Below are positions 1-64,000 of a stretch of DNA of 64,000 nt, piece by piece. Position 1 is the first letter of the stretch. The number at the start of each line of letters is the position of its first letter. The stretch covers positions 1-64,000 of the forward strand of contig NZ_SAWZ01000010.1 of NCBI RefSeq assembly GCF_004122095.1, given 5' to 3'. Position numbers and translations under genes: made by a program. Source of the stretch: Pseudoxanthomonas composti. GTDB taxonomy: Bacteria > Pseudomonadota > Gammaproteobacteria > Xanthomonadales > Xanthomonadaceae. Under the pieces are notes generated by a model, which worked only from the letters and a program-made list of their open reading frames with translations, had not been told where the DNA came from and ran no database searches.

Positions 1-2100
1 GGCGCGCAGTCCACCGCCATCGGTGCGGTGGCCAACGCCATCGGCGACTACGCCACCGCGGTCGGCACCCAGACCACCGCTGGCGGCACCAGCAGCGTGG
101 CTGTGGGCGGTCCGGTGGACCTGATCCCGGGCCTGGGCTTTTTCGTCAACACCGAAGCCACCGGCGAGGCCTCGGCGGCCTTCGGCAGCGGCGCGCAGGC
201 CACCGGCGACTACAGCGTGGCCAACGGCACGCTGGCGGCGGCCGAGGGCATCGAATCCACCGCGGTGGGTTACTTCTCCTACGCACCGGGCGATGGCGCC
301 ACGGCACTGGGCGCCGAGACTTGGGCCAGCGGCGAGCTGAGCACGGCGGTGGGCTTCTACAGCACCGCCCTGGGCGATAACAGCGTGGCGCTGGGCGCCA
401 ACTCCACGGCCACGCGCGACAACACCGTGGCGGTGGGAGCTGCCGGCAACGAGCGGCAGATCACCAGCGTGGCCGCCGGTACGGAAGCCACCGACGCGGT
501 GAACAAGTCGCAGCTGGACGCGGTGGCCGCCACGGCGGCTTCGGCCAGCGCCGGCCTGCAGACCAATGGCGGCGGCGTGGCCAGCGCCACCGGCAAGGAC
601 AGCACCGCGGTGGGCAGCGGGGCGACGGCCAGCGGGGCGAGCAGCATTGCGCTGGGCGCCAACAGCACCGCGCGTGGGGCAGGTGGCGCGGCAGTGGGCG
701 TGAACAGCCAGGCCGCCGGCAGCAACAGCACGGCGGTCGGTCGTCAGACCAATGCCGCCGGCGAGGGCTCGGTGGCGCTGGGCTTCAACTCCTTCGTCCG
801 CCCGGGCATGAAGAACGCGGTGGCCATCGGCGCCAATGCCGGTGCATCCGGCGTGGAATCGGTGGCCATCGGCTCCGGCTCGCGGACCGACGAAGCCAGC
901 ACGGTGTCCTTCGGCAGCGGCAATGGTCGCGGCGGTCCGGCTACGCGCAGGCTGATCAATCTCTCCGCCGGCACGCTGTCGGCCACCAGCAGCGACGCGG
1001 TCACCGGGGCGCAGCTGTTCCAGGGCGGGACGGCGGTGGCCTCCTTCCTGGGCGGCGGCGCGTCCTTCGGGGCCAGGGGCTTCACTGCGCCGACCTTCGT
1101 CATCCAGGGCGACAGCTACTACAGCGTGGGCGATGCGCTGACCGCGCTGGACAGCAAGGTCAGCGAGCTGGATGCGCGCACGGCCTCCACCGCCACCGCT
1201 GCGGCACCGCAGGCGCGGAGCGCACGGGTGGCCAGCGCCGCGCCTACCGCTGCGGCGGCAACGGCGACACCCACTGCCGCACCTGCGGAGGCGGGCGAGG
1301 CCGGGGTGGCGACCGCGACCGCAACGGCGCCTGCCGCCTCTGCCAGCGGCGCCACCGCGGTCGGCAGCCAGGCACAGGCCAATGCCGAATCCGGCACGGC
1401 CGTGGGCGGCAGTTCCTACGCGCACGGCCCCAACGACACCGCCATCGGCAGCAACGCCAAGGTCAATGCCGACGGCAGCACCGCGGTGGGCGCCAATGCC
1501 AGCGTGGCGGCGGTGGCCACCAATGCGGTGGCCATGGGCGAGGGCACGCAGGTCACCTCGGCCTCGGCCACCGCGGTCGGGCAGGGGGCCTCGGCCACCG
1601 CGCAGGGCGCCGTGGCCCTGGGGCAGGGGTCGGTGGCCGATCGCGCCAACACCGTCTCGGTGGGCGCGGCCGGCGCCGAACGCCAGGTGGCCAACGTGGC
1701 CGCCGGCACGGCCGAGACCGATGCGGCCAACGTCGGCCAGGTGCGCAGCGCCAACGCGCAGACGCTGTCCTCGGCCAACGCCTACACCGACGCGCGCATC
1801 AATGCGTGGGAAGACGACCTGCTGCAGGTCCGGGGCGAGGTCGACCAGCGCTTCCGCAGTACCGATGAGCGCATCAACCGCCAGGGCGCGATGAGTGCGG
1901 CGATGCTCAACATGGCGGTCAGCGCCGCGGGCATCCGCACCGACAACCGCGTCGGCGTCGGCGTCGGCTTCCAGAGCGGGCAGCGCGCGCTGTCGGTGGG
2001 CTACCAGCGCGCCATCAGCGAGCGCGCCACCGTCACCGTGGGCGGCGCCTTCAGCGGCGATGAGCGCTCGGTGGGCGTGGGTGCCGGCTTCGGCTGGTAA
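1..2100 (+). CDS. YadA-like trimeric autotransporter adhesin, 5'-truncated by the window edge
   Basis: The reading frame is open from base 1, so the start, signal peptide and N-terminal part lie outside the window. The visible part (about 699 codons) is made of YadA-head repeats of the S-x-A-x-G type, such as GSGATASGASSIALGANSTA. Three neck/HIM-like blocks follow head segments at about 421-525, 898-1025 and 1648-1750 (for example TDAVNKSQL and TDAANVGQV). An Ala/Thr/Pro-rich stretch at about 1180-1345 lies between head blocks. A short coiled-coil stalk precedes the C-terminal YadA anchor, which ends in alternating hydrophobic beta-strands and a terminal GFGW, as expected for an outer-membrane 12-strand barrel built from three chains. 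The likely role is adhesion or autoaggregation. Family call is firm; the ligand is unknown. Confidence 0.93.
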   Translation, partial: GAQSTAIGAVANAIGDYATAVGTQTTAGGTSSVAVGGPVDLIPGLGFFVNTEATGEASAAFGSGAQATGDYSVANGTLAAAEGIESTAVGYFSYAPGDGATALGAETWASGELSTAVGFYSTALGDNSVALGANSTATRDNTVAVGAAGNERQITSVAAGTEATDAVNKSQLDAVAATAASASAGLQTNGGGVASATGKDSTAVGSGATASGASSIALGANSTARGAGGAAVGVNSQAAGSNSTAVGRQTNAAGEGSVALGFNSFVRPGMKNAVAIGANAGASGVESVAIGSGSRTDEASTVSFGSGNGRGGPATRRLINLSAGTLSATSSDAVTGAQLFQGGTAVASFLGGGASFGARGFTAPTFVIQGDSYYSVGDALTALDSKVSELDARTASTATAAAPQARSARVASAAPTAAAATATPTAAPAEAGEAGVATATATAPAASASGATAVGSQAQANAESGTAVGGSSYAHGPNDTAIGSNAKVNADGSTAVGANASVAAVATNAVAMGEGTQVTSASATAVGQGASATAQGAVALGQGSVADRANTVSVGAAGAERQVANVAAGTAETDAANVGQVRSANAQTLSSANAYTDARINAWEDDLLQVRGEVDQRFRSTDERINRQGAMSAAMLNMAVSAAGIRTDNRVGVGVGFQSGQRALSVGYQRAISERATVTVGGAFSGDERSVGVGAGFGW

Positions 2101-2107
2101 GGCGATC

Positions 2108-2141
2108 GCGGTCGGCGGCCAAGGCCGTCGACCGCTCAATT
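2108..2141 (+). terminator. Probable terminator of the YadA-like gene
   Basis: A 13-bp stem (one G-U pair) with its arms at 2108-2120 and 2123-2135 starts 7 bases after the stop codon and is followed by TCAATTT. The apical loop is very tight, so the top pair probably opens. The T-tract is short, so the call is moderate. Confidence 0.55.
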
Positions 2142-2247
2142 TGCAGGTCGCGATGCGCCTTGACGGGCCGGTCAGGGACAGGGGCAATCGCGGGTTGATG
2201 CAGTGGACAGGCCGGGCTCGTACAACCAATCGAAAGGAACCATCGAG

Positions 2248-4125
2248 ATGAAAATCAGGAAACTCAGTGCAGCGGTCACCGGTATCGTGTTTGCCGCGGG
2301 CCTGGCGGCAACCGGCGCCCAGGCGGCCAACAACACGCCGCTGGTCAAGGGTCTGTCATCGCCGGCGACGCAGTCCGGCGGTGGCGACCGGCTGATCATC
2401 AAGTACCGCGCTGGCAATGTGGCGGCCAGCAGCGTCTCCTCCAAGCTGACCACCGTGCGCACGGCCGCCGCCCGCGCAGGCGTGGTGCAGGCCCGCGCCG
2501 CCGGTCGCAGCGCCGCCTCGCCGCTGACCGCGCGCTATGGCCGCAAGCTCGGCACCGGCTCGGACCTGGTGCGCATCTCGCGCAAGCTGTCCGATGCCGA
2601 GCTGACCAGCCTGATCACCGAACTGAAGGCCGACCCGGCCGTCGAGTCGGTGCAGGTGGACCGCAAGATGTACGCCTTCCGCGACTTCAAGACCGCCGCC
2701 GCGCCGGGCGTGCAGCCGGCGATGACGCCCAACGACCCGTACTACGCCCAGTACCAGTGGCACCTGTCCAGCCCCACCGGCGGCATCAACGCCCCGGCGG
2801 CCTGGGATGTGTCCACCGGCGCGGGCACGGTGGTGGCGGTGCTGGATACCGGCATCCTGCCGGACCACCCGGACATGAAGTCCGGCAACCACCTGCTGGC
2901 CGGCTACGACTTCATCAGCGACGCCTTCGTCTCACGCCGCGGTACCGATGCGCGCGCGCCGGGCGCGCTGGACTACGGCGACTGGAACGACGACGCCTCC
3001 CAGTGCCGGGTTGATGACAGCTCCTGGCACGGCACCCACGTGGCCGGCACGGTGGCCGAGCTGACCAACAACGGCGTCGGCATGGCCGGCGTGGCGCACG
3101 ATGCGCAGGTGCTCCCCGTGCGCGTGCTGGGCCGCTGCGGCGGCTACACCTCCGATATCGTCGACGCCATCATCTGGGCCTCAGGCGGCACCGTGGACGG
3201 CGTTCCCGCCAACCAGAATCCGGCCGAAGTCATCAACCTGAGCCTGGGCGGCAGCGGTGCCTGCGAAGCCGCCGAGCAGGATGCGGTGGACCTGGCCATC
3301 GCCAACGGCAGCCTGGTGGTCATCGCGGCCGGCAACTCCGGCGCCAACGCGGCCAACCACTCCCCGGGCAACTGCGACAACGTGGTGACCGTGGGCGCCA
3401 CCGGCGTGACCGGCGGCATGGCCTACTACTCCAACTACGGCGCGACCGTGGAGATCTCCGGCCCCGGTGGCGGCGTCAACGAGGGCTCGCCCACGGGCTA
3501 CGTGTGGCAGGCCGGCTACAACGGCACCACCACGCCGACCTCCGGCGCCTACAGCTACATGGGCATGGCTGGCACCTCGATGGCCTCCCCGCACGTGGCC
3601 GCGGTGGCCGCCCTGGTGCAGAGCGCGCTGGCTGAAGCCGGCCGCGAGCCGCTGAAGCCGGCCGACCTGAGCGCGCTGCTGATCAAGACCGCGCGTCCGT
3701 TCCCGGTCAGCATCCCGGCCAGCACACCGATCGGCTCGGGCATCGTCGATGCCGCGGCGGCGCTGAAGGAAGCGCTGAAGGAACCCTGCGACCCGACCGA
3801 GGAAAGCTGCGCGCCGGACGCCACGCCGCTGGTCAACAAGGTGGCCGTGGGCAATGTCGCCGGCGCAACCGGCAGCGAGACGCTCTACAGCTTCGAGGCC
3901 AAGGCCGGCGCGACGCTGAGCTTCATGACCTACGGCGGCCGCGGCAACGTGGATGTCTACGTCAGCGTGGGCGAGGAGCCGACCACCAGCGACTTCGACG
4001 CCAAGTCCGCGCGCACCGGCAACAGCGAGACCGTGCGCTTCACCGCGCCGGTGGCGGGCACCTACTACGTCAAGCTGGTCGGCGCCGCGTCGTACAGCGG
4101 CGTGAGCGTGGTCGCGCGCCAGTAA
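2248..4125 (+). CDS. Secreted subtilisin-like serine protease (S8) with C-terminal PPC domain
   Basis: 625 aa. The start is the ATG at 2248, preceded by GAAAGGA at 2232-2238; the longer frame upstream would bury the signal peptide MKIRKLSAAVTGIVFAAGLA. A propeptide-like region follows (about residues 25-150). The S8 catalytic domain carries Asp200 (VAVLDTGI), His261 (HGTHVAGT) and Ser444 (GTSMASPHVAA). Residues from about 535 form a bacterial pre-peptidase C-terminal (PPC) beta-sandwich, ending TYYVKLVGAASYSGVSVVAR. Such extracellular proteases of xanthomonads are typical T2SS cargo, and the T2SS operon lies immediately downstream, which fits but does not prove that route. The acidic Cys-containing linker before the PPC domain (CDPTEESC) could form a disulfide. 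Confidence 0.95.
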   Translation: MKIRKLSAAVTGIVFAAGLAATGAQAANNTPLVKGLSSPATQSGGGDRLIIKYRAGNVAASSVSSKLTTVRTAAARAGVVQARAAGRSAASPLTARYGRKLGTGSDLVRISRKLSDAELTSLITELKADPAVESVQVDRKMYAFRDFKTAAAPGVQPAMTPNDPYYAQYQWHLSSPTGGINAPAAWDVSTGAGTVVAVLDTGILPDHPDMKSGNHLLAGYDFISDAFVSRRGTDARAPGALDYGDWNDDASQCRVDDSSWHGTHVAGTVAELTNNGVGMAGVAHDAQVLPVRVLGRCGGYTSDIVDAIIWASGGTVDGVPANQNPAEVINLSLGGSGACEAAEQDAVDLAIANGSLVVIAAGNSGANAANHSPGNCDNVVTVGATGVTGGMAYYSNYGATVEISGPGGGVNEGSPTGYVWQAGYNGTTTPTSGAYSYMGMAGTSMASPHVAAVAALVQSALAEAGREPLKPADLSALLIKTARPFPVSIPASTPIGSGIVDAAAALKEALKEPCDPTEESCAPDATPLVNKVAVGNVAGATGSETLYSFEAKAGATLSFMTYGGRGNVDVYVSVGEEPTTSDFDAKSARTGNSETVRFTAPVAGTYYVKLVGAASYSGVSVVARQ

Positions 4126-4148
4126 GCCTTATCGCCATGCAGTCCTTC

Positions 4149-4172
4149 GAACCCCGGCACCTGCCGGGGTTC
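4149..4172 (+). terminator. Hairpin terminator after the S8 protease gene
   Basis: A perfect 10-bp GC-rich stem (4149-4158 with 4163-4172) and a 4-base loop lie 23 bases after the stop. The following bases, GTCGTTCAGG, contain only scattered T residues, so it may be a weak terminator or an mRNA 3'-end stabiliser. Confidence 0.6.
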
Positions 4173-4234
4173 GTCGTTCAGGGTTCTGTGACTCGATCGG
4201 CGCCGCGCGCGGGCGACTGTCGGCGGCAAGCTGC

Positions 4235-4240
4235 TAGAGT
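4235..4240 (+). promoter_or_regulatory. Candidate -10 element for the T2SS operon
   Basis: TAGAGT stands 24 bases before the gspE start and resembles the TAGAAT/TATAAT hexamers in front of other genes in this window. No convincing -35 was found at the right distance. Confidence 0.3.
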
Positions 4241-4264
4241 CAGCGCCACGCAAGGAGCCGATTC

Positions 4265-5995
<1,731 letters not shown>

Positions 5996-6011
5996 GCAGC
6001 GTGTTGAGCAG

Positions 6012-6150
6012 CCGGGACCGGGGACCGGGGACCGGGGACCCGGGAAACAGCGTCCACTGCAGGCGCATGCGCGCCTGCCTGTCCGGCACACGCGCGCGCA
6101 CTTCTGCCTTTGCCTTCCCCGGGTCCCCGGTCCCCGGTCCCCGGTCCCGG
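6012..6150. repeat. Heptad-arm inverted repeat, subtype A (GGGGACC units)
   Basis: A perfect 33-bp inverted repeat has its left arm at 6012-6044 and its right arm at 6118-6150, with a 73-base centre. Each arm is a run of the 7-bp unit GGGGACC (reverse complement GGTCCCC) capped by CCCGGG. The centre has its own 8-bp hairpin (GCAGGCGC ... GCGCCTGC). A CTTTGCC block sits just inside the right arm. It fills the gspE-gspF gap, and the right arm ends 8 bases before the gspF ATG. There is no T-tract, so it does not look like an ordinary terminator. Confidence 0.93.
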
Positions 6151-6158
6151 AACTGCTG

Positions 6159-7373
6159 ATGCCCCTGTACCGCTACAAGTCCCTGGACGCGCAGGGCGAA
6201 ATCCTGGAAGGGCAGATGGAGGCGGCCAGCGATGCCGAGGTGATCGCGCGGCTGCAGGAGCAGGGTCACCTGCCGATGGAGGCGCGGCTGGCCGGGGCCG
6301 GCGGGGGGCGCAGCCTGCGCACCTTGCTCTCGGCCAAGGCCTTCGATGGCGAACGGCTGGTGCAGTTCACCCAGCAGCTGGCGACCCTGCTGGGCGCGGG
6401 GCAGCCACTGGACCGCGCCCTGACCATCCTGCTGGACCTGCCCGAGAGCGAGCGCGCCAAGCGCATCGTCGGCGACATCCGCGACACCGTGCGCGGCGGT
6501 GCGCCGTTGTCGGCCGCGCTGGAGCGCCAGCACGGCACGTTCTCGCGCCTGTACGTGAACATGGTGCGGGCCGGCGAAGCCGGCGGCAGCCTGCACGATA
6601 CGCTGCAGCGCCTGGCCGATTACCTGGAGCGCAGCCGTGCCTTGAAGGGCCGGGTGATCAACGCGCTGATCTACCCGGCGATCCTGCTCGTGGTGGTCGG
6701 CGCGGCGCTGTTGTTCCTGCTGGGCTACGTGGTGCCGCAGTTCGCGCAGATGTACGAAAGCCTGGACGTGCAGCTGCCCTGGTTCACCCAGGCGGTGCTG
6801 ACCCTGGGCCTGTTCGTGCGCGACTGGTGGCTGTTGCTGGTGGTGGTGCCCTGCGTGGCGGTGCTGCTGCTGGACCGCAAGCGCCGCGACCCGGCCTTCC
6901 GCGACCGCCTGGACCACTGGCTGCTGCAGCGTCCGGGCATTGGCTCGCTGCTGGCCAAGCTGGAAACCGCGCGGCTGGCGCGCACGCTGGGCACCTTGCT
7001 GCGCAACGGCGTGCCATTGCTGTCGGCACTGGGGATCGCGCGCAACGTGCTGGGCAACCGCGCCCTGGCCAGCGACGTGGAGGCGGCGGCCGATGAGGTC
7101 AAGAACGGCCGCGCCCTGGCCACGGCGCTGTCGCGCCACCAGCGCTTCCCGCGGCTGGCGCTGCAGATGATCCAGGTCGGCGAGGAATCCGGCGCGCTGG
7201 ACACCATGCTGCTCAAGACTGCCGACACCTTCGAGCTGCAGACCGCCCAGGCGATGGATCGCATGCTGGCCGCGCTGGTGCCGCTGATCACCCTGATCCT
7301 GGCCTCGGTGGTGGGCCTGGTGATCGTGGCCGTGCTGGTGCCGCTGTACGACCTGACCAACGCCATCGGATAG
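6159..7373 (+). CDS. gspF: Type II secretion inner-membrane platform protein GspF/XpsF
   Basis: 404 aa. It opens MPLYRYKSLDAQGEILEG, typical of GspF/PilC. Two GspF domains (about 70-190 and 270-390) and three membrane segments are visible, including LLVVVGAALLFLLGYVVPQF and a C-terminal LASVVGLVIVAVLVPLYDL. It couples the GspE motor to the pseudopilus. The only upstream ribosome-binding sequence is a weak GGA close to the right arm of the inverted repeat. It is followed after 6 bases by the small exported protein gene at 7380. Confidence 0.97.
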   Translation: MPLYRYKSLDAQGEILEGQMEAASDAEVIARLQEQGHLPMEARLAGAGGGRSLRTLLSAKAFDGERLVQFTQQLATLLGAGQPLDRALTILLDLPESERAKRIVGDIRDTVRGGAPLSAALERQHGTFSRLYVNMVRAGEAGGSLHDTLQRLADYLERSRALKGRVINALIYPAILLVVVGAALLFLLGYVVPQFAQMYESLDVQLPWFTQAVLTLGLFVRDWWLLLVVVPCVAVLLLDRKRRDPAFRDRLDHWLLQRPGIGSLLAKLETARLARTLGTLLRNGVPLLSALGIARNVLGNRALASDVEAAADEVKNGRALATALSRHQRFPRLALQMIQVGEESGALDTMLLKTADTFELQTAQAMDRMLAALVPLITLILASVVGLVIVAVLVPLYDLTNAIG

Positions 7374-7379
7374 TCCGCG

Positions 7380-7766
7380 ATGCTGCAACCCGCCCGCCCA
7401 GCGTTCCTTTTCGCCGCCTTGGCCTGCCTGCTGCCGGGCGCGGCTGCGGCGGCCGAGGCAACCTCGGCTTCCCCGCATGCCCTGGCCCTGCAGCTGGTGC
7501 TGCAGTCGCAGGCGGCGCAGATCGAGGCGATGGACCGCGAGCTGCCGCGCGAGCACGACACCCTTACCCGTGCGTGGTCGGTCGAACGCGCCATCGCACC
7601 CGGCTTCATCGATACCCGCGGGTTGCTGCAGGTCACCTATCACGTCGATGGCGTGGCGCTGGCGCGCTGGCAGGTGGACCTGGCCGCTGCACGCGTGACC
7701 GAAGCGCCTGTTTCAATGGTCTCCCTTTCTCCCACCGCGGTGTCCCCCGACACCCGACGTCCCTGA
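7380..7766 (+). CDS. Small exported protein of unknown function inside the T2SS operon
   Basis: 128 aa, starting 6 bases after gspF and ending 27 bases before gspG, same strand. A clear Sec signal peptide (FLFAALACLLPGAAAAAEA) is followed by about 100 residues. These include LQLVLQSQAAQIEAMDRELP, which could be a short helix, and a beta-strand-like stretch LLQVTYHVDGVALARWQVDL. The C-terminus (SLSPTAVSPDTRRP) is probably disordered. I do not recognise a family. Position suggests a periplasmic accessory of secretion or a passenger gene. The signal peptide and co-linear spacing make it a real gene rather than a GC shadow. Confidence 0.72.
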   Translation: MLQPARPAFLFAALACLLPGAAAAAEATSASPHALALQLVLQSQAAQIEAMDRELPREHDTLTRAWSVERAIAPGFIDTRGLLQVTYHVDGVALARWQVDLAAARVTEAPVSMVSLSPTAVSPDTRRP

Positions 7767-7793
7767 CGGCAACACTTGCAAGAGGATCCGCCC

Positions 7794-8222
7794 ATGCGTC
7801 GCCATTATTCGCTGAGTCGCTCGCCCGCCCGCCAGGCCGGCATGAGCCTGCTGGAAATCATCATCGTCATCGTGCTGATCGGCGCGGTGCTCACCCTGGT
7901 GGGCAGCCGCGTGCTGGGCGGTGCCGACCGCGGCAAGGCCAACCTGGCCAAGTCGCAGATCCAGACCCTGGCCGGCAAGATCGACAGCTACCAGCTGGAC
8001 ACCAACCGCCTGCCGAGCCGTCTGGAAGACCTGGTGGCCGCGCCTTCCGGCGTGAGCGGCTGGCTGGGGCCATATGCCAAGCCGGCCGAGCTCAACGACC
8101 CCTGGGGCCACCCCATCGAATACCGCGTGCCCGGCGAAGGCCAGCCCTACGAGCTGATCAGCCTGGGCAAGGACGGCCAGCCCGGCGGCGACAGCTACAA
8201 CGCCGACATCCGCTACGAATAA
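7794..8222 (+). CDS. gspG: Major pseudopilin GspG/XpsG
   Basis: 142 aa. The ATG at 7794 has AGAGGA at 7781-7786, so the upstream TTG is not needed. The prepilin-peptidase site is G16|MSLLE with Glu at +5, followed by the hydrophobic helix IIIVIVLIGAVLTLVGSRVL. The C-terminal part has the GspG signature LPSRLEDLV ... WGHPIEYRVPGE, which includes the calcium-loop region, and ends DSYNADIRYE. It is the main pseudopilus subunit. Its size is normal. Confidence 0.97.
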   Translation: MRRHYSLSRSPARQAGMSLLEIIIVIVLIGAVLTLVGSRVLGGADRGKANLAKSQIQTLAGKIDSYQLDTNRLPSRLEDLVAAPSGVSGWLGPYAKPAELNDPWGHPIEYRVPGEGQPYELISLGKDGQPGGDSYNADIRYE

Positions 8223-8234
8223 ACGCAGGCGCGC

Positions 8235-8705
8235 ATGCACCGTCGTCGCGACAGCGCGGGCGTCACCCTGCTGGAGATGCTGCTGGTGGTGGCGCTGCTG
8301 GCCATCGCCGCCGCCCTGGCGGGGATGGTGCTGAGCGGTGGCATGCGCGGCATGCAGCTGCGTGCGGCCAGCCAGGACATCGCCGCGCAACTGCGCTACA
8401 CCCGGGCACGCGCCATCGCCAGCGGCGAGCCGCAGCGCTTCACCATCGAGCCGCGCGCGCATCGCTGGACCGGGGCGGAAGGGCGCCGCGGCGAGATTCC
8501 CGCGGCCCTGTCGGTGGCCTTCACCGGTGCGCGCGAGGCGGCTGGCGCGGCCGCCCCCGCCGACGCGCAGGGCGCGATCCTGTTCTTCCCCGACGGCGCC
8601 TCCACCGGCGGGCGCATCGAGCTGCTGTCCGGCGATGCCGGCTGGCGCGTGGACGTGGGCTGGCTGATGGGCGATGTGCGCCTGCGCCGGGTGGGAAGGT
8701 CCTGA
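8235..8705 (+). CDS. gspH: Minor pseudopilin GspH/XpsH
   Basis: 156 aa, starting 12 bases after gspG. The type III signal SAG9|VTLLE with Glu at +5 is followed by LLVVALLAIAAALAGMVLSG. The rest is a GspH/FimT-like globular domain with the conserved AAQLRYTRARAIASGEP segment. Known GspH proteins take part in the pseudopilus; here the gene sits between the major pseudopilin and gspI, as in xps loci. Confidence 0.93.
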   Translation: MHRRRDSAGVTLLEMLLVVALLAIAAALAGMVLSGGMRGMQLRAASQDIAAQLRYTRARAIASGEPQRFTIEPRAHRWTGAEGRRGEIPAALSVAFTGAREAAGAAAPADAQGAILFFPDGASTGGRIELLSGDAGWRVDVGWLMGDVRLRRVGRS

Positions 8706-8707
8706 GC

Positions 8708-9130
8708 ATGCGCCAGCGCGGCTTCACCCTGATCGAGGTCATCGTCGCCACCGCCCTGCTGGCGCTGGGCCTGACCCTGCTGCTGGGATCGCTGACCGGG
8801 GCGGTGCGCCAGGTGCGCGGCGCCGAGGATGCCGGGCGCGTGGCCCTGCATGCGCAGTCGCTGCTGGCGCAGGTCGGGGTGGGCGCGCCCCTGGAACCGG
8901 GCGAACAGAACGGCAGCTGGGATGAGGGGCGCTATCGCTGGCAGCTGCAGGTGCGGCCGTTTCGCGACCCCGCCCAGCGCGGCGATGCGCCAGTGGCCGC
9001 CGGCAGCCGGCAGCTGATGGAGCTGGTGCTGCAGGTGCGCTGGGATCAGCAGGGCCAGGCGGCCGTGCGCGAATGGCGCGGGCTGCGCCTGGTCAAGGGG
9101 CCCGAAAGCCTGCCTGGAGCGGCCCGGTGA
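8708..9130 (+). CDS. gspI: Minor pseudopilin GspI/XpsI
   Basis: 140 aa. The ATG at 8708 follows the gspH stop by 2 bases. The prepilin site is RQRG5|FTLIE, then [19 protein letters not shown]. Known GspI forms the tip complex with GspJ and GspK, and the three genes are consecutive here. The end overlaps the gspJ start (GTGA). Confidence 0.94.
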
Positions 9131-9777
9131 AGCGCCATGCGCAGGGCTTCACCCTGATCGAAGTGCTGCTGGCCACGGTGCTGCTGGCCACCGGCCTGGC
9201 GCTGGCGCTGGCCTCGATCCGGTCGATTTCGGCAATGACCACGCGCGGGGAGGTCATGTCCCAGCGCAACGAGCGCATGCGCGCGGTGGAAGGCCTGCTG
9301 CGCCGCCGCCTGGCCAGCGCGCGGGCGATCGCCTTTGCCACCGAGGCCGACACGCTGCGGCCGTACCTGTTCGTCGGCGAGCCGCAGCGCATGCGCTTCG
9401 TTTCCGATCTGCCCAACTATCTCGGACGCGGCGGGCCTTATCTGCACGATGTCTATGCCAATGCCGATTACGGCATGCTGATGCTGGACATGACCCTGGT
9501 GCAGGGCGGCCAGCCCATGCCCGAGCGCAGCCCGCGCCCTCCCGAGCGCTTGGCCGAAGGCCTGGACAGCGTGCGCTTTCGCTACCGTGGGCTGGCCGAG
9601 AACGGTGGCCTGGGCCCCTGGCAGGAGCGCTGGGACCAGGTCGACGCCTTGCCGGTGCAGGTGGCCATCCTGGTGCAGCCGCGCCAGGAAGCGCCGTGGC
9701 CGGAGCTGGTGGTGACGCTGGCCGAAGGCAATGGCGGCGGCGCCGCGGCCAGCGCGCCGTCGGGGCTGCGCCGATGA
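9127..9777 (+). CDS. gspJ: Minor pseudopilin GspJ/XpsJ
   Basis: 216 aa. The chosen start is the GTG at 9127 that overlaps the gspI stop. It gives MKRHAQG7|FTLIE, the correct distance from the prepilin cleavage site; starts further upstream would add an implausible leader. The helix [19 protein letters not shown] follows. The C-terminal half has the GspJ pattern [16 protein letters not shown] and WDALPVQV-like strands ([13 protein letters not shown]). It is a partner of GspI and GspK at the pseudopilus tip. Confidence 0.94.
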
Positions 9778-10622
9778 CGCGCATGCGCGGGGCCGCGCTG
9801 GTGCTGGTGCTGTGGCTGATCGTGCTGGCCACCGCGCTGATCGGCAGCTTCGCGCTGTCGGCGCGGGTGGAGGCGCTGCAGGGGCGGGTGGCGATCGATG
9901 GCGTGGGCGCCTACGAAAGCGCGCGTGCCGGCGTGGAGTACGCGCTGCTGCGGCTGGAGGACATGGACCCGCGCAGCCACTGGCAGCCCGATGGCCGGCC
10001 CTATGCCTGGCGCTTCCACGACAGCGCGCTGGAAGTGCGCATCGTCGATGAGAGCGGCAAGGTCGATCTCAACCTGGCTGATGTGCAACTGCTGACCCAG
10101 CTGTGCCGCGCGGTGGGCATCGCGCCCGAGCGCGCCGCACAGCTGGCCGGGGCGATCGTGGACTGGCGCGACGGCGATCCGCTGACCCAGCCCGGTGGCG
10201 GCGCCGAGGATCCGGACTATGCCGCGGCCGGTTTGCCCTATGGGGCCAAGGACGCGCCGTTCGAAAGCCTGGGCGAGTTGCAGCAGGTGCTGGGCGTGAC
10301 CCCGCAGGACTACGAGCGCCTGCTGCCCAACGTGACGCTCTATTCCAACCTGGCCCAGCCGGAGATGCGCTTTGCGCAGGCGCCGGTGCTGGCCGCGATG
10401 GGCATGGACGCCGAACTGGTGCAGTCCCAGAGACTGCTACCCGGCGTCAGTGGCGCACCGGCGGCGGAGCGCGGCAGCGGCACGTATAGTATTGAGAGCC
10501 GCGCGCGGCTGGCCAATGGACGCGTGGCGGTTCTACGGACGGTGGTGCGACTGGGCGAGGGCCCGGTGCCGGGTTCGATGTATACGGCGCTGCGCTGGGA
10601 GGAAACGTGGGCACCCCGATGA
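9774..10622 (+). CDS. gspK: Minor pseudopilin GspK/XpsK
   Basis: 282 aa, ATGA overlap with gspJ. The N-terminus RMRG6|[20 protein letters not shown] is a prepilin signal without Glu at +5, which is the normal GspK exception. A large globular insertion typical of GspK follows, with [17 protein letters not shown] and two helix-hairpin-like stretches ending [20 protein letters not shown]. It caps the pseudopilus tip. The family is clear from length and motifs. Confidence 0.95.
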
Positions 10623-11770
10623 ACACCGTGACGACGCCAGCCAATGCGATGGAGGCCCGAGGGGCTGCGCTGGTCGAGCGCGTGCGGCTGTTCCTGGCAT
10701 GGTGGAAGCGCTCGTTGCTGCTGTGCCTGCCGCGCAGCTGGCGGCGCGTGCTGGGCCTGGGCGATGACCGCGTGCTGATCTACCTGCGCGATGCGGCGCT
10801 GGTCCTGGACCGCGACACCGGCGATGCGGTGACCGCCCTGGCCGAGCTGCCAGCCGAGGCGCAGGCGCTTCCCGATTCCCTGCTGGGCGCGCGCCTGGCC
10901 GCGCTGCCGCGCTGGGCGGTACTGCCGGCGCACGTGGCGTTGCGGCGGCGGCTGCGCCTGCCGGCCGCGGCCGCCGGACGCCTGCGCGACGTGGTGGGCT
11001 TCGAGATCGACCGGCAGACCCCGTTCACCGCCGATGCGGTGCATTACGACGCGCGCGTGCTGGAGCGGCGCGAGGACGGGCGTCTGGAGGTGGAGCTGGT
11101 GGTGGTGCCGCGCGAGGCGGTGCAGCGCGTGGTGACCCAGCTGACGCCGCTGAGCGGCGAACTGGCGGGCGTGGACGTGTTCGACGAGCTGCATCAGCCG
11201 CTGCGCGTGAACCTGTTGCCGGCGGCCCAGCGCGGCCGGCGTGGCAGCGGCCAGCGCAGCATCTCGCTGGTGCTGGCCGCGGTGGCGGTGATTGCCTTGC
11301 TCGGGGCGGCCTCGATCGTGCTGGACAACCGCCGCGATGCCGCCACCGCCCTGGAGGCGCAGGTGCGCAGCCGCGCCGAGGCGGCGCGCACGGTGGCGCT
11401 CAAGCGCCAGCAGCTGGTGGACCTGATCGACGGCAATACCTTCCTGGCCCAGCGCCGCACGGCCTTGCCGGCCACGCTGCAGGTGCTGGACGAGCTGACC
11501 CAGCGCCTGCCCGATGGCACTTACCTGGAGAAGGTCAGCATCGAGAACAACCGCCTGCTGGTAATCGGCCTGAGCTCGGAGGCGGCGTCGCTGGTCGGGC
11601 GCATGGAGGGCGCACCGTACTGGCGCAACCCGGCGCTGAGCGGTGCCCTGCAGCCGGACCCGCGGGTGCGGCGCGATCGCTTCAGCATGGTGGCCGAGCT
11701 GGTGCCGCCGCCACGGCTGTCCGCGGCCAGCACGCCGGCTGGCGCGGCTGCACCGGGGGCGCGCCGATGA
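10619..11770 (+). CDS. gspL: Type II secretion protein GspL/XpsL
   Basis: 383 aa from the ATG at 10619, which overlaps the gspK stop (ATGA). A GTG at 10607 is possible and is better placed for the GGGAGG at 10597-10602, so the start is uncertain by four codons. The cytoplasmic domain contains [20 protein letters not shown], typical of the PilM/GspL fold that binds GspE. One membrane segment, [19 protein letters not shown], is followed by a periplasmic coiled-coil and PilN-like domain. It links the ATPase to the inner-membrane platform and pairs with GspM. Confidence 0.93.
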
Positions 11771-12411
11771 GCGCGCGCAGCGACAAGCACGACCGCTGGC
11801 TGGCGCTGGCCCTGCTGCTGGCGGTACTGGCGCTGGTCTACCTGTTGTGCGTGCACCCGTGGTGGACCGAGCCGATGCTGGTGGAACAGGACCGCATCGC
11901 CCAGGCCCAGGCGCGCAGCCAGCGGGTGGAAGCCGCGCTGCGGCAGGCGCCGCAGATCGACCGCGAGCTGGCCGCCCTGCGTGCGCGTCTGGCCGATCGC
12001 CCCGGCTTCCTGCCCGAATCGACCGTCGAGCTGGCCACCGCCGGCCTGGTGCAGCGGCTGGAGCAGGTGGTGGCCGAGGCCAGCCCGGGCAACCGCAGCT
12101 GCGCCATCACCAACCGCTCGCCGATGACGGACATGGTGGCCGACCGCTATGCGCGCGTGGTGGTGCAGGCGCGGCTGCGCTGCGGCACGCCGGAGCTGGC
12201 ATCGGTGCTGTACGCGTTGGAAAGCGGCGCGCCACGGCTGTTCGTGGACAACCTCAACATCCTGGCCCTGCGCACCAGCTACCTGCCGGTGGAGGCCGGG
12301 CGCGGCAGCAACAGTGGCGGCCTGGACATCAGCTTCGATCTCTACGGGTTCCTGGCGCCCTCGGCCAGCGCCACGGCCGTGCCTGCACAGGGAGGCGCCG
12401 ATGCGCGCTGA
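11767..12411 (+). CDS. gspM: Type II secretion protein GspM/XpsM
   Basis: 214 aa, ATGA overlap with gspL. A short cytoplasmic N-terminus is followed by the membrane helix WLALALLLAVLALVYLLCVH, a coiled-coil-like region (DRIAQAQARSQRVEAALRQA) and a ferredoxin-like periplasmic domain. GspM stabilises GspL. Sequence conservation in this family is low; order and topology carry the call. Confidence 0.88.
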   Translation: MSARSDKHDRWLALALLLAVLALVYLLCVHPWWTEPMLVEQDRIAQAQARSQRVEAALRQAPQIDRELAALRARLADRPGFLPESTVELATAGLVQRLEQVVAEASPGNRSCAITNRSPMTDMVADRYARVVVQARLRCGTPELASVLYALESGAPRLFVDNLNILALRTSYLPVEAGRGSNSGGLDISFDLYGFLAPSASATAVPAQGGADAR

Positions 12412-13204
12412 CGGCTGGACCCTGCGCACCTGGATCCTGGCGGCCATCGCCGGCCTGTCGGTGCTAGTGCTGTTGCTGGCACTGGCGGGCATGGGCGCGC
12501 GCCTGCCGACCTCCGCGCCGGAAGACCCCGCGCCCCTGCCCAGCACCGCGTCCCTGCCTAGTGCCGACATCGGCCTGCAGTCGCGCGAGGCCTACGCAGC
12601 CATCGCGCAGCGGCCGCTGTTTTCCGACAACCGCCAGCCGCAGCCGTTCTTCATCGAAGGCCAGGGCCCGGCCGAGGGCGGCGGTGCCTTCAATTTCGTG
12701 CTGACCAGCGTGCTGCTGGCCGGGCAGACCCGCCTGGCCATCCTGCAACCGCCCGAGGGCGGCAGCTCGGTGCGCTTCAAGCTGGGAGAAAGCGCCGAGG
12801 CCTACCCGGACTGGCGCCTGGTGACGCTGTCCGCGCGCAGCGCCACCTTCGAAGGCCCCGAGGGCGTGCGCACCCTGGACCTGCGGGTGTTCGACGGCAA
12901 GGGCGGCGAGCGCGCCACCCAGCTGCAGCAGTTCCAGGGCAATGGCGAGAACGCCAGCGCGCAGCAGGCCGAGCGCCGCCAGCCCGCGGCCAATGCGCCG
13001 CAGCAGGCGCCGGTGCCCGCGCTGTCCGGACAGACCGCCAACACGCGCCCGCCACAGCCGCCGGCGAACACCCCCACCCCTGGCGCGCCCGCCAACAACG
13101 CGCCCACGCCCTCGGATGAGCAGGTCCAGGCCATCCGTGCGCGCATCCAGCAGCGACGCGCGGAGCTGCGGCGCGAGCAGCAATCCTCCGGAAACGGCCA
13201 ATGA
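12401..13204 (+). CDS. xpsN: XpsN-type T2SS subunit (GspC-like function)
   Basis: 267 aa. The ATG at 12401 follows GGAGG at 12391-12395 and overlaps the end of gspM. One N-terminal membrane anchor (WILAAIAGLSVLVLLLALAG) precedes a homology-region-like domain (AIAQRPLFSDNRQP, LTSVLLAGQTRLAILQPPEG), then a long Pro/Ala/Gln-rich tail. Xanthomonads lack a canonical gspC in this operon; XpsN, just before the secretin, is known to bridge inner membrane and secretin. Length, topology and position match. The tail ends in charged residues (RIQQRRAELRREQQ). Confidence 0.87.
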   Translation: MRADGWTLRTWILAAIAGLSVLVLLLALAGMGARLPTSAPEDPAPLPSTASLPSADIGLQSREAYAAIAQRPLFSDNRQPQPFFIEGQGPAEGGGAFNFVLTSVLLAGQTRLAILQPPEGGSSVRFKLGESAEAYPDWRLVTLSARSATFEGPEGVRTLDLRVFDGKGGERATQLQQFQGNGENASAQQAERRQPAANAPQQAPVPALSGQTANTRPPQPPANTPTPGAPANNAPTPSDEQVQAIRARIQQRRAELRREQQSSGNGQ

Positions 13205-15444
13205 TCCCAATCGCATCGATGACGCCACGCCTGACCGCCCACACCCTGTTGTTCGCCGCGCTGGCCACGGCCCTGTCCGGCTGCGCCAGCAATCCGCGCC
13301 CGGAGCTGCGCAAGCCAGACCCGCAGGCCGTGCCCGAGCAGGTGCGCCAGGAGGCGCTGCCCGACGACGGCGCAGCGCCTGCCGCGCGCCTGCATCGCGG
13401 CACCGGGCAGGTGATCAACCGCAGCGTGGCCGCCGCACCGCCGCCGCAGCTGGCGGCGACCTCGGGCGAGGCCACCTTCAATTTCGAAGGCGAATCGGTG
13501 CACGCGGTGGTCAAGGCGATCCTGGGCGACATGCTGGGGCAGAACTACGTCATCGCCCCGGAAGTGCAGGGCACGGTGACCCTGGCCACGCCGCACCCGG
13601 TCAACGCCTCGGCGGCGCTGTCGCTGCTGGAGATGGTGCTGGGCTGGAACAACGCGCGCATGGTCTATCGCGATGGCCGCTACAACATCGTGCCGGCCGA
13701 TCGCGCCCTGGCCAGCGGCTCCATCGCCCCGCGCAGCGGCCCGGCAAGCAACGCCCGCGGGTTCGAATCGCGGGTGGTGCCGCTGCGCTTCATCGCCGCG
13801 GCGGAGATGGAAAAGCTGCTCAAGCCCTATGCGCAGCCCAACGCCATCGTCAACGTCGACAGCGGCCGCAACCTGATCACCGTGGCCGGCACCCGTAGCG
13901 AGCTGGAGAACTACCTGCGCACTATCGAGGTGTTCGACGTGGACTGGATGTCCAGCATGTCCGTGGGCGTGTTCCCGCTGGAGACCAGCCGCGCGGCCAA
14001 GGTCGCCGCCGACCTGGAGAAGATCTTCGGCGAGCAGGGCAAGTCGCCGGTGGCCGGCATGTTCCGCTTCATGCCGCTGGACGGCGCCAACGCAGTGCTG
14101 GCGATCACCTCCCAGCCGGCCTACCTGGAGCAGATCCAGCAGTGGGTGGACCGCATCGACGGGGCCGGCGACGGCGTGCGGCTGTATTCGCACGAGCTGA
14201 AGTACATCACCGCCAAGGACCTGGCCCAGCGCCTGGCCGAGGTCTACGGCGGCGGGGCCGGGCGCGGCAGCAGCGCCGGCAACGAGTCGGTGTCGTTGAT
14301 GCCGGGCCTGAACTCCACCACGATCAACGATGGCGGCTTCGACGGCCGCATGGGCACCAGCTCGGCCACCATCGGCGGCAATAGCGATGGCAGCGCCTTC
14401 GGCAGCGGTAGCGGGCTGGGCGGGTCGTCCTCGGGCCTGGGTGGCGGCGCTGGCGGCTCGGGCGGCATCGGCAGCCTGCAGCTGGGCGAGCGCAGCGGCG
14501 GCAACGGCAGCGTGACCCTGGACGTGGACGGCGACCGGGTCGGCGTGGCGGCGGTGGAGGAAACCAACACCCTGCTGGTGCGCTCCAGCGCCTCGGCCTG
14601 GAAGTCCATCCGCGATGTCATCGACAAGCTCGACAGCATGCCGCTGCAGGTGCATATCGAGGCGCAGGTGATGGAAGTGGCGCTGACCGGTGACCTGAGC
14701 TATGGCGTGAGCTGGTTCCTGCGCAACGCCGACGGCACCATCCCCACCGTTCCCGACGGGGTGGGGCTGCGCAACCTCACCCCCGCCGGCCCCAACGGGA
14801 CCGGCGGCCTGCTGTATACCTTCGGCGTGAACAACGGCGTGGGCCTGGTCAGGGCGCTGGACGAAGTGTCCGACGTGCACATGCTGCAGACGCCGTCGCT
14901 GACGGTGCGCAACAACTACGAGGCCTCGCTGACCGTGGGCAGCCGGATCCCGATCAATTCGGTGAACGTCAGCACCGGGGTGGGCAACGACAACACCTAC
15001 AGCCAGGTCCAGTATCTGGATACCGGCACCATCCTCAAGGTGCGCCCGCGCGTGACCCGCGAGGGCACGGTGTTCCTGGACGTGATCCAGGAAGTCAGCT
15101 CGCCGACCGGCACCGGCGATGCCAACGGCAACTTCACCATCAACAATCGCAGCCTGAAGACCACGGCCATCGTCAACAGCGGCGAAACCGTGCTGTTGGC
15201 CGGCCTGATCCAGGACACCACCGAGCGCGGCTCTTCCGGCTTCCCGGGGCTGAGCCGGATCCCGGTGATCGGCGCCCTGTTCGGCCAGCAGAACCAGAAC
15301 ACGCGCCGCAGCGAAATCGTGGTGCTGCTGACCCCGACCCTGATCCGCGACCCCGGCCAGGCCAGCCGTCTGACCGAGGAATACGGCCGCCGCTTCCGCG
15401 CCATGGACCCGCTGCCCGAGCGCGGCGCCAAGCCCCGGCGCTGA
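13201..15444 (+). CDS. gspD: T2SS outer-membrane secretin GspD/XpsD (lipoprotein)
   Basis: 747 aa, ATGA overlap with xpsN. The lipobox LSG|C28 makes it a lipoprotein secretin, as known for XpsD. N0-N3 domains run from about residue 90 to 480. N3 carries an unusually Gly/Ser-rich insertion at about residues 345-425 (nt 14240-14470). The secretin core is clear: VHIEAQVMEVALTGDLSYGV, MLQTPSLTVRNNYEASLTVG and the signature VLLAGLIQDTTERGSSGFPG followed by LSRIPVIGALFG. It forms the exit channel for folded exoproteins. It is the last gene of the operon. Confidence 0.97.
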   Translation: MIPIASMTPRLTAHTLLFAALATALSGCASNPRPELRKPDPQAVPEQVRQEALPDDGAAPAARLHRGTGQVINRSVAAAPPPQLAATSGEATFNFEGESVHAVVKAILGDMLGQNYVIAPEVQGTVTLATPHPVNASAALSLLEMVLGWNNARMVYRDGRYNIVPADRALASGSIAPRSGPASNARGFESRVVPLRFIAAAEMEKLLKPYAQPNAIVNVDSGRNLITVAGTRSELENYLRTIEVFDVDWMSSMSVGVFPLETSRAAKVAADLEKIFGEQGKSPVAGMFRFMPLDGANAVLAITSQPAYLEQIQQWVDRIDGAGDGVRLYSHELKYITAKDLAQRLAEVYGGGAGRGSSAGNESVSLMPGLNSTTINDGGFDGRMGTSSATIGGNSDGSAFGSGSGLGGSSSGLGGGAGGSGGIGSLQLGERSGGNGSVTLDVDGDRVGVAAVEETNTLLVRSSASAWKSIRDVIDKLDSMPLQVHIEAQVMEVALTGDLSYGVSWFLRNADGTIPTVPDGVGLRNLTPAGPNGTGGLLYTFGVNNGVGLVRALDEVSDVHMLQTPSLTVRNNYEASLTVGSRIPINSVNVSTGVGNDNTYSQVQYLDTGTILKVRPRVTREGTVFLDVIQEVSSPTGTGDANGNFTINNRSLKTTAIVNSGETVLLAGLIQDTTERGSSGFPGLSRIPVIGALFGQQNQNTRRSEIVVLLTPTLIRDPGQASRLTEEYGRRFRAMDPLPERGAKPRR

Positions 15445-15458
15445 GGGCGCCCACCCGC

Positions 15459-16289
15459 ATGAGCCTGCCGGTGATCGTCCTGCCCGTGGGCACCGACGAT
15501 GTGGCCCTGGACGCCTGCCTGGCGGCGCTGGATGCCGGCACACCGGCCGGGACCCCGGTGTGGTTGGCCGACGACGCCCAGGCCGGGCCGCGCGGGCAGG
15601 CGGTCATCCAGCGCTGGCTGGCCGCCACGCCGCTGCAGGCCGAATACAGCCGGCGCGCCCAGCCGGTCGGGGCGGTGGCGCACCTGGACCAGGTGCTGGC
15701 GGCGTGTGGCGAGGCCGATGTGCTGGTCCTGGCGCCCGATGCGGTGCCGACCCCTGGCTGGGCCAATCGGCTGGCGGCCTGCGGGCGTCAGGATGCCGCC
15801 ATCGCCACGGCCACGCCCTGGTGCAATGCCGGCCAGACCGCCAGCTGGCCGCGCCTGGGTGAGGTCTTCCCGTTGCCCGCGGACCTGGACGCACTGGCGC
15901 AGGCCGCCGCGCGGCTGGCGCCCACGCTTCCCGAGCTTCCCGCCGCGGTGGACCACGCGGTGTGGATCAATGGCCGCGCGCGTCAACGCGCTGGCGGTCT
16001 GGACATGGCCACGTTCGATTCCTGGTATGCCGCCCTGATCGATCTGTCGCTGCGACTGGCCGGCCTGGGCTGGCGCAACGTGCTGTGCGAGACCGCCTTC
16101 GTCGGCCGCAGCGGCGAGGGCGGCCCGGCCGAGGGCGAGCTGGAGCGCCTGGCCACGCGCTGGCCCGCCTGGCAGGCCCGGATCGCCACCTTCCTGATGC
16201 ACGACCCCCTGCATCCCCTGCGCGCCAACCTGACTGCGGCCCTGGCCGCCAGCAATTCGGACACTCCCCAGCGCGCGCTGTTCGATTGA
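15459..16289 (+). CDS. GT-A-like protein, probably degenerate family 2 glycosyltransferase
   Basis: 276 aa, starting 14 bases after the secretin gene. The pattern follows family 2 glycosyltransferases: an N-terminal nucleotide-binding-like strand, DVLVLAPDAVPTPGW where a DxD motif is expected, and a C-terminal FDSWYAALIDLSLRLAGLGW resembling the acceptor-side E/D-DLSLR motif. The DxD itself is altered (APD), so metal binding is doubtful. No signal peptide or membrane helix is visible. It may be a true transferase with divergent metal ligands or a pseudo-enzyme. Its adjacency to the T2SS operon is probably transcriptional. Confidence 0.7.
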   Translation: MSLPVIVLPVGTDDVALDACLAALDAGTPAGTPVWLADDAQAGPRGQAVIQRWLAATPLQAEYSRRAQPVGAVAHLDQVLAACGEADVLVLAPDAVPTPGWANRLAACGRQDAAIATATPWCNAGQTASWPRLGEVFPLPADLDALAQAAARLAPTLPELPAAVDHAVWINGRARQRAGGLDMATFDSWYAALIDLSLRLAGLGWRNVLCETAFVGRSGEGGPAEGELERLATRWPAWQARIATFLMHDPLHPLRANLTAALAASNSDTPQRALFD

Positions 16290-16479
16290 CGCCCCGCGCT
16301 GGCACGCCGCATGCATTCCCATCTGGGCATGGCGCGTCACTTCGTGCCATTCCGCAACAGGTTGTGACATAGACTCCAGTCCGGGGAGACACACGCCGGG
16401 TTGGACGCCATTCAATGCGCCGTCCGGAGTGACAGCTACACGCCACCGCAGCCACGGTGGCACTTGGAGAGATCGATCG

Positions 16480-18237
16480 ATGAAGCACTTGACGCTGATG
16501 CGCCACGGCATGCTCGTGTGCGCGCTGGGGACCCTGGCTGCCTGCGGCGGCGGCGGTGGTGGGGACGCGCCCGCGGCCTCGCCGGCGCCCGGCGGCGCCA
16601 CGCCCGCACCTGCACCCGCCCCCGCGCCGGCCCCGGCGCCGACACCGGCGGCCTATTCGGACATCCCGCAGAGCGACGCGGAGGCCGCGCGCTTCCTGAC
16701 CCAGGCCACCTTCGGCCCGACCCGTGCCGACATCGCCCGCGTGCGCCAGATCGGCTACAGCAAGTGGATCGACGAGCAGATGGACAGCAGCGCCACGCCG
16801 GTGAACTCGGTGCTGGCCGGGCTGCAGGCGGTGGAAGCGGCCGGCATGGCCCGCGATGCCCTGCAGCCGCAGTTCCGCCGCAACCTGTGGCTGTGGCGTG
16901 CGGCCACCGCCAGCGACCAGCTGCGCATGCGCGTGGGCTTCGCCCTGGGCGAGATCTTCGTGGTGTCCGACCGCGAAGTGGCCGACGGCAAGCAGACCCT
17001 GTACCGCATCGCCGACTACCAGGACATGCTCAACCGCGATGCCTTCGGCAGCTATCGCGCCGTACTGGGCGATGTCTCCGTGCACCCGGCGATGGGGTAC
17101 TTCCTCAGCCACGTCGGCAATCGCAAGGCCGACCCGGCAAAGAACCTGACGCCTGACGAGAACTACGGTCGCGAGGTCATGCAGCTGTTCTCCATCGGCC
17201 TGATCCAGCGCAACGCCGACTTCTCCGAGGTCAAGGACAGCGCCGGCAACCCGCTGCCGACCTACGACCAGGACGTGGTCAGCGGCATGTCGCGGGTGTT
17301 CACCGGCTGGACCTACGCCGGCCAGACCGACGCCCAGTACGGCCGCAACGAGAACAACAGCTTCGCGCCGATGGAGTGCCACCCCAAGTTCCACGACGAC
17401 CAGCCCAAGACCATCTTCAACGGCATCGTCATCAACGAGGGCAACAACTGCACCGCCAGCCTGAACAAGACCCTGGATGCGCTGGCCGCGCACAAGAACG
17501 TGGCGCCCTTCATCAGCCGCCAGCTGATCCAGCGCCTGGTCACCAGCAACCCCAGCCCGGCCTACATCGGCCGCGTGTCCAAGGCCTGGACCGACAGCAA
17601 CGGCAACCTGGGCAAGGTGGTCAAGGCGATCCTGCTGGACAACGAGGCGCGCGTGGCGCCCACCGATGCCAGCTTCGGCAAGGCCCGCGAGCCGCTGGTG
17701 AAGATCGCCACGCTGTGGCGCAGCTTCGAGGCCAAGTACATCCCGGGCGAATACGGGCTGGTGAAGTTCTCCTTCACCAACGCGGGCGATCTAACCAGCT
17801 CGCTGCAGCAGGAATCGGTGCGCGCGCCGTCGGTGTTCAACTTCTTCGAACCCGGCTACCGCCTGCCCGGCATCAATGGCGCGCCGGGCCTGTATGCGCC
17901 GGAGTTCCAGATCCTGACCGAGGCGACCTACATCAGCTCGCTCAACCAGCACGAGGCGCTGGTGTGGAGCTTCGCCGGCGAGGCGCCCACGGCCACCACC
18001 AATGCGCCGGTGCTGGATCTGTCGCGCTTGACCGCCATGGCCACCAATAACGACCGCGCCGGCATGGTCGAAGAGGTCAACCTGCTGCTGTTCTACGGCG
18101 CGATGCCGGCCGAGACCAAGACGGTGATGACCAAAATGCTGACCGACCTGGCCACGGCCAAGGTCAGCGCCAACGAACAGGCGCGCTCGCTGGTGCTGCT
18201 CGCCTTCGCCTCCCCCGAATTCGCTGTCCAGCGCTGA
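16480..18237 (+). CDS. DUF1800 lipoprotein (copy 1)
   Basis: 585 aa. The ATG at 16480 has GGAGA at 16465-16469 and gives a lipoprotein signal ending LAA|C22, followed by six glycines and a Pro/Ala-repeat linker to about residue 60. The DUF1800 domain fills the rest: SDAEAARFLTQATFGPT, RMRVGFALGEIFVVSDREV, DENYGREVMQLFSIGL, FHDDQPKTIFNGIVIN and SVFNFFEPGYRLPG. The biochemical function of the family is not established; members are usually paired with DUF1501 genes, as here. Surface anchoring through a flexible linker is inferred. The paralogue at 29408 has exactly the same length. Confidence 0.93.
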   Translation: MKHLTLMRHGMLVCALGTLAACGGGGGGDAPAASPAPGGATPAPAPAPAPAPAPTPAAYSDIPQSDAEAARFLTQATFGPTRADIARVRQIGYSKWIDEQMDSSATPVNSVLAGLQAVEAAGMARDALQPQFRRNLWLWRAATASDQLRMRVGFALGEIFVVSDREVADGKQTLYRIADYQDMLNRDAFGSYRAVLGDVSVHPAMGYFLSHVGNRKADPAKNLTPDENYGREVMQLFSIGLIQRNADFSEVKDSAGNPLPTYDQDVVSGMSRVFTGWTYAGQTDAQYGRNENNSFAPMECHPKFHDDQPKTIFNGIVINEGNNCTASLNKTLDALAAHKNVAPFISRQLIQRLVTSNPSPAYIGRVSKAWTDSNGNLGKVVKAILLDNEARVAPTDASFGKAREPLVKIATLWRSFEAKYIPGEYGLVKFSFTNAGDLTSSLQQESVRAPSVFNFFEPGYRLPGINGAPGLYAPEFQILTEATYISSLNQHEALVWSFAGEAPTATTNAPVLDLSRLTAMATNNDRAGMVEEVNLLLFYGAMPAETKTVMTKMLTDLATAKVSANEQARSLVLLAFASPEFAVQR

Positions 18238-18245
18238 GAACCGAC

Positions 18246-19688
18246 ATGTCCCATTCCACTCGCGAAGACCGCCGCTCCTTCCTGCGCGGCCTGTCCACCA
18301 TGCTGGCCGGCGGCGCCGCCTACGCGCTGCTGCCGCAGCTCGAACTGGCCGGCCGCGCCGTCGCCGCCGAAGCCCCGGGCGACTACCGCGCCATGGTGTG
18401 CATCTTCCTGTTCGGCGGCAGCGACTCGTACAACATGCTCATCCCGCACGCCAGCGGGGAGTACGACATCTACAACGCCAGCCGCGGCGGGGTGTACGAC
18501 GCCACCAGCAACCCCTTCGGTCTGGGCATCGCCCGCGATGCGCTGCTGCAGGTCACCGACCCCTTCGGCAAGACCTGGGGCCTGCACCCCAGCTGCGGCG
18601 GCATGAAAAGCCTGTTCGACGCCGGCGAGCTGGCGTTCCTGGCCAACATCGGCACGCTGGCCACGCCGGTCACCAAGGACGAGGTCAACAAGAAGACCAA
18701 GCAGCTGCCGAGCTATCTGTACTCCCACAACGACCAGCAGAAGCAGTGGATGGGCGGCTCGTCCTTCCAGAGCATGTCCACCGGCTGGGGCGGGCGCGCG
18801 GCCGATCGGCTCAAGGGCCTGAACACCGGCACGCCGGCGCTGCCGCCGGGTATCAGCCTGGCCGGCAACAACCTCTACCAGCTGGGCGCCAGCACGTTGC
18901 CGTACGCGGTGGCCTCCAGCGGGCCCACCGCCACCCGGCGTTTCTCCGCCACCGGCAACGCCGCCGACAAGATCCGCGACCAGGCGTTGCAGGCGCTGAT
19001 CCAGCGCGACTACACGCCGGCGCTGACCGACCAGTACGGCGTGGTCAGCGACAGTGCCATCCAGCTCAACCTGCGCCTGCAGACGGCGCTGCTGCCGGCC
19101 AATGGCGGCGACATCGCCACCGTGTTTCCGTCCAACAACGGGCTGGCCAGCCAGCTGCGCATGATCGCGCGGCTGATCAAGGCCGGGCGCAGCTCGGCCA
19201 TCGGCCATCGCCGCCAGGTGTTCTTCGCCAGCATGGGCGGCTTTGACACCCACCAGAACCAGATGGCGCCCAACGGCCATGGCGCGCTGCTGGGCCAGCT
19301 GGGCGACGCGCTGGCCGCGTTCCGCACGGCGCTGGCCGAGATCAACTCGCTCAACGATGTGGTGACCTTCTCCATGAGCGATTTCGGTCGCACGCTCAAC
19401 AGCAATGGCAACGGCACCGACCACGCCTGGGGCGGGGTGCAGCTGGTGATGGGCGGCAGTGCGGCCAACGGCGGGCCGCTGCAGGGCGGCCGCGTGTGGG
19501 GCGACTACCCGCTGCTGGAGCTCAACGGCCCGCAGTCGCTGGGGCGCGGCCGCATGATCCCGACCATGTCGGTGGGCCAGCTGGGCGCCACCGTGTCCAG
19601 CTGGTTCGGCGTAGGCAACAGCGAGCTGCAGACCATCTTCCCCGGCCTGAACAACTTCGCCACGGCCAGGCTGCCGTTCCTGGGCTGA
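18246..19688 (+). CDS. DUF1501 protein with Tat signal (copy 1)
   Basis: 480 aa, starting 8 bases after the DUF1800 gene. A twin-arginine signal (DRRSFLRGL with Arg9-Arg10) precedes LAGGAAYALLPQLELAGRAV, implying export in folded form, perhaps with a metal bound. DUF1501 proteins are related to the alkaline-phosphatase/sulfatase superfamily. Conserved blocks here are MVCIFLFGGSDSYNM, KTWGLHPSCGGMKSLFDAGE and SMSDFGRTLNSNGNGTDHAW. Substrate is unknown. Always next to DUF1800 in this window, so the two probably act together outside the inner membrane. Confidence 0.92.
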   Translation: MSHSTREDRRSFLRGLSTMLAGGAAYALLPQLELAGRAVAAEAPGDYRAMVCIFLFGGSDSYNMLIPHASGEYDIYNASRGGVYDATSNPFGLGIARDALLQVTDPFGKTWGLHPSCGGMKSLFDAGELAFLANIGTLATPVTKDEVNKKTKQLPSYLYSHNDQQKQWMGGSSFQSMSTGWGGRAADRLKGLNTGTPALPPGISLAGNNLYQLGASTLPYAVASSGPTATRRFSATGNAADKIRDQALQALIQRDYTPALTDQYGVVSDSAIQLNLRLQTALLPANGGDIATVFPSNNGLASQLRMIARLIKAGRSSAIGHRRQVFFASMGGFDTHQNQMAPNGHGALLGQLGDALAAFRTALAEINSLNDVVTFSMSDFGRTLNSNGNGTDHAWGGVQLVMGGSAANGGPLQGGRVWGDYPLLELNGPQSLGRGRMIPTMSVGQLGATVSSWFGVGNSELQTIFPGLNNFATARLPFLG

Positions 19689-19813
19689 CCACAACGGCGC
19701 TGACCGGCCTCGCAGCGGCGGGTATCCTGTGCGCCTTCGCGCCACAGAGACCCGCCCATGCCGCAAGGCAGCCTGCCATGCGCTTCGCGCCCTGCGCCGG
19801 GAACGGCCGCACG

Positions 19814-20680
19814 ATGAGTGCGGGCGCAGGGGCGGCGACGCCGCGCGACATCGCGGTGGTGGTGGTGACCTACCAGAGCGCCTCGACCATCGAGGACTGC
19901 CTGCGTCGCCTGCGCCTGGCCCAGGGCGTGGGCGAGATCCGCGTGGTCGACAACGACTCGCGCGATGGCACCCTGGAGATCATCCAGCGCCATGCCGCGC
20001 GCGACCCGCGCGTGCACTTCATCGCCAATCCCGACAACCCAGGCTTTTCCGTGGCCTGCAACCAGGGCGCGCGCGACAGCACCGCGCCCTGGCTGGCCTT
20101 CGTCAATCCCGACCTGCTGGTCCAGGCCGACAGCCTGCGCCGGCTGCAGGACCACGCCCTGGCCCTGGGCGGGGAAGGACTGCTGGGCGTGCACCTGGTC
20201 GATGAGGCCGGCGTGGCCGACGGTGCCGCGCGCCGGCGCGACCCGGATTTCGCGGCGATGGTGCGTTACCCCCTGCGCGCACCCAAGCTGGCGGTGGCGC
20301 CGGACCCGACGCAGGCGCTGCAGCCGCTGGAGGCGGTCTCCGGGGCGCTGATGCTGGTGCCGCGGTCGCTGTTTCAGCGGGTGGGTGGCTTCGACGAAGG
20401 CTACCGTCTGCATGCCGAGGACCTGGACCTGTGCCGCAAGGTGCGCCTGGCGGGCGGGCAGGTGGGCGTGGCCAACGACATTGCCGTGGTCCATCTGCGC
20501 GGCGTGTCCAGCCGCTCGCGGCCGTTCTTCGTGGAATGGCACAAGCATCGCGGCCTGTGGCGCTATTTCCGCAAGTTCGAGGCGCCCCGGCGCAGCTGGC
20601 TGATGCGCCGGCTGGTGTGGGCGGTGATCTGGCTGCATGCCCTGGCCCAGGTGCCGCGCCTGCTGCGCAGCCTGGCCTGA
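19814..20680 (+). CDS. Family 2 glycosyltransferase, rhamnosyltransferase-like
   Basis: 288 aa from the ATG at 19814; in-frame starts further upstream (19778) are possible. The GT-A fold is complete: DIAVVVVTYQSASTIEDC, EIRVVDNDSRDGTLE, WLAFVNPDLLVQADSL (DxD region NPD), GALMLVPRSLFQRVGGFDEG and HAEDLDLCRKVRLAG. This is the WbbL/rhamnosyltransferase type acting on lipid-linked or surface glycans. A C-terminal amphipathic or hydrophobic end (LVWAVIWLHALAQVPRLL) may touch the membrane. It lies 125 bases after the DUF1501 gene and 181 bases before the glycan operon, same strand. Confidence 0.88.
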   Translation: MSAGAGAATPRDIAVVVVTYQSASTIEDCLRRLRLAQGVGEIRVVDNDSRDGTLEIIQRHAARDPRVHFIANPDNPGFSVACNQGARDSTAPWLAFVNPDLLVQADSLRRLQDHALALGGEGLLGVHLVDEAGVADGAARRRDPDFAAMVRYPLRAPKLAVAPDPTQALQPLEAVSGALMLVPRSLFQRVGGFDEGYRLHAEDLDLCRKVRLAGGQVGVANDIAVVHLRGVSSRSRPFFVEWHKHRGLWRYFRKFEAPRRSWLMRRLVWAVIWLHALAQVPRLLRSLA

Positions 20681-20693
20681 TTCGGGCACAACG

Positions 20694-20709
20694 TACGTAC
20701 GATCACGTA
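20694..20709. promoter_or_regulatory. Dyad operator-like site TACGT-N6-ACGTA
   Basis: A perfect 5-bp dyad with a 6-base spacer has its arms at 20694-20698 and 20705-20709. It sits about 150 bases before the first gene of the glycan operon and 14 bases after the preceding stop. Spacing equals that of CRP/Clp sites (TGTGA-N6-TCACA), but the half-site differs. The binding protein is unknown. Confidence 0.35.
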
Positions 20710-20861
20710 ACCCGGGGTTGGTGCGGACTCAGGCGTGGCGGTGCCCGGCCGAAGAGGCGGGGGCGATGTACACGGCGGATCAAACCGAATACCGTGGCCG
20801 CGGCGTGCCAGCGCCGCTGATCTCCCGGCCCGCAAGGGCTTTTGCCCCCACAGGAATTCAG

Positions 20862-22799
20862 ATGACGTTCTTCCACGGCCTTCGGTCGCGCTTGTTGTTG
20901 TGCAGCTTTTTTGCAGCAGTCATCCCGCTCTACGCACAGGACGTGGCCCCAGACGCAACGTCCGGGCCAACACCCTCGGTCGCGGCGCGCACCGAGGTCA
21001 GCCGCTCACTGTCCGATCTCGGCTATCGCGAAGGCCTGCAGCAGAGCACGCAGGAGGGCAGCGTGTCCTTCTACCTGCCGGTTCCCCAGGACGTGGAGGT
21101 CTCCAACCCCCGCCTCGAACTGTTGTTCACCAGTTCGGCGATGCTGGGGCCGTCGGCCTCGTTGCAGGTCGCGCTCAACGGCACGCCACGGCAGACCGTG
21201 GCCCTGGCCGGCGCCATCGGCGAGACCGCACCGCGCTCGCTGGTCCTGCCGCTAAGCCAGGAAGACCTGCGACGCCCTTACCTGGAAGTCCGGGTCCGCG
21301 CCAATTTCTCCAGCGATGACACCAAGTGCACCTGGCAGGGTACTGGCCAGGACTTCGTGACCGTGCTGCCGCAAAGTCGCCTGGCCTTCGGCGTGCCGGC
21401 CGCCGCGCCGCGCAGTATCCGCGGCTTCCTGACCACGCTCCCGCACCAGGTGCGTATCGCCGTCGCCGCGCCCGCGCCGGGCCCGGAGGAGCTGCGGGCC
21501 GGATGGATGCTGGCCAGCACCCTGCAGGCGCACGGCCACCAGGTGGCATTCTCTTCGCTTGCCGAAGGTGGCGATATCGTCATCGGCCCACGCGCGCAGC
21601 TGGCCCTCAATGGTGTGACGCTGAGCGACGGCCAGACCATGGCGCTGACCGAGGGCGCCAACGGCACGCAGCTGGCCATCGCCGAGCCGTTCCAGATCGA
21701 TACCCTGGCCGAGCCGTGGTCGCGTCTGCTCGCCGGTCGTGCGTATGCCCAGTCCGTGGCCGGGCACGCCAAGCCGGTCGGTGGCGATGTCGTGCCGTTG
21801 ACGCAATTGGGTGCCGACACCAGCGCCCGCCGTTTTTCCGACGCGGCGGAATGGACCTTCAATGTCGATGCGCTGCCCGCCGGCCGCGCGCTGTCCAAGC
21901 TGCGCCTGAACCTGATCGTGCCGCCCAGCGACGACCACGCTCTGGTGCTGTACGTGTTCCAGAACAACGCTTTGCGCGGACTGGAGACCATGCCGCAGCG
22001 TGGCGGGACGCAGACGGTGACGGTGCCGTTGGTGGAAGGCGGCCCCATCACCTCCGGCCCGGTGCGGGTGGTGCTGATGCGCCAGACCACCACCAGCCTG
22101 TGCCACGGTCCGGTGCCCAACGCCTACGCGCAACTGCTGCCGTCCTCCACCCTGGAAACGCGGCCGAACGATGCGGCGGCCGAGACCATCGCCGCCTTCG
22201 CCGGCAGCGTGGGCCGTGGTTACAGCGTGCATGTGCCGGCCGTGGCCCTGGCCGAGCCGGCCACCTGGATCGGCACCCTGGCCGGGCTGGGCAAGTCGCT
22301 GGATCTGGACCCGCGCACGGCCGTGGTGCAGACCACCGATCAGGCGCCGCAGGCCGATCGTCCCTTCGTGTGGCTGGGCACCGCGCTTCCGGCGGGCTTC
22401 AGCGCGCCCATCGCCTTCGACCGCGGGCGCATCCAGGTCAAGGACAGCCAAGGCAACAACCTGCTGGACACCGACACGCTGCCGGACATCACCGCGACCA
22501 GCCTGCTGCGCAACGGCAATGCGCGCGGCCTGTGGCTGCGCAAGCTGGGCGAGGGCGTGCCGGTAGCGCCGCCGGAGATGAAGGGTAGCCCTGGCGACCT
22601 GATGTTCGGTGATGCCCGCGGCGTGCTGACCTCGCTGGATACGCGCCAGAACGATGTCATGACCGTGGACTATCCGGACTACACCACCTGGTGGGACCGC
22701 GCCCTGCAGTACAAGGGCTGGCTGTTCGCCCTGGGCTGGGTGTTGCTGACCGTGCTGGTGGTGCTGGTCGTCCGCAAGCTGCGCAGGAGTCAGGCATGA
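20862..22799 (+). CDS. BcsB-like periplasmic subunit of a polysaccharide synthase
   Basis: 645 aa. The ATG at 20862 has AGGAA at 20852-20856 and starts a signal peptide (LLLCSFFAAVIPLYA); an in-frame ATG at 20766 would add 32 residues. The body resembles the cellulose-synthase BcsB family: EGSVSFYLPVPQDVEVSNPR, LELLFTSSAMLGPSASLQVALNG and repeated jelly-roll/flavodoxin-like segments. A C-terminal membrane anchor (LFALGWVLLTVLVVLVV) ends KLRRSQA. In cellulose systems BcsB guides the nascent chain through the periplasm. No bcsA/bcsC pair is present here, so the polymer need not be cellulose. It is the first gene of a five-gene run with short overlaps. Confidence 0.83.
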   Translation: MTFFHGLRSRLLLCSFFAAVIPLYAQDVAPDATSGPTPSVAARTEVSRSLSDLGYREGLQQSTQEGSVSFYLPVPQDVEVSNPRLELLFTSSAMLGPSASLQVALNGTPRQTVALAGAIGETAPRSLVLPLSQEDLRRPYLEVRVRANFSSDDTKCTWQGTGQDFVTVLPQSRLAFGVPAAAPRSIRGFLTTLPHQVRIAVAAPAPGPEELRAGWMLASTLQAHGHQVAFSSLAEGGDIVIGPRAQLALNGVTLSDGQTMALTEGANGTQLAIAEPFQIDTLAEPWSRLLAGRAYAQSVAGHAKPVGGDVVPLTQLGADTSARRFSDAAEWTFNVDALPAGRALSKLRLNLIVPPSDDHALVLYVFQNNALRGLETMPQRGGTQTVTVPLVEGGPITSGPVRVVLMRQTTTSLCHGPVPNAYAQLLPSSTLETRPNDAAAETIAAFAGSVGRGYSVHVPAVALAEPATWIGTLAGLGKSLDLDPRTAVVQTTDQAPQADRPFVWLGTALPAGFSAPIAFDRGRIQVKDSQGNNLLDTDTLPDITATSLLRNGNARGLWLRKLGEGVPVAPPEMKGSPGDLMFGDARGVLTSLDTRQNDVMTVDYPDYTTWWDRALQYKGWLFALGWVLLTVLVVLVVRKLRRSQA

Positions 22800-23698
22800 A
22801 CAAGTCCGCATCGGGCAACAAGCCCGCGCGCCTGGCGCTGATGGCCGGGATCACCCTGGCGCTGGCCTCGGCCAGCTCCACGGCCTGGGCCGGGGCCTGG
22901 GTGCAGGAGCAGGGCCAGTCCCTGTGGATCGCCAAGGTCCTGCATTCGGAAAGCGATGCCTATTTCGACGATTCCCACGACCGTCGGGATTTCCCCGATC
23001 GCGGGCGCAGCCGGCAGGACCAGCTGAACCTCTACGTCGAGTACGGGCTCACCGAGAACCTGACCTTCGTCGGCAATTTCTTCGGCAGCAGGTTCAAGTA
23101 CACCAACGACCGCTCCAGGACCGAGGCCGGCGTGGACGACACCGCGACGGGTCTGAACGACCAGGAGATCGGCCTGCGCTACCGGCTTGACCCCGGCTCG
23201 GAAGGGCCCTGGGTCGGCGCCGTGCAGGGCCTGGTGGTGGTGCCGGGCTATGACCGGCCTGCCCGCACCAGTTCCGAGCCGGCCCTCGGGCTGGGCGGTG
23301 GCGGCGTGGAGCTGCGCTACAGCGTCGGCCGTGGCTATGCCTTGGGCAGCCGCAGCGGCTATGTGGACATGGGCGCGGCCGTTCGCCTGCGCGGCGGTGG
23401 CGCGGCCGACGAGCTGCGCGCGGACATCTCCACTGGCGTCGGACTGTCCCAGCGCTGGATGCTGATCGGCGAGCTCAACCAGATCCAGAGCCTGGGCAAT
23501 GGCAAGGACGATGGCGCCAACGCCGACACGGTAGGTCGTTTCGTGGCCAACAACTACAGCCTGACCAAGCTGCAGCTGTCGGCCATCGCCAACCTGTCGC
23601 AGTCCACCCAGCTGCAGGTCGGCTGGCAGCAGCCGGTCCTGGGCCGCAACACCGGCACCGGTGGCGGCCCCTTCCTGGGGTTCTGGTGGCGCTACTGA
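22796..23698 (+). CDS. Outer-membrane protein of the glycan locus (XagA-like)
   Basis: 300 aa, ATGA overlap with the BcsB-like gene and AGGAG at 22785-22789. A signal peptide (LALMAGITLALASASSTAWAG) is followed by alternating beta-strands (LNLYVEYGLTENLTFVGNFF, GVELRYSVGRGYALGSRSGY), ending in the aromatic FLGFWWRY typical of outer-membrane barrels. It is probably a small barrel for glycan export or anchoring. Its partner gene downstream is an NfrB/XagB-like synthase, and the arrangement recalls the Xanthomonas xagABC biofilm locus (from memory, not aligned). Confidence 0.75.
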   Translation: MNKSASGNKPARLALMAGITLALASASSTAWAGAWVQEQGQSLWIAKVLHSESDAYFDDSHDRRDFPDRGRSRQDQLNLYVEYGLTENLTFVGNFFGSRFKYTNDRSRTEAGVDDTATGLNDQEIGLRYRLDPGSEGPWVGAVQGLVVVPGYDRPARTSSEPALGLGGGGVELRYSVGRGYALGSRSGYVDMGAAVRLRGGGAADELRADISTGVGLSQRWMLIGELNQIQSLGNGKDDGANADTVGRFVANNYSLTKLQLSAIANLSQSTQLQVGWQQPVLGRNTGTGGGPFLGFWWRY

Positions 23699-23702
23699 TC
23701 CG

Positions 23703-25607
23703 ATGAGCACGACCGCGCAAACGCCCCTGCTCGGGCGCCGGCCCACCGCCATGGCCGACAAGCCCATCGGGCGCAGCCTGGTGGACGCCGGGCTGTTGAC
23801 CGAGGAACAACTCGCCACCGCGCTGGGCCTGCAGCGCCGTTGGAACTCGCGTCTGGGCGATGTGTTGATGGCGCATCGCTGGATGAGCGCCTTCGATTTC
23901 TACAGCGTGCTGGCGGGGCAGTTCGGGCTGGCCTTCGTCAACCTGCTGCAGGAGCGGCCCGATCCGGCGCTGTTCGACTACCAGCGCCTGAACGATTACT
24001 CCCAACGCCTGGTCCTGCCATGGCGGCGCGAGGGAGGGCGCACGGTGCTGGCCGTGGCCGACCCCAGCGAGGACACCTTCCGCTGGGCGCGCGCGGTCTA
24101 TGGCGAGGACGTGCTGTTCGTCGGCACCTCCAAGTTCGACATCGTCTGGAGCGTGCAGCGCCACGCCGATGATCGCCTGACCGACGACGCACTGAACCTG
24201 CTGTCCGGCCACAACCCGGAGATGTCCGCGCGCAAGGTCATCACCGTGCCGCAGGTGCTGTGGCTGTACGGCCTGATCAGCGCGCTGGTGGCGGCCCTGG
24301 CCATCTGGCCGCTGCCGACCCTGATCGCCTTCAACGCGCTGGTGTCCTTCGCCTTCATCGCGACCTTCGTGTTGAAGCTGCTGCTGGTCTGGTACGGCGC
24401 GCGCCGGCACATCGATATCAAGGTCACCGAGCAGGACGTGGCCGCCCTGCGTGATGAGGACCTGCCGGTCTATACCGTGCTGGTGCCGATGTACAAGGAG
24501 CCGGATGTCCTGCCGATCCTGGCCAACGCCCTGCGCCGGCTGGATTACCCGATCTCCAAGCTGGACGTGAAGCTGGTGCTGGAAGCCGGCGATACCGAGA
24601 CCATCGAGGCGGCCAAGGCGCTGGGCCTGGAGGCGTTCTTCGAGATCATCCGGGTGCCGCCCTCGCAGCCCAAGACCAAGCCCAAGGCCTGCAACTACGC
24701 CCTGCGCTTCGCACGCGGCACCTTGCTGACGATCTACGACGCCGAGGACAAGCCCGAGCCGGACCAGCTCAAGCGCGTGGTCGCCGCTTTCCGCAAGTCC
24801 GAGGACAACGTGGCCTGCATCCAGGCGCGGCTGAACTACTACAACGCCAACGAGAACTGGCTCACGCGCATGTTCGCGCTGGAGTACACGCTCTGGTTCG
24901 ATTTCTACCTGCCGGCGCTGGAGCACCTGCGCATCCCGATCCCGCTGGGTGGCACCTCGAACCATTTCCGCCTGGACGTACTGCGCAAGATCCACGCCTG
25001 GGATCCGTTCAACGTCACCGAGGACGCCGACCTGGGCGTGCGCCTGATCCAGAACGGCTACCGCGTCAGCGTGGTCAATTCGACCACCTTCGAGGAAGCC
25101 AACGTCAGCATCCCGAACTGGATCCGGCAGCGCTCGCGCTGGCTCAAGGGCTACATGCAGACCTGGCTGGTGCACATGCGCAAGCCGCTGCACCTGTACC
25201 GGTCCACGGGTTTTCGCGGGTTCTGGGGTTTCCAGTTCTTCATCGGCGGCGGCTTCTTCACCGCGCTGGTGGCGCCGATCCTGTGGGCGCTGTGCATCGT
25301 GGTGCTGGCCACCGGCACTCGCGTGGCAGATCCGGTGTTCCCGCCCTCGCTGCTGTACATGAGCCTGTTCAACCTCATCGTCGGCAACGGCTTCTTCATC
25401 TACATCACGCTCATCGCCGGCTTCAAGCGCGGCTACGAGCAGCTGGTGCCGTACGCGCTGACGGTGCCGTTCTACTGGGTGCTGCAGTCCATCTCCGCCT
25501 ACAAGGGCCTGTGGCAGCTGATCCACAATCCGTTCTACTGGGAAAAGACCACGCATGGCATCAGCAAGCACATGGCCGCTGAGCGTCAGGCCGCACTCGA
25601 CGGCTGA
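23703..25607 (+). CDS. MshEN-GT2 polysaccharide synthase (NfrB/XagB-like), probable c-di-GMP receptor
   Basis: 634 aa, starting 4 bases after the previous gene. Residues 21-73 hold two 24-residue MshEN motifs separated by exactly five residues: the first ends QLATALGLQ44, the second starts RLGDVLM at 50 and ends Q73. Such motifs bind c-di-GMP in MshE and in NfrB-type synthases. Two membrane helices (about 185-235) precede a processive family 2 domain with YTVLVPMYKEPDVLPIL, YDAEDKPEPDQLK, PLGGTSNHFR, NVTEDADLG and QRSRWLKGYMQTW. At least four more helices follow. The domain order (sensor first) is the reverse of E. coli NfrB as I recall it. It should polymerise and translocate a glycan when c-di-GMP is high. 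The sugar is unknown. Confidence 0.9.
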   Translation: MSTTAQTPLLGRRPTAMADKPIGRSLVDAGLLTEEQLATALGLQRRWNSRLGDVLMAHRWMSAFDFYSVLAGQFGLAFVNLLQERPDPALFDYQRLNDYSQRLVLPWRREGGRTVLAVADPSEDTFRWARAVYGEDVLFVGTSKFDIVWSVQRHADDRLTDDALNLLSGHNPEMSARKVITVPQVLWLYGLISALVAALAIWPLPTLIAFNALVSFAFIATFVLKLLLVWYGARRHIDIKVTEQDVAALRDEDLPVYTVLVPMYKEPDVLPILANALRRLDYPISKLDVKLVLEAGDTETIEAAKALGLEAFFEIIRVPPSQPKTKPKACNYALRFARGTLLTIYDAEDKPEPDQLKRVVAAFRKSEDNVACIQARLNYYNANENWLTRMFALEYTLWFDFYLPALEHLRIPIPLGGTSNHFRLDVLRKIHAWDPFNVTEDADLGVRLIQNGYRVSVVNSTTFEEANVSIPNWIRQRSRWLKGYMQTWLVHMRKPLHLYRSTGFRGFWGFQFFIGGGFFTALVAPILWALCIVVLATGTRVADPVFPPSLLYMSLFNLIVGNGFFIYITLIAGFKRGYEQLVPYALTVPFYWVLQSISAYKGLWQLIHNPFYWEKTTHGISKHMAAERQAALDG

Positions 25608-27072
25608 ACGCGCGCCGCCGGCCTGGCCGGCGGTGCTGGTGTTCGCGCTGCTGCTGGCCGCGCTGGGCGCGCTGTGCTGGCTCACGCGCATGCACGGCCT
25701 GGTCAGCGCCGATGCGCTGGCGATGACCGCCAAGCTCTACGTGTTGCGGGATGCGGCCGGCTTCCGCCTGGAATACCTGGGCTTTGAGTATCCGCAGGCA
25801 ACGACCTACCTGGGCGCGCTGCTGGCGGCGCTGCCGGGCGTGCACGCCGAGGCGGTGCCCTACGTGCTGGACCTGGTGGCCATCAGCCTGCTCGGCGCCT
25901 CGGTCTGGCGGGACATCGCGCATCGTCATGGCGCGGGCTGGGCCAGCCTGCTGGTGCTGCTGCTGTTTGCCCATCCGTACCTATGGTGGGCGGCGACCTC
26001 GGGGCAGCAGCAGGGCCTGGGCCTGTTCCTGCTCTATCGCCTGCTGCGCGTGTTCGCCGATGTCGCCGGCAGACCCGAGCCGATGACCTACATGCGCCTG
26101 GGCGGTTGGCTGTGCGCACTGCTGTTCGTGGACGAGCGCGGCATGTACATCGTGCTGGCGCTGGCCCCGTGGCTGATCCTAGTGGCGCCGCGCGAGGTGC
26201 TGCAGCGCTCGCCGCTGGCGTTCTATCTGGTGACCTACGTGCCGGTGGTCTTCGCCGCGCTGGGGTGGGTCTATCTGAACTGGCTGTTCCTGCGCGACGG
26301 CTTCGGCTTCCTGTCCGATCCCGGCTCCAGCTTCCGCGGCGCGTTCTCCGCCTCGGCGTATCTGCCCTGGCTGGAGGACGCCGGCGGCCGCTTCTGGTAT
26401 CCGGCCGGCGTGACCCTGCTGGCCGGACTGATGACCGTGCCGGTGCTGGTGTTCTCCCTGCTGGTGGCGCGGGCGCGCGACCAGTACGACGGCATCGTCG
26501 CAGCCGGCACGGTGATCACCGCCGCGGCGCTGGCGGCCTACTGGCGGTTTGCCGCGCAGCCGGCGGATTTCATCCTGCTGCTGCTGCCGGCCGGCATGCT
26601 GGTGATGCGCTCGGTGGCGCGGCCGATGCTGGCCGGGGTCGCGTTCGCGACGCTGCTGGGCATCTGCGGCGGCTGGATGACCCTGGGTTACCGCGCCTCG
26701 CCCGCGGTGACCGAGTGGATGGCCGCCCTGGCCCGGCCGGTGGCGCCGACCCTGGAAGAAGAGCGCACGCTGGGCCAGTGGCTGGCGCGCGAGCCGATGC
26801 CGACTTTGATCGACGATCGCGCCGCCTTCGCCGTCATCGCCGGGTACGGCAGCGCGCACGAGTTGATCCTGCCGTTCTCCCAGCGCTTCAAGCTCGCCCT
26901 GTTGAGCCCGGCGCGCACCCCGCCGCAGATCGTGGTCGCCGATCCGCGCTCGGAAGCCGGCAGCCGCGACGCGGTCAGCCTGCGTTTCCCTGGCCTGTGG
27001 GAGCACGGCCGTCCGGGCTACTTCCTCGTCCACGAACAAGGGCCTTACCGGGTATGGCGACGCGCGCCCTGA
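25555..27072 (+). CDS. Polytopic membrane protein of the glycan locus
   Basis: 505 aa. The frame starts with an ATG at 25555 that overlaps the synthase gene by 53 bases; no better in-frame start was found before the first helix. About nine to ten membrane segments are visible, for example VLVFALLLAALGALCWLT, LLLLPAGMLVMRSVARPML and LAGVAFATLLGICGG. A soluble C-terminal part of about 120 residues ends [13 protein letters not shown]. The topology resembles GT-C-type or PMT-like proteins, with an acidic residue in the first external loop (VSADALAMTAKLY). No family is firmly recognised. By position it could modify, supply or help export the glycan (XagC-like role). Confidence 0.78.
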   Translation: MASASTWPLSVRPHSTAERAPPAWPAVLVFALLLAALGALCWLTRMHGLVSADALAMTAKLYVLRDAAGFRLEYLGFEYPQATTYLGALLAALPGVHAEAVPYVLDLVAISLLGASVWRDIAHRHGAGWASLLVLLLFAHPYLWWAATSGQQQGLGLFLLYRLLRVFADVAGRPEPMTYMRLGGWLCALLFVDERGMYIVLALAPWLILVAPREVLQRSPLAFYLVTYVPVVFAALGWVYLNWLFLRDGFGFLSDPGSSFRGAFSASAYLPWLEDAGGRFWYPAGVTLLAGLMTVPVLVFSLLVARARDQYDGIVAAGTVITAAALAAYWRFAAQPADFILLLLPAGMLVMRSVARPMLAGVAFATLLGICGGWMTLGYRASPAVTEWMAALARPVAPTLEEERTLGQWLAREPMPTLIDDRAAFAVIAGYGSAHELILPFSQRFKLALLSPARTPPQIVVADPRSEAGSRDAVSLRFPGLWEHGRPGYFLVHEQGPYRVWRRAP

Positions 27073-28049
27073 CCGCCGGATTGCTGTGGCTGTTGTTGCT
27101 GGCGCTGCCATCGGGATGCAGCTCGAAGGAGGGCTTCGTGCTGGGCGCCAACGTCAAGGTCTCGCCCGATGCGGCGTGGGGCAGCGAGCCTGCGGCACGC
27201 TCGCTGCAGCAACTGGCACGGGCCGGCGCCACCCAGGCGCTGCTGGTGGCCTTCGTCTGGCAGGCCGATCCGCACAGCAGCGATCCCGTGCTGGGCAGCG
27301 ACAGCACGCCTGAGCTGGTCCGCGCGGGCCTGCGGCAGATGCGCGCCGCCGGCCTGGAGCCGGTGCTGAAGATCCACCTGTGGATTCCCGGCCACTGGGC
27401 CGGCGATGCCGACCCCGGCGATCGCACCGCCTGGTTCGCCGCCTATCAGCGCTGCGTGCAGCAGCTGGCGCAGGTCGCGGTGGAGGAGGGCGTGCAGACC
27501 CTGGTGCTGGCCACCGAGCTGCGCCGCCTGCAGGGCCAGCCTCAATGGCCGGGCCTGGTGCGGGCGATCCGCGCGCAGTTCAAGGGCAAGCTGCTGTACG
27601 TGGCCGATGGCATCGATCACGCCAGGACCTTCCGCTACTGGTCGCTGTTTGATGCCGTGGCACTGAGCCTGTATCCGGTGCTGCCCGAGGACAGCCGCAG
27701 CCGCGACGCGCGGATGCAGGAGATCGCCGCCGAGCTGGCGGAACTGGGCAAGCGGGTGCAGCGCCCGGTGTGGATCGCCGAGCTGGGCCTGCGCTCGGCC
27801 CGTGGCAGCCTGCGCCGCCCCTGGGAAAGCCCAGAGCAGCGCACCGCGCCGGTGGACCTGGCCCTGCAGGCCGAGGTGCTGCAGCGCTGGCGCCAGGTCC
27901 TGGAGCAGCAGCCCGGCATCACCGGGTTGGCCATCTGGTGCTGGTACACCGACCCACGGGCGGGCGGCCCGCGCGACAGCGACTTCACCCCGCAGAACAA
28001 GCCCGCCCAGGCGGTGTTCGCCAGGGCCGGCCGTAACGAGGCGCAATAG
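27054..28049 (+). CDS. GH113-like TIM-barrel lipoprotein (glycoside hydrolase)
   Basis: 331 aa, overlapping the membrane protein gene by 19 bases. The signal peptide ends LPSG|C22, so it is a lipoprotein. The barrel follows the GH113/GTA-TIM pattern: [49 protein letters not shown] (probable acid/base Glu) and [16 protein letters not shown] (probable nucleophile Glu). The RRPWESPEQ segment and the C-terminal [13 protein letters not shown] loop are also typical. It would cleave or trim a beta-linked glycan in the periplasm or at the surface. As the last gene of the locus, it may process the product of the synthase. Confidence 0.85.
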
Positions 28050-28071
28050 CCGCGCGGCGCATAATGGCCGC

Positions 28072-29268
28072 ATGGTCATTCCCTCGCTGCTCGATACCGA
28101 TCTCTACAAGTTCACGATGATGCAGGCCGTGCTGCATCAATACCCGGCCGCACAGGTGCAGTACCGCTTCAAGTGCCGCACGCCGGGCATCGACCTGGCC
28201 GTGCACCTGCCGCGCATCTCCGAGGAGATCGATGCGCTGTGCACGCTGCGCTTTGCGCCGGAGGAGCTGGACTACCTGCGCGGGCTGCGCTTCATCAAGC
28301 CGGACTTCGTCGACTTCCTCGGTCTGTTCCACTTCGATCGCAAGTACGTGCGCCTGCGCGCCTCGCGCGCGGTACCCGGCGAGATCGAGCTGGAGATCGA
28401 AGGCCCCTGGCTGCACACCATCCTGTTCGAGGTGCCGCTGCTGGCCATCGTCAACGAGGTGTACTTCCAGGCGCTGGGGCAGGGCGATCTGGTCGATGGC
28501 GAGCGCCGCCTGCGCCAGAAGCTGGACACGCTCAAGGCCCTGCCCGAGGCCGAGGGCTGCGCGATCGCCGACTACGGCACGCGCCGCCGCTACTCGCGGC
28601 ACTGGCACGGACACCTGCTGCCGCTGCTGCAGCAGGGCTTGGGCAGGCAGTTCGTCGGCACCAGCAACGTGCATTTCGCGCGCCAGTACGGCATGACCCC
28701 GCTGGGCACGATGGCGCACGAGTGGCTGCAGGCCTTCCAGGCGCTGGGCCCGCGCCTGCGCGATTCGCAGGCCGCCGCGCTGGAGGCCTGGGCGCGCGAG
28801 TATCGCGGCGACCTGGGCATCGCGCTCAGCGACGTCGTCGGCACAGACGCCTTCCTGCGCGACTACGACATGTACTTCTGCAAGCTGTTCGACGGCCTGC
28901 GCCACGACTCGGGCGACCCCTTCCACTGGGGCGAGCGGATGCTGGCGCATCTGCAGGCCAACCGCACCGATCCGCGCGCCAAGACCCTGGTCTTCAGCGA
29001 TGGCCTGGACGTGGACCGGATCGAACGCCTGTACGCCCATTTCCGTGGACGCTGCAAACTCGCCTTTGGCATCGGCACCAACCTGACCAACGACGTGGGT
29101 CCCAAGCCGCTCAACATCGTGATCAAGATGACCCGCTGCAATGGCCAGCCAGTGGCCAAGCTGTCGGACACGCCGGGCAAGAGCATGTGCGACGACCCGG
29201 GCTATGTGCAGTATCTGCGGCAGGTCTTCGGCCTGCCGGCGGACGACCAGGCGCGTAGTCACGCCTGA
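28072..29268 (+). CDS. pncB: Nicotinate phosphoribosyltransferase
   Basis: 398 aa, 22 bases after the GH113-like gene. It converts nicotinate and PRPP to nicotinate mononucleotide in the NAD salvage pathway. The opening [20 protein letters not shown], the phosphoribosyl-binding [20 protein letters not shown] with the catalytic His in MAHEW, and [11 protein letters not shown] are diagnostic. CATAAT at 28060-28065 lies so close to the ATG that, if it is a -10 element, the transcript would be nearly leaderless; no clear Shine-Dalgarno is present. Length is normal (about 400 aa). Confidence 0.97.
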
Positions 29269-29407
29269 GCGAGCCTGCTGAACAGGCGTTGCAATGTGAC
29301 GCCACCCGGGAAAACGTGTCGTCCGTGTCGCAGCCTGGCGCCGGAATTGTCACCCGCTGTTAACATCGTGGCCGGGGGATCCTGGCTGTGCTTCGATGGA
29401 GTCGGTG

Positions 29408-31165
29408 ATGACGCATGCACGTGCAGGCGCCACGGTGGGTCTGCTGTTCCTGTTGGCCGCGTGCGGCGGCGGTGGCGGTGGCGAGAGCGCCATTGGCTCG
29501 GCTGCGCCCGGGGGCACCCCACCGGCACCGGCCCCCGCGCCGGCCCCCGCACCTGCGCCCACTCCCACCCCTTCGGACAAGCCGGCCACCGATGCCGAGG
29601 CCGCGCGCTTCCTGGCACAGGCCACCTTTGGCCCCACCACCGAGTCCATCGCCCGGGTCAAGGCCATCGGCTACCGCGCCTGGCTCGACGAGCAGATGGA
29701 CACCAGCCGCACGCCGGTGACCCTGGTGGAGCCGCACATCCTGTCCATCCCGGTGGCCTCGCTCAGCTACGCCGAGCGCCGCAACTACTGGCTCTGGCAG
29801 ACCGTGGTGGGCAAGGATCAGCTGCGCATGCGCATGGGCATGGCCCTGAGCGAGATCTTCGTGGTCTCCGATCGCGACTACAACACGGCCAACTTCGGCC
29901 GCATCAGCAATTACCAGGACATGCTGGCCAGCAGCGCCTTCGGCACCTACCGCGAGGCGATCGAGAAGGTCACCCGGCACCCGTCGATGGGGCTGTACCT
30001 GAGCCACCTGGCCAATCAGAAGGCGGTCAGCTATCGCAACGGGCAGGGCGTGACCATCAACGTGGTACCCGATGAGAACTACGCGCGCGAGCTGATGCAG
30101 CTGTTCTCCATCGGCCTGTTCGAGCGCAACCCGGACTTCAGCCTCAAGACCGATGCGGCCGGCCAACCCATCCCGACCTACGACCAGGCGGTGGTCAGCG
30201 CCATGGCCCGTGTGCTGACCGGCTGGACCTGGTACGGCAACACCGAGAGCAACTACTGGAAGTGGGGCGCGGACAACGAGGCGCGGCCCATGACCTGCGT
30301 GCCGCGCTACCATGACGACCAGCCCAAGGCGATCTTTCGCGGCGTGGTCATCAACGAGGGCAACGACTGCAGCAAGAGCCTGGCCAGGATGCTGGACGCG
30401 CTGTCGGCCCATCCCAACACCGCGCCCTTCATCAGCCGGCAGCTGATCCAGCGCTTCGTCACCAGCAATCCCAGCCCGGCCTACATCGCCCGGGTCAGCG
30501 ATGCCTGGGACAAGAGCGGCGGCAACCTGGGCAGCGTGATCAAGGCGATCCTGCTGGATACCGAGGCGCGCACGCCACCGGCGGCCGACAACGCCACCTA
30601 TGGAAAGGCGCGCGAGCCGCTGGTCCAGCTGGCCACGCTCTGGCGCGCCTTCGATGCCAAGTACGTGCCGCGCAGCGATGGCCAGTACTACTTCAACTTC
30701 AACGCCGCCTGGGATTTTTCCACCTCGCTGGCGCAGGATTCGCTGCGCTCGCCGTCGGTCTTCAACTTCTTCGAGCCGGACTACCGGCTGCAGGCCAGCG
30801 GCGGTGCGCAGGGCATTTATGCGCCGGAGTTCCAGCTCTACAACGAGGCGACCTTCGTCAGCATCTTCAACCAGCTCTGCGACGCCGGCTGCAACAACTT
30901 CAAGGCCGATGCGCCCACGGCCAACACCGGTGCGCCGGTGCTGGACATCAAGCCGCTGCTGGCGCTGGCCGAGGCCGGCAACCACGCCGCCATGGTCGAT
31001 GCCATCGCGCCGCTGTTGTTCAGCAATGGCGCTTCTACCGAAACGCGCGCGGCGCTGGTCAAGTTGATGGACGACCTCAAGGCGCAGGGCCGCAACAGCG
31101 ACGAGCGCGTGCGTTCGCTGGTGCAGCTGGCGCTGGCCTCGCCCGATTTCGTCATCCAGCGCTGA
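29408..31165 (+). CDS. DUF1800 lipoprotein (copy 2)
   Basis: 585 aa from the ATG at 29408, which has GGAG at 29398-29401; an ATG four codons upstream is also in frame. The lipobox LLAA|C19 is followed by six glycines, then a Pro/Ala linker, as in copy 1. The blocks TDAEAARFLAQATFGPT, RMRMGMALSEIFVVSDRDY, DENYARELMQLFSIGL and SVFNFFEPDYRLQA match copy 1 closely. A small insertion relative to copy 1 is VSYRNGQGVTINVVP, and there is an added Cys pair near FNQLCDAGCNNF. Function is unestablished. It is followed after 15 bases by its DUF1501 partner. Confidence 0.92.
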   Translation: MTHARAGATVGLLFLLAACGGGGGGESAIGSAAPGGTPPAPAPAPAPAPAPTPTPSDKPATDAEAARFLAQATFGPTTESIARVKAIGYRAWLDEQMDTSRTPVTLVEPHILSIPVASLSYAERRNYWLWQTVVGKDQLRMRMGMALSEIFVVSDRDYNTANFGRISNYQDMLASSAFGTYREAIEKVTRHPSMGLYLSHLANQKAVSYRNGQGVTINVVPDENYARELMQLFSIGLFERNPDFSLKTDAAGQPIPTYDQAVVSAMARVLTGWTWYGNTESNYWKWGADNEARPMTCVPRYHDDQPKAIFRGVVINEGNDCSKSLARMLDALSAHPNTAPFISRQLIQRFVTSNPSPAYIARVSDAWDKSGGNLGSVIKAILLDTEARTPPAADNATYGKAREPLVQLATLWRAFDAKYVPRSDGQYYFNFNAAWDFSTSLAQDSLRSPSVFNFFEPDYRLQASGGAQGIYAPEFQLYNEATFVSIFNQLCDAGCNNFKADAPTANTGAPVLDIKPLLALAEAGNHAAMVDAIAPLLFSNGASTETRAALVKLMDDLKAQGRNSDERVRSLVQLALASPDFVIQR

Positions 31166-31180
31166 GTGCGGGGACAGGAC

Positions 31181-32632
31181 ATGAACGAGTTTCGTAACGA
31201 TCGCCGCGAATTCCTGCGCAAGATGCAGCTGGCCCTGGCCGGGGGCGCCATCGCCGCCACCGTGCCGCAGCTGGAGCTGGTGGGCCGCGCCCTGGCGCAA
31301 TCGGCGCCGGCGGGCAACTACCGCGCGCTGGTGTGCATCTTCCTGTTGGGCGGCAACGACTCGTTCAACCTGCTGGTCCCGCATGCTCAGAGCGAGCATG
31401 AGGTGTACCTGCGCAGCCGCGGCGGCGTGTACGACGCCAGCAGCAACGGCCAGGGCCTGGGCATCGCCCGCGATGCGCTGCTGCCGGTGACCGACACGGC
31501 CAACAAGACCTGGGGCCTGCATCCGGCCTGCCCGGAGATGAAGACGCTGTTCGATGCGGGCGAGCTGGCCTTCATGGCCAACGTCGGCACGCTGGTGCAG
31601 CCGATCACAAAGGCCGAGTACGTGGCGCGCAGCAAGCGCGTGCCGGCCAGCCTGTTCTCGCACAACGACCAGCAGCGGCTGTGGATGCGCGGGGAATCCG
31701 AGCGGCCCAGCGCCAGCACCGGATGGGGCGGCACTTTGGCCGACCGCCTGCGCAGCGCCAACAGCGCCGGGCTGACGCAGCTGCCGCCGACCATCTCGGT
31801 CAGCGGCAACAACCTGTTCCAGAACGGCACCTCGACCACGCCCTACGTCATGGCCAGCAGCGGCCCGGCGGCGCTGCGCAACTTCGAGAACGTCAACAAC
31901 ACCGCCGATCGCACCCGGCGCGAGGCGCTGGCGGCGATGATGGCGCGCAGCTACACGCCGCTGATGGCCGACCAGTACTCGATGCTGGGCGAGAGCGCGA
32001 TGTACCTCAGCAGCCGCCTGCGCACGGCGCTGGACCCGGCCAACGGTGGCGACATCGCCACGGTGTTTCCGGCCAGCAACAACCTCGGCGCGCAGCTGCG
32101 CATGATCGCGCGCTCGATCAAGGCCAGCCGCACCAGCGCGATCAACCACAGCCGGCAGATCTACTTCGCCAGCATGGGCGGCTTCGATACGCACGACAGC
32201 CAGATGTCGGCCAATGGGCAGCCGCGCCTGCTGGCCCAGGTCAGCGCCGCGCTGGGCGCGTTCCGCACGGCACTGGCCGAGATCGGCGCGCTGAACGACA
32301 CGGTGACCTTCTCGATGAGCGACTTCGGCCGCACGCTCAACAGCAACGGTAATGGCACCGACCACGCCTGGGGCGGCGTGCAGTTCATGATGGGCGGGGC
32401 GGCCGCCAATGGCGGTCCGCTGCAGGGCCGCCGCGTGCACGGCAGCTATCCGCTGCTGGAACTGGACGGCGACCAGGCCATCGACCGCGGGCGCATCATC
32501 CCGACCACCTCGACCAACCAGTTCGGCGCGACCTTCGCGCGCTGGATGGGCGTGGGCAATGCCGACCTGCCGACGATCTTTCCCGGCCTGGGCAATTTCC
32601 CGCAGCAGACCCTGGGCTTCCTCGGCACCTGA
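31181..32632 (+). CDS. DUF1501 protein with Tat signal (copy 2)
   Basis: 483 aa. The ATG at 31181 follows GGGGACAGG at 31170-31178; the GTG directly after the previous stop is less likely. The twin-arginine signal is DRREFLRKM followed by a hydrophobic stretch ending in VGRALAQS. Conserved blocks LVCIFLLGGNDSFNLL, KTWGLHPACPEMKTLFDAGE and SMSDFGRTLNSNGNGTDHAW are shared almost unchanged with copy 1. The two pairs are clearly paralogous. Probable alkaline-phosphatase-superfamily fold, substrate unknown. Confidence 0.92.
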   Translation: MNEFRNDRREFLRKMQLALAGGAIAATVPQLELVGRALAQSAPAGNYRALVCIFLLGGNDSFNLLVPHAQSEHEVYLRSRGGVYDASSNGQGLGIARDALLPVTDTANKTWGLHPACPEMKTLFDAGELAFMANVGTLVQPITKAEYVARSKRVPASLFSHNDQQRLWMRGESERPSASTGWGGTLADRLRSANSAGLTQLPPTISVSGNNLFQNGTSTTPYVMASSGPAALRNFENVNNTADRTRREALAAMMARSYTPLMADQYSMLGESAMYLSSRLRTALDPANGGDIATVFPASNNLGAQLRMIARSIKASRTSAINHSRQIYFASMGGFDTHDSQMSANGQPRLLAQVSAALGAFRTALAEIGALNDTVTFSMSDFGRTLNSNGNGTDHAWGGVQFMMGGAAANGGPLQGRRVHGSYPLLELDGDQAIDRGRIIPTTSTNQFGATFARWMGVGNADLPTIFPGLGNFPQQTLGFLGT

Positions 32633-32647
32633 TCTCCGCAAGCATCC

Positions 32648-32731
32648 GTGGGAGCGGCTTCAGCCGCGAATGGGCTGTCCCAGTAAAGCCGCTTCTCGGT
32701 AAAGCCCCTTCGCGGCTGAAGCCGCTCCCAC
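32648..32731. repeat. REP/BIME-type inverted repeat with GTGGGAGCGG ends (D1)
   Basis: Two perfect 23-base inverted arms (32648-32670 and 32709-32731) are separated by 38 bases. Each arm also contains its own small palindrome (GCGGCT-TC-AGCCGC), so it is two REP units in opposite orientation. Repeats with this GTGGGAGCGGCTTC type of end are widespread in xanthomonads and pseudomonads. It starts 15 bases after the DUF1501 stop and may protect or end that mRNA. Confidence 0.92.
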
Positions 32732-32889
32732 AGGGCGAACGTGCGCGCGGCTCGATCTCAGCGAGGAAGGGTTGCTCGAAGTGCCCGCAAGGTCGGGCCA
32801 AAGCCCTGACACGGCCAAAGCCGATGCGGCCCGACAAGACGCCGCCGTTTTGGAGCGCCAAGCCACTTGCGCAAATGAAATTCCGCGCA

Positions 32890-32919
32890 AAAAGAAGCCC
32901 CGCGAACGGGGCTTCTTTT
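32890..32919 (-). terminator. Rho-independent terminator for ettA (bidirectional shape)
   Basis: A 13-bp stem (32890-32902 with 32907-32919) has a 4-base loop that reads TTCG on the minus strand, followed there by a run of T residues continuing out of the stem. It lies about 105 bases beyond the ettA stop codon. On the plus strand the loop reads CGAA and T residues are also present, so it could stop transcription from both sides. Confidence 0.85.
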
Positions 32920-32962
32920 CAGGCTGAATCTGGCGGGGAAGCTGCGGAGCCACGCGTCACCC

Positions 32963-33015
32963 GCTCACTCCTCACTCCTCCCCGCTCACTCCTGCCTCAA
33001 GCACTCCTGCCTCAC
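32963..33015. repeat. Heptad-arm repeat, subtype C, right-arm half only (C2)
   Basis: Reading on the minus strand, the unit GAGGAGT recurs in the same arrangement as in the complete element at 47649-47732, with one mismatch in the GGAG spacer. A second partial copy of the end (CACTCCTGCCTCA) follows. No matching left arm is visible nearby. It lies between the ettA stop and its terminator. Confidence 0.75.
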
Positions 33016-33023
33016 CCGCCGCC

Positions 33024-34685
<1,662 letters not shown>

Positions 34686-34761
34686 GGGAGCTCCGGCAGT
34701 GCGCAGAACCGGCGCCCGTTCCGTTGCGGAGCGGGCGGCAGTCGGTGTTGGGAATGAGGCG

Positions 34762-34767
34762 ATTATA
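34762..34767 (-). promoter_or_regulatory. -10 element of the ettA promoter
   Basis: On the minus strand the hexamer reads TATAAT, a perfect consensus, 77 bases before the ettA start. The best -35 at the correct distance is weak (TTCGGG with an 18-base spacer). Confidence 0.55.
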
Positions 34768-34913
34768 GCGGCTCGCCCCCGCCAGCCCGAATGGCCCGGC
34801 TGGCTGGGAAATTAACGTCGCCGCCCTGGCGCGTGGGGGAAGCGGTTCCAGCGGGCACGCGTTCAGCCGCTGCGGACGATAACGCCACTGTGTCAACCTG
34901 TGACGGAGCTGCA

Positions 34914-35426
34914 ATGAAATCCTTCTTCCTGAGTGTGCTGGCGGTCCCGCTGATGGCCATGGGCCTGGCCGCGGCTCCGCTTTCGGCCTCGGCCCATGAC
35001 GGCGACCGCCGGCATGACCGCCACGAGCGCCACGAACGTCATGGCCGAGATGATCGGCGGGACGATCGCCGCTGGCATGACGACCGACGCTACAGCGACC
35101 GCGGCCGCTACCACGGCGATGGCCGGGGCGACTGGGGTTACCGCCACGACCGCCGTCCGCCGCCGCGCGTCTATTACCCGGCACCGCCGCCGCGGGTCGT
35201 CTACCACCATGCGCCGCCGCCGCGGGTGGTCTACCGCCCCTACGGCTACTCCCGCTGCCGCTACGTGCGCGACTACTACCGCGGCCCGACCGTGGTGGTG
35301 CGCGACTACGGCCGCTACCACGTGCGCCGGCCGCCCCCGGGCTACCACTGGGTGCGCGACGACCGCGGCAACATGCTGATGGTCGCCATCGCCAGCGGCA
35401 TCATCGCCGACCTGCTCCTGCGCTGA
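34914..35426 (+). CDS. RcnB-like exported protein, His/Arg/Asp-rich
   Basis: 170 aa. The ATG at 34914 has GGAG at 34905-34908. A signal peptide (LSVLAVPLMAMGLAAAPLSASA) is followed by a highly charged region rich in HDR repeats (residues about 27-75). Two copies of PPPRVVY come next. The C-terminal part fits the RcnB family: YGRYHVRRPPPGYHWVRDDR then NMLMVAIASGIIADLLLR. E. coli RcnB is a periplasmic factor in nickel/cobalt homeostasis; metal binding by the His-rich part is plausible here but not shown. It stands alone, between ettA (divergent) and glyA. Confidence 0.82.
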   Translation: MKSFFLSVLAVPLMAMGLAAAPLSASAHDGDRRHDRHERHERHGRDDRRDDRRWHDDRRYSDRGRYHGDGRGDWGYRHDRRPPPRVYYPAPPPRVVYHHAPPPRVVYRPYGYSRCRYVRDYYRGPTVVVRDYGRYHVRRPPPGYHWVRDDRGNMLMVAIASGIIADLLLR

Positions 35427-35449
35427 GCCCAGGGGCCTGGTGGAGAGGT

Positions 35450-35486
35450 GCAGCGGGCCGCCAGCGTGCGGCCCGCTGCCGTTTTG
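35450..35486 (+). terminator. Terminator of the RcnB-like gene
   Basis: A perfect 12-bp stem (35450-35461 with 35468-35479), 6-base loop, followed by CGTTTTG. It begins 23 bases after the stop codon. The T run is short but the stem is strong. Confidence 0.75.
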
Positions 35487-35626
35487 GCGCCGCCGATGGA
35501 CTGCCCGGTGCGCATCCGGGCCGTGGCGGCGGGGCGGGCGATAGGCTGGTGCGAAGCGGGAATCGCACCAGCGGCGGTCCGATCCGCCGCTGGGGCGCGG
35601 GGGAGGCGAGCGCGCATTGCGCCAAA

Positions 35627-35657
35627 TTGGTCTTTAACCCCCTGTCCGGCTTACAAT
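35627..35657 (+). promoter_or_regulatory. Candidate glyA promoter
   Basis: TACAAT at 35652-35657 is a good -10. TTGGTC at 35627-35632 may serve as -35, although the 19-base spacer is long. It lies 40 bases before the glyA start. Confidence 0.4.
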
Positions 35658-35696
35658 TTTGCCCCCTCATCGCCCGCTTCACGCCCCGGAGACCCG

Positions 35697-36950
35697 ATGT
35701 TCCCGCGCGACGTCCGCATCGAAAGCTACGACCCCGAACTGGCCCAGGCCATCGCCAACGAAGTCCGTCGCCAGGAGGACCACGTCGAGCTGATCGCCAG
35801 CGAGAACTACACCAGCCCGGCGGTGATGGAGGCCCAGGGCAGCCAGCTGACCAACAAGTACGCCGAGGGTTATCCCGGCAAGCGCTATTACGGCGGCTGC
35901 GAATACGTCGATGTCGCCGAGCAGTTGGCGATCGACCGGCTCAAGCAACTGTTCGACGTGGACTACGCCAACGTGCAGCCGCACAGCGGTTCGCAGGCCA
36001 ACCAGGCCGTGTACTTCGCGCTGCTGCAGCCGGGCGACACCATCCTGGGCATGTCGCTGGCCCACGGCGGCCACCTGACCCACGGCGCCAAGGTCAATGC
36101 CTCGGGCAAGCTGTTCAACGCCGTGCAGTACGGCGTCAACGACGCCGGCCTGATCGACTACGACGAAGTCGAGCGCCTGGCCGTGGAGCACAAGCCGAAG
36201 ATGGTCGTGGCTGGTTTTTCCGCGTACTCGCAGAAGATCGACTGGGCGCGCTTCCGCGCCATCGCCGACAAGGTCGGCGCCTACCTGTTCGTGGACATGG
36301 CCCACGTGGCCGGCCTGGTCGCGGCCGGCGTCTACCCGAGCCCGGTGAAGCATGCCCACGTGGTCACCTCGACCACCCACAAGACCCTGCGCGGTCCGCG
36401 CGGCGGCATCATCATCGCCAAGGGCGCCAGCGAAGAGCTGACCAAGAAGCTGCAGTCGATCGTGTTCCCCGGCATCCAGGGCGGTCCGCTGATGCACGTC
36501 ATCGCAGCCAAGGCCGTGGCTTTCAAGGAGGCGCTGGAGCCTGGCTTCAAGACCTACCAGCAGCAGGTGGTCGCCAATGCCCAGGCCATGGCCAATACCC
36601 TGATCGAGCGCGGCTACAAGATCGTCTCCGGCGGCACCGAGAACCACCTGATGCTGGTGGACATGATCGGCAAGGAGGTGTCCGGCAAGGACGCGGAGGC
36701 CGCGCTGGGCAAGGCCCACATCACCGTCAACAAGAACTCGGTGCCGGGCGACCCGCGCTCGCCGTTCGTGACCTCGGGCCTGCGTCTGGGCACCCCGGCC
36801 ATCACCACCCGCGGCTACCGGGAAGCGGACACCATCGAGCTGGCCAACTGGATCGCCGACGTGCTCGACGCCCCGGCCGACGAGGCGGTGATCGCCCACG
36901 TGCGCGAGGCGGTGACGGCGCAGTGCCGGAAGTTCCCGGTGTACGGCTGA
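35697..36950 (+). CDS. glyA: Serine hydroxymethyltransferase
   Basis: 417 aa, ATG at 35697 with CGGAGA just upstream. A PLP enzyme that interconverts serine/tetrahydrofolate and glycine/methylene-tetrahydrofolate. The N-terminal [35 protein letters not shown] and [15 protein letters not shown] are diagnostic; the PLP lysine lies in [16 protein letters not shown]. Length is standard. nrdR follows after a 131-base spacer occupied by a heptad-arm repeat. The glyA-nrdR-rib-nusB order is a common gammaproteobacterial arrangement. Confidence 0.98.
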
Positions 36951-37076
36951 GAGCGAGGAACGAGTGAAGAGGAACGAGAAACGAGTGGAAAGCCGTGCCG
37001 CATGTACGCTTGTGCATTCGGCCCGGGCCGTTGTCTTTGCTCTAACTCGTTCCTCGTTCCTGCATACTCGTTCCTA
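36951..37076. repeat. Heptad-arm inverted repeat, subtype B (GAGGAAC units), B1
   Basis: Left arm 36951-36990 and right arm about 37043-37076 pair through units of GAGGAAC with a few mismatches. The arrangement is one unit, a short spacer, then two adjoining units. The centre holds a CGGCCCGGGCCG-like palindrome, and CTTTGCTC stands at the inner edge of the right arm. It starts directly after the glyA stop and runs to 5 bases before nrdR. Confidence 0.88.
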
Positions 37077-37081
37077 GCCCC

Positions 37082-37609
37082 ATGCATTGCCCCTTCTGCC
37101 AGAGCAGCGATACCCGCGTGATCGATTCGCGCGTGTCCGAGGATGGCGCGACCATCCGCCGGCGTCGCGAGTGCGAGGCCTGCGGGGAGCGTTTCAGCAC
37201 GCTGGAGACGATCGAGCTCAAGCTGCCGGCGGTCATCAAGTCCGATGGCCGCCGCGACCAGTTCGATGCCCGCAAGCTGCGACAGAGTTTCGACCGCGCT
37301 TTGCACAAGCGCGCGGTGTCGGAGGAGCAGATCGAGGCGGCGGTGCGTGCGGTGATCCAGCAGCTGCGCCGCACCACCGAGCGCGAATTGCCTTCGCGCC
37401 GGGTCGGCGAGTTCGTCATGGCCGAGCTGCGCAAGCTGGATCACGTGGCCTTCGTGCGCTACGCCTCGGTGTATCGCAGCTTCGAGGACGTGGCCGATTT
37501 CCGCGAGGAGCTGGACCGGCTGGAGCGCGACCTGCCGGGCGAGGACCAGCTGCCGCTGCTCGATACGGGCGTGGTGCCCTTCGACAAGACCGAGCGCAAG
37601 AAGCGCTGA
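37082..37609 (+). CDS. nrdR: Transcriptional repressor NrdR
   Basis: 175 aa. A zinc-ribbon/ATP-cone repressor of ribonucleotide reductase genes. Zinc ligands are Cys3, Cys6, Cys31 and Cys34 ([13 protein letters not shown]). The ATP-cone covers about residues 49-139 ([37 protein letters not shown]). No Shine-Dalgarno stands before the ATG: the repeat B1 runs almost into it. No NrdR box was noticed in this window. Confidence 0.97.
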
Positions 37610-37669
37610 GGCCGTGGGCGGTGTGAGGCCAATGCCATGGCGCGCCAAGCCTGCCGGCAGGTGCGGGCG

Positions 37670-38752
37670 ATGAGCGAGTTCTCTGTCGAAGACCACCGCT
37701 GGATGGGGCGCGCGCTGCAGCTGGCCAAACGCGCCGCCTACACCGCACGGCCCAACCCGATGGTCGGCTGCGTGCTGGTGCGCGAGGGCCAGGTGGTCGG
37801 TGAAGGCTTTCACGTGCGCACCGGCGAAGGCCACGCCGAGGTCAACGCGTTGCGCCAGGCCGGTGGCCAAGCGCGCGGCGCCACCGCCTACGTCACCCTG
37901 GAGCCGTGCGCGCACTACGGCCGCACGCCGCCGTGCACGCTGGCGCTGATCGAAGCGGGCGTCAGCGAGGTGGTGGGGGCCATGCGCGACCCCTTCCCCA
38001 AGGTCGATGGCGGCGGCTTCGACCTGCTGCGGGCGGCCGGGATCCAGGTGCGCAGCGGCCTTTTGGAGCCGCAGGCACGCGAGCTCAATCGTGGCTTTCT
38101 CTTGCGCTTCGAGCACGGCAGGCCGTGGGTGCGGGTCAAGCTGGGTTGCAGCCTGGACGGACGCACCGCCCTGGCCAGCGGCGAATCCAAGTGGATCACC
38201 AGCGCTGCCGCGCGCGCGGACGTGCAGCGCTGGCGCGCGCGCAGCGGCGCCATCCTCACCGGCGCTGGCACCGTGCTGGCGGACGACCCTGCGCTGACGG
38301 TGCGGCTGGGGGACGACACGCCGTTCCAGCCGCCCCTGCGTGTGGTGCTGGATGCGCGCCTGACCTCGCTGGGCCAGGCCAAGGTGCGCGATGCCAGTGC
38401 GCCCACGCTGTATCTGCACGCCGAAGGCGCCAGCACCCAGCATGAGGTGGAACGCGAAGCCATCGCGGCGATCGACGGCAGGCTGGACCTGCACGCGGCC
38501 CTGCAGGTGCTGGCGCAACGCCAGGTCAACGAGATCCAGGTCGAAGCCGGGGCGCGCCTGAGTGGTGCCCTGCTCAAGGCAGGCCTGGTCGATGAGCTGC
38601 TGCTGTACATGGCCCCGGTGCTGCTGGGTGATGACGGGCGTGGCCTGTTCGGCGGCCTGGGCATCACCCAGATGCAGCAGCGTCACGCGCTCAAGTTGGT
38701 GGACACGCGTCAGGTGGGACCGGATCTGCGGCTGTTGCTGCGGTCGATGTGA
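37670..38752 (+). CDS. ribD: Bifunctional riboflavin biosynthesis deaminase/reductase RibD
   Basis: 360 aa from the ATG at 37670 (MSEFSVEDHRWM); an in-frame ATG at 37637 would add eleven residues and has GAGG at a fair distance, so the start is open. The deaminase domain has the zinc motifs GHAEVNAL and EPCAHYGRTPPC. The C-terminal reductase domain shows RPWVRVKLGCSLDGRTAL and VEAGARLSGALLKAGLVDEL. It performs the second and third steps from GTP to lumazine. Unlike the genes downstream, it lies before the FMN riboswitch. Confidence 0.96.
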   Translation: MSEFSVEDHRWMGRALQLAKRAAYTARPNPMVGCVLVREGQVVGEGFHVRTGEGHAEVNALRQAGGQARGATAYVTLEPCAHYGRTPPCTLALIEAGVSEVVGAMRDPFPKVDGGGFDLLRAAGIQVRSGLLEPQARELNRGFLLRFEHGRPWVRVKLGCSLDGRTALASGESKWITSAAARADVQRWRARSGAILTGAGTVLADDPALTVRLGDDTPFQPPLRVVLDARLTSLGQAKVRDASAPTLYLHAEGASTQHEVEREAIAAIDGRLDLHAALQVLAQRQVNEIQVEAGARLSGALLKAGLVDELLLYMAPVLLGDDGRGLFGGLGITQMQQRHALKLVDTRQVGPDLRLLLRSM

Positions 38753-38829
38753 ATAAGCCGCACCCGCCAGGGAGACCTGGTAGAACGCATCAATCCGATG
38801 CGCGGCCCGGCCGGGTTCGCAAGCGCTGG

Positions 38830-38835
38830 TAGAAT
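38830..38835 (+). promoter_or_regulatory. -10 element before the FMN riboswitch
   Basis: TAGAAT, 30 bases before the riboswitch P1 stem, in the context GGTAGAATGCC, which is close to that of rnpB. A similar GGTAGAAC lies 50 bases upstream. No clear -35. Confidence 0.45.
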
Positions 38836-38864
38836 GCCTAGGCCGGTCCTCCGGCATCCATGAA

Positions 38865-39075
38865 CGTCTTCAGGGCGGGGTGAGATTCCCCACCGGCGGT
38901 AGATGCGCTGATCGCGCATGAGCCCGCGAGCGCTGGGTCGGCAATGGTGGTTCGCTTGCGCCACATGGCGGGTGCGAACCGCTCAGCGCCAGCCCAGGTC
39001 AGCAGATCCGGTCCGACGCCGGAGCCGACGGTTGGCAACTCCCGAGCTGCCAGAAAGTCCGGATGAAAGAAGACG
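38865..39075 (+). ncRNA. FMN riboswitch (RFN element)
   Basis: P1 is formed by 38865-38871 and 39069-39075. All conserved blocks are present: AGGGCGGGGTGAGATTCCCC, ACCGGCGGTA, GAGCCCGCGAGCG, GTCAGCAGATCCGGT, GGAGCCGACGGT and AGTCCGGATGAAA. One peripheral arm (about 38931-38997) is unusually long, closed by CTGGG/CCCAG. It sits between ribD and riboflavin synthase, so FMN should repress ribE-ribB-ribH and possibly nusB/thiL, but not ribD. Confidence 0.97.
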
Positions 39076-39082
39076 ACCCCCA

Positions 39083-39130
39083 ACGCGGCCAGCGATGGCC
39101 GCGTGTGGGTCATTGCCTTGTGGCGTTTTT
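39083..39130 (+). promoter_or_regulatory. Expression-platform hairpin of the FMN riboswitch
   Basis: A 9-bp stem (39083-39091 with 39096-39104, loop GCGA), extendable by imperfect pairing, follows the aptamer. A TTTTT run at 39126-39130 is 21 bases further on, too far for a textbook terminator. Termination or sequestration are both possible. Confidence 0.4.
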
Positions 39131-39156
39131 CGCTTCGACTTCTTGCGAGAAACGTG

Positions 39157-39207
39157 ATGTCCCACCGCAGCATGTTGCAGTCCGCCCTCCAGCAGGAGGT
39201 GCGCTAG
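39157..39207 (+). CDS. Possible 16-codon leader peptide just before riboflavin synthase
   Basis: ATG at 39157 with GAGA upstream, 16 codons (MSHRSMLQSALQQEVR), and a TAG stop that abuts the riboflavin synthase ATG (TAGATG). The Shine-Dalgarno AGGAGGT of the next gene lies inside it, so translation of the leader could couple to or mask that site. It may also be chance. Confidence 0.3.
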   Translation: MSHRSMLQSALQQEVR

Positions 39208-39813
39208 ATGTTCACCGGCATCATCGAAGGCGTCGGCCGCCTGGCCGCCGCGCAGCCGCTGGGCGGCGATACCCGTTTCACGTTCCAGGTCGGCACCTTG
39301 CCGTTCGAGGCCGTGCAGTTGGGCGAGAGCATCGCAGTCAATGGTGTGTGCCTGACCGTGATCGCGTTCGACGCAGCCAGCTTCCAGGCCGATGCATCCA
39401 CCGAGACGCTGTCGCTGACCACGCTGGGCCAGTTGCCGCTGGGTGCGGCGCTGAACCTGGAGCGCGCCATGCGTCCGAGCGATCGTCTTGGCGGTCATCT
39501 GGTCAGCGGCCATGTCGATGGCCTGGGCCGCGTGCTGTCGGTGCAGGAGGACGCACGCGCGCAGCGCTGGCGGCTCAAAGCGCCGCCCGCGCTGCTGAAG
39601 TACATCGCCAAGAAGGGCTCGATCTGCGTCGATGGCGTCAGCCTGACGGTCAATGACGTCGATGCTGAAGGCTTCGAGGTCGCGCTGATCCCGCACACCG
39701 TCGCGCACACCCGCTTCTCGCAGACCGGCGTGGGCGATGCGGTGAACCTGGAGATCGACCTGGTCGCGCGCTATGTCGAGCGCCTGCTGGGCGAGCGTGG
39801 AGGTGCGCTGTGA
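39208..39813 (+). CDS. ribE: Riboflavin synthase (alpha chain)
   Basis: 201 aa; AGGAGG precedes the ATG at 39208. It dismutates two 6,7-dimethyl-8-ribityllumazine molecules to riboflavin. The two lumazine-binding repeats are seen: MFTGIIEGVGRLAA with SIAVNGVCLTV, and GGHLVSGHVDGLGRV with SICVDGVSLTVNDVD. Length and ends are normal. It overlaps the next gene by four bases (GTGA). Also called ribC in E. coli nomenclature. Confidence 0.97.
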   Translation: MFTGIIEGVGRLAAAQPLGGDTRFTFQVGTLPFEAVQLGESIAVNGVCLTVIAFDAASFQADASTETLSLTTLGQLPLGAALNLERAMRPSDRLGGHLVSGHVDGLGRVLSVQEDARAQRWRLKAPPALLKYIAKKGSICVDGVSLTVNDVDAEGFEVALIPHTVAHTRFSQTGVGDAVNLEIDLVARYVERLLGERGGAL

Positions 39814-40922
39814 ACTTCGCGCCGATCCAGGAGATCCTGGAGGACATCCGCCAGGGCCGCATGGTGGTGATCGTCGACGACGAGGACCGCGAGAACGAAG
39901 GCGACCTGATCATGGCCGCCGAGCTGGTCAAGCCCTCGGACATCAACTTCATGGTCACCCACGGCCGTGGCCTGGTGTGCCTGCCGCTGACCCGCGAACG
40001 CGCCACGCAGCTGGGCCTGGCACCGATGGTCCAGGCCAATACCGCGCAGTTCCAGACCAACTTCACCGTCAGCATCGAGGCCGCCGAGGGCGTGACCACC
40101 GGCATCTCGGCCTACGACCGCGCCCACACCATCCGCACGGCTGTCAAGCCCGATGCCAAGCCGGCCGACCTGCACCAGCCGGGCCACATCTTCCCGTTGA
40201 TCGCCCAGCCCGGTGGCGTGTTGACCCGTGCCGGCCATACCGAGGCGGGCGTGGACCTGGCCATGCTGGCCGGGCTGGAGCCGGCCGGCGTGCTGGTGGA
40301 GATCCTCAACGCCGACGGCAGCATGGCGCGTCGCCCGGAGCTGGAAGTGTTCGCGCGCGAGCACGGCCTGAAGATGGGCTCCATCGCCGATCTGATCGCC
40401 CATCGCCTGGCCACCGAGCACACCGTCGAGCGGGTGGACGAGCGCGAGATCGAGACCGAGTTCGGCCCGTTCCGCCTGGTCACCTATCGTGACCGCATCG
40501 CCCGCGACCTGCATTTCGCCCTGGTCAAGGGCACGCCGGACGCCGCCACGCCGACCCTGGTGCGGGTGCAGGTGGAAAACCCGCTGGCCGATCTGCTGCA
40601 CTGGCGCCGCGACGATTTCGGCGTGGCCGCCACCGATGCGCTGCGCGCCATCGCCGGCGAAGGGCAGGGCGTGATGGTGGTGCTGTCCGCGCCACGCGAT
40701 TCGGAGGCCCTGCTGTCGCGCCTGCTGCGTGAGCCGGAAGTCCGGCCGCCGGGCAAGGACAAGGACGTGGGCCAGTGGCGCCGCAACGGCGCCGGCGCCC
40801 AGATCCTGACCGACCTGGGACTGGGCAAGCTGCGCGTGCTGGGCACGCCGCGGCGGCAGGTGGGCTTGGCGGGGTATGGGCTGGAAGTGGTGGAGATGTT
40901 CGAGCCGGGGAACCCTGCTTGA
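39810..40922 (+). CDS. ribB: DHBP synthase with degenerate GTP-cyclohydrolase-II-like domain (RibBX type)
   Basis: 370 aa, GTG start overlapping the ribE stop. The N-terminal domain is a complete 3,4-dihydroxy-2-butanone-4-phosphate synthase: DDEDRENEGDLIMAAE, GLVCLPLTRERA, HQPGHIFPL and RAGHTEAGVDLAMLAG. The C-terminal half (about 205-370) aligns in pattern with RibA (RDLHFALVKG, GAGAQILTDLGLGKLRVLGT). However, the three zinc-binding cysteines (CxGDxxxSxxCxC) and the EGRGIGL catalytic segment are missing. Known RibBX proteins lack cyclohydrolase activity, so a separate ribA is expected elsewhere. The C-domain may be structural or regulatory. Confidence 0.93.
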   Translation: MNFAPIQEILEDIRQGRMVVIVDDEDRENEGDLIMAAELVKPSDINFMVTHGRGLVCLPLTRERATQLGLAPMVQANTAQFQTNFTVSIEAAEGVTTGISAYDRAHTIRTAVKPDAKPADLHQPGHIFPLIAQPGGVLTRAGHTEAGVDLAMLAGLEPAGVLVEILNADGSMARRPELEVFAREHGLKMGSIADLIAHRLATEHTVERVDEREIETEFGPFRLVTYRDRIARDLHFALVKGTPDAATPTLVRVQVENPLADLLHWRRDDFGVAATDALRAIAGEGQGVMVVLSAPRDSEALLSRLLREPEVRPPGKDKDVGQWRRNGAGAQILTDLGLGKLRVLGTPRRQVGLAGYGLEVVEMFEPGNPA

Positions 40923-41020
40923 GAAACGAGCGACGAGGAACGAGGAACGAGTGAAAGCGTGCCCACGTGGGCGCTCGGCGTTTCGCTCGTTCCTCGTTCC
41001 TCTCCACTCGTTCCTAGCTC
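40922..41020. repeat. Heptad-arm inverted repeat, subtype B, B2
   Basis: The left arm (about 40922-40956) and right arm (about 40982-41020) pair over a perfect 17-base core made of GAGGAAC units plus flanking imperfect pairs. The centre is the palindrome GCCCACGTGGGC. A GCGTTTCGCTC block stands at the inner edge of the right arm, comparable with CTTTGCTC in B1. It starts directly at the ribB stop. Confidence 0.88.
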
Positions 41021-41061
41021 CAAGACGCTAAACTGCCCGACTTTCCCGATCCCCCCCGCCC

Positions 41062-41529
41062 ATGACCCACTACGAAGGCGAGCTGCGTGCCGTGCCAGGC
41101 GCCCGCTACGCGATCATCGCCAGCCGCTGGAACGCCCGCATCGTCGATGCCCTGGTGGCCGGTGCGCGCAAGGAACTGGCCGGCAACGGCGTGGATGAGT
41201 CGGCCATCGACGTGGTCCGCGTGCCCGGCGCGTGGGAGCTGTCGCTGGTGGCCATGCGCCTGGCCAAGGCCGGACGCCACGCGGCGGTGATCGCGCTGGG
41301 TTGCGTGATCCGGGGCGATACCCGCCATTACGAGCACGTGGCGGACGGCTGTGCCGAAGGCCTGCTGCAGGCGCAATTGCAGCACGGCGTGCCGGTGCTC
41401 AATGGCGTGCTGGCGGTGGAGCGCATCGAGGACGCAGAAGCCCGCGCAGGCGGCAGCCACGGCAACAAGGGCGAGGAAGTGGCCCTGGCCGCGGTGGAAA
41501 TGGTCAACCTGATGGAGCAACTGCCATGA
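41062..41529 (+). CDS. ribH: 6,7-dimethyl-8-ribityllumazine synthase
   Basis: 155 aa. It condenses the RibD product with DHBP. Motifs: [36 protein letters not shown] and [20 protein letters not shown] with the catalytic His region. No good Shine-Dalgarno precedes the ATG; the upstream bases are a C-rich run after repeat B2. TAAACT at 41029-41034 could be a -10. It overlaps nusB by ATGA. Confidence 0.97.
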
Positions 41530-41990
41530 ACCGTCCCGGACAGCGTCGCGACGGCGTCGACCCCGTGCACCGCACCCGCGCGCGTCGCCGCGCGCTGCAG
41601 GCCATCTACGCCTGGCAGGTCTCCGGCGGCAACCCGCAGCAGGTGATCTCGCAGTTCGCCCATGAGCAGGCCCATGAGATCGCCGACCTGGAGTATTTCG
41701 AGGATCTGGTGCGCGGCACCATGCAGCACACCGCCGAGCTGGACCAGGCCCTGCTGCCGCATCTGGACCGCACCGTGGACGAGGTCGACCCGATCGAGCG
41801 TGCGGTGCTGCGCATCGCCGCCTACGAGCTGCGCCATCGCGTGGACGTGCCGTATCGCGTGGTGATCAACGAGGCCATCGAGACCGCCAAGCGCTTCGGC
41901 GCCGAGCATGGCCACACCTACGTCAATGGCGTGCTCGACCGCGCCGCCCTGGACTGGCGCGGCCCGGAAACCCGGGCCAGAACCCCGTAA
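41526..41990 (+). CDS. nusB: Transcription antitermination factor NusB
   Basis: 154 aa, ATGA overlap with ribH. An RNA-binding helical protein that with NusE (S10) recognises boxA in rRNA operons. Motifs: [50 protein letters not shown] and [20 protein letters not shown]. The C-terminal GPETRARTP tail is disordered. The ribH-nusB-thiL order is typical. Confidence 0.97.
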
Positions 41991-42012
41991 CGGGCGCCGC
42001 ATCCGCGTTGTT

Positions 42013-42050
42013 CTCACTCGTTCCTCGTTCCTCTCCACTCGTTCCTGCCT
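42013..42050. repeat. Heptad-arm repeat, subtype B, right-arm half only (B3)
   Basis: A stretch of about 30 bases identical to the right arm of B2 (units GAGGAAC on the minus strand) ends one base before the thiL ATG. No left arm is present after nusB. The preceding CGTTGTTCTC resembles the inner-edge block of the complete elements. Confidence 0.85.
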
Positions 42051-42051
42051 C

Positions 42052-43002
42052 ATGCCAGTCGGCGAATTCGACCTGATCGATCGCATCCGCGCCCGCGCCC
42101 GCACGCGCGGCGACGTGGTACTGGGCATCGGCGACGATGCCGCGCTGCTGCAGCCGCAGCCCGGCTGCGAGCTGGTGGTGACCGCCGATACCCTCAATGT
42201 CGGCGTGCATTTCCTGGAGGACACCGCGCCGGAGGACATCGGCTGGAAGTCGCTGGCGGTCAATCTGTCCGACCTGGCTGCGATGGGAGCCTCGCCATCG
42301 TGGTGCACGCTGGCGCTGGCCCTGCCGCAGAGCGATCCGGCCTGGCTGGATGGCTTCATCGGCGGTTTCCTGGAGCTGGCGCAGAGCGCCGGCATCGCCC
42401 TGGTCGGCGGCGATACCACGCGCGGGCCGCTGTCCATCTCCGTGACCGCGATGGGGCAGGCGCCTGCGGGGCGGGCGATCCGACGTTCCGGCGCCCAGGT
42501 GGGCGACGACCTGTGGGTGACCGGCACGCCGGGCGATGCCTGCAGCGCGCTGCACGCGATCTGGGCCGGCGTGGTCCCCGACCCGGCATTGCGCCGTCGC
42601 ATGAACCGTCCGACCCCGCGCAACGCCGCCGGCTTGGCCTTGGTCGGCCTGGCTAACAGCTGCGTGGATATCTCCGATGGCTTGCTCGGCGATCTGGGCC
42701 ACATCTGCAAGGCCAGCGGCGTGGGCGCGGAGGTGATGCTGGAGCAGTTGCCTGCCTCGCGCGCGCTGTCTCGGTTCGCGCCGGCCGTGCGTTGGCCCTG
42801 GCAGGCCAGTGGCGGCGACGACTACGAGTTGTGCTTCAGCGCACCGGCCGCGCAGCGCGAGGCCATCGTCCAGGCGATGGCGGGCGCTCAAACCCAGGCG
42901 ACCCTGATCGGTCGCATCGTCCAGGGCCAGGGCGTGATCGCGCTGGATGGGGACGGACAGCCCTGGAACTCCGGCCGCCCCAGCTTCCAGCATTTCAGCT
43001 GA
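42052..43002 (+). CDS. thiL: Thiamine-monophosphate kinase
   Basis: 316 aa. It phosphorylates thiamine monophosphate to the diphosphate. Motifs: GEFDLIDRIRA, GIGDDAALLQ, ADTLNVGVHF, KSLAVNLSDLAAMGA, LVGGDTTRGPLSISVTA, CVDISDGLLGDLGHI and SGGDDYELCFSAP. No Shine-Dalgarno is visible because repeat B3 occupies the upstream bases. It is the last gene of the rib-nusB-thiL run. Confidence 0.97.
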   Translation: MPVGEFDLIDRIRARARTRGDVVLGIGDDAALLQPQPGCELVVTADTLNVGVHFLEDTAPEDIGWKSLAVNLSDLAAMGASPSWCTLALALPQSDPAWLDGFIGGFLELAQSAGIALVGGDTTRGPLSISVTAMGQAPAGRAIRRSGAQVGDDLWVTGTPGDACSALHAIWAGVVPDPALRRRMNRPTPRNAAGLALVGLANSCVDISDGLLGDLGHICKASGVGAEVMLEQLPASRALSRFAPAVRWPWQASGGDDYELCFSAPAAQREAIVQAMAGAQTQATLIGRIVQGQGVIALDGDGQPWNSGRPSFQHFS

Positions 43003-43345
43003 GCAGGACGGGCGCCGGTCCAGGCGGCACGTTGCCCTGCAGCCATCTCGAATAACGTCTGGAGCATGCTGCGGGAGCGGTGCGGGGTGACCTCGGGTCA
43101 TCGGCCGCAAGAGGGGCTTCCCGGGAATGCCATGCGCGGCTGATGGCCCGAGGCCACCTCGAGCCGCTCCCGCTCGGGCCCGGTGTGGCGAAGGCAGGTA
43201 GTTCAGGATCGCTTATTGCGGTGCAGCTTGGTGACCGGCCATGCGTATGCGTATGGTTCGGCCGCGCCTCCGCCGACGTGATGGCCAGAAGGCGCTTCTC
43301 GCGCGGGTCACCCCGGCCCGCTTCCAAGCAGTGGAGGCATGTCGT
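43003..43345. other. 343-bp intergenic region with an imperfect inverted repeat
   Basis: It contains the D2 inverted repeat (43071-43173) and a tandem ATGCGT stretch at about 43240. The frame of the following hydrolase stays open upstream to 43241, but codons there do not look coding, and a signal peptide fixes the start at 43346. No other feature seen. Confidence 0.7.
43071..43173. repeat. Imperfect inverted repeat with GCGGGAGCGG ends (D2)
   Basis: 38-base arms (43071-43108 and 43136-43173) match at about 32 positions, with a 27-base centre. The outer 10 bases of both arms are identical (GCGGGAGCGG) and resemble the GTGGGAGCGG ends of D1, but the interior differs. It is in the gap upstream of the alpha/beta-hydrolase gene. 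Confidence 0.85.
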
Positions 43346-44923
43346 ATGCGCAGCCTGTTCCGCGGTTTGATGTGCATGGTGTTGCTGGCCTGGTCGGCCA
43401 CGTCCCTGGCCGGCGACTATCGCAAAACCTATCAGCGGGTGCCCAGCTTCGATGGGGTCGAGCTGGGCGCGTTGGTGTTGGTGCCCAGCGGGCAGGGCAG
43501 TGGGCCGTTTCCCCTGGTGGTGATGCCGGCGAGCTGGTCGCTGCCCAACCTGGAGTACCTCGGGCGCGCCAATCAGCTGGCCGCCGATGGCTACGTGGTG
43601 GTCAGCTACACCTCGCGCGGCTTCTGGGATTCGGCCGGGCTGATCGACATCGCCGGCGAGGCGACGGTGGAGGATGTCAGCGCAGTGATCGACTGGGCTC
43701 TGGCCCATACGCCGGCCAGCCCCGGCGCCATCGGCGTGTCGGGGATTTCCTATGGCGCCGGCACCAGCCTGCTGGCGGCCGCGCGCGACCCGCGCATCAA
43801 GGCGGTCGCGGCGTTGAGCGGCTGGGCGGACCTGCAGGCCTCCTTGTACGCCAACGACACGGTCAGCTCGCAAGGGGTGGGACTGCTGGTGGGCTCCGGC
43901 GCGCTGACCGGCCGCCCCGGGCCGGAGCTTGCGGCGATCAACGCCAAGGTCGCCGTGGGCGACTTCGATGGCGCCGTGCAGGGGTTCGTGCCCAAGGCCG
44001 CAAGCCGAAGCGCAGCTTTCGAGGTCGACCAGCTCAATGAAAGCGGCACCGCGATTCTGCTGGCCAACGCCTTCAACGATGGACTGTTCCCGCCCAACCA
44101 GCTCGTGGACTTCTACCAGCGTCTGCGCGGGCCGAAGCGGCTGCTGCTGGGACAGGGCGACCATGCCACGGCCGAGCTGCCCGGTGCGCTGGGCCTGCCC
44201 AACAGCGTGTACGAGGAAGTGCAGGTGTGGTTCGACCATCACCTCAAGGGCCGGCAGGTGCAAGGACTGGCGCCTGCCTCGGTCCGCCTGACCACCCTGG
44301 GCGGCTGGCCGCTGGATTACCGGGACTGGACCCAGGTGCAGGCCGATCCCACGGTCTACGGCCTGGGTCGGCCGACCGGGCTGCAACCCACTGGCGCCCT
44401 GGTGCAGGGCGATGCGACGGGCTGGAGCCATCGCATCGGCACCGCGGTGCCGACCGCGGCCACCTCCGGCGTGGTCCTGGTCAGCGGCGCCCTGCAGGGA
44501 TACCTGCGCCAGCCGGTGAGGACCTCGATTCCGCTGGTCGCCAGGACCGGCGCGACGGTCTGGGCGGGCCCAGCGCTGTCGCGCGCGCGAACCTTGGCTG
44601 GCGCCGCGGCGTTGCGGGTCACGGTGACGCCAAGCCAGCGCGACCTGAGCCTGTTCGCCTATCTCTACAGCGTCGATGGACTGGGGATGGGCGACCTGAT
44701 CACCCATAAGCCCTACAGCCTGCGCGGCGTCGCGCCGGGGCAGCCGCAGACCCTTGAGATCCAGCTCGAGGCCGCGGCGGCGGAGATCCCGGCCGGGCGC
44801 AGGCTGGTGCTGGTCGTGGACACCCTGGATGCGCGCTACAGCGCGGTGACGCGACCCTTCGGCTCGGTGACCTTTTCCTCGCCGGCCGCGGCGCCGTCGC
44901 GGCTGAGCGTGCCGCTGCGCTGA
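43346..44923 (+). CDS. Secreted alpha/beta-hydrolase of the CocE/X-Pro dipeptidyl-peptidase (S15) type
   Basis: 525 aa. The ATG at 43346 has GGAGG at 43333-43337 and begins a signal peptide (LFRGLMCMVLLAWSATSLAG). The hydrolase domain has the nucleophile elbow GVSGISYGA with Ser135, a probable acid Asp245 (AFNDGLFPP) and His273 (GDHATAE), in the order and spacing of S15/CocE enzymes. The C-terminal third (about 350-525) is a beta-rich domain like PepX_C/CocE_C (SYSLRG-type region HKPYSLRGVAPGQPQTLEI). It probably cleaves an ester or Xaa-Pro peptide in the periplasm or outside. Substrate is unknown. Confidence 0.85.
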   Translation: MRSLFRGLMCMVLLAWSATSLAGDYRKTYQRVPSFDGVELGALVLVPSGQGSGPFPLVVMPASWSLPNLEYLGRANQLAADGYVVVSYTSRGFWDSAGLIDIAGEATVEDVSAVIDWALAHTPASPGAIGVSGISYGAGTSLLAAARDPRIKAVAALSGWADLQASLYANDTVSSQGVGLLVGSGALTGRPGPELAAINAKVAVGDFDGAVQGFVPKAASRSAAFEVDQLNESGTAILLANAFNDGLFPPNQLVDFYQRLRGPKRLLLGQGDHATAELPGALGLPNSVYEEVQVWFDHHLKGRQVQGLAPASVRLTTLGGWPLDYRDWTQVQADPTVYGLGRPTGLQPTGALVQGDATGWSHRIGTAVPTAATSGVVLVSGALQGYLRQPVRTSIPLVARTGATVWAGPALSRARTLAGAAALRVTVTPSQRDLSLFAYLYSVDGLGMGDLITHKPYSLRGVAPGQPQTLEIQLEAAAAEIPAGRRLVLVVDTLDARYSAVTRPFGSVTFSSPAAAPSRLSVPLR

Positions 44924-44945
44924 CCAGGCAAACGGGCTGGTGGGT

Positions 44946-44968
44946 CGACGCGCTCACCGGACGCGTCG
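44946..44968. terminator. Possible bidirectional terminator between hydrolase and yraN
   Basis: A 7-bp stem (44946-44952 with 44962-44968) with a 9-base loop lies in the 65-base gap between two convergent genes. There is no strong T run on either side, so the call is weak. Confidence 0.3.
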
Positions 44969-44988
44969 GCCGTGAACGACGATGCCCT

Positions 44989-45369
44989 TTAGACCTCGTC
45001 CGCGCGAAAGGCATCGCGCAGCCAGTTGAGGATGGGCTTGGCCGCCTCGCCGCTGGCTTCGACCACGTCGAAGCGGCAGGGCAGGTCCGCGTAGCGCGGG
45101 TGCTGGGCCAGGTACAGCGAGGCGGCCCGCACCAGCTTGCGGCGCTTGCCGGCATCCACCGAGGCCGCGCCGCCGCCGAAGGCTGACGAGCGCCGGTAGC
45201 GCACTTCCACGAACACCAGGGTCGGCCCGCCGCGCGCGTTCGGGTCCAGCATCACCAGGTCCAGTTCGCCGCCGCGGAACCGCACGTTGGCAGCCACCGG
45301 CTTCAGGCCGGCGCGTTGCAGTTCGGCCTGTGCGGCGGCTTCGACCGCCGCACCGGTGGCCTCAGCCAC
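44989..45369 (-). CDS. YraN/UPF0102 family protein (endonuclease-fold)
   Basis: 126 aa from a GTG at 45369 whose first codons overlap the lpoA stop (GTGGCTGA). The longer open frame upstream lies inside lpoA and was discarded. Family motifs: [44 protein letters not shown] and [19 protein letters not shown]. The GELDL and EVR residues belong to a restriction-endonuclease-like active site. The biochemical role is not settled; yraN next to lpoA and rsmI is a widely conserved arrangement. Confidence 0.92.
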
Positions 45370-46753
45370 CCTCGGCGATCGGGGTCGGGCGGCCGCCGCT
45401 GAAGGTGGCCCATGCCGGCGCGCGCTGCACATTGCCGAAGCCGTCCAGCGACAGCACGCCGGTGGCGCCACGCAAGGTGGCGTTGGCGCCCAGGCTCAGC
45501 TTCTCCAGGTAGGCGGTCAGCTGCCAGGCGTCGAAACCGAAGGCGAACAGGCGCGCCGCACCGCCACGCGCGGTCGGCAAGGTGCTGGCCACGCTGCTGG
45601 CCGCCGGCAGGCCTTCCACCCCGCGCGCGGTCCAGGCCTCGGTCGGATAGATGATGCCGTCGAGCACGCGGTCCTCTTCGGCCTTGCCGGTGCCCTGGGT
45701 CAGCTGCGAGCTGCCTACCCGCGCCTTGCCGGCCAGGCCGGACATGGCCAGCTGCGGCGCCAGCACCCGGGCGGTGCTGCCCTTGATCGACAGGAACACC
45801 GCGTCCACGCCCTGCGAGGCGGCAGCCGTCAGCGCGGCCAGCATGTCCGGCGGTGCATCGGCCACGGCGATGGTCTGGGTGACATTGCCGCCCAGCTCGG
45901 TGAAGTGTTCGGCGAAGGCGGTGGCCGCGCGCGTGGCGTTGTCGTCCTGGCCACGGATCACCAGCACCTGCTTGTGCTCGCGCTGGAACAGGTAGTCGGC
46001 CGCGCCGATGCCGTCGTCCTCCGGCGCCAGGGAGAAGCCCACGGCGGTAGCCGGTGGCTCGCTGCTGCCGCGGTTGAGGGCCAGCAGCGGCACCGGCAGC
46101 GACGGCTGGCCGAACACCGCACCGACCTCATCGCGACCCAGCGGGCCGACCACGAAATCCGCCCCGGCCTGCTGCGCCTTGCCGTAGGCGGCCAGCGCGC
46201 CGGCGGGCGTGCCGGTGGTGTCGATGAACTGGATCTCGGGGCGGCGGCGGGATTCGCCGTAGTAGCCGGCCAGCAGGCCGTCACGCACCGGCGCGGCGGC
46301 CACGGCGAGCGGGCCGGACAAGGGCAGCAGCACTGCCAGCTTCACCGGCGGGCGGTAGCCATCGCGATCGGCCGGCGGGCGCTGGGCCGCCTCGAAGTTC
46401 CACGCCGTGGCGCGGTCGAACGGGCGCGGCAGGGCCAGGCCGCGGTCGGCCATCAGCTTGCCGGCATAGGGGTACAGCGGGTCGCCCACCGGCAGCGCGC
46501 CGGTCTCCTTGGACAGGGTGGGATTGTCCAGACCCTGCAGCAGTTGCTGGATCTTGCGGACATTCTCGGCCCGCGCCTGGCCGGTCAGCTGGGCGCCGCT
46601 GCGCGCCAGGTCGGCCGCCTGCCGGAATGCGGCGCTGCCGGCCGCCGAGGGATGCGGACCGCCGCCACCGCCGCTGGTCTGGGTGGTGGCGCAGCCGCCG
46701 AGCAGCAACGCCGATACCAGCACCGGGGCAATCCACGCAAAACGCTTGTCCAT
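45362..46753 (-). CDS. lpoA: LpoA-like lipoprotein activator of penicillin-binding protein (LppC family)
   Basis: 463 aa. The lipobox LLGG|C21 gives an outer-membrane lipoprotein. After a shortened N-terminal helical part, the LppC/LpoA C-terminal domain with a periplasmic-binding-protein fold runs from about residue 135: [52 protein letters not shown] and [12 protein letters not shown]. In E. coli LpoA stimulates PBP1a. This protein is about 200 residues shorter than E. coli LpoA, mainly at the N-terminus. Divergent from rsmI, as in E. coli. Confidence 0.93.
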
Positions 46754-46788
46754 GGGGTTCGAGGGCCAGCCTTGTTGAACAGGCTACG

Positions 46789-46794
46789 ATTCTA
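46789..46794 (-). promoter_or_regulatory. Candidate -10 element for lpoA
   Basis: Minus-strand TAGAAT 36 bases before the lpoA start, in the 78-base gap between divergent lpoA and rsmI. On the plus strand TACGAT at 46785-46790 could serve rsmI, overlapping it. Confidence 0.4.
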
Positions 46795-46831
46795 CCCCTG
46801 CCTGCCCGTCCGCCTCGAAGACCCGCCGTTC

Positions 46832-47671
46832 ATGTCCGCAGCAACGTTGTTCGTCGTCGCCACCCCCATCGGCAACCTCGCCGACCTGTCCGCCCGCGCG
46901 CTGGAGACTTTGCGCACGGTGGATGCCATCTGCGCCGAGGACACCCGCCGCACCGGCCAGTTGCTGTCGCATTTCGGCATCGCCACGCCGCTGGTGGCGT
47001 TGCACGAGCACAACGAGGACGCCATGGCCGAGCGCATCGTCGCCCGCCTGCAGTCTGGGCAGTCCCTGGCGCTGGTCAGCGATGCCGGCACCCCGCTGGT
47101 CTCCGATCCGGGCTACCGGCTGGTCAAGGCCGCACGCGCGGCCGGGGTGGCGGTCAGCCCGGTGCCCGGGGCGTGCGCGGCCATCGCCGCGCTGAGCGTG
47201 GCCGGCCTGCCCAGCGATCGCTTCGCCTTCGAGGGCTTCCTGCCGGCCAAGTCCGCCGCGCGCCGCGAGCGGCTGTCCGCCCTGGCCGGCGAGTCCCGCA
47301 CCCTGGTGTTCTACGAGTCCTCCCACCGCATCGCCGAATCCCTGGCCGACCTGGTGCGGGCGCTGGGCCCGGAGCGGCCGGCGACCATCGCGCGCGAGCT
47401 GACCAAGCTGTTCGAGACCGTCCTGGCCGGCAAGCTGGCTGAGCTGCTGGCAAAGGTCCAGGCCGACGACAACCAGCGCAAGGGCGAGTTCGTGGTCATG
47501 GTGCAGGGTGCCGGCGAGGACGCCGGCGCGCAGATCGCCGAAGGTCGCCGCGTCTACGCCTTGCTCAACGCGCACCTGCCGCCGTCCACCGCGGCCAAGC
47601 TGGCCGCGGAGATCACCGGGGCGCCGCGGAAGGCGTTGTACGGAAGTCGAGAAGTGAGTGGAGAGGAGTGA
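46832..47671 (+). CDS. rsmI: 16S rRNA (cytidine1402-2'-O)-methyltransferase RsmI
   Basis: 279 aa, SAM-dependent methyltransferase acting on C1402 of 16S rRNA (with RsmH, also encoded in this window, modifying the same base). Motifs: LFVVATPIGNLADLSARALE, CAEDTRRTGQLL, ALVSDAGTPLVSDPGY, PVPGACAAIAALSVAGLP and YESSHRIAESL. The last residues (REVSGEE and the stop) are encoded by the left arm of the heptad-arm repeat C1, so the repeat has become part of the gene's end. The long upstream extension of the frame lies opposite lpoA and is not used. Confidence 0.97.
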   Translation: MSAATLFVVATPIGNLADLSARALETLRTVDAICAEDTRRTGQLLSHFGIATPLVALHEHNEDAMAERIVARLQSGQSLALVSDAGTPLVSDPGYRLVKAARAAGVAVSPVPGACAAIAALSVAGLPSDRFAFEGFLPAKSAARRERLSALAGESRTLVFYESSHRIAESLADLVRALGPERPATIARELTKLFETVLAGKLAELLAKVQADDNQRKGEFVVMVQGAGEDAGAQIAEGRRVYALLNAHLPPSTAAKLAAEITGAPRKALYGSREVSGEE

Positions 47672-47732
47672 GAAGTGAGCGCAAGCCCGTTCTCGCCTTT
47701 GCTCACTCCTCACTCCTCTCCGCTCACTCCTC
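47649..47732. repeat. Heptad-arm inverted repeat, subtype C (GAGGAGT units), C1
   Basis: Left arm 47649-47679 and right arm 47701-47732 pair almost perfectly. The layout is the same as subtype B (one unit, GGAG spacer, two units), but every unit is GAGGAGT instead of GAGGAAC. The short centre ends in CGCCTTTGCTC next to the right arm. The left arm encodes the end of RsmI and the right arm covers the -35 area of rnpB. Confidence 0.93.
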
Positions 47733-47744
47733 CACCGCATGCCG

Positions 47745-47750
47745 TAGAAT
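47745..47750 (+). promoter_or_regulatory. -10 element of the rnpB promoter
   Basis: TAGAAT, 7 bases before the inferred first base of RNase P RNA. The -35 position (about 47722-47727) falls inside the right arm of repeat C1 and has no consensus match. Confidence 0.6.
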
Positions 47751-47757
47751 CGGCCAC

Positions 47758-48118
<361 letters not shown>

Positions 48119-48133
48119 ACTTCCCTCTTTCCT

Positions 48134-48694
48134 TCAGGTGCCGGGAATCGGCAGCACGACCTCGATGCGCGGGCTGCCGGCGGCTGCGCCCAGCGCCGAG
48201 GTGTGCAGCCGGTCGGGCGCGACGCCCTGCGACTGCAGGAAGTCGGCCACCGCATCGGCACGGCGCTTGGACAGCGCCAGGGCGGCGCTTCGGTCGCCTC
48301 CTGGATCGGCGTGGGCCGTGATCTGCAGCTGTCCGTGGGTCTTATTGGCCAGATCGGCCAGCGGGCGCAGGTGGCGGTCGATGGCGTCCGGCCGCAGGTC
48401 GGCCCGATCCGGCTCGAACAGCTGCGTCGGCGGCAGGGTCACGGCGATGTCATGCGCCCGGCGCTGGCCGCCGGCGCGCTCGATCAGCGGCTGCAGCTCC
48501 GCGGACGCATCCAGCCCCGTGGCATCGCTGCTGGCGGCCAACTGGCCGGGCTTGGCGGGGGTGTCCTCGACCTGCGCCTGTGCCTCGGCCTGGGCCTGGG
48601 CGCCATTGGGCGCGGCAGCCGGGCTGGCTGCCTCGCGCTGGCAGGCGGTCAGCAGGGCGAGCAGAGCGAACGAGGTGACGGACAGGCGGGACAT
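48134..48694 (-). CDS. OmpA-domain lipoprotein
   Basis: 186 aa from the ATG at 48694; the longer frame upstream adds non-coding-like sequence. The lipobox LLTA|C18 is followed by an Ala/Gln-rich linker to about residue 60. The C-terminal OmpA-like domain shows LQITAHADPGGDRSAALALS, then KRRADAVADFLQSQGVAPDR. The Asp in HAD and the Arg after LSK are the usual diaminopimelate-binding pair. It is probably an outer-membrane lipoprotein holding peptidoglycan. It is shorter than Pal and lacks a full Pal N-terminus, and no tol genes are nearby, so it is not called pal. Confidence 0.85.
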   Translation of the reverse strand: MSRLSVTSFALLALLTACQREAASPAAAPNGAQAQAEAQAQVEDTPAKPGQLAASSDATGLDASAELQPLIERAGGQRRAHDIAVTLPPTQLFEPDRADLRPDAIDRHLRPLADLANKTHGQLQITAHADPGGDRSAALALSKRRADAVADFLQSQGVAPDRLHTSALGAAAGSPRIEVVLPIPGT

Positions 48695-48895
48695 CGGCGG
48701 GCAGTCTTCAGCGCAACAGGGGTCAGCAGGGTGGGCCGAAGCGGGTCGAGATCGCGTCGAAGCAGGCCTGCAACATCCCTTTGCCACTGGAGTAATTGGA
48801 ATTACCTGCGCACTCGTTGAACCAACCGGCGGCGCCACAAGTGCGCGTCCAATTCATAAACGACGCGCCCGTCACCACCCTGAATCACCTCGAAA

Positions 48896-48910
48896 TCTCA
48901 AAATTTGAGA
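48896..48910. promoter_or_regulatory. Perfect 15-bp dyad upstream of the mra promoter
   Basis: TCTCAAA-A-TTTGAGA, 7-bp arms around a single base, about 90 bases before the mra -35. It is operator-like; the factor is unknown. Confidence 0.4.
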
Positions 48911-49002
48911 CGAAACAAAGCTTAGTGGATAAGTCTTGAACAAGTCTGTGAAGTTCGCTGCAAGCCATTGATCCCGCAAGTGATTTTCCCGCGCACAGCC
49001 TG

Positions 49003-49031
49003 TTGACAACGTTGTGGGCGGTACCTAAGGT
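49003..49031 (+). promoter_or_regulatory. mra (dcw cluster) promoter
   Basis: A perfect -35 TTGACA at 49003-49008, a 17-base spacer and the -10-like TAAGGT at 49026-49031. Transcription would start near 49038, about 75 bases before mraZ. It matches the expected position of Pmra. Confidence 0.75.
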
Positions 49032-49075
49032 GGGCACCAGCGGGAAACCGGGGTCTTTTGTGGTTTTTCGTGGTT
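49031..49075 (+). promoter_or_regulatory. MraZ operator: 10-bp phased repeats
   Basis: TGGGC (49031), CGGGA (49041), GGGTC (49051), TGGTT (49061) and TGGTT (49071) recur every 10 bp. MraZ is known to bind TGGGN repeats with a 5-base spacing at its own promoter. Only the first is a perfect match; the array overlaps the -10 and the start of the transcript. Confidence 0.6.
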
Positions 49076-49113
49076 GAATACCCCTCCAGCGATCTTCGGG
49101 CAAGCAGACAGAC

Positions 49114-49560
49114 GTGTTCCAGGGCGAAACCGCCATCACCGTGGACGACAAGGGCAGGCTGGCGGTTCCCACCGCCTACCGCGACTTGGTCGCGCGCGAT
49201 TGCGACAACCGCCTGGTGCTGACCTACAGCCCGTTCGACGCCGGCTGCCTGTGGATCTACCCGCAGAAGGTGTGGGAGCAGGTGCGCGACAGCGTGATGG
49301 CCAAGCCCAACATGAAGGCCAGCGTGCGCCTGCTGCAGCAGAAGCTGGTCGGCTCGGCTGCGTTCCTGGAGCCGGACGCCAACGGCCGCGTCACCGTGCC
49401 GCCCAGCCATCGCAATGCCGTCGGTATGGAAAAGAAAGCCGTCCTGCTGGGCATGGGCGACAAATTCGAATTGTGGAGCGAGCAGGCACACCGCGCGCAG
49501 ATTCAGCAGACCTTGTCTGACGGTGATCTGGGCGACGAACTGCTCGATCTGAAGCTGTGA
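49114..49560 (+). CDS. mraZ: Transcriptional regulator MraZ
   Basis: 148 aa, GTG start. Two SpoVT/AbrB-like repeats: [20 protein letters not shown] with YRDLV, and [20 protein letters not shown]; these form the ring-shaped DNA-binding protein that represses its own operon. The C-terminal [14 protein letters not shown] is typical. The start lacks a strong Shine-Dalgarno. It is the first gene of the dcw cluster and overlaps rsmH by GTGA. Confidence 0.97.
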
Positions 49561-50513
49561 CGGACGGTGCCCGGATGCGCCCCGATGCGCAGGCCGGCCA
49601 CCTCCCGGTGATGTTCGCGCAGTGCATGGAAGGGCTGCAGGTGAAGGAGGACGGCACGTATCTGGACGGCACGCTCGGTCGCGGCGGCCATGCGCGCGGC
49701 GTGCTGGAACAACTCGGCCCGGGAGGCCGGCTGCTGCTGATGGACAAGGATCCCGAAGCGATCGCCCACGCCCACGCTGTCTTCGACGGCGATGCGCGCG
49801 TGTCGGTGTATCGCGGCAGCTTCGCGCAGATGGCGCAGTGGGACGCCACCGCCCAGGGCCTGGACGGGGTGCTGCTGGACCTGGGCGTGTCCTCGCCGCA
49901 GCTGGACGTGGCCGAGCGCGGCTTTTCCTTCGGCAAGGATGGTCCGCTGGACATGCGCATGGATCCGGATGCGGGCGAGAGCGCGGCACAGTGGCTGGCG
50001 CGTGCCGAGGAAACCGAGATCGCCGACGTGTTGTTCCACTACGGCGATGAGCGCATGAACCGCCGCATCGCCCGTGCCATCGTCGCCCGGCGCGCCGAGA
50101 CGCCCTTGACCCGCACCGCGCAACTGGCCGAGCTGATTTCCAGCGTGATGCCGCGTGGCAAAGACAAGATCCACCCGGCCACGCGCAGCTTCCAGGCCAT
50201 CCGCATCCATATCAACCGCGAACTGTCCGACCTGGAAACCGGGCTGGACGCGGCGCTGTCGCGGTTGAAGGTCGGTGGCCGCCTGGCAGTGGTCAGCTTC
50301 CATTCGCTGGAGGACCGCATCGTCAAGCGCTTCATCGCCGGCCATGCCAAGGCTCCGGCCGGCAATCGCCGGCTGCCGGTGGCGCAGGATTTCGAGCCGA
50401 TGCTGAAGATCATCGGCGAGGCCATGCGCGCCGATGAGCAGGAAACCCAGGCCAATCCGCGTGCCCGCAGCGCGGTGCTGCGCGTGGCCGAGAAGCTGAG
50501 GGAGGACGCATGA
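49557..50513 (+). CDS. rsmH: 16S rRNA (cytosine1402-N4)-methyltransferase RsmH
   Basis: 318 aa from the GTG at 49557, coupled to mraZ by GTGA; an ATG at 49575 is an alternative. Motifs: [68 protein letters not shown] and [19 protein letters not shown]. It methylates N4 of C1402 in 16S rRNA. Formerly mraW. It overlaps ftsL by ATGA. Confidence 0.97.
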
Positions 50514-50773
50514 CCCGCGTGCTGATCGCTATCGCGCTCGCCTTCATCGTCGCCACCGCCATCGCCGTGGTCTACGCGAGGCATGAGCACCGCGTGCTGT
50601 TCGTCGAGCTCTCGCGCCTGGAGCGCGACCGCGACGAGCTGAACATTGAGTTCGGCCGCCTGCAGCTGGAGCAGGCCACCGTGGCCGAGAGTACCCGCAT
50701 CGACCAGATCGCGCGCGAGCGCCTGGGCATGAAGACGCCCGAGAGCGGCGATGTGGTGGTGGTGCGCCCATGA
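50510..50773 (+). CDS. ftsL: Cell division protein FtsL
   Basis: 87 aa. One N-terminal membrane helix ([20 protein letters not shown]) is followed by a leucine-zipper-like coiled coil ([40 protein letters not shown]) and the end [17 protein letters not shown]. It forms the FtsQLB complex and helps activate FtsWI. Sequence is poorly conserved, but size, topology and location between rsmH and ftsI are decisive. Confidence 0.93.
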
Positions 50774-52626
50774 ACAAGCTGCGCGAGGCGATCAACCGCA
50801 TCCTCCAGCGCGATGGCGAGCGCCAGCCGTTGCCGCGCAACCGCAACCGCGCGCGTTTCAACCTGCGCGGCCGCCTGACCCTGGTGGTGGCCACCCTGGG
50901 CCTGTGCTCGGTCAGCCTGATCGGGCGCGCCGCCTATGTGCAGCTGATCGGCAGCGACTTCTACCAGAAGGAAGGCGACGCGCGCTTCGTGCGAGAGCTG
51001 GAGATTCCGACCTCGCGCGGCATGATCACCGACCGCAACGGCGAGCCGGTGGCGGTGTCCTCGCCGGTGGAGTCGGTGTGGTGCGATCCCAAGGAACTGA
51101 TCAAGAGCGCCGACCGCCTGCCGGCGCTGGCCCAGGCACTGGGCATGCCCGCCGATGAGCTGACCCGCAAGGTCACCCAGCGCGCGGACAAGGAATTCAT
51201 GTACCTCAAGCGCCGCATCAACCCCGATGCCGCGCGCAAGATCGTCGCCCTCAACATTCCCGGTCTGTATTCCAAGCGCGAGTTCCGCCGCTTCTACCCG
51301 CAGGGCGAGGCGATGGCGCATGTGCTGGGCTTCACCAACATCGACGACCACGGCCAGGAAGGGCTGGAGCTGGCCTTCGACGACTGGCTCAGCGGCAAGC
51401 CGGGCCTGAAGAAGGTCATCCGCGACCGCCGCGGCCGCATCGTGGAGAACATCGACCTGGTGCGCCAGGCGCAGCCGGGCAGCGACCTGACCCTGAGCAT
51501 CGACCGGCGCATCCAGTACCTGACCTACAAGGAACTCAAGCAGCGCATCGTCGAGACCGGCGCGGCCAGCGGCTCGGCCGTGGTGATGGACATCGCCACC
51601 GGCGAAGTGCTGGCCATGGCCAACCTGCCCACGTTCAACCCGAACGCGGCCAGCCTGGGCAAGCCTGATGCGCACCGCAACCGCGCGGTCACCGACGTGA
51701 TCGAGCCGGGCTCGACGATGAAGCCGATCACCGTGGCCGCGGCGCTGAGCGCCGGCGTGGTGACGCCGCAGACGCTGGTCGACACCAGTCCCGGCTCCAT
51801 GCCCAACGGGCGCTACCGCATCACCGACACCCACAACAACGGCGTGCTGACGGTGACCGGCGTGATCACCAAGAGCTCGAATGTTGGTGCGGCCAAGCTG
51901 GCGGCCAAGCTGCCGGACACCTACTTCTACGACTTCGTCAAGCGCTTCCACTACGGCGAAAAGCCCGGCAGCGGTTTCCCTGGCGAATCCACCGGCGTGG
52001 TGCCCTCACCCGGTGCGCCCAACTGGTACGGCACCACCAAGGCCACCATGTCCTATGGCTATGGCCTCAATGCCACGCCGTTGCAGATCGCGCGCACGTA
52101 TTCGGCCTTGGCCAATGGCGGCAAGATGTTCAAGCCGACCTTCGTCAAGGGCGAGCGCAGCGATCCGGAGCAGGTGCTGGACCCGAAGATCGCGCACGAA
52201 GTGCTGAAGATGATGCAGACGGTGACCGAGCCGGGCGGCACGGCCACCATCGCCTCGATCCTGGGCTACCACGTCGGCGGCAAGACCGGCACCGCGCGCA
52301 AGGCCGGCAACGGCGGCTACCTGGCGCGCAAGTACGTGCTGACCTTCGCCGGCGTGGTGCCGATCGACAACCCGCGCTTTGCCATGGTCGTCAGCATCAG
52401 CGAGCCGGACATCGCCAAGAGCGGCAGCTACTACGCCGGCCCGATCGCCGCGCCGGTGTTCCGCAAGGTCATGGAAGGCTCGCTGCGGTTGATGGACGTG
52501 CCGCCGGACGATATCGACAGCTGGCTGGCCGCGCAGGCGCGCGCCGAGGCCAAGCGCGCCGGCAAGCCGGTGCCGGTGGGGGTGGCGCCGGTGATCGAGG
52601 AAGAGCAGGGCGAGGTGTTGCATTGA
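50770..52626 (+). CDS. ftsI: Peptidoglycan D,D-transpeptidase FtsI (PBP3)
   Basis: 618 aa, ATGA overlap with ftsL. A membrane anchor ([20 protein letters not shown]) is followed by a pedestal domain (about 70-240) and a transpeptidase domain with Ser315 in GSTMKPIT, Ser369-Ser-Asn in TKSSNVG and Lys505-Thr-Gly in GGKTGTARK. It crosslinks septal peptidoglycan together with FtsW. The C-terminal tail after about 580 is basic then acidic and Pro/Val-rich. Length is normal for gammaproteobacteria. Confidence 0.98.
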
Positions 52627-54119
52627 ACGCCATGCCGCTGGCCCAGCTGCTGCCCGACATCGACCTGCCCGCCGATCTGCGCATCAGCGGCCTGGTCCAG
52701 GACAGCCGTGCGGTGCGCCCGGGCGATGCCTTCGTGGCGATCGGGCCGGTCGACAACAGCCCGTCTACGCATCATGGCCTGGGCTATGTGGAGCAGGCGC
52801 GCGCGCGTGGCGCGGTGGCGATCCTGTTCGACCCGCCGGCGCCGGCATCGTTGCCGGCCCCGGCCGACGCCATCGCCGTGCCCGGCCTGCGTGGCCGCCT
52901 GGGCGCGATGGCCGATGCCTTCCATGGCCAGCCGTCCAGGCACATGACCATGGTCGGAGTCACCGGCACCAACGGGAAGACCTCGTTCGTCCAGTTGCTC
53001 AGCCAGGCCTGGCATCTGCTTGGGGTGAGCTCCGGCAGCATCGGCACCCTGGGCGCGGGCCTGTACGGCCAGGTCGAGCCGACCGGCTTCACCACGCCGC
53101 TGGTGCTGCAGCTGCATGCGCTGCTGGCGCAGCTGCGGCAGGCCGGCGCGCAGGCGGTGGCGATGGAAGTCAGCTCGCACGCCCTGGCGCAGACCCGCGT
53201 GGATGGCGTGCATTTCGACGTGGCGGTGTTCACCAACCTCACCCGCGACCACCTGGACTACCACGGCGACATGGCGGCCTACGGCGCGGCCAAGGCGCGG
53301 CTGTTCGCCCGTCCTGGCCTGAAGGCCGCGGTCATCAATCTCGATGACGGCTTCGGTGCGACGCTGCCGGGCCAGCTCGGCAGCGGCGTGCAGGCCATCG
53401 GCGTCAGTGCGCGTGGCGTGGCCGCTGCGATCGTGCAGGCGCAGGATCTGGTACTCGATGGCGCCGGCATGGGCTTCACCCTGCGCATCGGCGATGCCGC
53501 CCACCCGGTGCGCTCGCCGCTGCTGGGCCGCTTCAACGTGGACAACCTGCTGGCCGTGGCCGGCGTGCTGCATGCCACGGGCACGGCGCCGGCGCAGATC
53601 GCCGCCACGCTGTCCCAGCTGCAGCCGATCCATGGCCGCATGAACCGGCTCGGCGGTGTCGATGGCCAGCCGCTGGTGGTCATCGACTACGCCCACACCC
53701 CCGATGCGCTGGAGCAGGCGCTGCGCAGCCTGCGTGGGCACGTGGCCGGCCGCCTGTTCTGCGTCTTCGGATGCGGTGGCGAGCGCGACCGCGGCAAGCG
53801 TCCGCAGATGGCGGCGATCGCCGAGCAGGTCGCCGATGTGGTCGTGGTCACCGACGACAATCCGCGCAACGAGGATGGCGATGCGATCGTGGCCGACATT
53901 GTCGCCGGCTTTTCCGCGCAGGCACGCTTTGAGGTGCTGCGCGATCGTGCCGCGGCGATTTCCCGCGCAGTCGGCGCGGCGGGGCGGGGCGATATCGTGT
54001 TGATCGCCGGCAAGGGCCACGAGCCCTACCAGGAGATCGCCGGCGTGCGCCACGCCTTCGACGACACGGTGCAGGCACGCCTGGCGCTGTCCGCGCGCGA
54101 CATGGAGGCGCAGGCATGA
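52623..54119 (+). CDS. murE: UDP-MurNAc-L-Ala-D-Glu:meso-diaminopimelate ligase
   Basis: 498 aa from a TTG at 52623 that overlaps the ftsI stop and is well spaced from GAGGTG at 52612-52617; the ATG at 52632 would be 14 bases away. Motifs: [18 protein letters not shown], the ATP loop [38 protein letters not shown] and the meso-DAP specificity motif DNPR at 412-415 ([14 protein letters not shown]). It adds meso-DAP to the peptide stem. It overlaps murF by ATGA. Confidence 0.97.
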
Positions 54120-55498
54120 GGCGCCTGCCCATTTCCCAGTTGGCGCATTACGCCGGCGGCGAACTGCATGGCGAGGACGTGGCCATCGATGCGGTGTCCA
54201 ACGACACCCGCACCCTGGCGCCGGGCAGCCTGTACGTGGCCCTGCGTGGCGAGCGCTTCGACGGGCACGAGTTCGCCCAGGCCGCAGCCCAGGCCGGCGC
54301 CAGCGCCCTGCTGGTCCAGCGCCTGCTGCCGGTGGAACTGCCGCAGATCGTGGTCCAGGACAGCGAGTACGCCCTGGCGCGTCTGGCCGCCGGCCTGCAG
54401 CGCGGCCGCGGCACCCGCGTGGTGGCGCTGACCGGCAGCAACGGCAAGACCAGCGTCAAGGCGCTGGTGTGCGCGATCCTGGAACGCGCCGGGCAGACCT
54501 ACGCCAACCCGGGCAACCGCAACAACGAGATCGGGCTGCCGCTGTCGGTGATCGACGCGCCGGACGAGGCCGAGTTCGCCGTCTACGAGATGGGCGCCGG
54601 CAAGCCGGGCGATATCGCCTACCTGACCGACATCGCCGCGCCGGACGTGGCCCTGGTCAACAACATCGCCCCGGCGCATCTGGAGCGCATGGGCAGCCTG
54701 CTGGGCGTGGCCCGCACCAAGGGCGCGATCTACAGCGCGCTGCGCCAGGGCGGCACTGCGGTGATCAATGCCGACGACGCCTTCGGACCGTGGTTCGAAA
54801 CCCTGGCCGCCGGCCGCAAGCTGCTGCGCTTCGGCCTGGACAGCAGCGCCGACATCCATGCCCGCATCCTGCAGGCCACGCCGGAATTCTCGCGTTTCGA
54901 GCTGATCACCCCGGCCGGCAACGCCGAGGTGCTGCTGCCGCTGCCGGGCCGACACAGCGTGCGCAACGCATTGGCCGCCACCGGTCTGGCCCTGGGTGCT
55001 GGGGTGTCGCTGCCGATCATCGTGCAGGGGCTGCAGGCCGCCGCGCCGGTCAAGGGCCGGCAGATCGCCACGCCGCTGCGCAATGGCGCGGTGCTGGTGG
55101 ACGACAGCTACAACGCCAACCCCGGATCGCTGGCCGCGGCCATCGACAGCCTGTCCGTGGCCGGCAAGCAGGGCTGGCTGGTGCTGGGCGACATGCGCGA
55201 GCTCGGCCCGGAAGGCCCGGCCCTGCATGCGCAGGCTGGCGTGCAGGCGCGCGCGGCCGGGCTGGGCCGGCTGTACGCGCTGGGCGAACTGGCCGCCCAC
55301 GCGGCGCACGCCTTCGGCCCGGGCGGGCAGGTCTTCGAATCGCACGCCGCCCTGGCGCAGGCCCTGATCCAGGCGCTGCAGCCGGGCGTGCGCTGTCTTG
55401 TGAAGGGCTCGCGCGGTAGTGCGATGGACCGGATCGTCACCGCAGTGCTGTCGTCCGATGCAGGCGGTGGCGGGGAGAACACATCGCATGCTGCTTGA
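54116..55498 (+). CDS. murF: UDP-MurNAc-tripeptide:D-Ala-D-Ala ligase
   Basis: 460 aa. It adds D-Ala-D-Ala to complete the UDP-MurNAc-pentapeptide. Motifs: [74 protein letters not shown] and [19 protein letters not shown]. The C-terminal domain ends VLVKGSRG-like ([14 protein letters not shown]). Its end overlaps the mraY start by 11 bases. Confidence 0.97.
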
Positions 55499-56573
55499 AC
55501 TGACCCGTTGGCTGCAGCAGCTGGAGAGCACCTTCGCGCTCTTCAACTACATCACCTTCCGCAGCATCCTGGCGGCGCTGACCGCGCTGTTCCTGTCGCT
55601 GTGGATGGGCCCGGCGGTGATCCGCAAGCTCGCCCAGTTCAAGGGCGGCCAGCCGATCCGCACCGATGGCCCGCAGAGCCACTTCTCCAAGGCCGGCACG
55701 CCGACCATGGGCGGGGCGCTGATCCTGATGACGGTGCTGCTGTCGGTGATGCTGTGGGGCGACCTGCGCAATCGCTACGTGTGGCTGGTGATGGCGGTGA
55801 TGCTGGCCTTCGGCGTGATCGGCTGGTACGACGACTGGATCAAGATCGTCAAGCGCGATCCCAACGGCCTGAAGTCGCGCTGGAAGTACCTGCTGCAGTC
55901 GGTGTTCGGCCTGGCTGCCGGCATCTTCCTGTGGAAGACCGCCGATGTGGCCGCCGCGACCACCTTCTACATCCCGCTGTTCAAGTCGGTGGCGCTGCCG
56001 CTGGCCGGGCTGAGCTTCATCGCCATCGCCTATTTCTGGATCGTCGGCTTCTCCAATGCGGTCAACCTGACCGATGGCCTGGACGGCCTGGCGATCATGC
56101 CCACGGTGCTGGTGGCCTGCGCCCTGGCGGTGTTCGCCTATGCCTCGGGCAACGCGGTGTTCTCCAACTACCTGCAGATCCCGCAGGTGCCCGGCGCGGG
56201 CGAGCTGACCATCATCTGCGCGGCCATCGCCGGCGCGGGGCTGGGCTTTTTGTGGTTCAACACCTATCCGGCGATGGTGTTCATGGGCGATATCGGCGCG
56301 CTGTCGCTGGGCGCGGTGCTGGGCACCATCGCGGTGATCGTGCGCCAGGAACTGGTGCTGGTGGTCATGGGCGGGGTGTTCGTGGTCGAGACGCTCTCGG
56401 TGATGATCCAGGTGGCCTCGTTCAAGCTCACCGGCAAGCGCGTGTTCCGCATGGCGCCGATCCACCACCACTTCGAGCTCAAGGGCTGGCCCGAGCCGCG
56501 CGTCATCGTCCGCTTCTGGATCATCTCGGTGATCCTCGTGCTCGTTGGCCTTGCCACGTTGAAGGTGCGCTGA
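55488..56573 (+). CDS. mraY: Phospho-MurNAc-pentapeptide transferase MraY
   Basis: 361 aa; ATG at 55488 with GGGGAG about 10 bases upstream. It transfers phospho-MurNAc-pentapeptide to undecaprenyl phosphate (lipid I). Motifs: [20 protein letters not shown] with [57 protein letters not shown] and [15 protein letters not shown]. Ten membrane helices are visible. The expected next gene, murD, is absent: ftsW starts in the last base of the stop codon. Confidence 0.98.
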
Positions 56574-57928
56574 TGAACGCCAATACCCGGCAGGCCACGC
56601 GCCTGGAATCGATCGAAGGCCATTACGACTTCTGGCTGGCCAGCGCCGCGCTGGCGCTGGCCGCGCTCGGCGTGGTGATGGTGGGGTCCAGCTCCATCGC
56701 CATGGCCAGCACGCCGTTCTATTACCTGACGCGCCATGTGATGTTCGTGGGACTGGGCCTGGTGCTGGCCTTCGTCGCCATGCGCATCGAGCTTCGGGCC
56801 ATCGAGAAGTACAACCGCCTGCTGCTGCTGGGCTGCTTCGCGCTGCTGATCGTGGTGTTCCTGCCGGGCGTGGGCGTGACGGTCAACGGCGCGCGTCGCT
56901 GGGTGAACCTGGTGGTGACCCGCTTCCAGACCGTCGAGGCGGTCAAGGTGCTCTACATCGTCTGGCTCGCCAGCTACCTGGCGCGCTTTCGCGACGAGGT
57001 CAATGCCACCTGGGCGGCGATGTTCAAGCCGCTGGGCGTGGCGGCGCTGCTGGTGGCCCTGCTGCTGGTGCAGCCGGACTTCGGGTCCTCGACCCTGCTG
57101 CTGGCCATCACCGCCGGCATGCTGGTGCTGGGCGGGGCCAATCTCTCGCGCATGTCCACCCCGGTGCTGATCGGACTGGTGGGGCTGGTGGCGCTGGTGA
57201 TCTTCGAGCCCTACCGCATGCGCCGCGTGACCTCCTTCGTCGACCCCTGGGCCGACCAGCTCGGCTCGGGTTACCAGCTGTCCAACGCGCTGATGGCCAT
57301 CGGCCGCGGCCAGTGGAGCGGCGTGGGCCTGGGCAGCTCGGTGCAGAAGCTCAACTACCTGCCCGAGGCGCACACCGACTTTATCTTCTCGGTGATCGGC
57401 GAGGAGCTGGGCTTTGCCGGCGTCTGCGGGGTGATCGCGCTGTATGCCCTGCTGGTCGGGCGCGCGCTGTGGCTGGGCTATCGCTGCGTGGAGATGCGTC
57501 GCCACTTCTCCGGTTATGTGGCCTTCGGCATTGCGCTGTGGATCGCCATGCAGACCTTCGTTTCGGTGGGCGTGAACCTGGGCATGCTGCCGACCAAGGG
57601 CCTGACCCTGCCCCTGATCTCCTCCGGCGGCTCCTCGGTGCTGATGACCTGCGTGGCCATGGGTTTGCTGCTGCGCGTGTCCTACGAGCTGAGCCGGGCC
57701 GAGAAGCAGGTCGCGCTGCTGCGTGGCGAGAGCGCGCAGGACCCGGCGGCTGCGCCGGAAGCGGCCGCAACGCTGGCGGCCAAGGCCCCGCGCGCGGCGG
57801 CCAACGAGAAGACCCGCAAGTCCGCGGTGACCGTCTCGGCGCCGTCCTCGGCGGCCACCGCCAGCGCGCTGCGCGGCACCAGCCGCCTGCAGTCCCGCAT
57901 CGAACCGACCTTCGAGCGGATCGCATGA
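56573..57928 (+). CDS. ftsW: Septal peptidoglycan glycosyltransferase FtsW
   Basis: 451 aa, starting at the last base of the mraY stop (TGATG). A SEDS-family polymerase partnered with FtsI. Motifs: [80 protein letters not shown] and [20 protein letters not shown]. About ten helices. After the last helix an Ala/Ser/Lys-rich cytoplasmic tail of some 67 residues (from [14 protein letters not shown]) ends [14 protein letters not shown]. It overlaps murG by ATGA. Confidence 0.97.
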
Positions 57929-59046
57929 CCGGCCATCAAGCCAATCCCTCGTCACCGCGCTCGCAGCCTTCCGTGGGTGCGGCAAGCGCACCGGTGATGA
58001 TCCTGGCCGGCGGCACCGGCGGTCATATCTTCCCGGCGCTGGCCGTGGCCAAGGTGCTGCGCATGCGCGCGGTGCCGGTGGTCTGGCTGGGCGCTACCGG
58101 GGCAATGGAAACCCGTCTGGTGCCTCAGCACGGCATCGAGCTGGACACCCTGGATATCGCCGGCCTGCGCGGCAAGGGCAAGCTGGCGCTGCTGGGCGCG
58201 CCGCTGCGCGTGGCGCGGGCGGTGATGGCCGCCGCTGGCGTGCTGCGTCGGCGCGCGCCGCGCACGGTGGTGAGCTTCGGTGGCTATGCCGCCGGCCCTG
58301 GTGGACTGGCCTCCAGACTGGTCGGCCGCCCGCTCGTGGTGCACGAACAGAACCGCGCGCCGGGCATGACCAACAAGGTGCTGTCCCGTTTCGCGCGGCG
58401 CGTGCTGACCGGCTTCCCGGGCAGCTTCGGCGCAGGCGAGGAGGCGGTCGGCAACCCGGTGCGCGAGGAGATCGCGGCCATCGCCGCCCCGGCCCAGCGC
58501 CTGGCCGGCCGCAGCGGCCCGCTGCGCCTGCTGGTGCTGGGCGGCAGCCAGGGCGCGCGCGCCTTGAACAACGCCGTGCCGCAGGCGCTGGCGGCGCTGC
58601 AGCTGCAGGCCGAGGTGCGCCACCAGTGCGGCGAGAAGCTGCGCGCCGAAGCCGATGACGCCTATGCCGCAGCCGGTGTGGCCGCACGCGTGGAAAGCTT
58701 CATCGGCGACATGGCCCAAGCCTATGCCTGGGCCGATCTGGTGGTCTGCCGCGCTGGTGCATCGACCCTGGCCGAACTCTGCGCTGCTGGCGTCGGCAGC
58801 GTGCTGGTGCCCTTTGCCGCGGCGGTGGACGACCACCAGACCCGCAATGCCGAATACCTGGTCGAACACGGCGCGGCCGTCCTGCTCAAGCAGGACAACC
58901 AGCTGGCCGTGCGTCTGCAGCAGGTCCTTTCCACCCTGGCCAACGATGTGCCGCAGCGACTGGCCATGGCCGTGGCCGCGCGCGCGCTGGCCAAGCCCGA
59001 TGCGGCCGATCGCATCGCGGACATCATCCTGGAGGAAGCCGCATGA
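57925..59046 (+). CDS. murG: UDP-GlcNAc:lipid I N-acetylglucosaminyltransferase MurG
   Basis: 373 aa. It makes lipid II at the inner membrane. Motifs: [70 protein letters not shown] and [20 protein letters not shown]. About 24 Ser/Pro-rich residues precede the first glycine-rich loop, a longer N-terminus than in E. coli; the coupled start (ATGA) supports this. Confidence 0.97.
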
Positions 59047-60491
59047 TGATCGCGGCCGCACGCGAGCGTCGCTTGCAGAACACCGGCAACCTGGCCCAGC
59101 AGTTCCGCCGCGTCCACTTCGTGGGCATCGGCGGCTCGGGCATGAGCGGCATCGCCGAGGTGCTGTGCACCCTGGGCTACGAGGTGTCCGGTTCGGACGC
59201 CTCGGAGAACGCCGCAACCAAGCGCCTGACCGCGCTGGGCGCGCGGGTGATGCGCGGTCATCACGCCTCCAACGTGCTGGGCACCGATTGCGTGGTGGTG
59301 TCCAGCGCCATCAAGCACGACAACCCGGAGCTGATGGAAGCGCGCAGCCAGCGCATTCCGATCGTGCCGCGCGCGATGATGCTGGCCGAGCTGATGCGCT
59401 TCCGCCGCGGCATCGCCGTGGCCGGCACGCATGGCAAGACCACCACCACCAGCCTCACCGCCGCGGTGCTGAGCGAGGGGGGGCTGGACCCGACCTACGT
59501 GATCGGCGGCCAGCTGCTCTCGGCCGGCGCCAACGCCAAGCTGGGCGATGGCCAGTGGCTGGTGGCCGAGGCCGACGAGAGCGATGGCAGCTTCCTGTGC
59601 CTGAGCCCGCTGATCGCCATCATCACCAACATCGATGCCGATCACCTGGAGAACTACGGCAACGACTTCGCCCGCGTGCAGGCCGCCTTCGCCGAGTTCC
59701 TGCAGCGCCTGCCGTTCTACGGCCTGGCCGTGCTGTGCATCGACGACCCGGAAGTGGCGGCGCTGGCCGCGGAAACCCCGCGCCACGTCATGACCTACGG
59801 CCTGTCCGAGAACGCCGACGTGCGCGCCGAGAACCTGGTGCAGGACGGCGGAAAGATGCGCTTTACCCTGCGCCTGCCGGAGGATGTCTCCGTCGGTGTC
59901 ACCCTGGCCTTGCCGGGCAAGCACAACGTGCTCAACGCCCTGGCCGCTGCCGCGGTGGCCTGGCAGCTGGGCGTGCAGCCGGGCACGATCGCCACGGCGC
60001 TGCGCAACTTCTCCGGCATTGGTCGCCGTTTCAACGACCTGGGCCAGATCGCGCTGCCCGGTGGCGGCCAGGTGCAGCTCATCGACGACTACGGCCATCA
60101 CCCGCGTGAGCTGGCCGCGGTGTTCGCCGCCGCCCGCGGTGGCTGGCCGGACAAGCGGCTGGTGGTGTCCTTCCAGCCGCACCGCTTCAGCCGCACCCGC
60201 GACCAGTTCGACGCCTTCGCTGCGGTGCTCAGCGAAGTCGATGCGCTGGTGCTGAGCGAGGTCTATCCCGCGGGCGAAGCGCCGATTGCCGGGGCCGATG
60301 CCAAGTCGCTGGCGCGTGCGATCCGTGCGCGCGGCCGCAACGAGCCGGTGGTGGTCAGCCAGGTGGCCGACCTGCCGGGCGTGCTGCCGGACGTGCTGCA
60401 GGACGGCGACCTGCTGCTGATGATGGGCGCGGGCGACATCGGCCACATGGCCCAGCAGATCGCCGCGCAGGGTCTGGAGGTGCGTGCGTGA
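59043..60491 (+). CDS. murC: UDP-N-acetylmuramate:L-alanine ligase MurC
   Basis: 482 aa, ATGA overlap with murG. It attaches L-Ala to UDP-MurNAc. Motifs: [62 protein letters not shown] and [19 protein letters not shown]. Normal length. It ends in a GTGA overlap with ddlB. Confidence 0.98.
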
Positions 60492-61447
60492 ACGCCGTGC
60501 AGCTGCCCGCGCCGCGCGTTTCCGATCCGGCTGTGTTCGGCCGCGTCGCCGTGCTCATGGGCGGCACGTCCAGCGAGCGCGAGGTCTCGCTCAACTCCGG
60601 CGCCAACGTGCTGGCCGCGCTGCAGGCGCGCGGCGTGCAGGCGCACGCGGTCGATGGCCTGGACGCGCTGCTCCAGCAGATCCATGCCGGTGCCATCGAG
60701 CGTGTCTTCAACATCCTGCATGGCGGCGATGGCGAGAATGGGGTGCTGCAGGGCCTGCTGTCGGCGCTGCAGGTGCCCTTCACCGGGCCGGGCGTGCTGG
60801 GCAGCGCGCTGACCCTGGACAAGATCCGCACCAAGCAGGTGTGGATCGCCGCCGGCCTGCCGACCCCGGCGTTCCGTCGCATTCCCCGCGGTGGCGACCT
60901 GCGCCAGGCCGCCTCCGAGCTGGGCCTGCCGGTGTTCGTCAAGCCCTCGGCCGAAGGCTCCAGCGTGGGCGTGTTCCGCGTGCTGCGCGAGGAAGACCTG
61001 GAGCCGGCCATCGCCTTCGCCGCCGGGTATGCCGGCGAGCTGCTGATGGAGCAGATGGTGCAGGGCGAGGAGTACACCGTCGGCATCCTCGGCAGCACCG
61101 CGCTGCCCTCGATCAAGATCGTGCCGGCCGGCGAGTGGTACGACTACCACGCCAAGTACATCGCCGAGGACACCCAGTACCTGTGCCCGGGCATGTCCGG
61201 CGATGAGGAACTGCAGATCCGCCAGCTGTCGCTGGCCGCGTTCGAAAGCGCCGGCTGCAGCGGTTGGGGCCGCGTGGATGTGATGCGTGACCGCGTGCGC
61301 GGCCTGCAGCTGATCGAGGTCAACACCGCCCCGGGCATGACCAGCCATTCGCTGGTGCCCAAGGCCGCCGCGCAGCTGGGCATCGATTTTGAGGCGCTGT
61401 GCTGGCGGATCCTGGAGCAGACCCTGCCGGAGGTGGCCTCGGCATGA
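60488..61447 (+). CDS. ddlB: D-alanine:D-alanine ligase
   Basis: 319 aa, GTG start coupled to murC. An ATP-grasp enzyme that supplies D-Ala-D-Ala to MurF. Motifs: [65 protein letters not shown] and [20 protein letters not shown]. The usual HGxxGEDG is HGGDGENG here (Glu/Asn change at the end). It overlaps ftsQ by ATGA. Confidence 0.97.
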
Positions 61448-62208
61448 ACGCGGTGCTGCGCATCCTGGCCTGGATCCTGGCGTTGGCGCTGGTCGCCCTG
61501 CCGGTGGTGGCCGTGGTCAACGGCTGGATTGGCGCCGAGCGCTGGCCGCTGACCAAGCTGCGCGTGCACGGCCAGTTCAAGCGCGTGGACCCGGCCATGC
61601 TGCGCAGCGCGGTGCTGCCGTACGCCCAGCGCGGGTTCTTCGCCGTGCAGCTGCAGCAGGCCCAGGCCAGGCTGGAACAGCTGCCGTGGGTGGAGAAGGC
61701 CGAAGTGCGCAAGCGCTGGCCGGACACGTTGGAGATCGACATCGTCGAGCACCGCCCGTTCGCGCGCTGGGGCGAGGGCAAGCTGCTGTCGGAGGAGGGC
61801 AAGCTGTTCGCCACCCCGCGCAACCTCGACGCCAGTGCCCTGCCGCAGCTCGGTGGCCCCGAGTCGCAGGTGCCGGAAGTGGTGGCGCTCTACAACGACT
61901 CCACGCAGCTGTTCGGCGCGATGGGCATGCAGGTCCGCACCCTGGTGATGGACGCGCGCGGCAGCTGGTCCCTGCAGCTGAGCAACGGCACCCAGGTGAT
62001 CGTCGGCCGCGCCGACGCGCGCCCGCGCCTGAGCCGCTTCGCCCGCCTGCTGCCGCAGCTGATCCGCAACCCGGAGCAGCCGCTGGAGCGCGCCGATCTG
62101 CGCTACACCAATGGATTTGCCCTGGTTTGGGGCCAAGCCGTACACGAAGACCCCAAGACTCCTGCGCCGGCGCCCGCTGGCCGTGGTCAGGCACAGGCAA
62201 CGACATGA
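61444..62208 (+). CDS. ftsQ: Cell division protein FtsQ
   Basis: 254 aa. One N-terminal membrane helix ([20 protein letters not shown]) is followed by a POTRA domain ([60 protein letters not shown]) and the beta domain ([31 protein letters not shown]). The C-terminal tail is Pro/Ala-rich. It is part of FtsQLB. It overlaps ftsA by ATGA. Confidence 0.95.
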
Positions 62209-63440
62209 ATCGCAAAGGCGACAAATCGCTGATCGTCGGACTCGACATCGGCACTTCCAAGGTCACCGCGCTGGTCGGCGAGTATTCGCCGGGCAATCCG
62301 ATCGAGGTGATCGGCATCGGCACGCACGAATCGCGCGGCCTCAAGCGCGGCGTGGTGGTGGACATCGAGTCGACCGTGCAATCGATCCAGCGCGCGGTGG
62401 AGGAAGCCGAACTGATGGCCGGCTGCGAGATCCGCTCGGTCTACGCCTCCATCTCCGGCGCGCACGTGCAGTGCCGCAACTCCCAGGGCATCCAGCCGAT
62501 CCGCGATGGCGAGGTCACCTGGAACGACCTGGACCGCGTGCTGGATGCGGCCAAGGCCGTGGCCATTCCGGCCGACCAGAAGATTCTGCACGCCATCCCG
62601 CGCGAGTACGTGCTGGACGACTCGCAGGAAGGCATCCGCAACCCGGTCGGCATGACCGGCGTGCGCCTGGAAGTGCACGCGCATCTGGTGACTTGCGCGC
62701 AGTCGGCCGCGGCCAATATCTCCAAGTGCGTGCAGCGCTGCGGGCTGCAGATCGACGACCTCATCCTGTCCTCGCTGGCGTCCTCGGTGGCGGTGCTGAC
62801 CGCCGACGAGCGCGAGCTGGGCGTGGTGCTGGTGGACATGGGCGCGGGCACCACCGACCTGGCCGTGTTCGCCCAGGGCGCGATCTGCCACACCGCCTCG
62901 CTGCCGATCGCCGGCGACCATGTCACCAACGACATCGCGCACATGCTGCGCACGCCCACGCCGGAAGCCGAGCAGATCAAGGTGCGCTACGCCTGCGCCC
63001 TGGCGCAGCTGGCCACGGCCGAGGAATCCATCCAGGTGCCCAGCGTCGGCGACCGTCCGCCGCGCCGGCTGCCGCGCCATTCGCTGGCGCAGGCCGTGCA
63101 GGGCCGCTACGAGGAGATCTTCGAGATGGTGCAGGCCGAACTGCGCCGCTCGGGGTTCGAGGAACTGGTGCGCGCCGGCATGGTGCTGACCGGCGGCGCC
63201 TCGAAGATGGAAGGCGTGGTGGAACTGGCCGAGGAGATGCTGCAGATGCCGGTGCGCGTGGGCATCCCCCAGCACGTGACCGGCCTGGGCGAGGTGGTCG
63301 GCAACCCGGTGCACGCCACCGGCGTGGGCCTGCTGCTGATGGGCAGCCAGATCGAACACCCCAGGCGCCCCAGCCTGCCCACGGGCAAGGCCGGCAGCCT
63401 CTTCAAGAAACTCAAGAACTGGTACCGCGGCGAGTTCTGA
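62205..63440 (+). CDS. ftsA: Cell division actin-like protein FtsA
   Basis: 411 aa. It tethers FtsZ to the membrane and recruits later division proteins. Motifs: SLIVGLDIGTSKVTALVGEY, ISGAHVQCRNSQGIQPI (1C domain region), VLVDMGAGTTDLAVFAQGAI, PIAGDHVTNDIAHML and VLTGGASKMEGVVELAEEML. The C-terminal amphipathic helix is clear (SLFKKLKNWYRGEF). Normal length. Confidence 0.98.
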   Translation: MNRKGDKSLIVGLDIGTSKVTALVGEYSPGNPIEVIGIGTHESRGLKRGVVVDIESTVQSIQRAVEEAELMAGCEIRSVYASISGAHVQCRNSQGIQPIRDGEVTWNDLDRVLDAAKAVAIPADQKILHAIPREYVLDDSQEGIRNPVGMTGVRLEVHAHLVTCAQSAAANISKCVQRCGLQIDDLILSSLASSVAVLTADERELGVVLVDMGAGTTDLAVFAQGAICHTASLPIAGDHVTNDIAHMLRTPTPEAEQIKVRYACALAQLATAEESIQVPSVGDRPPRRLPRHSLAQAVQGRYEEIFEMVQAELRRSGFEELVRAGMVLTGGASKMEGVVELAEEMLQMPVRVGIPQHVTGLGEVVGNPVHATGVGLLLMGSQIEHPRRPSLPTGKAGSLFKKLKNWYRGEF

Positions 63441-63562
63441 CGCGGTAGCGAAACGAGCGTGGCGGCGAGGGCGCCGACACGTGCGGTGGGAGGGAAACGG
63501 GCTTGAGCGGTACCCAGCAAGGCAACGACACAAACATCATAAAAATCACGAGGACAACGGAC

Positions 63563-64000
63563 ATGGCACATTTCGAATTGGTTGAAACGATGGCTCCCAA
63601 CGCGGTGATCAAGGTCATCGGCGTGGGCGGTGGCGGCGGCAACGCCGTGGCCCACATGGTCAGCAGCAGCGTGGACGGCGTGGAATTCATCACCGCCAAC
63701 ACCGACTCGCAGGCGATCAAGAACTGCGGCGCCAAGCAGCAGCTGCAGCTCGGCGGCAACGTCACCAAGGGCCTGGGCGCCGGCGCCAACCCGGAAGTCG
63801 GCCGCCAGGCCGCGCTGGAAGACCGCGACCGCATCATCGAGGCGCTGACCGGCGCGGACATGGTGTTCATCACCGCTGGCATGGGCGGCGGCACCGGCAC
63901 GGGCGCAGCCCCGGTGGTGGCGCAGCTGGCCAAGGAAATGGGCATCCTGACCGTGGCCGTGGTCACCAAGCCGTTCCCGTTCGAAGGCCGTCGCCGCATG
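63563..64000 (+). CDS. ftsZ: Cell division GTPase FtsZ, 3'-truncated by the window edge
   Basis: 146 codons visible; the gene continues beyond 64000. ATG at 63563 with GAGGA at 63550-63554. Tubulin-like motifs: [45 protein letters not shown] and the GTP-binding signature [20 protein letters not shown]. It forms the Z ring. Unlike the genes before it, it is separated from ftsA by 122 bases, so it could have its own promoter; no convincing one was found there. Confidence 0.97.

Follow-up and report, generated by a model that had tools for sequence, protein, structure and literature searches.

Heptad palindromes between genes of Pseudoxanthomonas composti and its relatives may be rewritten in place by copying between their arms

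Heptamer repeats are reported to be over-represented in many bacterial genomes (PMC4692102), and there is no agreement on their origin or role. A 64,000-nt window of Pseudoxanthomonas composti, the whole stretch of DNA analysed here, raises the question of how palindromes with differently spelled 7-bp units are related, and how their two arms stay matched. The original prediction placed six such elements in the window and treated their three types, A, B and C, as subtypes of one class; re-reading the window confirmed all six, with their units. Element A (6012-6150) is an inverted pair of GGGGACC heptads, with the left arm at 6012..6045 (+) and the right arm at 6118..6150 (-), immediately upstream of a GspF/XpsF-type gene. 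B1 (36951-37076) is an inverted pair between glyA and nrdR, its left arm (36956..36985, +) lying downstream of the glyA stop codon and its right arm (37046..37075, -) ahead of the nrdR start codon. The left arm of the inverted pair B2 (40922-41020; arm 40922..40951, +) begins at the final nucleotide of the ribBA stop codon, and ribH lies downstream of the right arm (40986..41015, -). C1 (47649-47732) pairs a left arm at 47650..47679 (+) with a right arm at 47702..47731 (-), upstream of the RNase P RNA gene. Two elements are single arms: C2, made of AGGAGTG units, at 32964..32993 (-), past the 3' end of ettA (first delimited as about 32963-33015), and B3 at 42017..42046 (-), upstream of thiL (first delimited as about 42013-42050). 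Each of the four full elements folds better than all 200 of its shuffles, with z between -6.4 and -10.7.

Arm alignments revealed that B and C arms consist of four heptads each. They had been described as a unit, a GGAG spacer and two further units; the units stand, but what looked like a spacer is a second heptad of variant sequence, in most cases AGYGNAG, and the period of seven thus runs unbroken through these arms. Four heptads, with the variant second one counted, were found in 60 of 77 AGGAAC and 36 of 41 AGGAGT arms across the P. composti genome. Heptad arms of at least four unit types occur there (GGGACC, GGGATT, AGGAAC and AGGAGT), GGGATT being a fourth type, common elsewhere in the genome, beyond A, B and C. 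AGGAAC and AGGAGT together make up most of the sampled arms (142/178). A, B and C have in common the period, the length of the arm, the inverted arrangement and similar outer edges, and also an intergenic position, as read in the window and in the orthologous gaps; this supports their reading as subtypes of one class.

The arms of an element match each other closely. A single unit type was found within 169 of 178 sampled arms and 9 were mixed, in a sample biased toward pure arms by the choice of loci with perfect two- or three-unit matches. Both arms were of the same type in 64 of 67 pairs and discordant in 3, as against a mean of 24.0 and a maximum of 41 same-type pairs in 10,000 shufflings. 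Genome-wide, the pattern GAGGARYGAGGARYGAG matches 287 times and its reversed form 25 times; among the 100 matches listed, no AAC unit stands next to an AGT unit, though the pattern permits it, and AGC or AAT is present in 4. B-type and C-type arms adjoin each other at some loci, for example L011, L019 and L058.

How unit types change was traced at the site of B1 in other genomes. Heptad arrays of seven unit types occupy 12 of 56 glyA-nrdR gaps there, 14 gaps having been flagged besides the window and two (L125, L169) excluded as G+C-rich non-arrays. The nusB-thiL rows of the gap survey were left out, several of its long Stenotrophomonas "gaps" are probably not true gaps, and a scan with loose tokens extended some elements into coding sequence; since the same genome stands in both sets for L108/G150, L149/G148, L154/G151, L145/G124 and L176/G139, overlapping gap counts were not summed. 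Six congeneric glyA-nrdR elements form one group of homologous loops under different units, though z exceeds 4 in no more than 9 of their 15 pairs. In two of the six, G125 and G151, the loop is inverted: z reaches 9.1 inverted versus 1.6 in the same orientation for G117/G125, 9.5 versus 1.6 for G129/G151 and 7.0 versus 0.3 for G142/G151, with loop borders set by hand and 4 and 3 end bases trimmed so that arms could not score. Both inversions thus come from this single site. Moreover, the orthologous elements of G117, G142, G143, G129 and G125 are mosaics of AAC and AGT units. The claim that all units on both arms had changed in concert therefore does not hold as worded; the units change singly or a few at a time, and since the mosaics include mismatched arm positions, copying is incomplete.

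The sister genomes G129 and G143 allow a closer comparison. Among 14 G129 element sites, six have G143 counterparts with homologous loops, differing at 30 of 345 arm sites and 47 of 315 loop sites, and one further pair shares its type with no loop similarity. At three sites G143 carries an element with a different unit type whose loop shows no detectable resemblance, a picture that suggests replacement or re-insertion. At four sites G143 has no element; element presence is thus polymorphic between close congeners. At the orthologue of G129 C1:2247970, the two genomes have the same left arm, and a single one of 36 loop sites differs between them. The G129 right arm equals the C consensus (0 of 30 differences), whereas the G143 right arm carries three of the four left-arm variants in a cluster, which lowers the arm mismatches from 4 to 1. 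This suggests that the G143 right arm acquired three variants of its own left arm, with the family consensus rather than an outgroup giving the direction; it is the one arm-to-arm tract with direction that we found. In a weaker case, right units 1-2 of G143 equal its own left units 2-3, while those of G129 equal its own right units 3-4, a difference of only two bases.

Arm homogenisation and spacer inversion have been published as the signature of template switching between inverted repeats (PMC8604942, PMC8794818). Here, clustered arm-matching substitutions were seen as the polarised three-site tract and the weaker two-site case, and spacer inversion in G125 and G151 at glyA-nrdR. The proposal of a single class with strand switching as its homogeniser is thus largely borne out, although few polarised events underlie it; the 64 of 67 matched pairs, the loop inversions in situ and the arm-to-arm tract all agree with this proposal. 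We thus propose, with a probability of roughly 65%, that the elements are intergenic palindromes of Lysobacterales rewritten by template switching between their arms. The usual element would consist of two inverted arms, mostly of four 7-bp units, with a variable loop between them. During replication, the nascent strand may switch between the two arms, as in quasipalindrome-type template switching, copying one arm onto the other and at times inverting the loop. The agent would be the polymerase rather than a recombinase, and slippage would probably homogenise tandem units, so that arm copying and slippage together could carry a variant unit step by step across an element. As such, the comparison of species suggests that hairpin arms copy each other and that the 7-letter word is overwritten in place while period and hairpin persist. 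Same sites with differently spelled heptads in related species, together with the loop inversions and the arm-copy tract, would then be a natural record of template switching.

Alternatively, the unit types could be separately mobile, MITE-like subfamilies, moved by some transposase, which insert time and again into a set of hot gaps between genes; two elements that differ at one site would then reflect replacement and not rewriting. We consider this rather unlikely, yet bursts would fit it: matches to the B/C pattern number 238 in P. composti, 251 in G063 and 232 in G151 (reversed-pattern controls 13, 49 and 24), and are few in the nearest relatives (7 in G148, 2 in G149, 4 in G150). So would the three G129 sites with another type and no loop similarity in G143, the B- and C-type arms lying side by side (L011, L019, L058) and the B2 gap, which holds no heptad element in 9 of 11 congeners read. 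However, loops of different loci within the genome are unrelated, except for local duplicates and what appears to be another nested repeat, which speaks against recent copying of whole elements; recent whole-element transposition within P. composti was set aside for this reason. Shared loops under different units, in turn, require change in place, and inspection by eye showed no target duplication in the flanks.

None of the candidate drivers (RAYT, reverse transcriptase, ExoI) clearly follows the repeats either. A REP-type (RAYT) transposase had been suggested as one possible homogeniser, to be looked for as a linked RAYT/Y1-type gene; this link is not supported. The aligned arms carry no GTAG-type head, and tracking of Y1_Tnp is weak at best (Spearman 0.20, p 0.03; Fisher p 0.11 at >=20 matches, 0.15 at >=50 and 0.02 at >=100, all uncorrected for phylogeny). 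Ten genomes with at least 50 heptad matches have no Y1_Tnp match, 25 of 40 heptad-free genomes do have one, and heptad arrays lie near 1 of 20 Y1 loci read (L190), with none near P. composti's own Y1 locus (L191). Reverse transcriptase, present in 22 of 119 genomes including P. composti, was discarded as a driver on its tallies. In E. coli, template switching between inverted repeats rises in ExoI/ExoVII-deficient cells; loss of ExoI was likewise discarded as a cause, since 118 of 119 genomes possess ExoI and the tallies do not fit.

Selection on a hairpin or G-quadruplex might instead keep the arms matched through compensatory base-pair changes, and both the strong folding of the four full window elements and the report that GGGAATC repeats form quadruplexes in vitro, are transcribed and prefer four units (Rehm et al., PMC4692102) speak for it. 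We nevertheless find it improbable. Pairing does not demand that neighbouring tandem units be identical, and structure selection does not predict loop inversion. Judged by sequence, three-tetrad quadruplex potential is predicted for A and GGGATT arms; the AGGAAC and AGGAGT consensus arms contain no GGG, yet keep the four-heptad length, so that such a quadruplex cannot account for four units across the types and was rejected as their cause in B and C. A caution follows: matched changes on both sides of a stem can arise by copying, not selection for pairing. Finally, chance simple-sequence drift with a coincidental likeness of A, B and C can practically be dismissed. Purine-rich, G+C-rich intergenic DNA can yield short repeats, and reversed controls also match (25 matches for GAGGARYGAGGARYGAG, 41 for the general pattern). 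Yet in 1,504,637 bases (the window and 80 related loci) tandem arrays form 7 inverted pairs at period 7 and none at any of the other eleven periods between 4 and 15; arm types are concordant, and B and C keep their four-heptad layout with a variant second unit.

Copying within single elements does not account for their spread between loci, in particular for the few unit types common to dozens of loci of one genome with unrelated loops. Template switching does not account for the period of seven either, nor does it bear on a possible function. As a speculation that we hold to be doubtful, the heptad palindrome could be a letter-independent repeat in which period 7, unit number 4 and the inverted layout are inherited. 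A machinery or replisome property would then fix the period and not the sequence, and the unit would be overwritten repeatedly, at existing sites as well as through single arms that seed new loci.

The original prediction knew no description of such concerted heptad variation. The class itself has been described: GGGNATC heptads, frequently in convergent inverted pairs, were published for Xanthomonas by Rehm et al. 2015 (PMC4692102). They are mostly intergenic, preferably between aligned genes, prefer four units, and 83% of Xcc repeats were found in Xac. The repeats studied in that paper are GGGAATC and Nostoc GGGGA(C/T)T, and none of the words Stenotrophomonas, Xylella, Pseudoxanthomonas, spacer or conversion appears in its main text. 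Period 7, intergenic position, inverted pairs, the four-unit preference and positional conservation between species are common to both sets; G-poor AGGAAC/AGGAGT and GTGATT/GTGAGC units, type concordance, different types at one site and loop inversion distinguish the present elements. With respect to (GGGANTN)n, GGGATT fits, but GGGACC, AGGAAC and AGGAGT do not. We regard the present elements as a wider class than the exact Xanthomonas GGGNATC repeat. What is new is the existence of G-poor types, whose arms keep four heptads although they lack GGG tracts, and the record of change at fixed sites.

Clustered arm homogenisation and spacer inversion were described for yeast coding genes, and hairpin maintenance for RNA genes (PMC8604942, PMC8794818), whereas here they would concern a dispersed heptad family over species-level time, with tandem-unit turnover in addition. 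Small hairpin-associated inversions of chloroplasts (PMC2903610) are similarly palindrome-linked and intergenic, but belong to plastids and involve no dispersed heptad family. REP/BIME elements with RAYT (Nunvar et al. 2010, PMC2817692) are also dispersed intergenic palindromes of Xanthomonadaceae; unlike them, the heptad arms have no GTAG/GTGG head, follow another repeat logic and show no clear Y1_Tnp tracking. The Beggiatoaceae TAACTGA heptamers (PMC4679880) share period 7, intergenic position and many loci, and differ as direct repeats (169 sets, one indirect) of another sequence in another clade.

A similar block beside the right arm, noted in several window elements, proved only partly general: on either strand, RGCAA occurs within 24 bp inside the arm in 6 of 20 A, 13 of 41 C, 9 of 77 B and 0 of 12 GGGATT arms of the P. 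composti genome, compared with 2 A, 2 C, 6 B and 0 GGGATT arms for the 20-bp outer flank.

The heptad elements of this genome mostly keep one unit type per element, and at a fixed site in related genomes the units change. All six were confirmed in the window sequence: A (6012-6150), B1 (36951-37076), B2 (40922-41020) and C1 (47649-47732) are full inverted repeats, and B3 (~42013-42050) and C2 (~32963-33015) consist of one arm each. The whole interval between the glyA stop and the nrdR start is taken up by B1; B2 sits between ribBA and ribH, and A precedes a gspF/xpsF-type gene (NCBIfam gene names). C1 precedes the RNase P RNA gene (Rfam; class A, 47761-48119, 326.3 bits), which follows it immediately, and an FMN riboswitch (38862-39078, RF00050, 82.4 bits) is located upstream of ribE. 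Folded as single strands, A, B1, B2 and C1 each scored better than all 200 shuffles (z -10.7, -7.3, -6.4 and -6.5). Across the window and 80 ribH-centred loci (1,504,637 bases), seven inverted pairs of tandem arrays within 300 bp had period 7, and none had any of eleven other periods between 4 and 15; single arrays numbered 38 at period 7, other periods also being present with a maximum of 29 (period 6).

In the 4.33-Mb genome, GAGGARYGAGGARYGAG matches 287 times vs 25 for the reversed pattern. Among the 100 places listed for it, AAC and AGT units were never paired, although the pattern allows such pairs, and AGC or AAT units occurred in 4. A general three-unit pattern (156 matches vs 41 reversed) also reveals types GGGACC (A) and GGGATT besides AGGAAC (B) and AGGAGT (C). 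We sampled arms from the window and from 106 loci in the same genome, some of them overlapping, selected for pattern matches among the places listed; in this sample, which is not a census and is biased toward pure arms, a single type occurs in 169 of 178 arms. Both arms likewise share their type in 64 of 67 convergent pairs, with three disagreeing (shuffle mean 24.0, maximum 41); the agreeing pairs are B/B (33), C/C (16), A/A (9) and GGGATT (6). Loops of different loci showed no similarity, except for neighbouring duplicates and an apparent nested other repeat.

Arms of B and C read unit, variant unit (mostly AGYGNAG), unit, unit, AG, a layout fitted at ≤4 mismatches by 72 B and 52 C arms (19 and 6 exactly), counts which long arrays enter repeatedly and in which one arm is common to both lists. 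Among arms of at least three heptads in this genome, 14/20 A, 60/77 B, 36/41 C and 5/12 GGGATT arms are four heptads long. Outer edges tend to GRGC(C/G). The block proposed beside the arm survives in part: on the inner side, RGCAA is enriched for A and C arms, and B and GGGATT arms show it weakly or not at all. Whole elements are locally duplicated, two or three in a row, in L066, L079, L087 and L101, and very long arrays occur in L067 (~1512-1610, about 14 GGGATT units) and L106 (~1477-1566, about 13 AGGAGTG units).

Arrays were found in 12 of 56 glyA-nrdR gaps from other genomes, some of which, in Stenotrophomonas, are probably not true gaps; 14 were flagged repetitive, L125 and L169 wrongly. 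The units are GGGATT (L108, L122, L127, L142, L180), GGGACT (L151), GGGAAT (L178), GTGATT (L162, L172), GTGAGC (L179), AGAAGT (L149) and AGAAAC (L154), the window having AGGAAC at the same gap; by eye we read GGGACC (L134, L170), AGGAAC-like (L145), GGGATC (L174) and GGGATT (L176). Other repeated 7-mers (AAACCTC; TCGACAG) are prominent in the ribBA-ribH gap of L177 and in the nusB-thiL gaps of L114, L117 and L131, the latter derived from wrong-frame queries.

Of 38 genus genomes, 30 were read at glyA-nrdR: 14 carry an element, 13 a short empty gap, two other inserts, and one (G119) is unclear. Six (G117, G142, G143, G129, G125 and G151) have common flanks and one homologous loop group (9/15 pairs with z > 4). 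Over these loops, both arms of G117 read, outside inward, AAC, variant, AGT, AAC; the majority unit is AGT in G143 and AAC in G142; and G129 has AGT as its left and AAC as its right outer unit. Since units differ over homologous loops in this group, they change stepwise, sometimes leaving the arms mismatched. The concerted change originally proposed is not made in all units at once, as the AAC/AGT mosaics indicate. Furthermore, the loops of G125 and G151 are inverted relative to the other four: among 120 pairs of 16 loops scored in both orientations, 16 had z > 4, and the six fitting better inverted each include G125 or G151. Further loop matches, in the same orientation (z 5.2 to 7.6), involve G150/G149 and two Xanthomonas genomes.

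A linked transposase tracking copy number, as had been suggested, is not apparent: the REP-type transposase domain Y1_Tnp occurs in 83 of 119 genomes and shows a weak positive correlation with the repeats (Spearman 0.20). Reverse transcriptase was found in 22 and ExoI in 118 of these genomes, and none of the three clearly tracks the repeats. Arm homogenisation and spacer inversion are reported consequences of template switching between inverted repeats (PMC8604942; PMC8794818). Such switching between the arms fits both the homogenised arms and the inverted loops and requires no dedicated enzyme; it leaves the spread between loci unaccounted for.

Over about 0.5 Mb of each genome, the sister genomes G129 and G143 contain 14 and 15 elements. 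All 14 G129 sites were located in G143, which has an element with a homologous loop at six (z 6.9 to 15.3), an element of matching type whose loop shows no detectable similarity at one, a different type in the same gap without loop similarity at three, and none at four. G143 has five further elements; for one of these (L243) the corresponding G129 site lacks a heptad element. In one homologous-loop pair, the G143 right arm has gained a cluster of three variants present in the left arm of the same element, the remainder being almost unchanged between the two genomes. In another pair there is a one-base difference in each of two neighbouring outer units, and in either genome these units equal another two-unit stretch of the element. 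Summed over the six pairs, 30 of 345 arm positions and 47 of 315 loop positions differ. Opposite the G143 element L243:11976, an unrelated REP-like repeat (TGTAGGAGCGGGCC...) occupies the gap in G142 (L240) and G125 (L255), which suggests an accumulation of several repeat families in gaps that follow stop codons.

The element class has already been described. Rehm et al. (2015) report GGGNATC heptads from Xanthomonas, where two genomes contain 186 and 183 repeats and 70 and 75 convergent pairs; they put positional conservation at 83% and leave the role open (PMC4692102). Like the present elements, these are 7-bp units often in convergent pairs. For unit-type turnover or loop inversion, no description appeared in the titles and abstract openings of the matches listed in the heptamer-repeat, Xanthomonas/Pseudoxanthomonas and template-switch literature, a scope mostly outside subscription journals. 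Hence the class is known, and within that scope turnover and loop inversion are new.

The general pattern matched in 79 of 119 family genomes, with large contrasts within genera, and the B/C pattern in 18 of 38 genus genomes. B/C matches (reversed control) number 238 (13) in this genome, 251 (49) in G063 and 232 (24) in G151; the nearest relatives G148, G149 and G150, 84 to 86% identical across the glyA-nrdR region, have 7, 2 and 4. The best matches to the window's ribH, in a list that may omit records from its own genome, are two Pseudoxanthomonas records (82 and 81% identical), which places the genome close to Pseudoxanthomonas. L137, titled Bacillus subtilis, has a ribH 80% identical to it, like the listed Stenotrophomonas records, and looks mislabelled or contaminated. 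In L171, a Rhodanobacteraceae contig, heptads of types GGGAGTG, GAGGGCC, GTGAGCG and GGGACTC lie adjacent.
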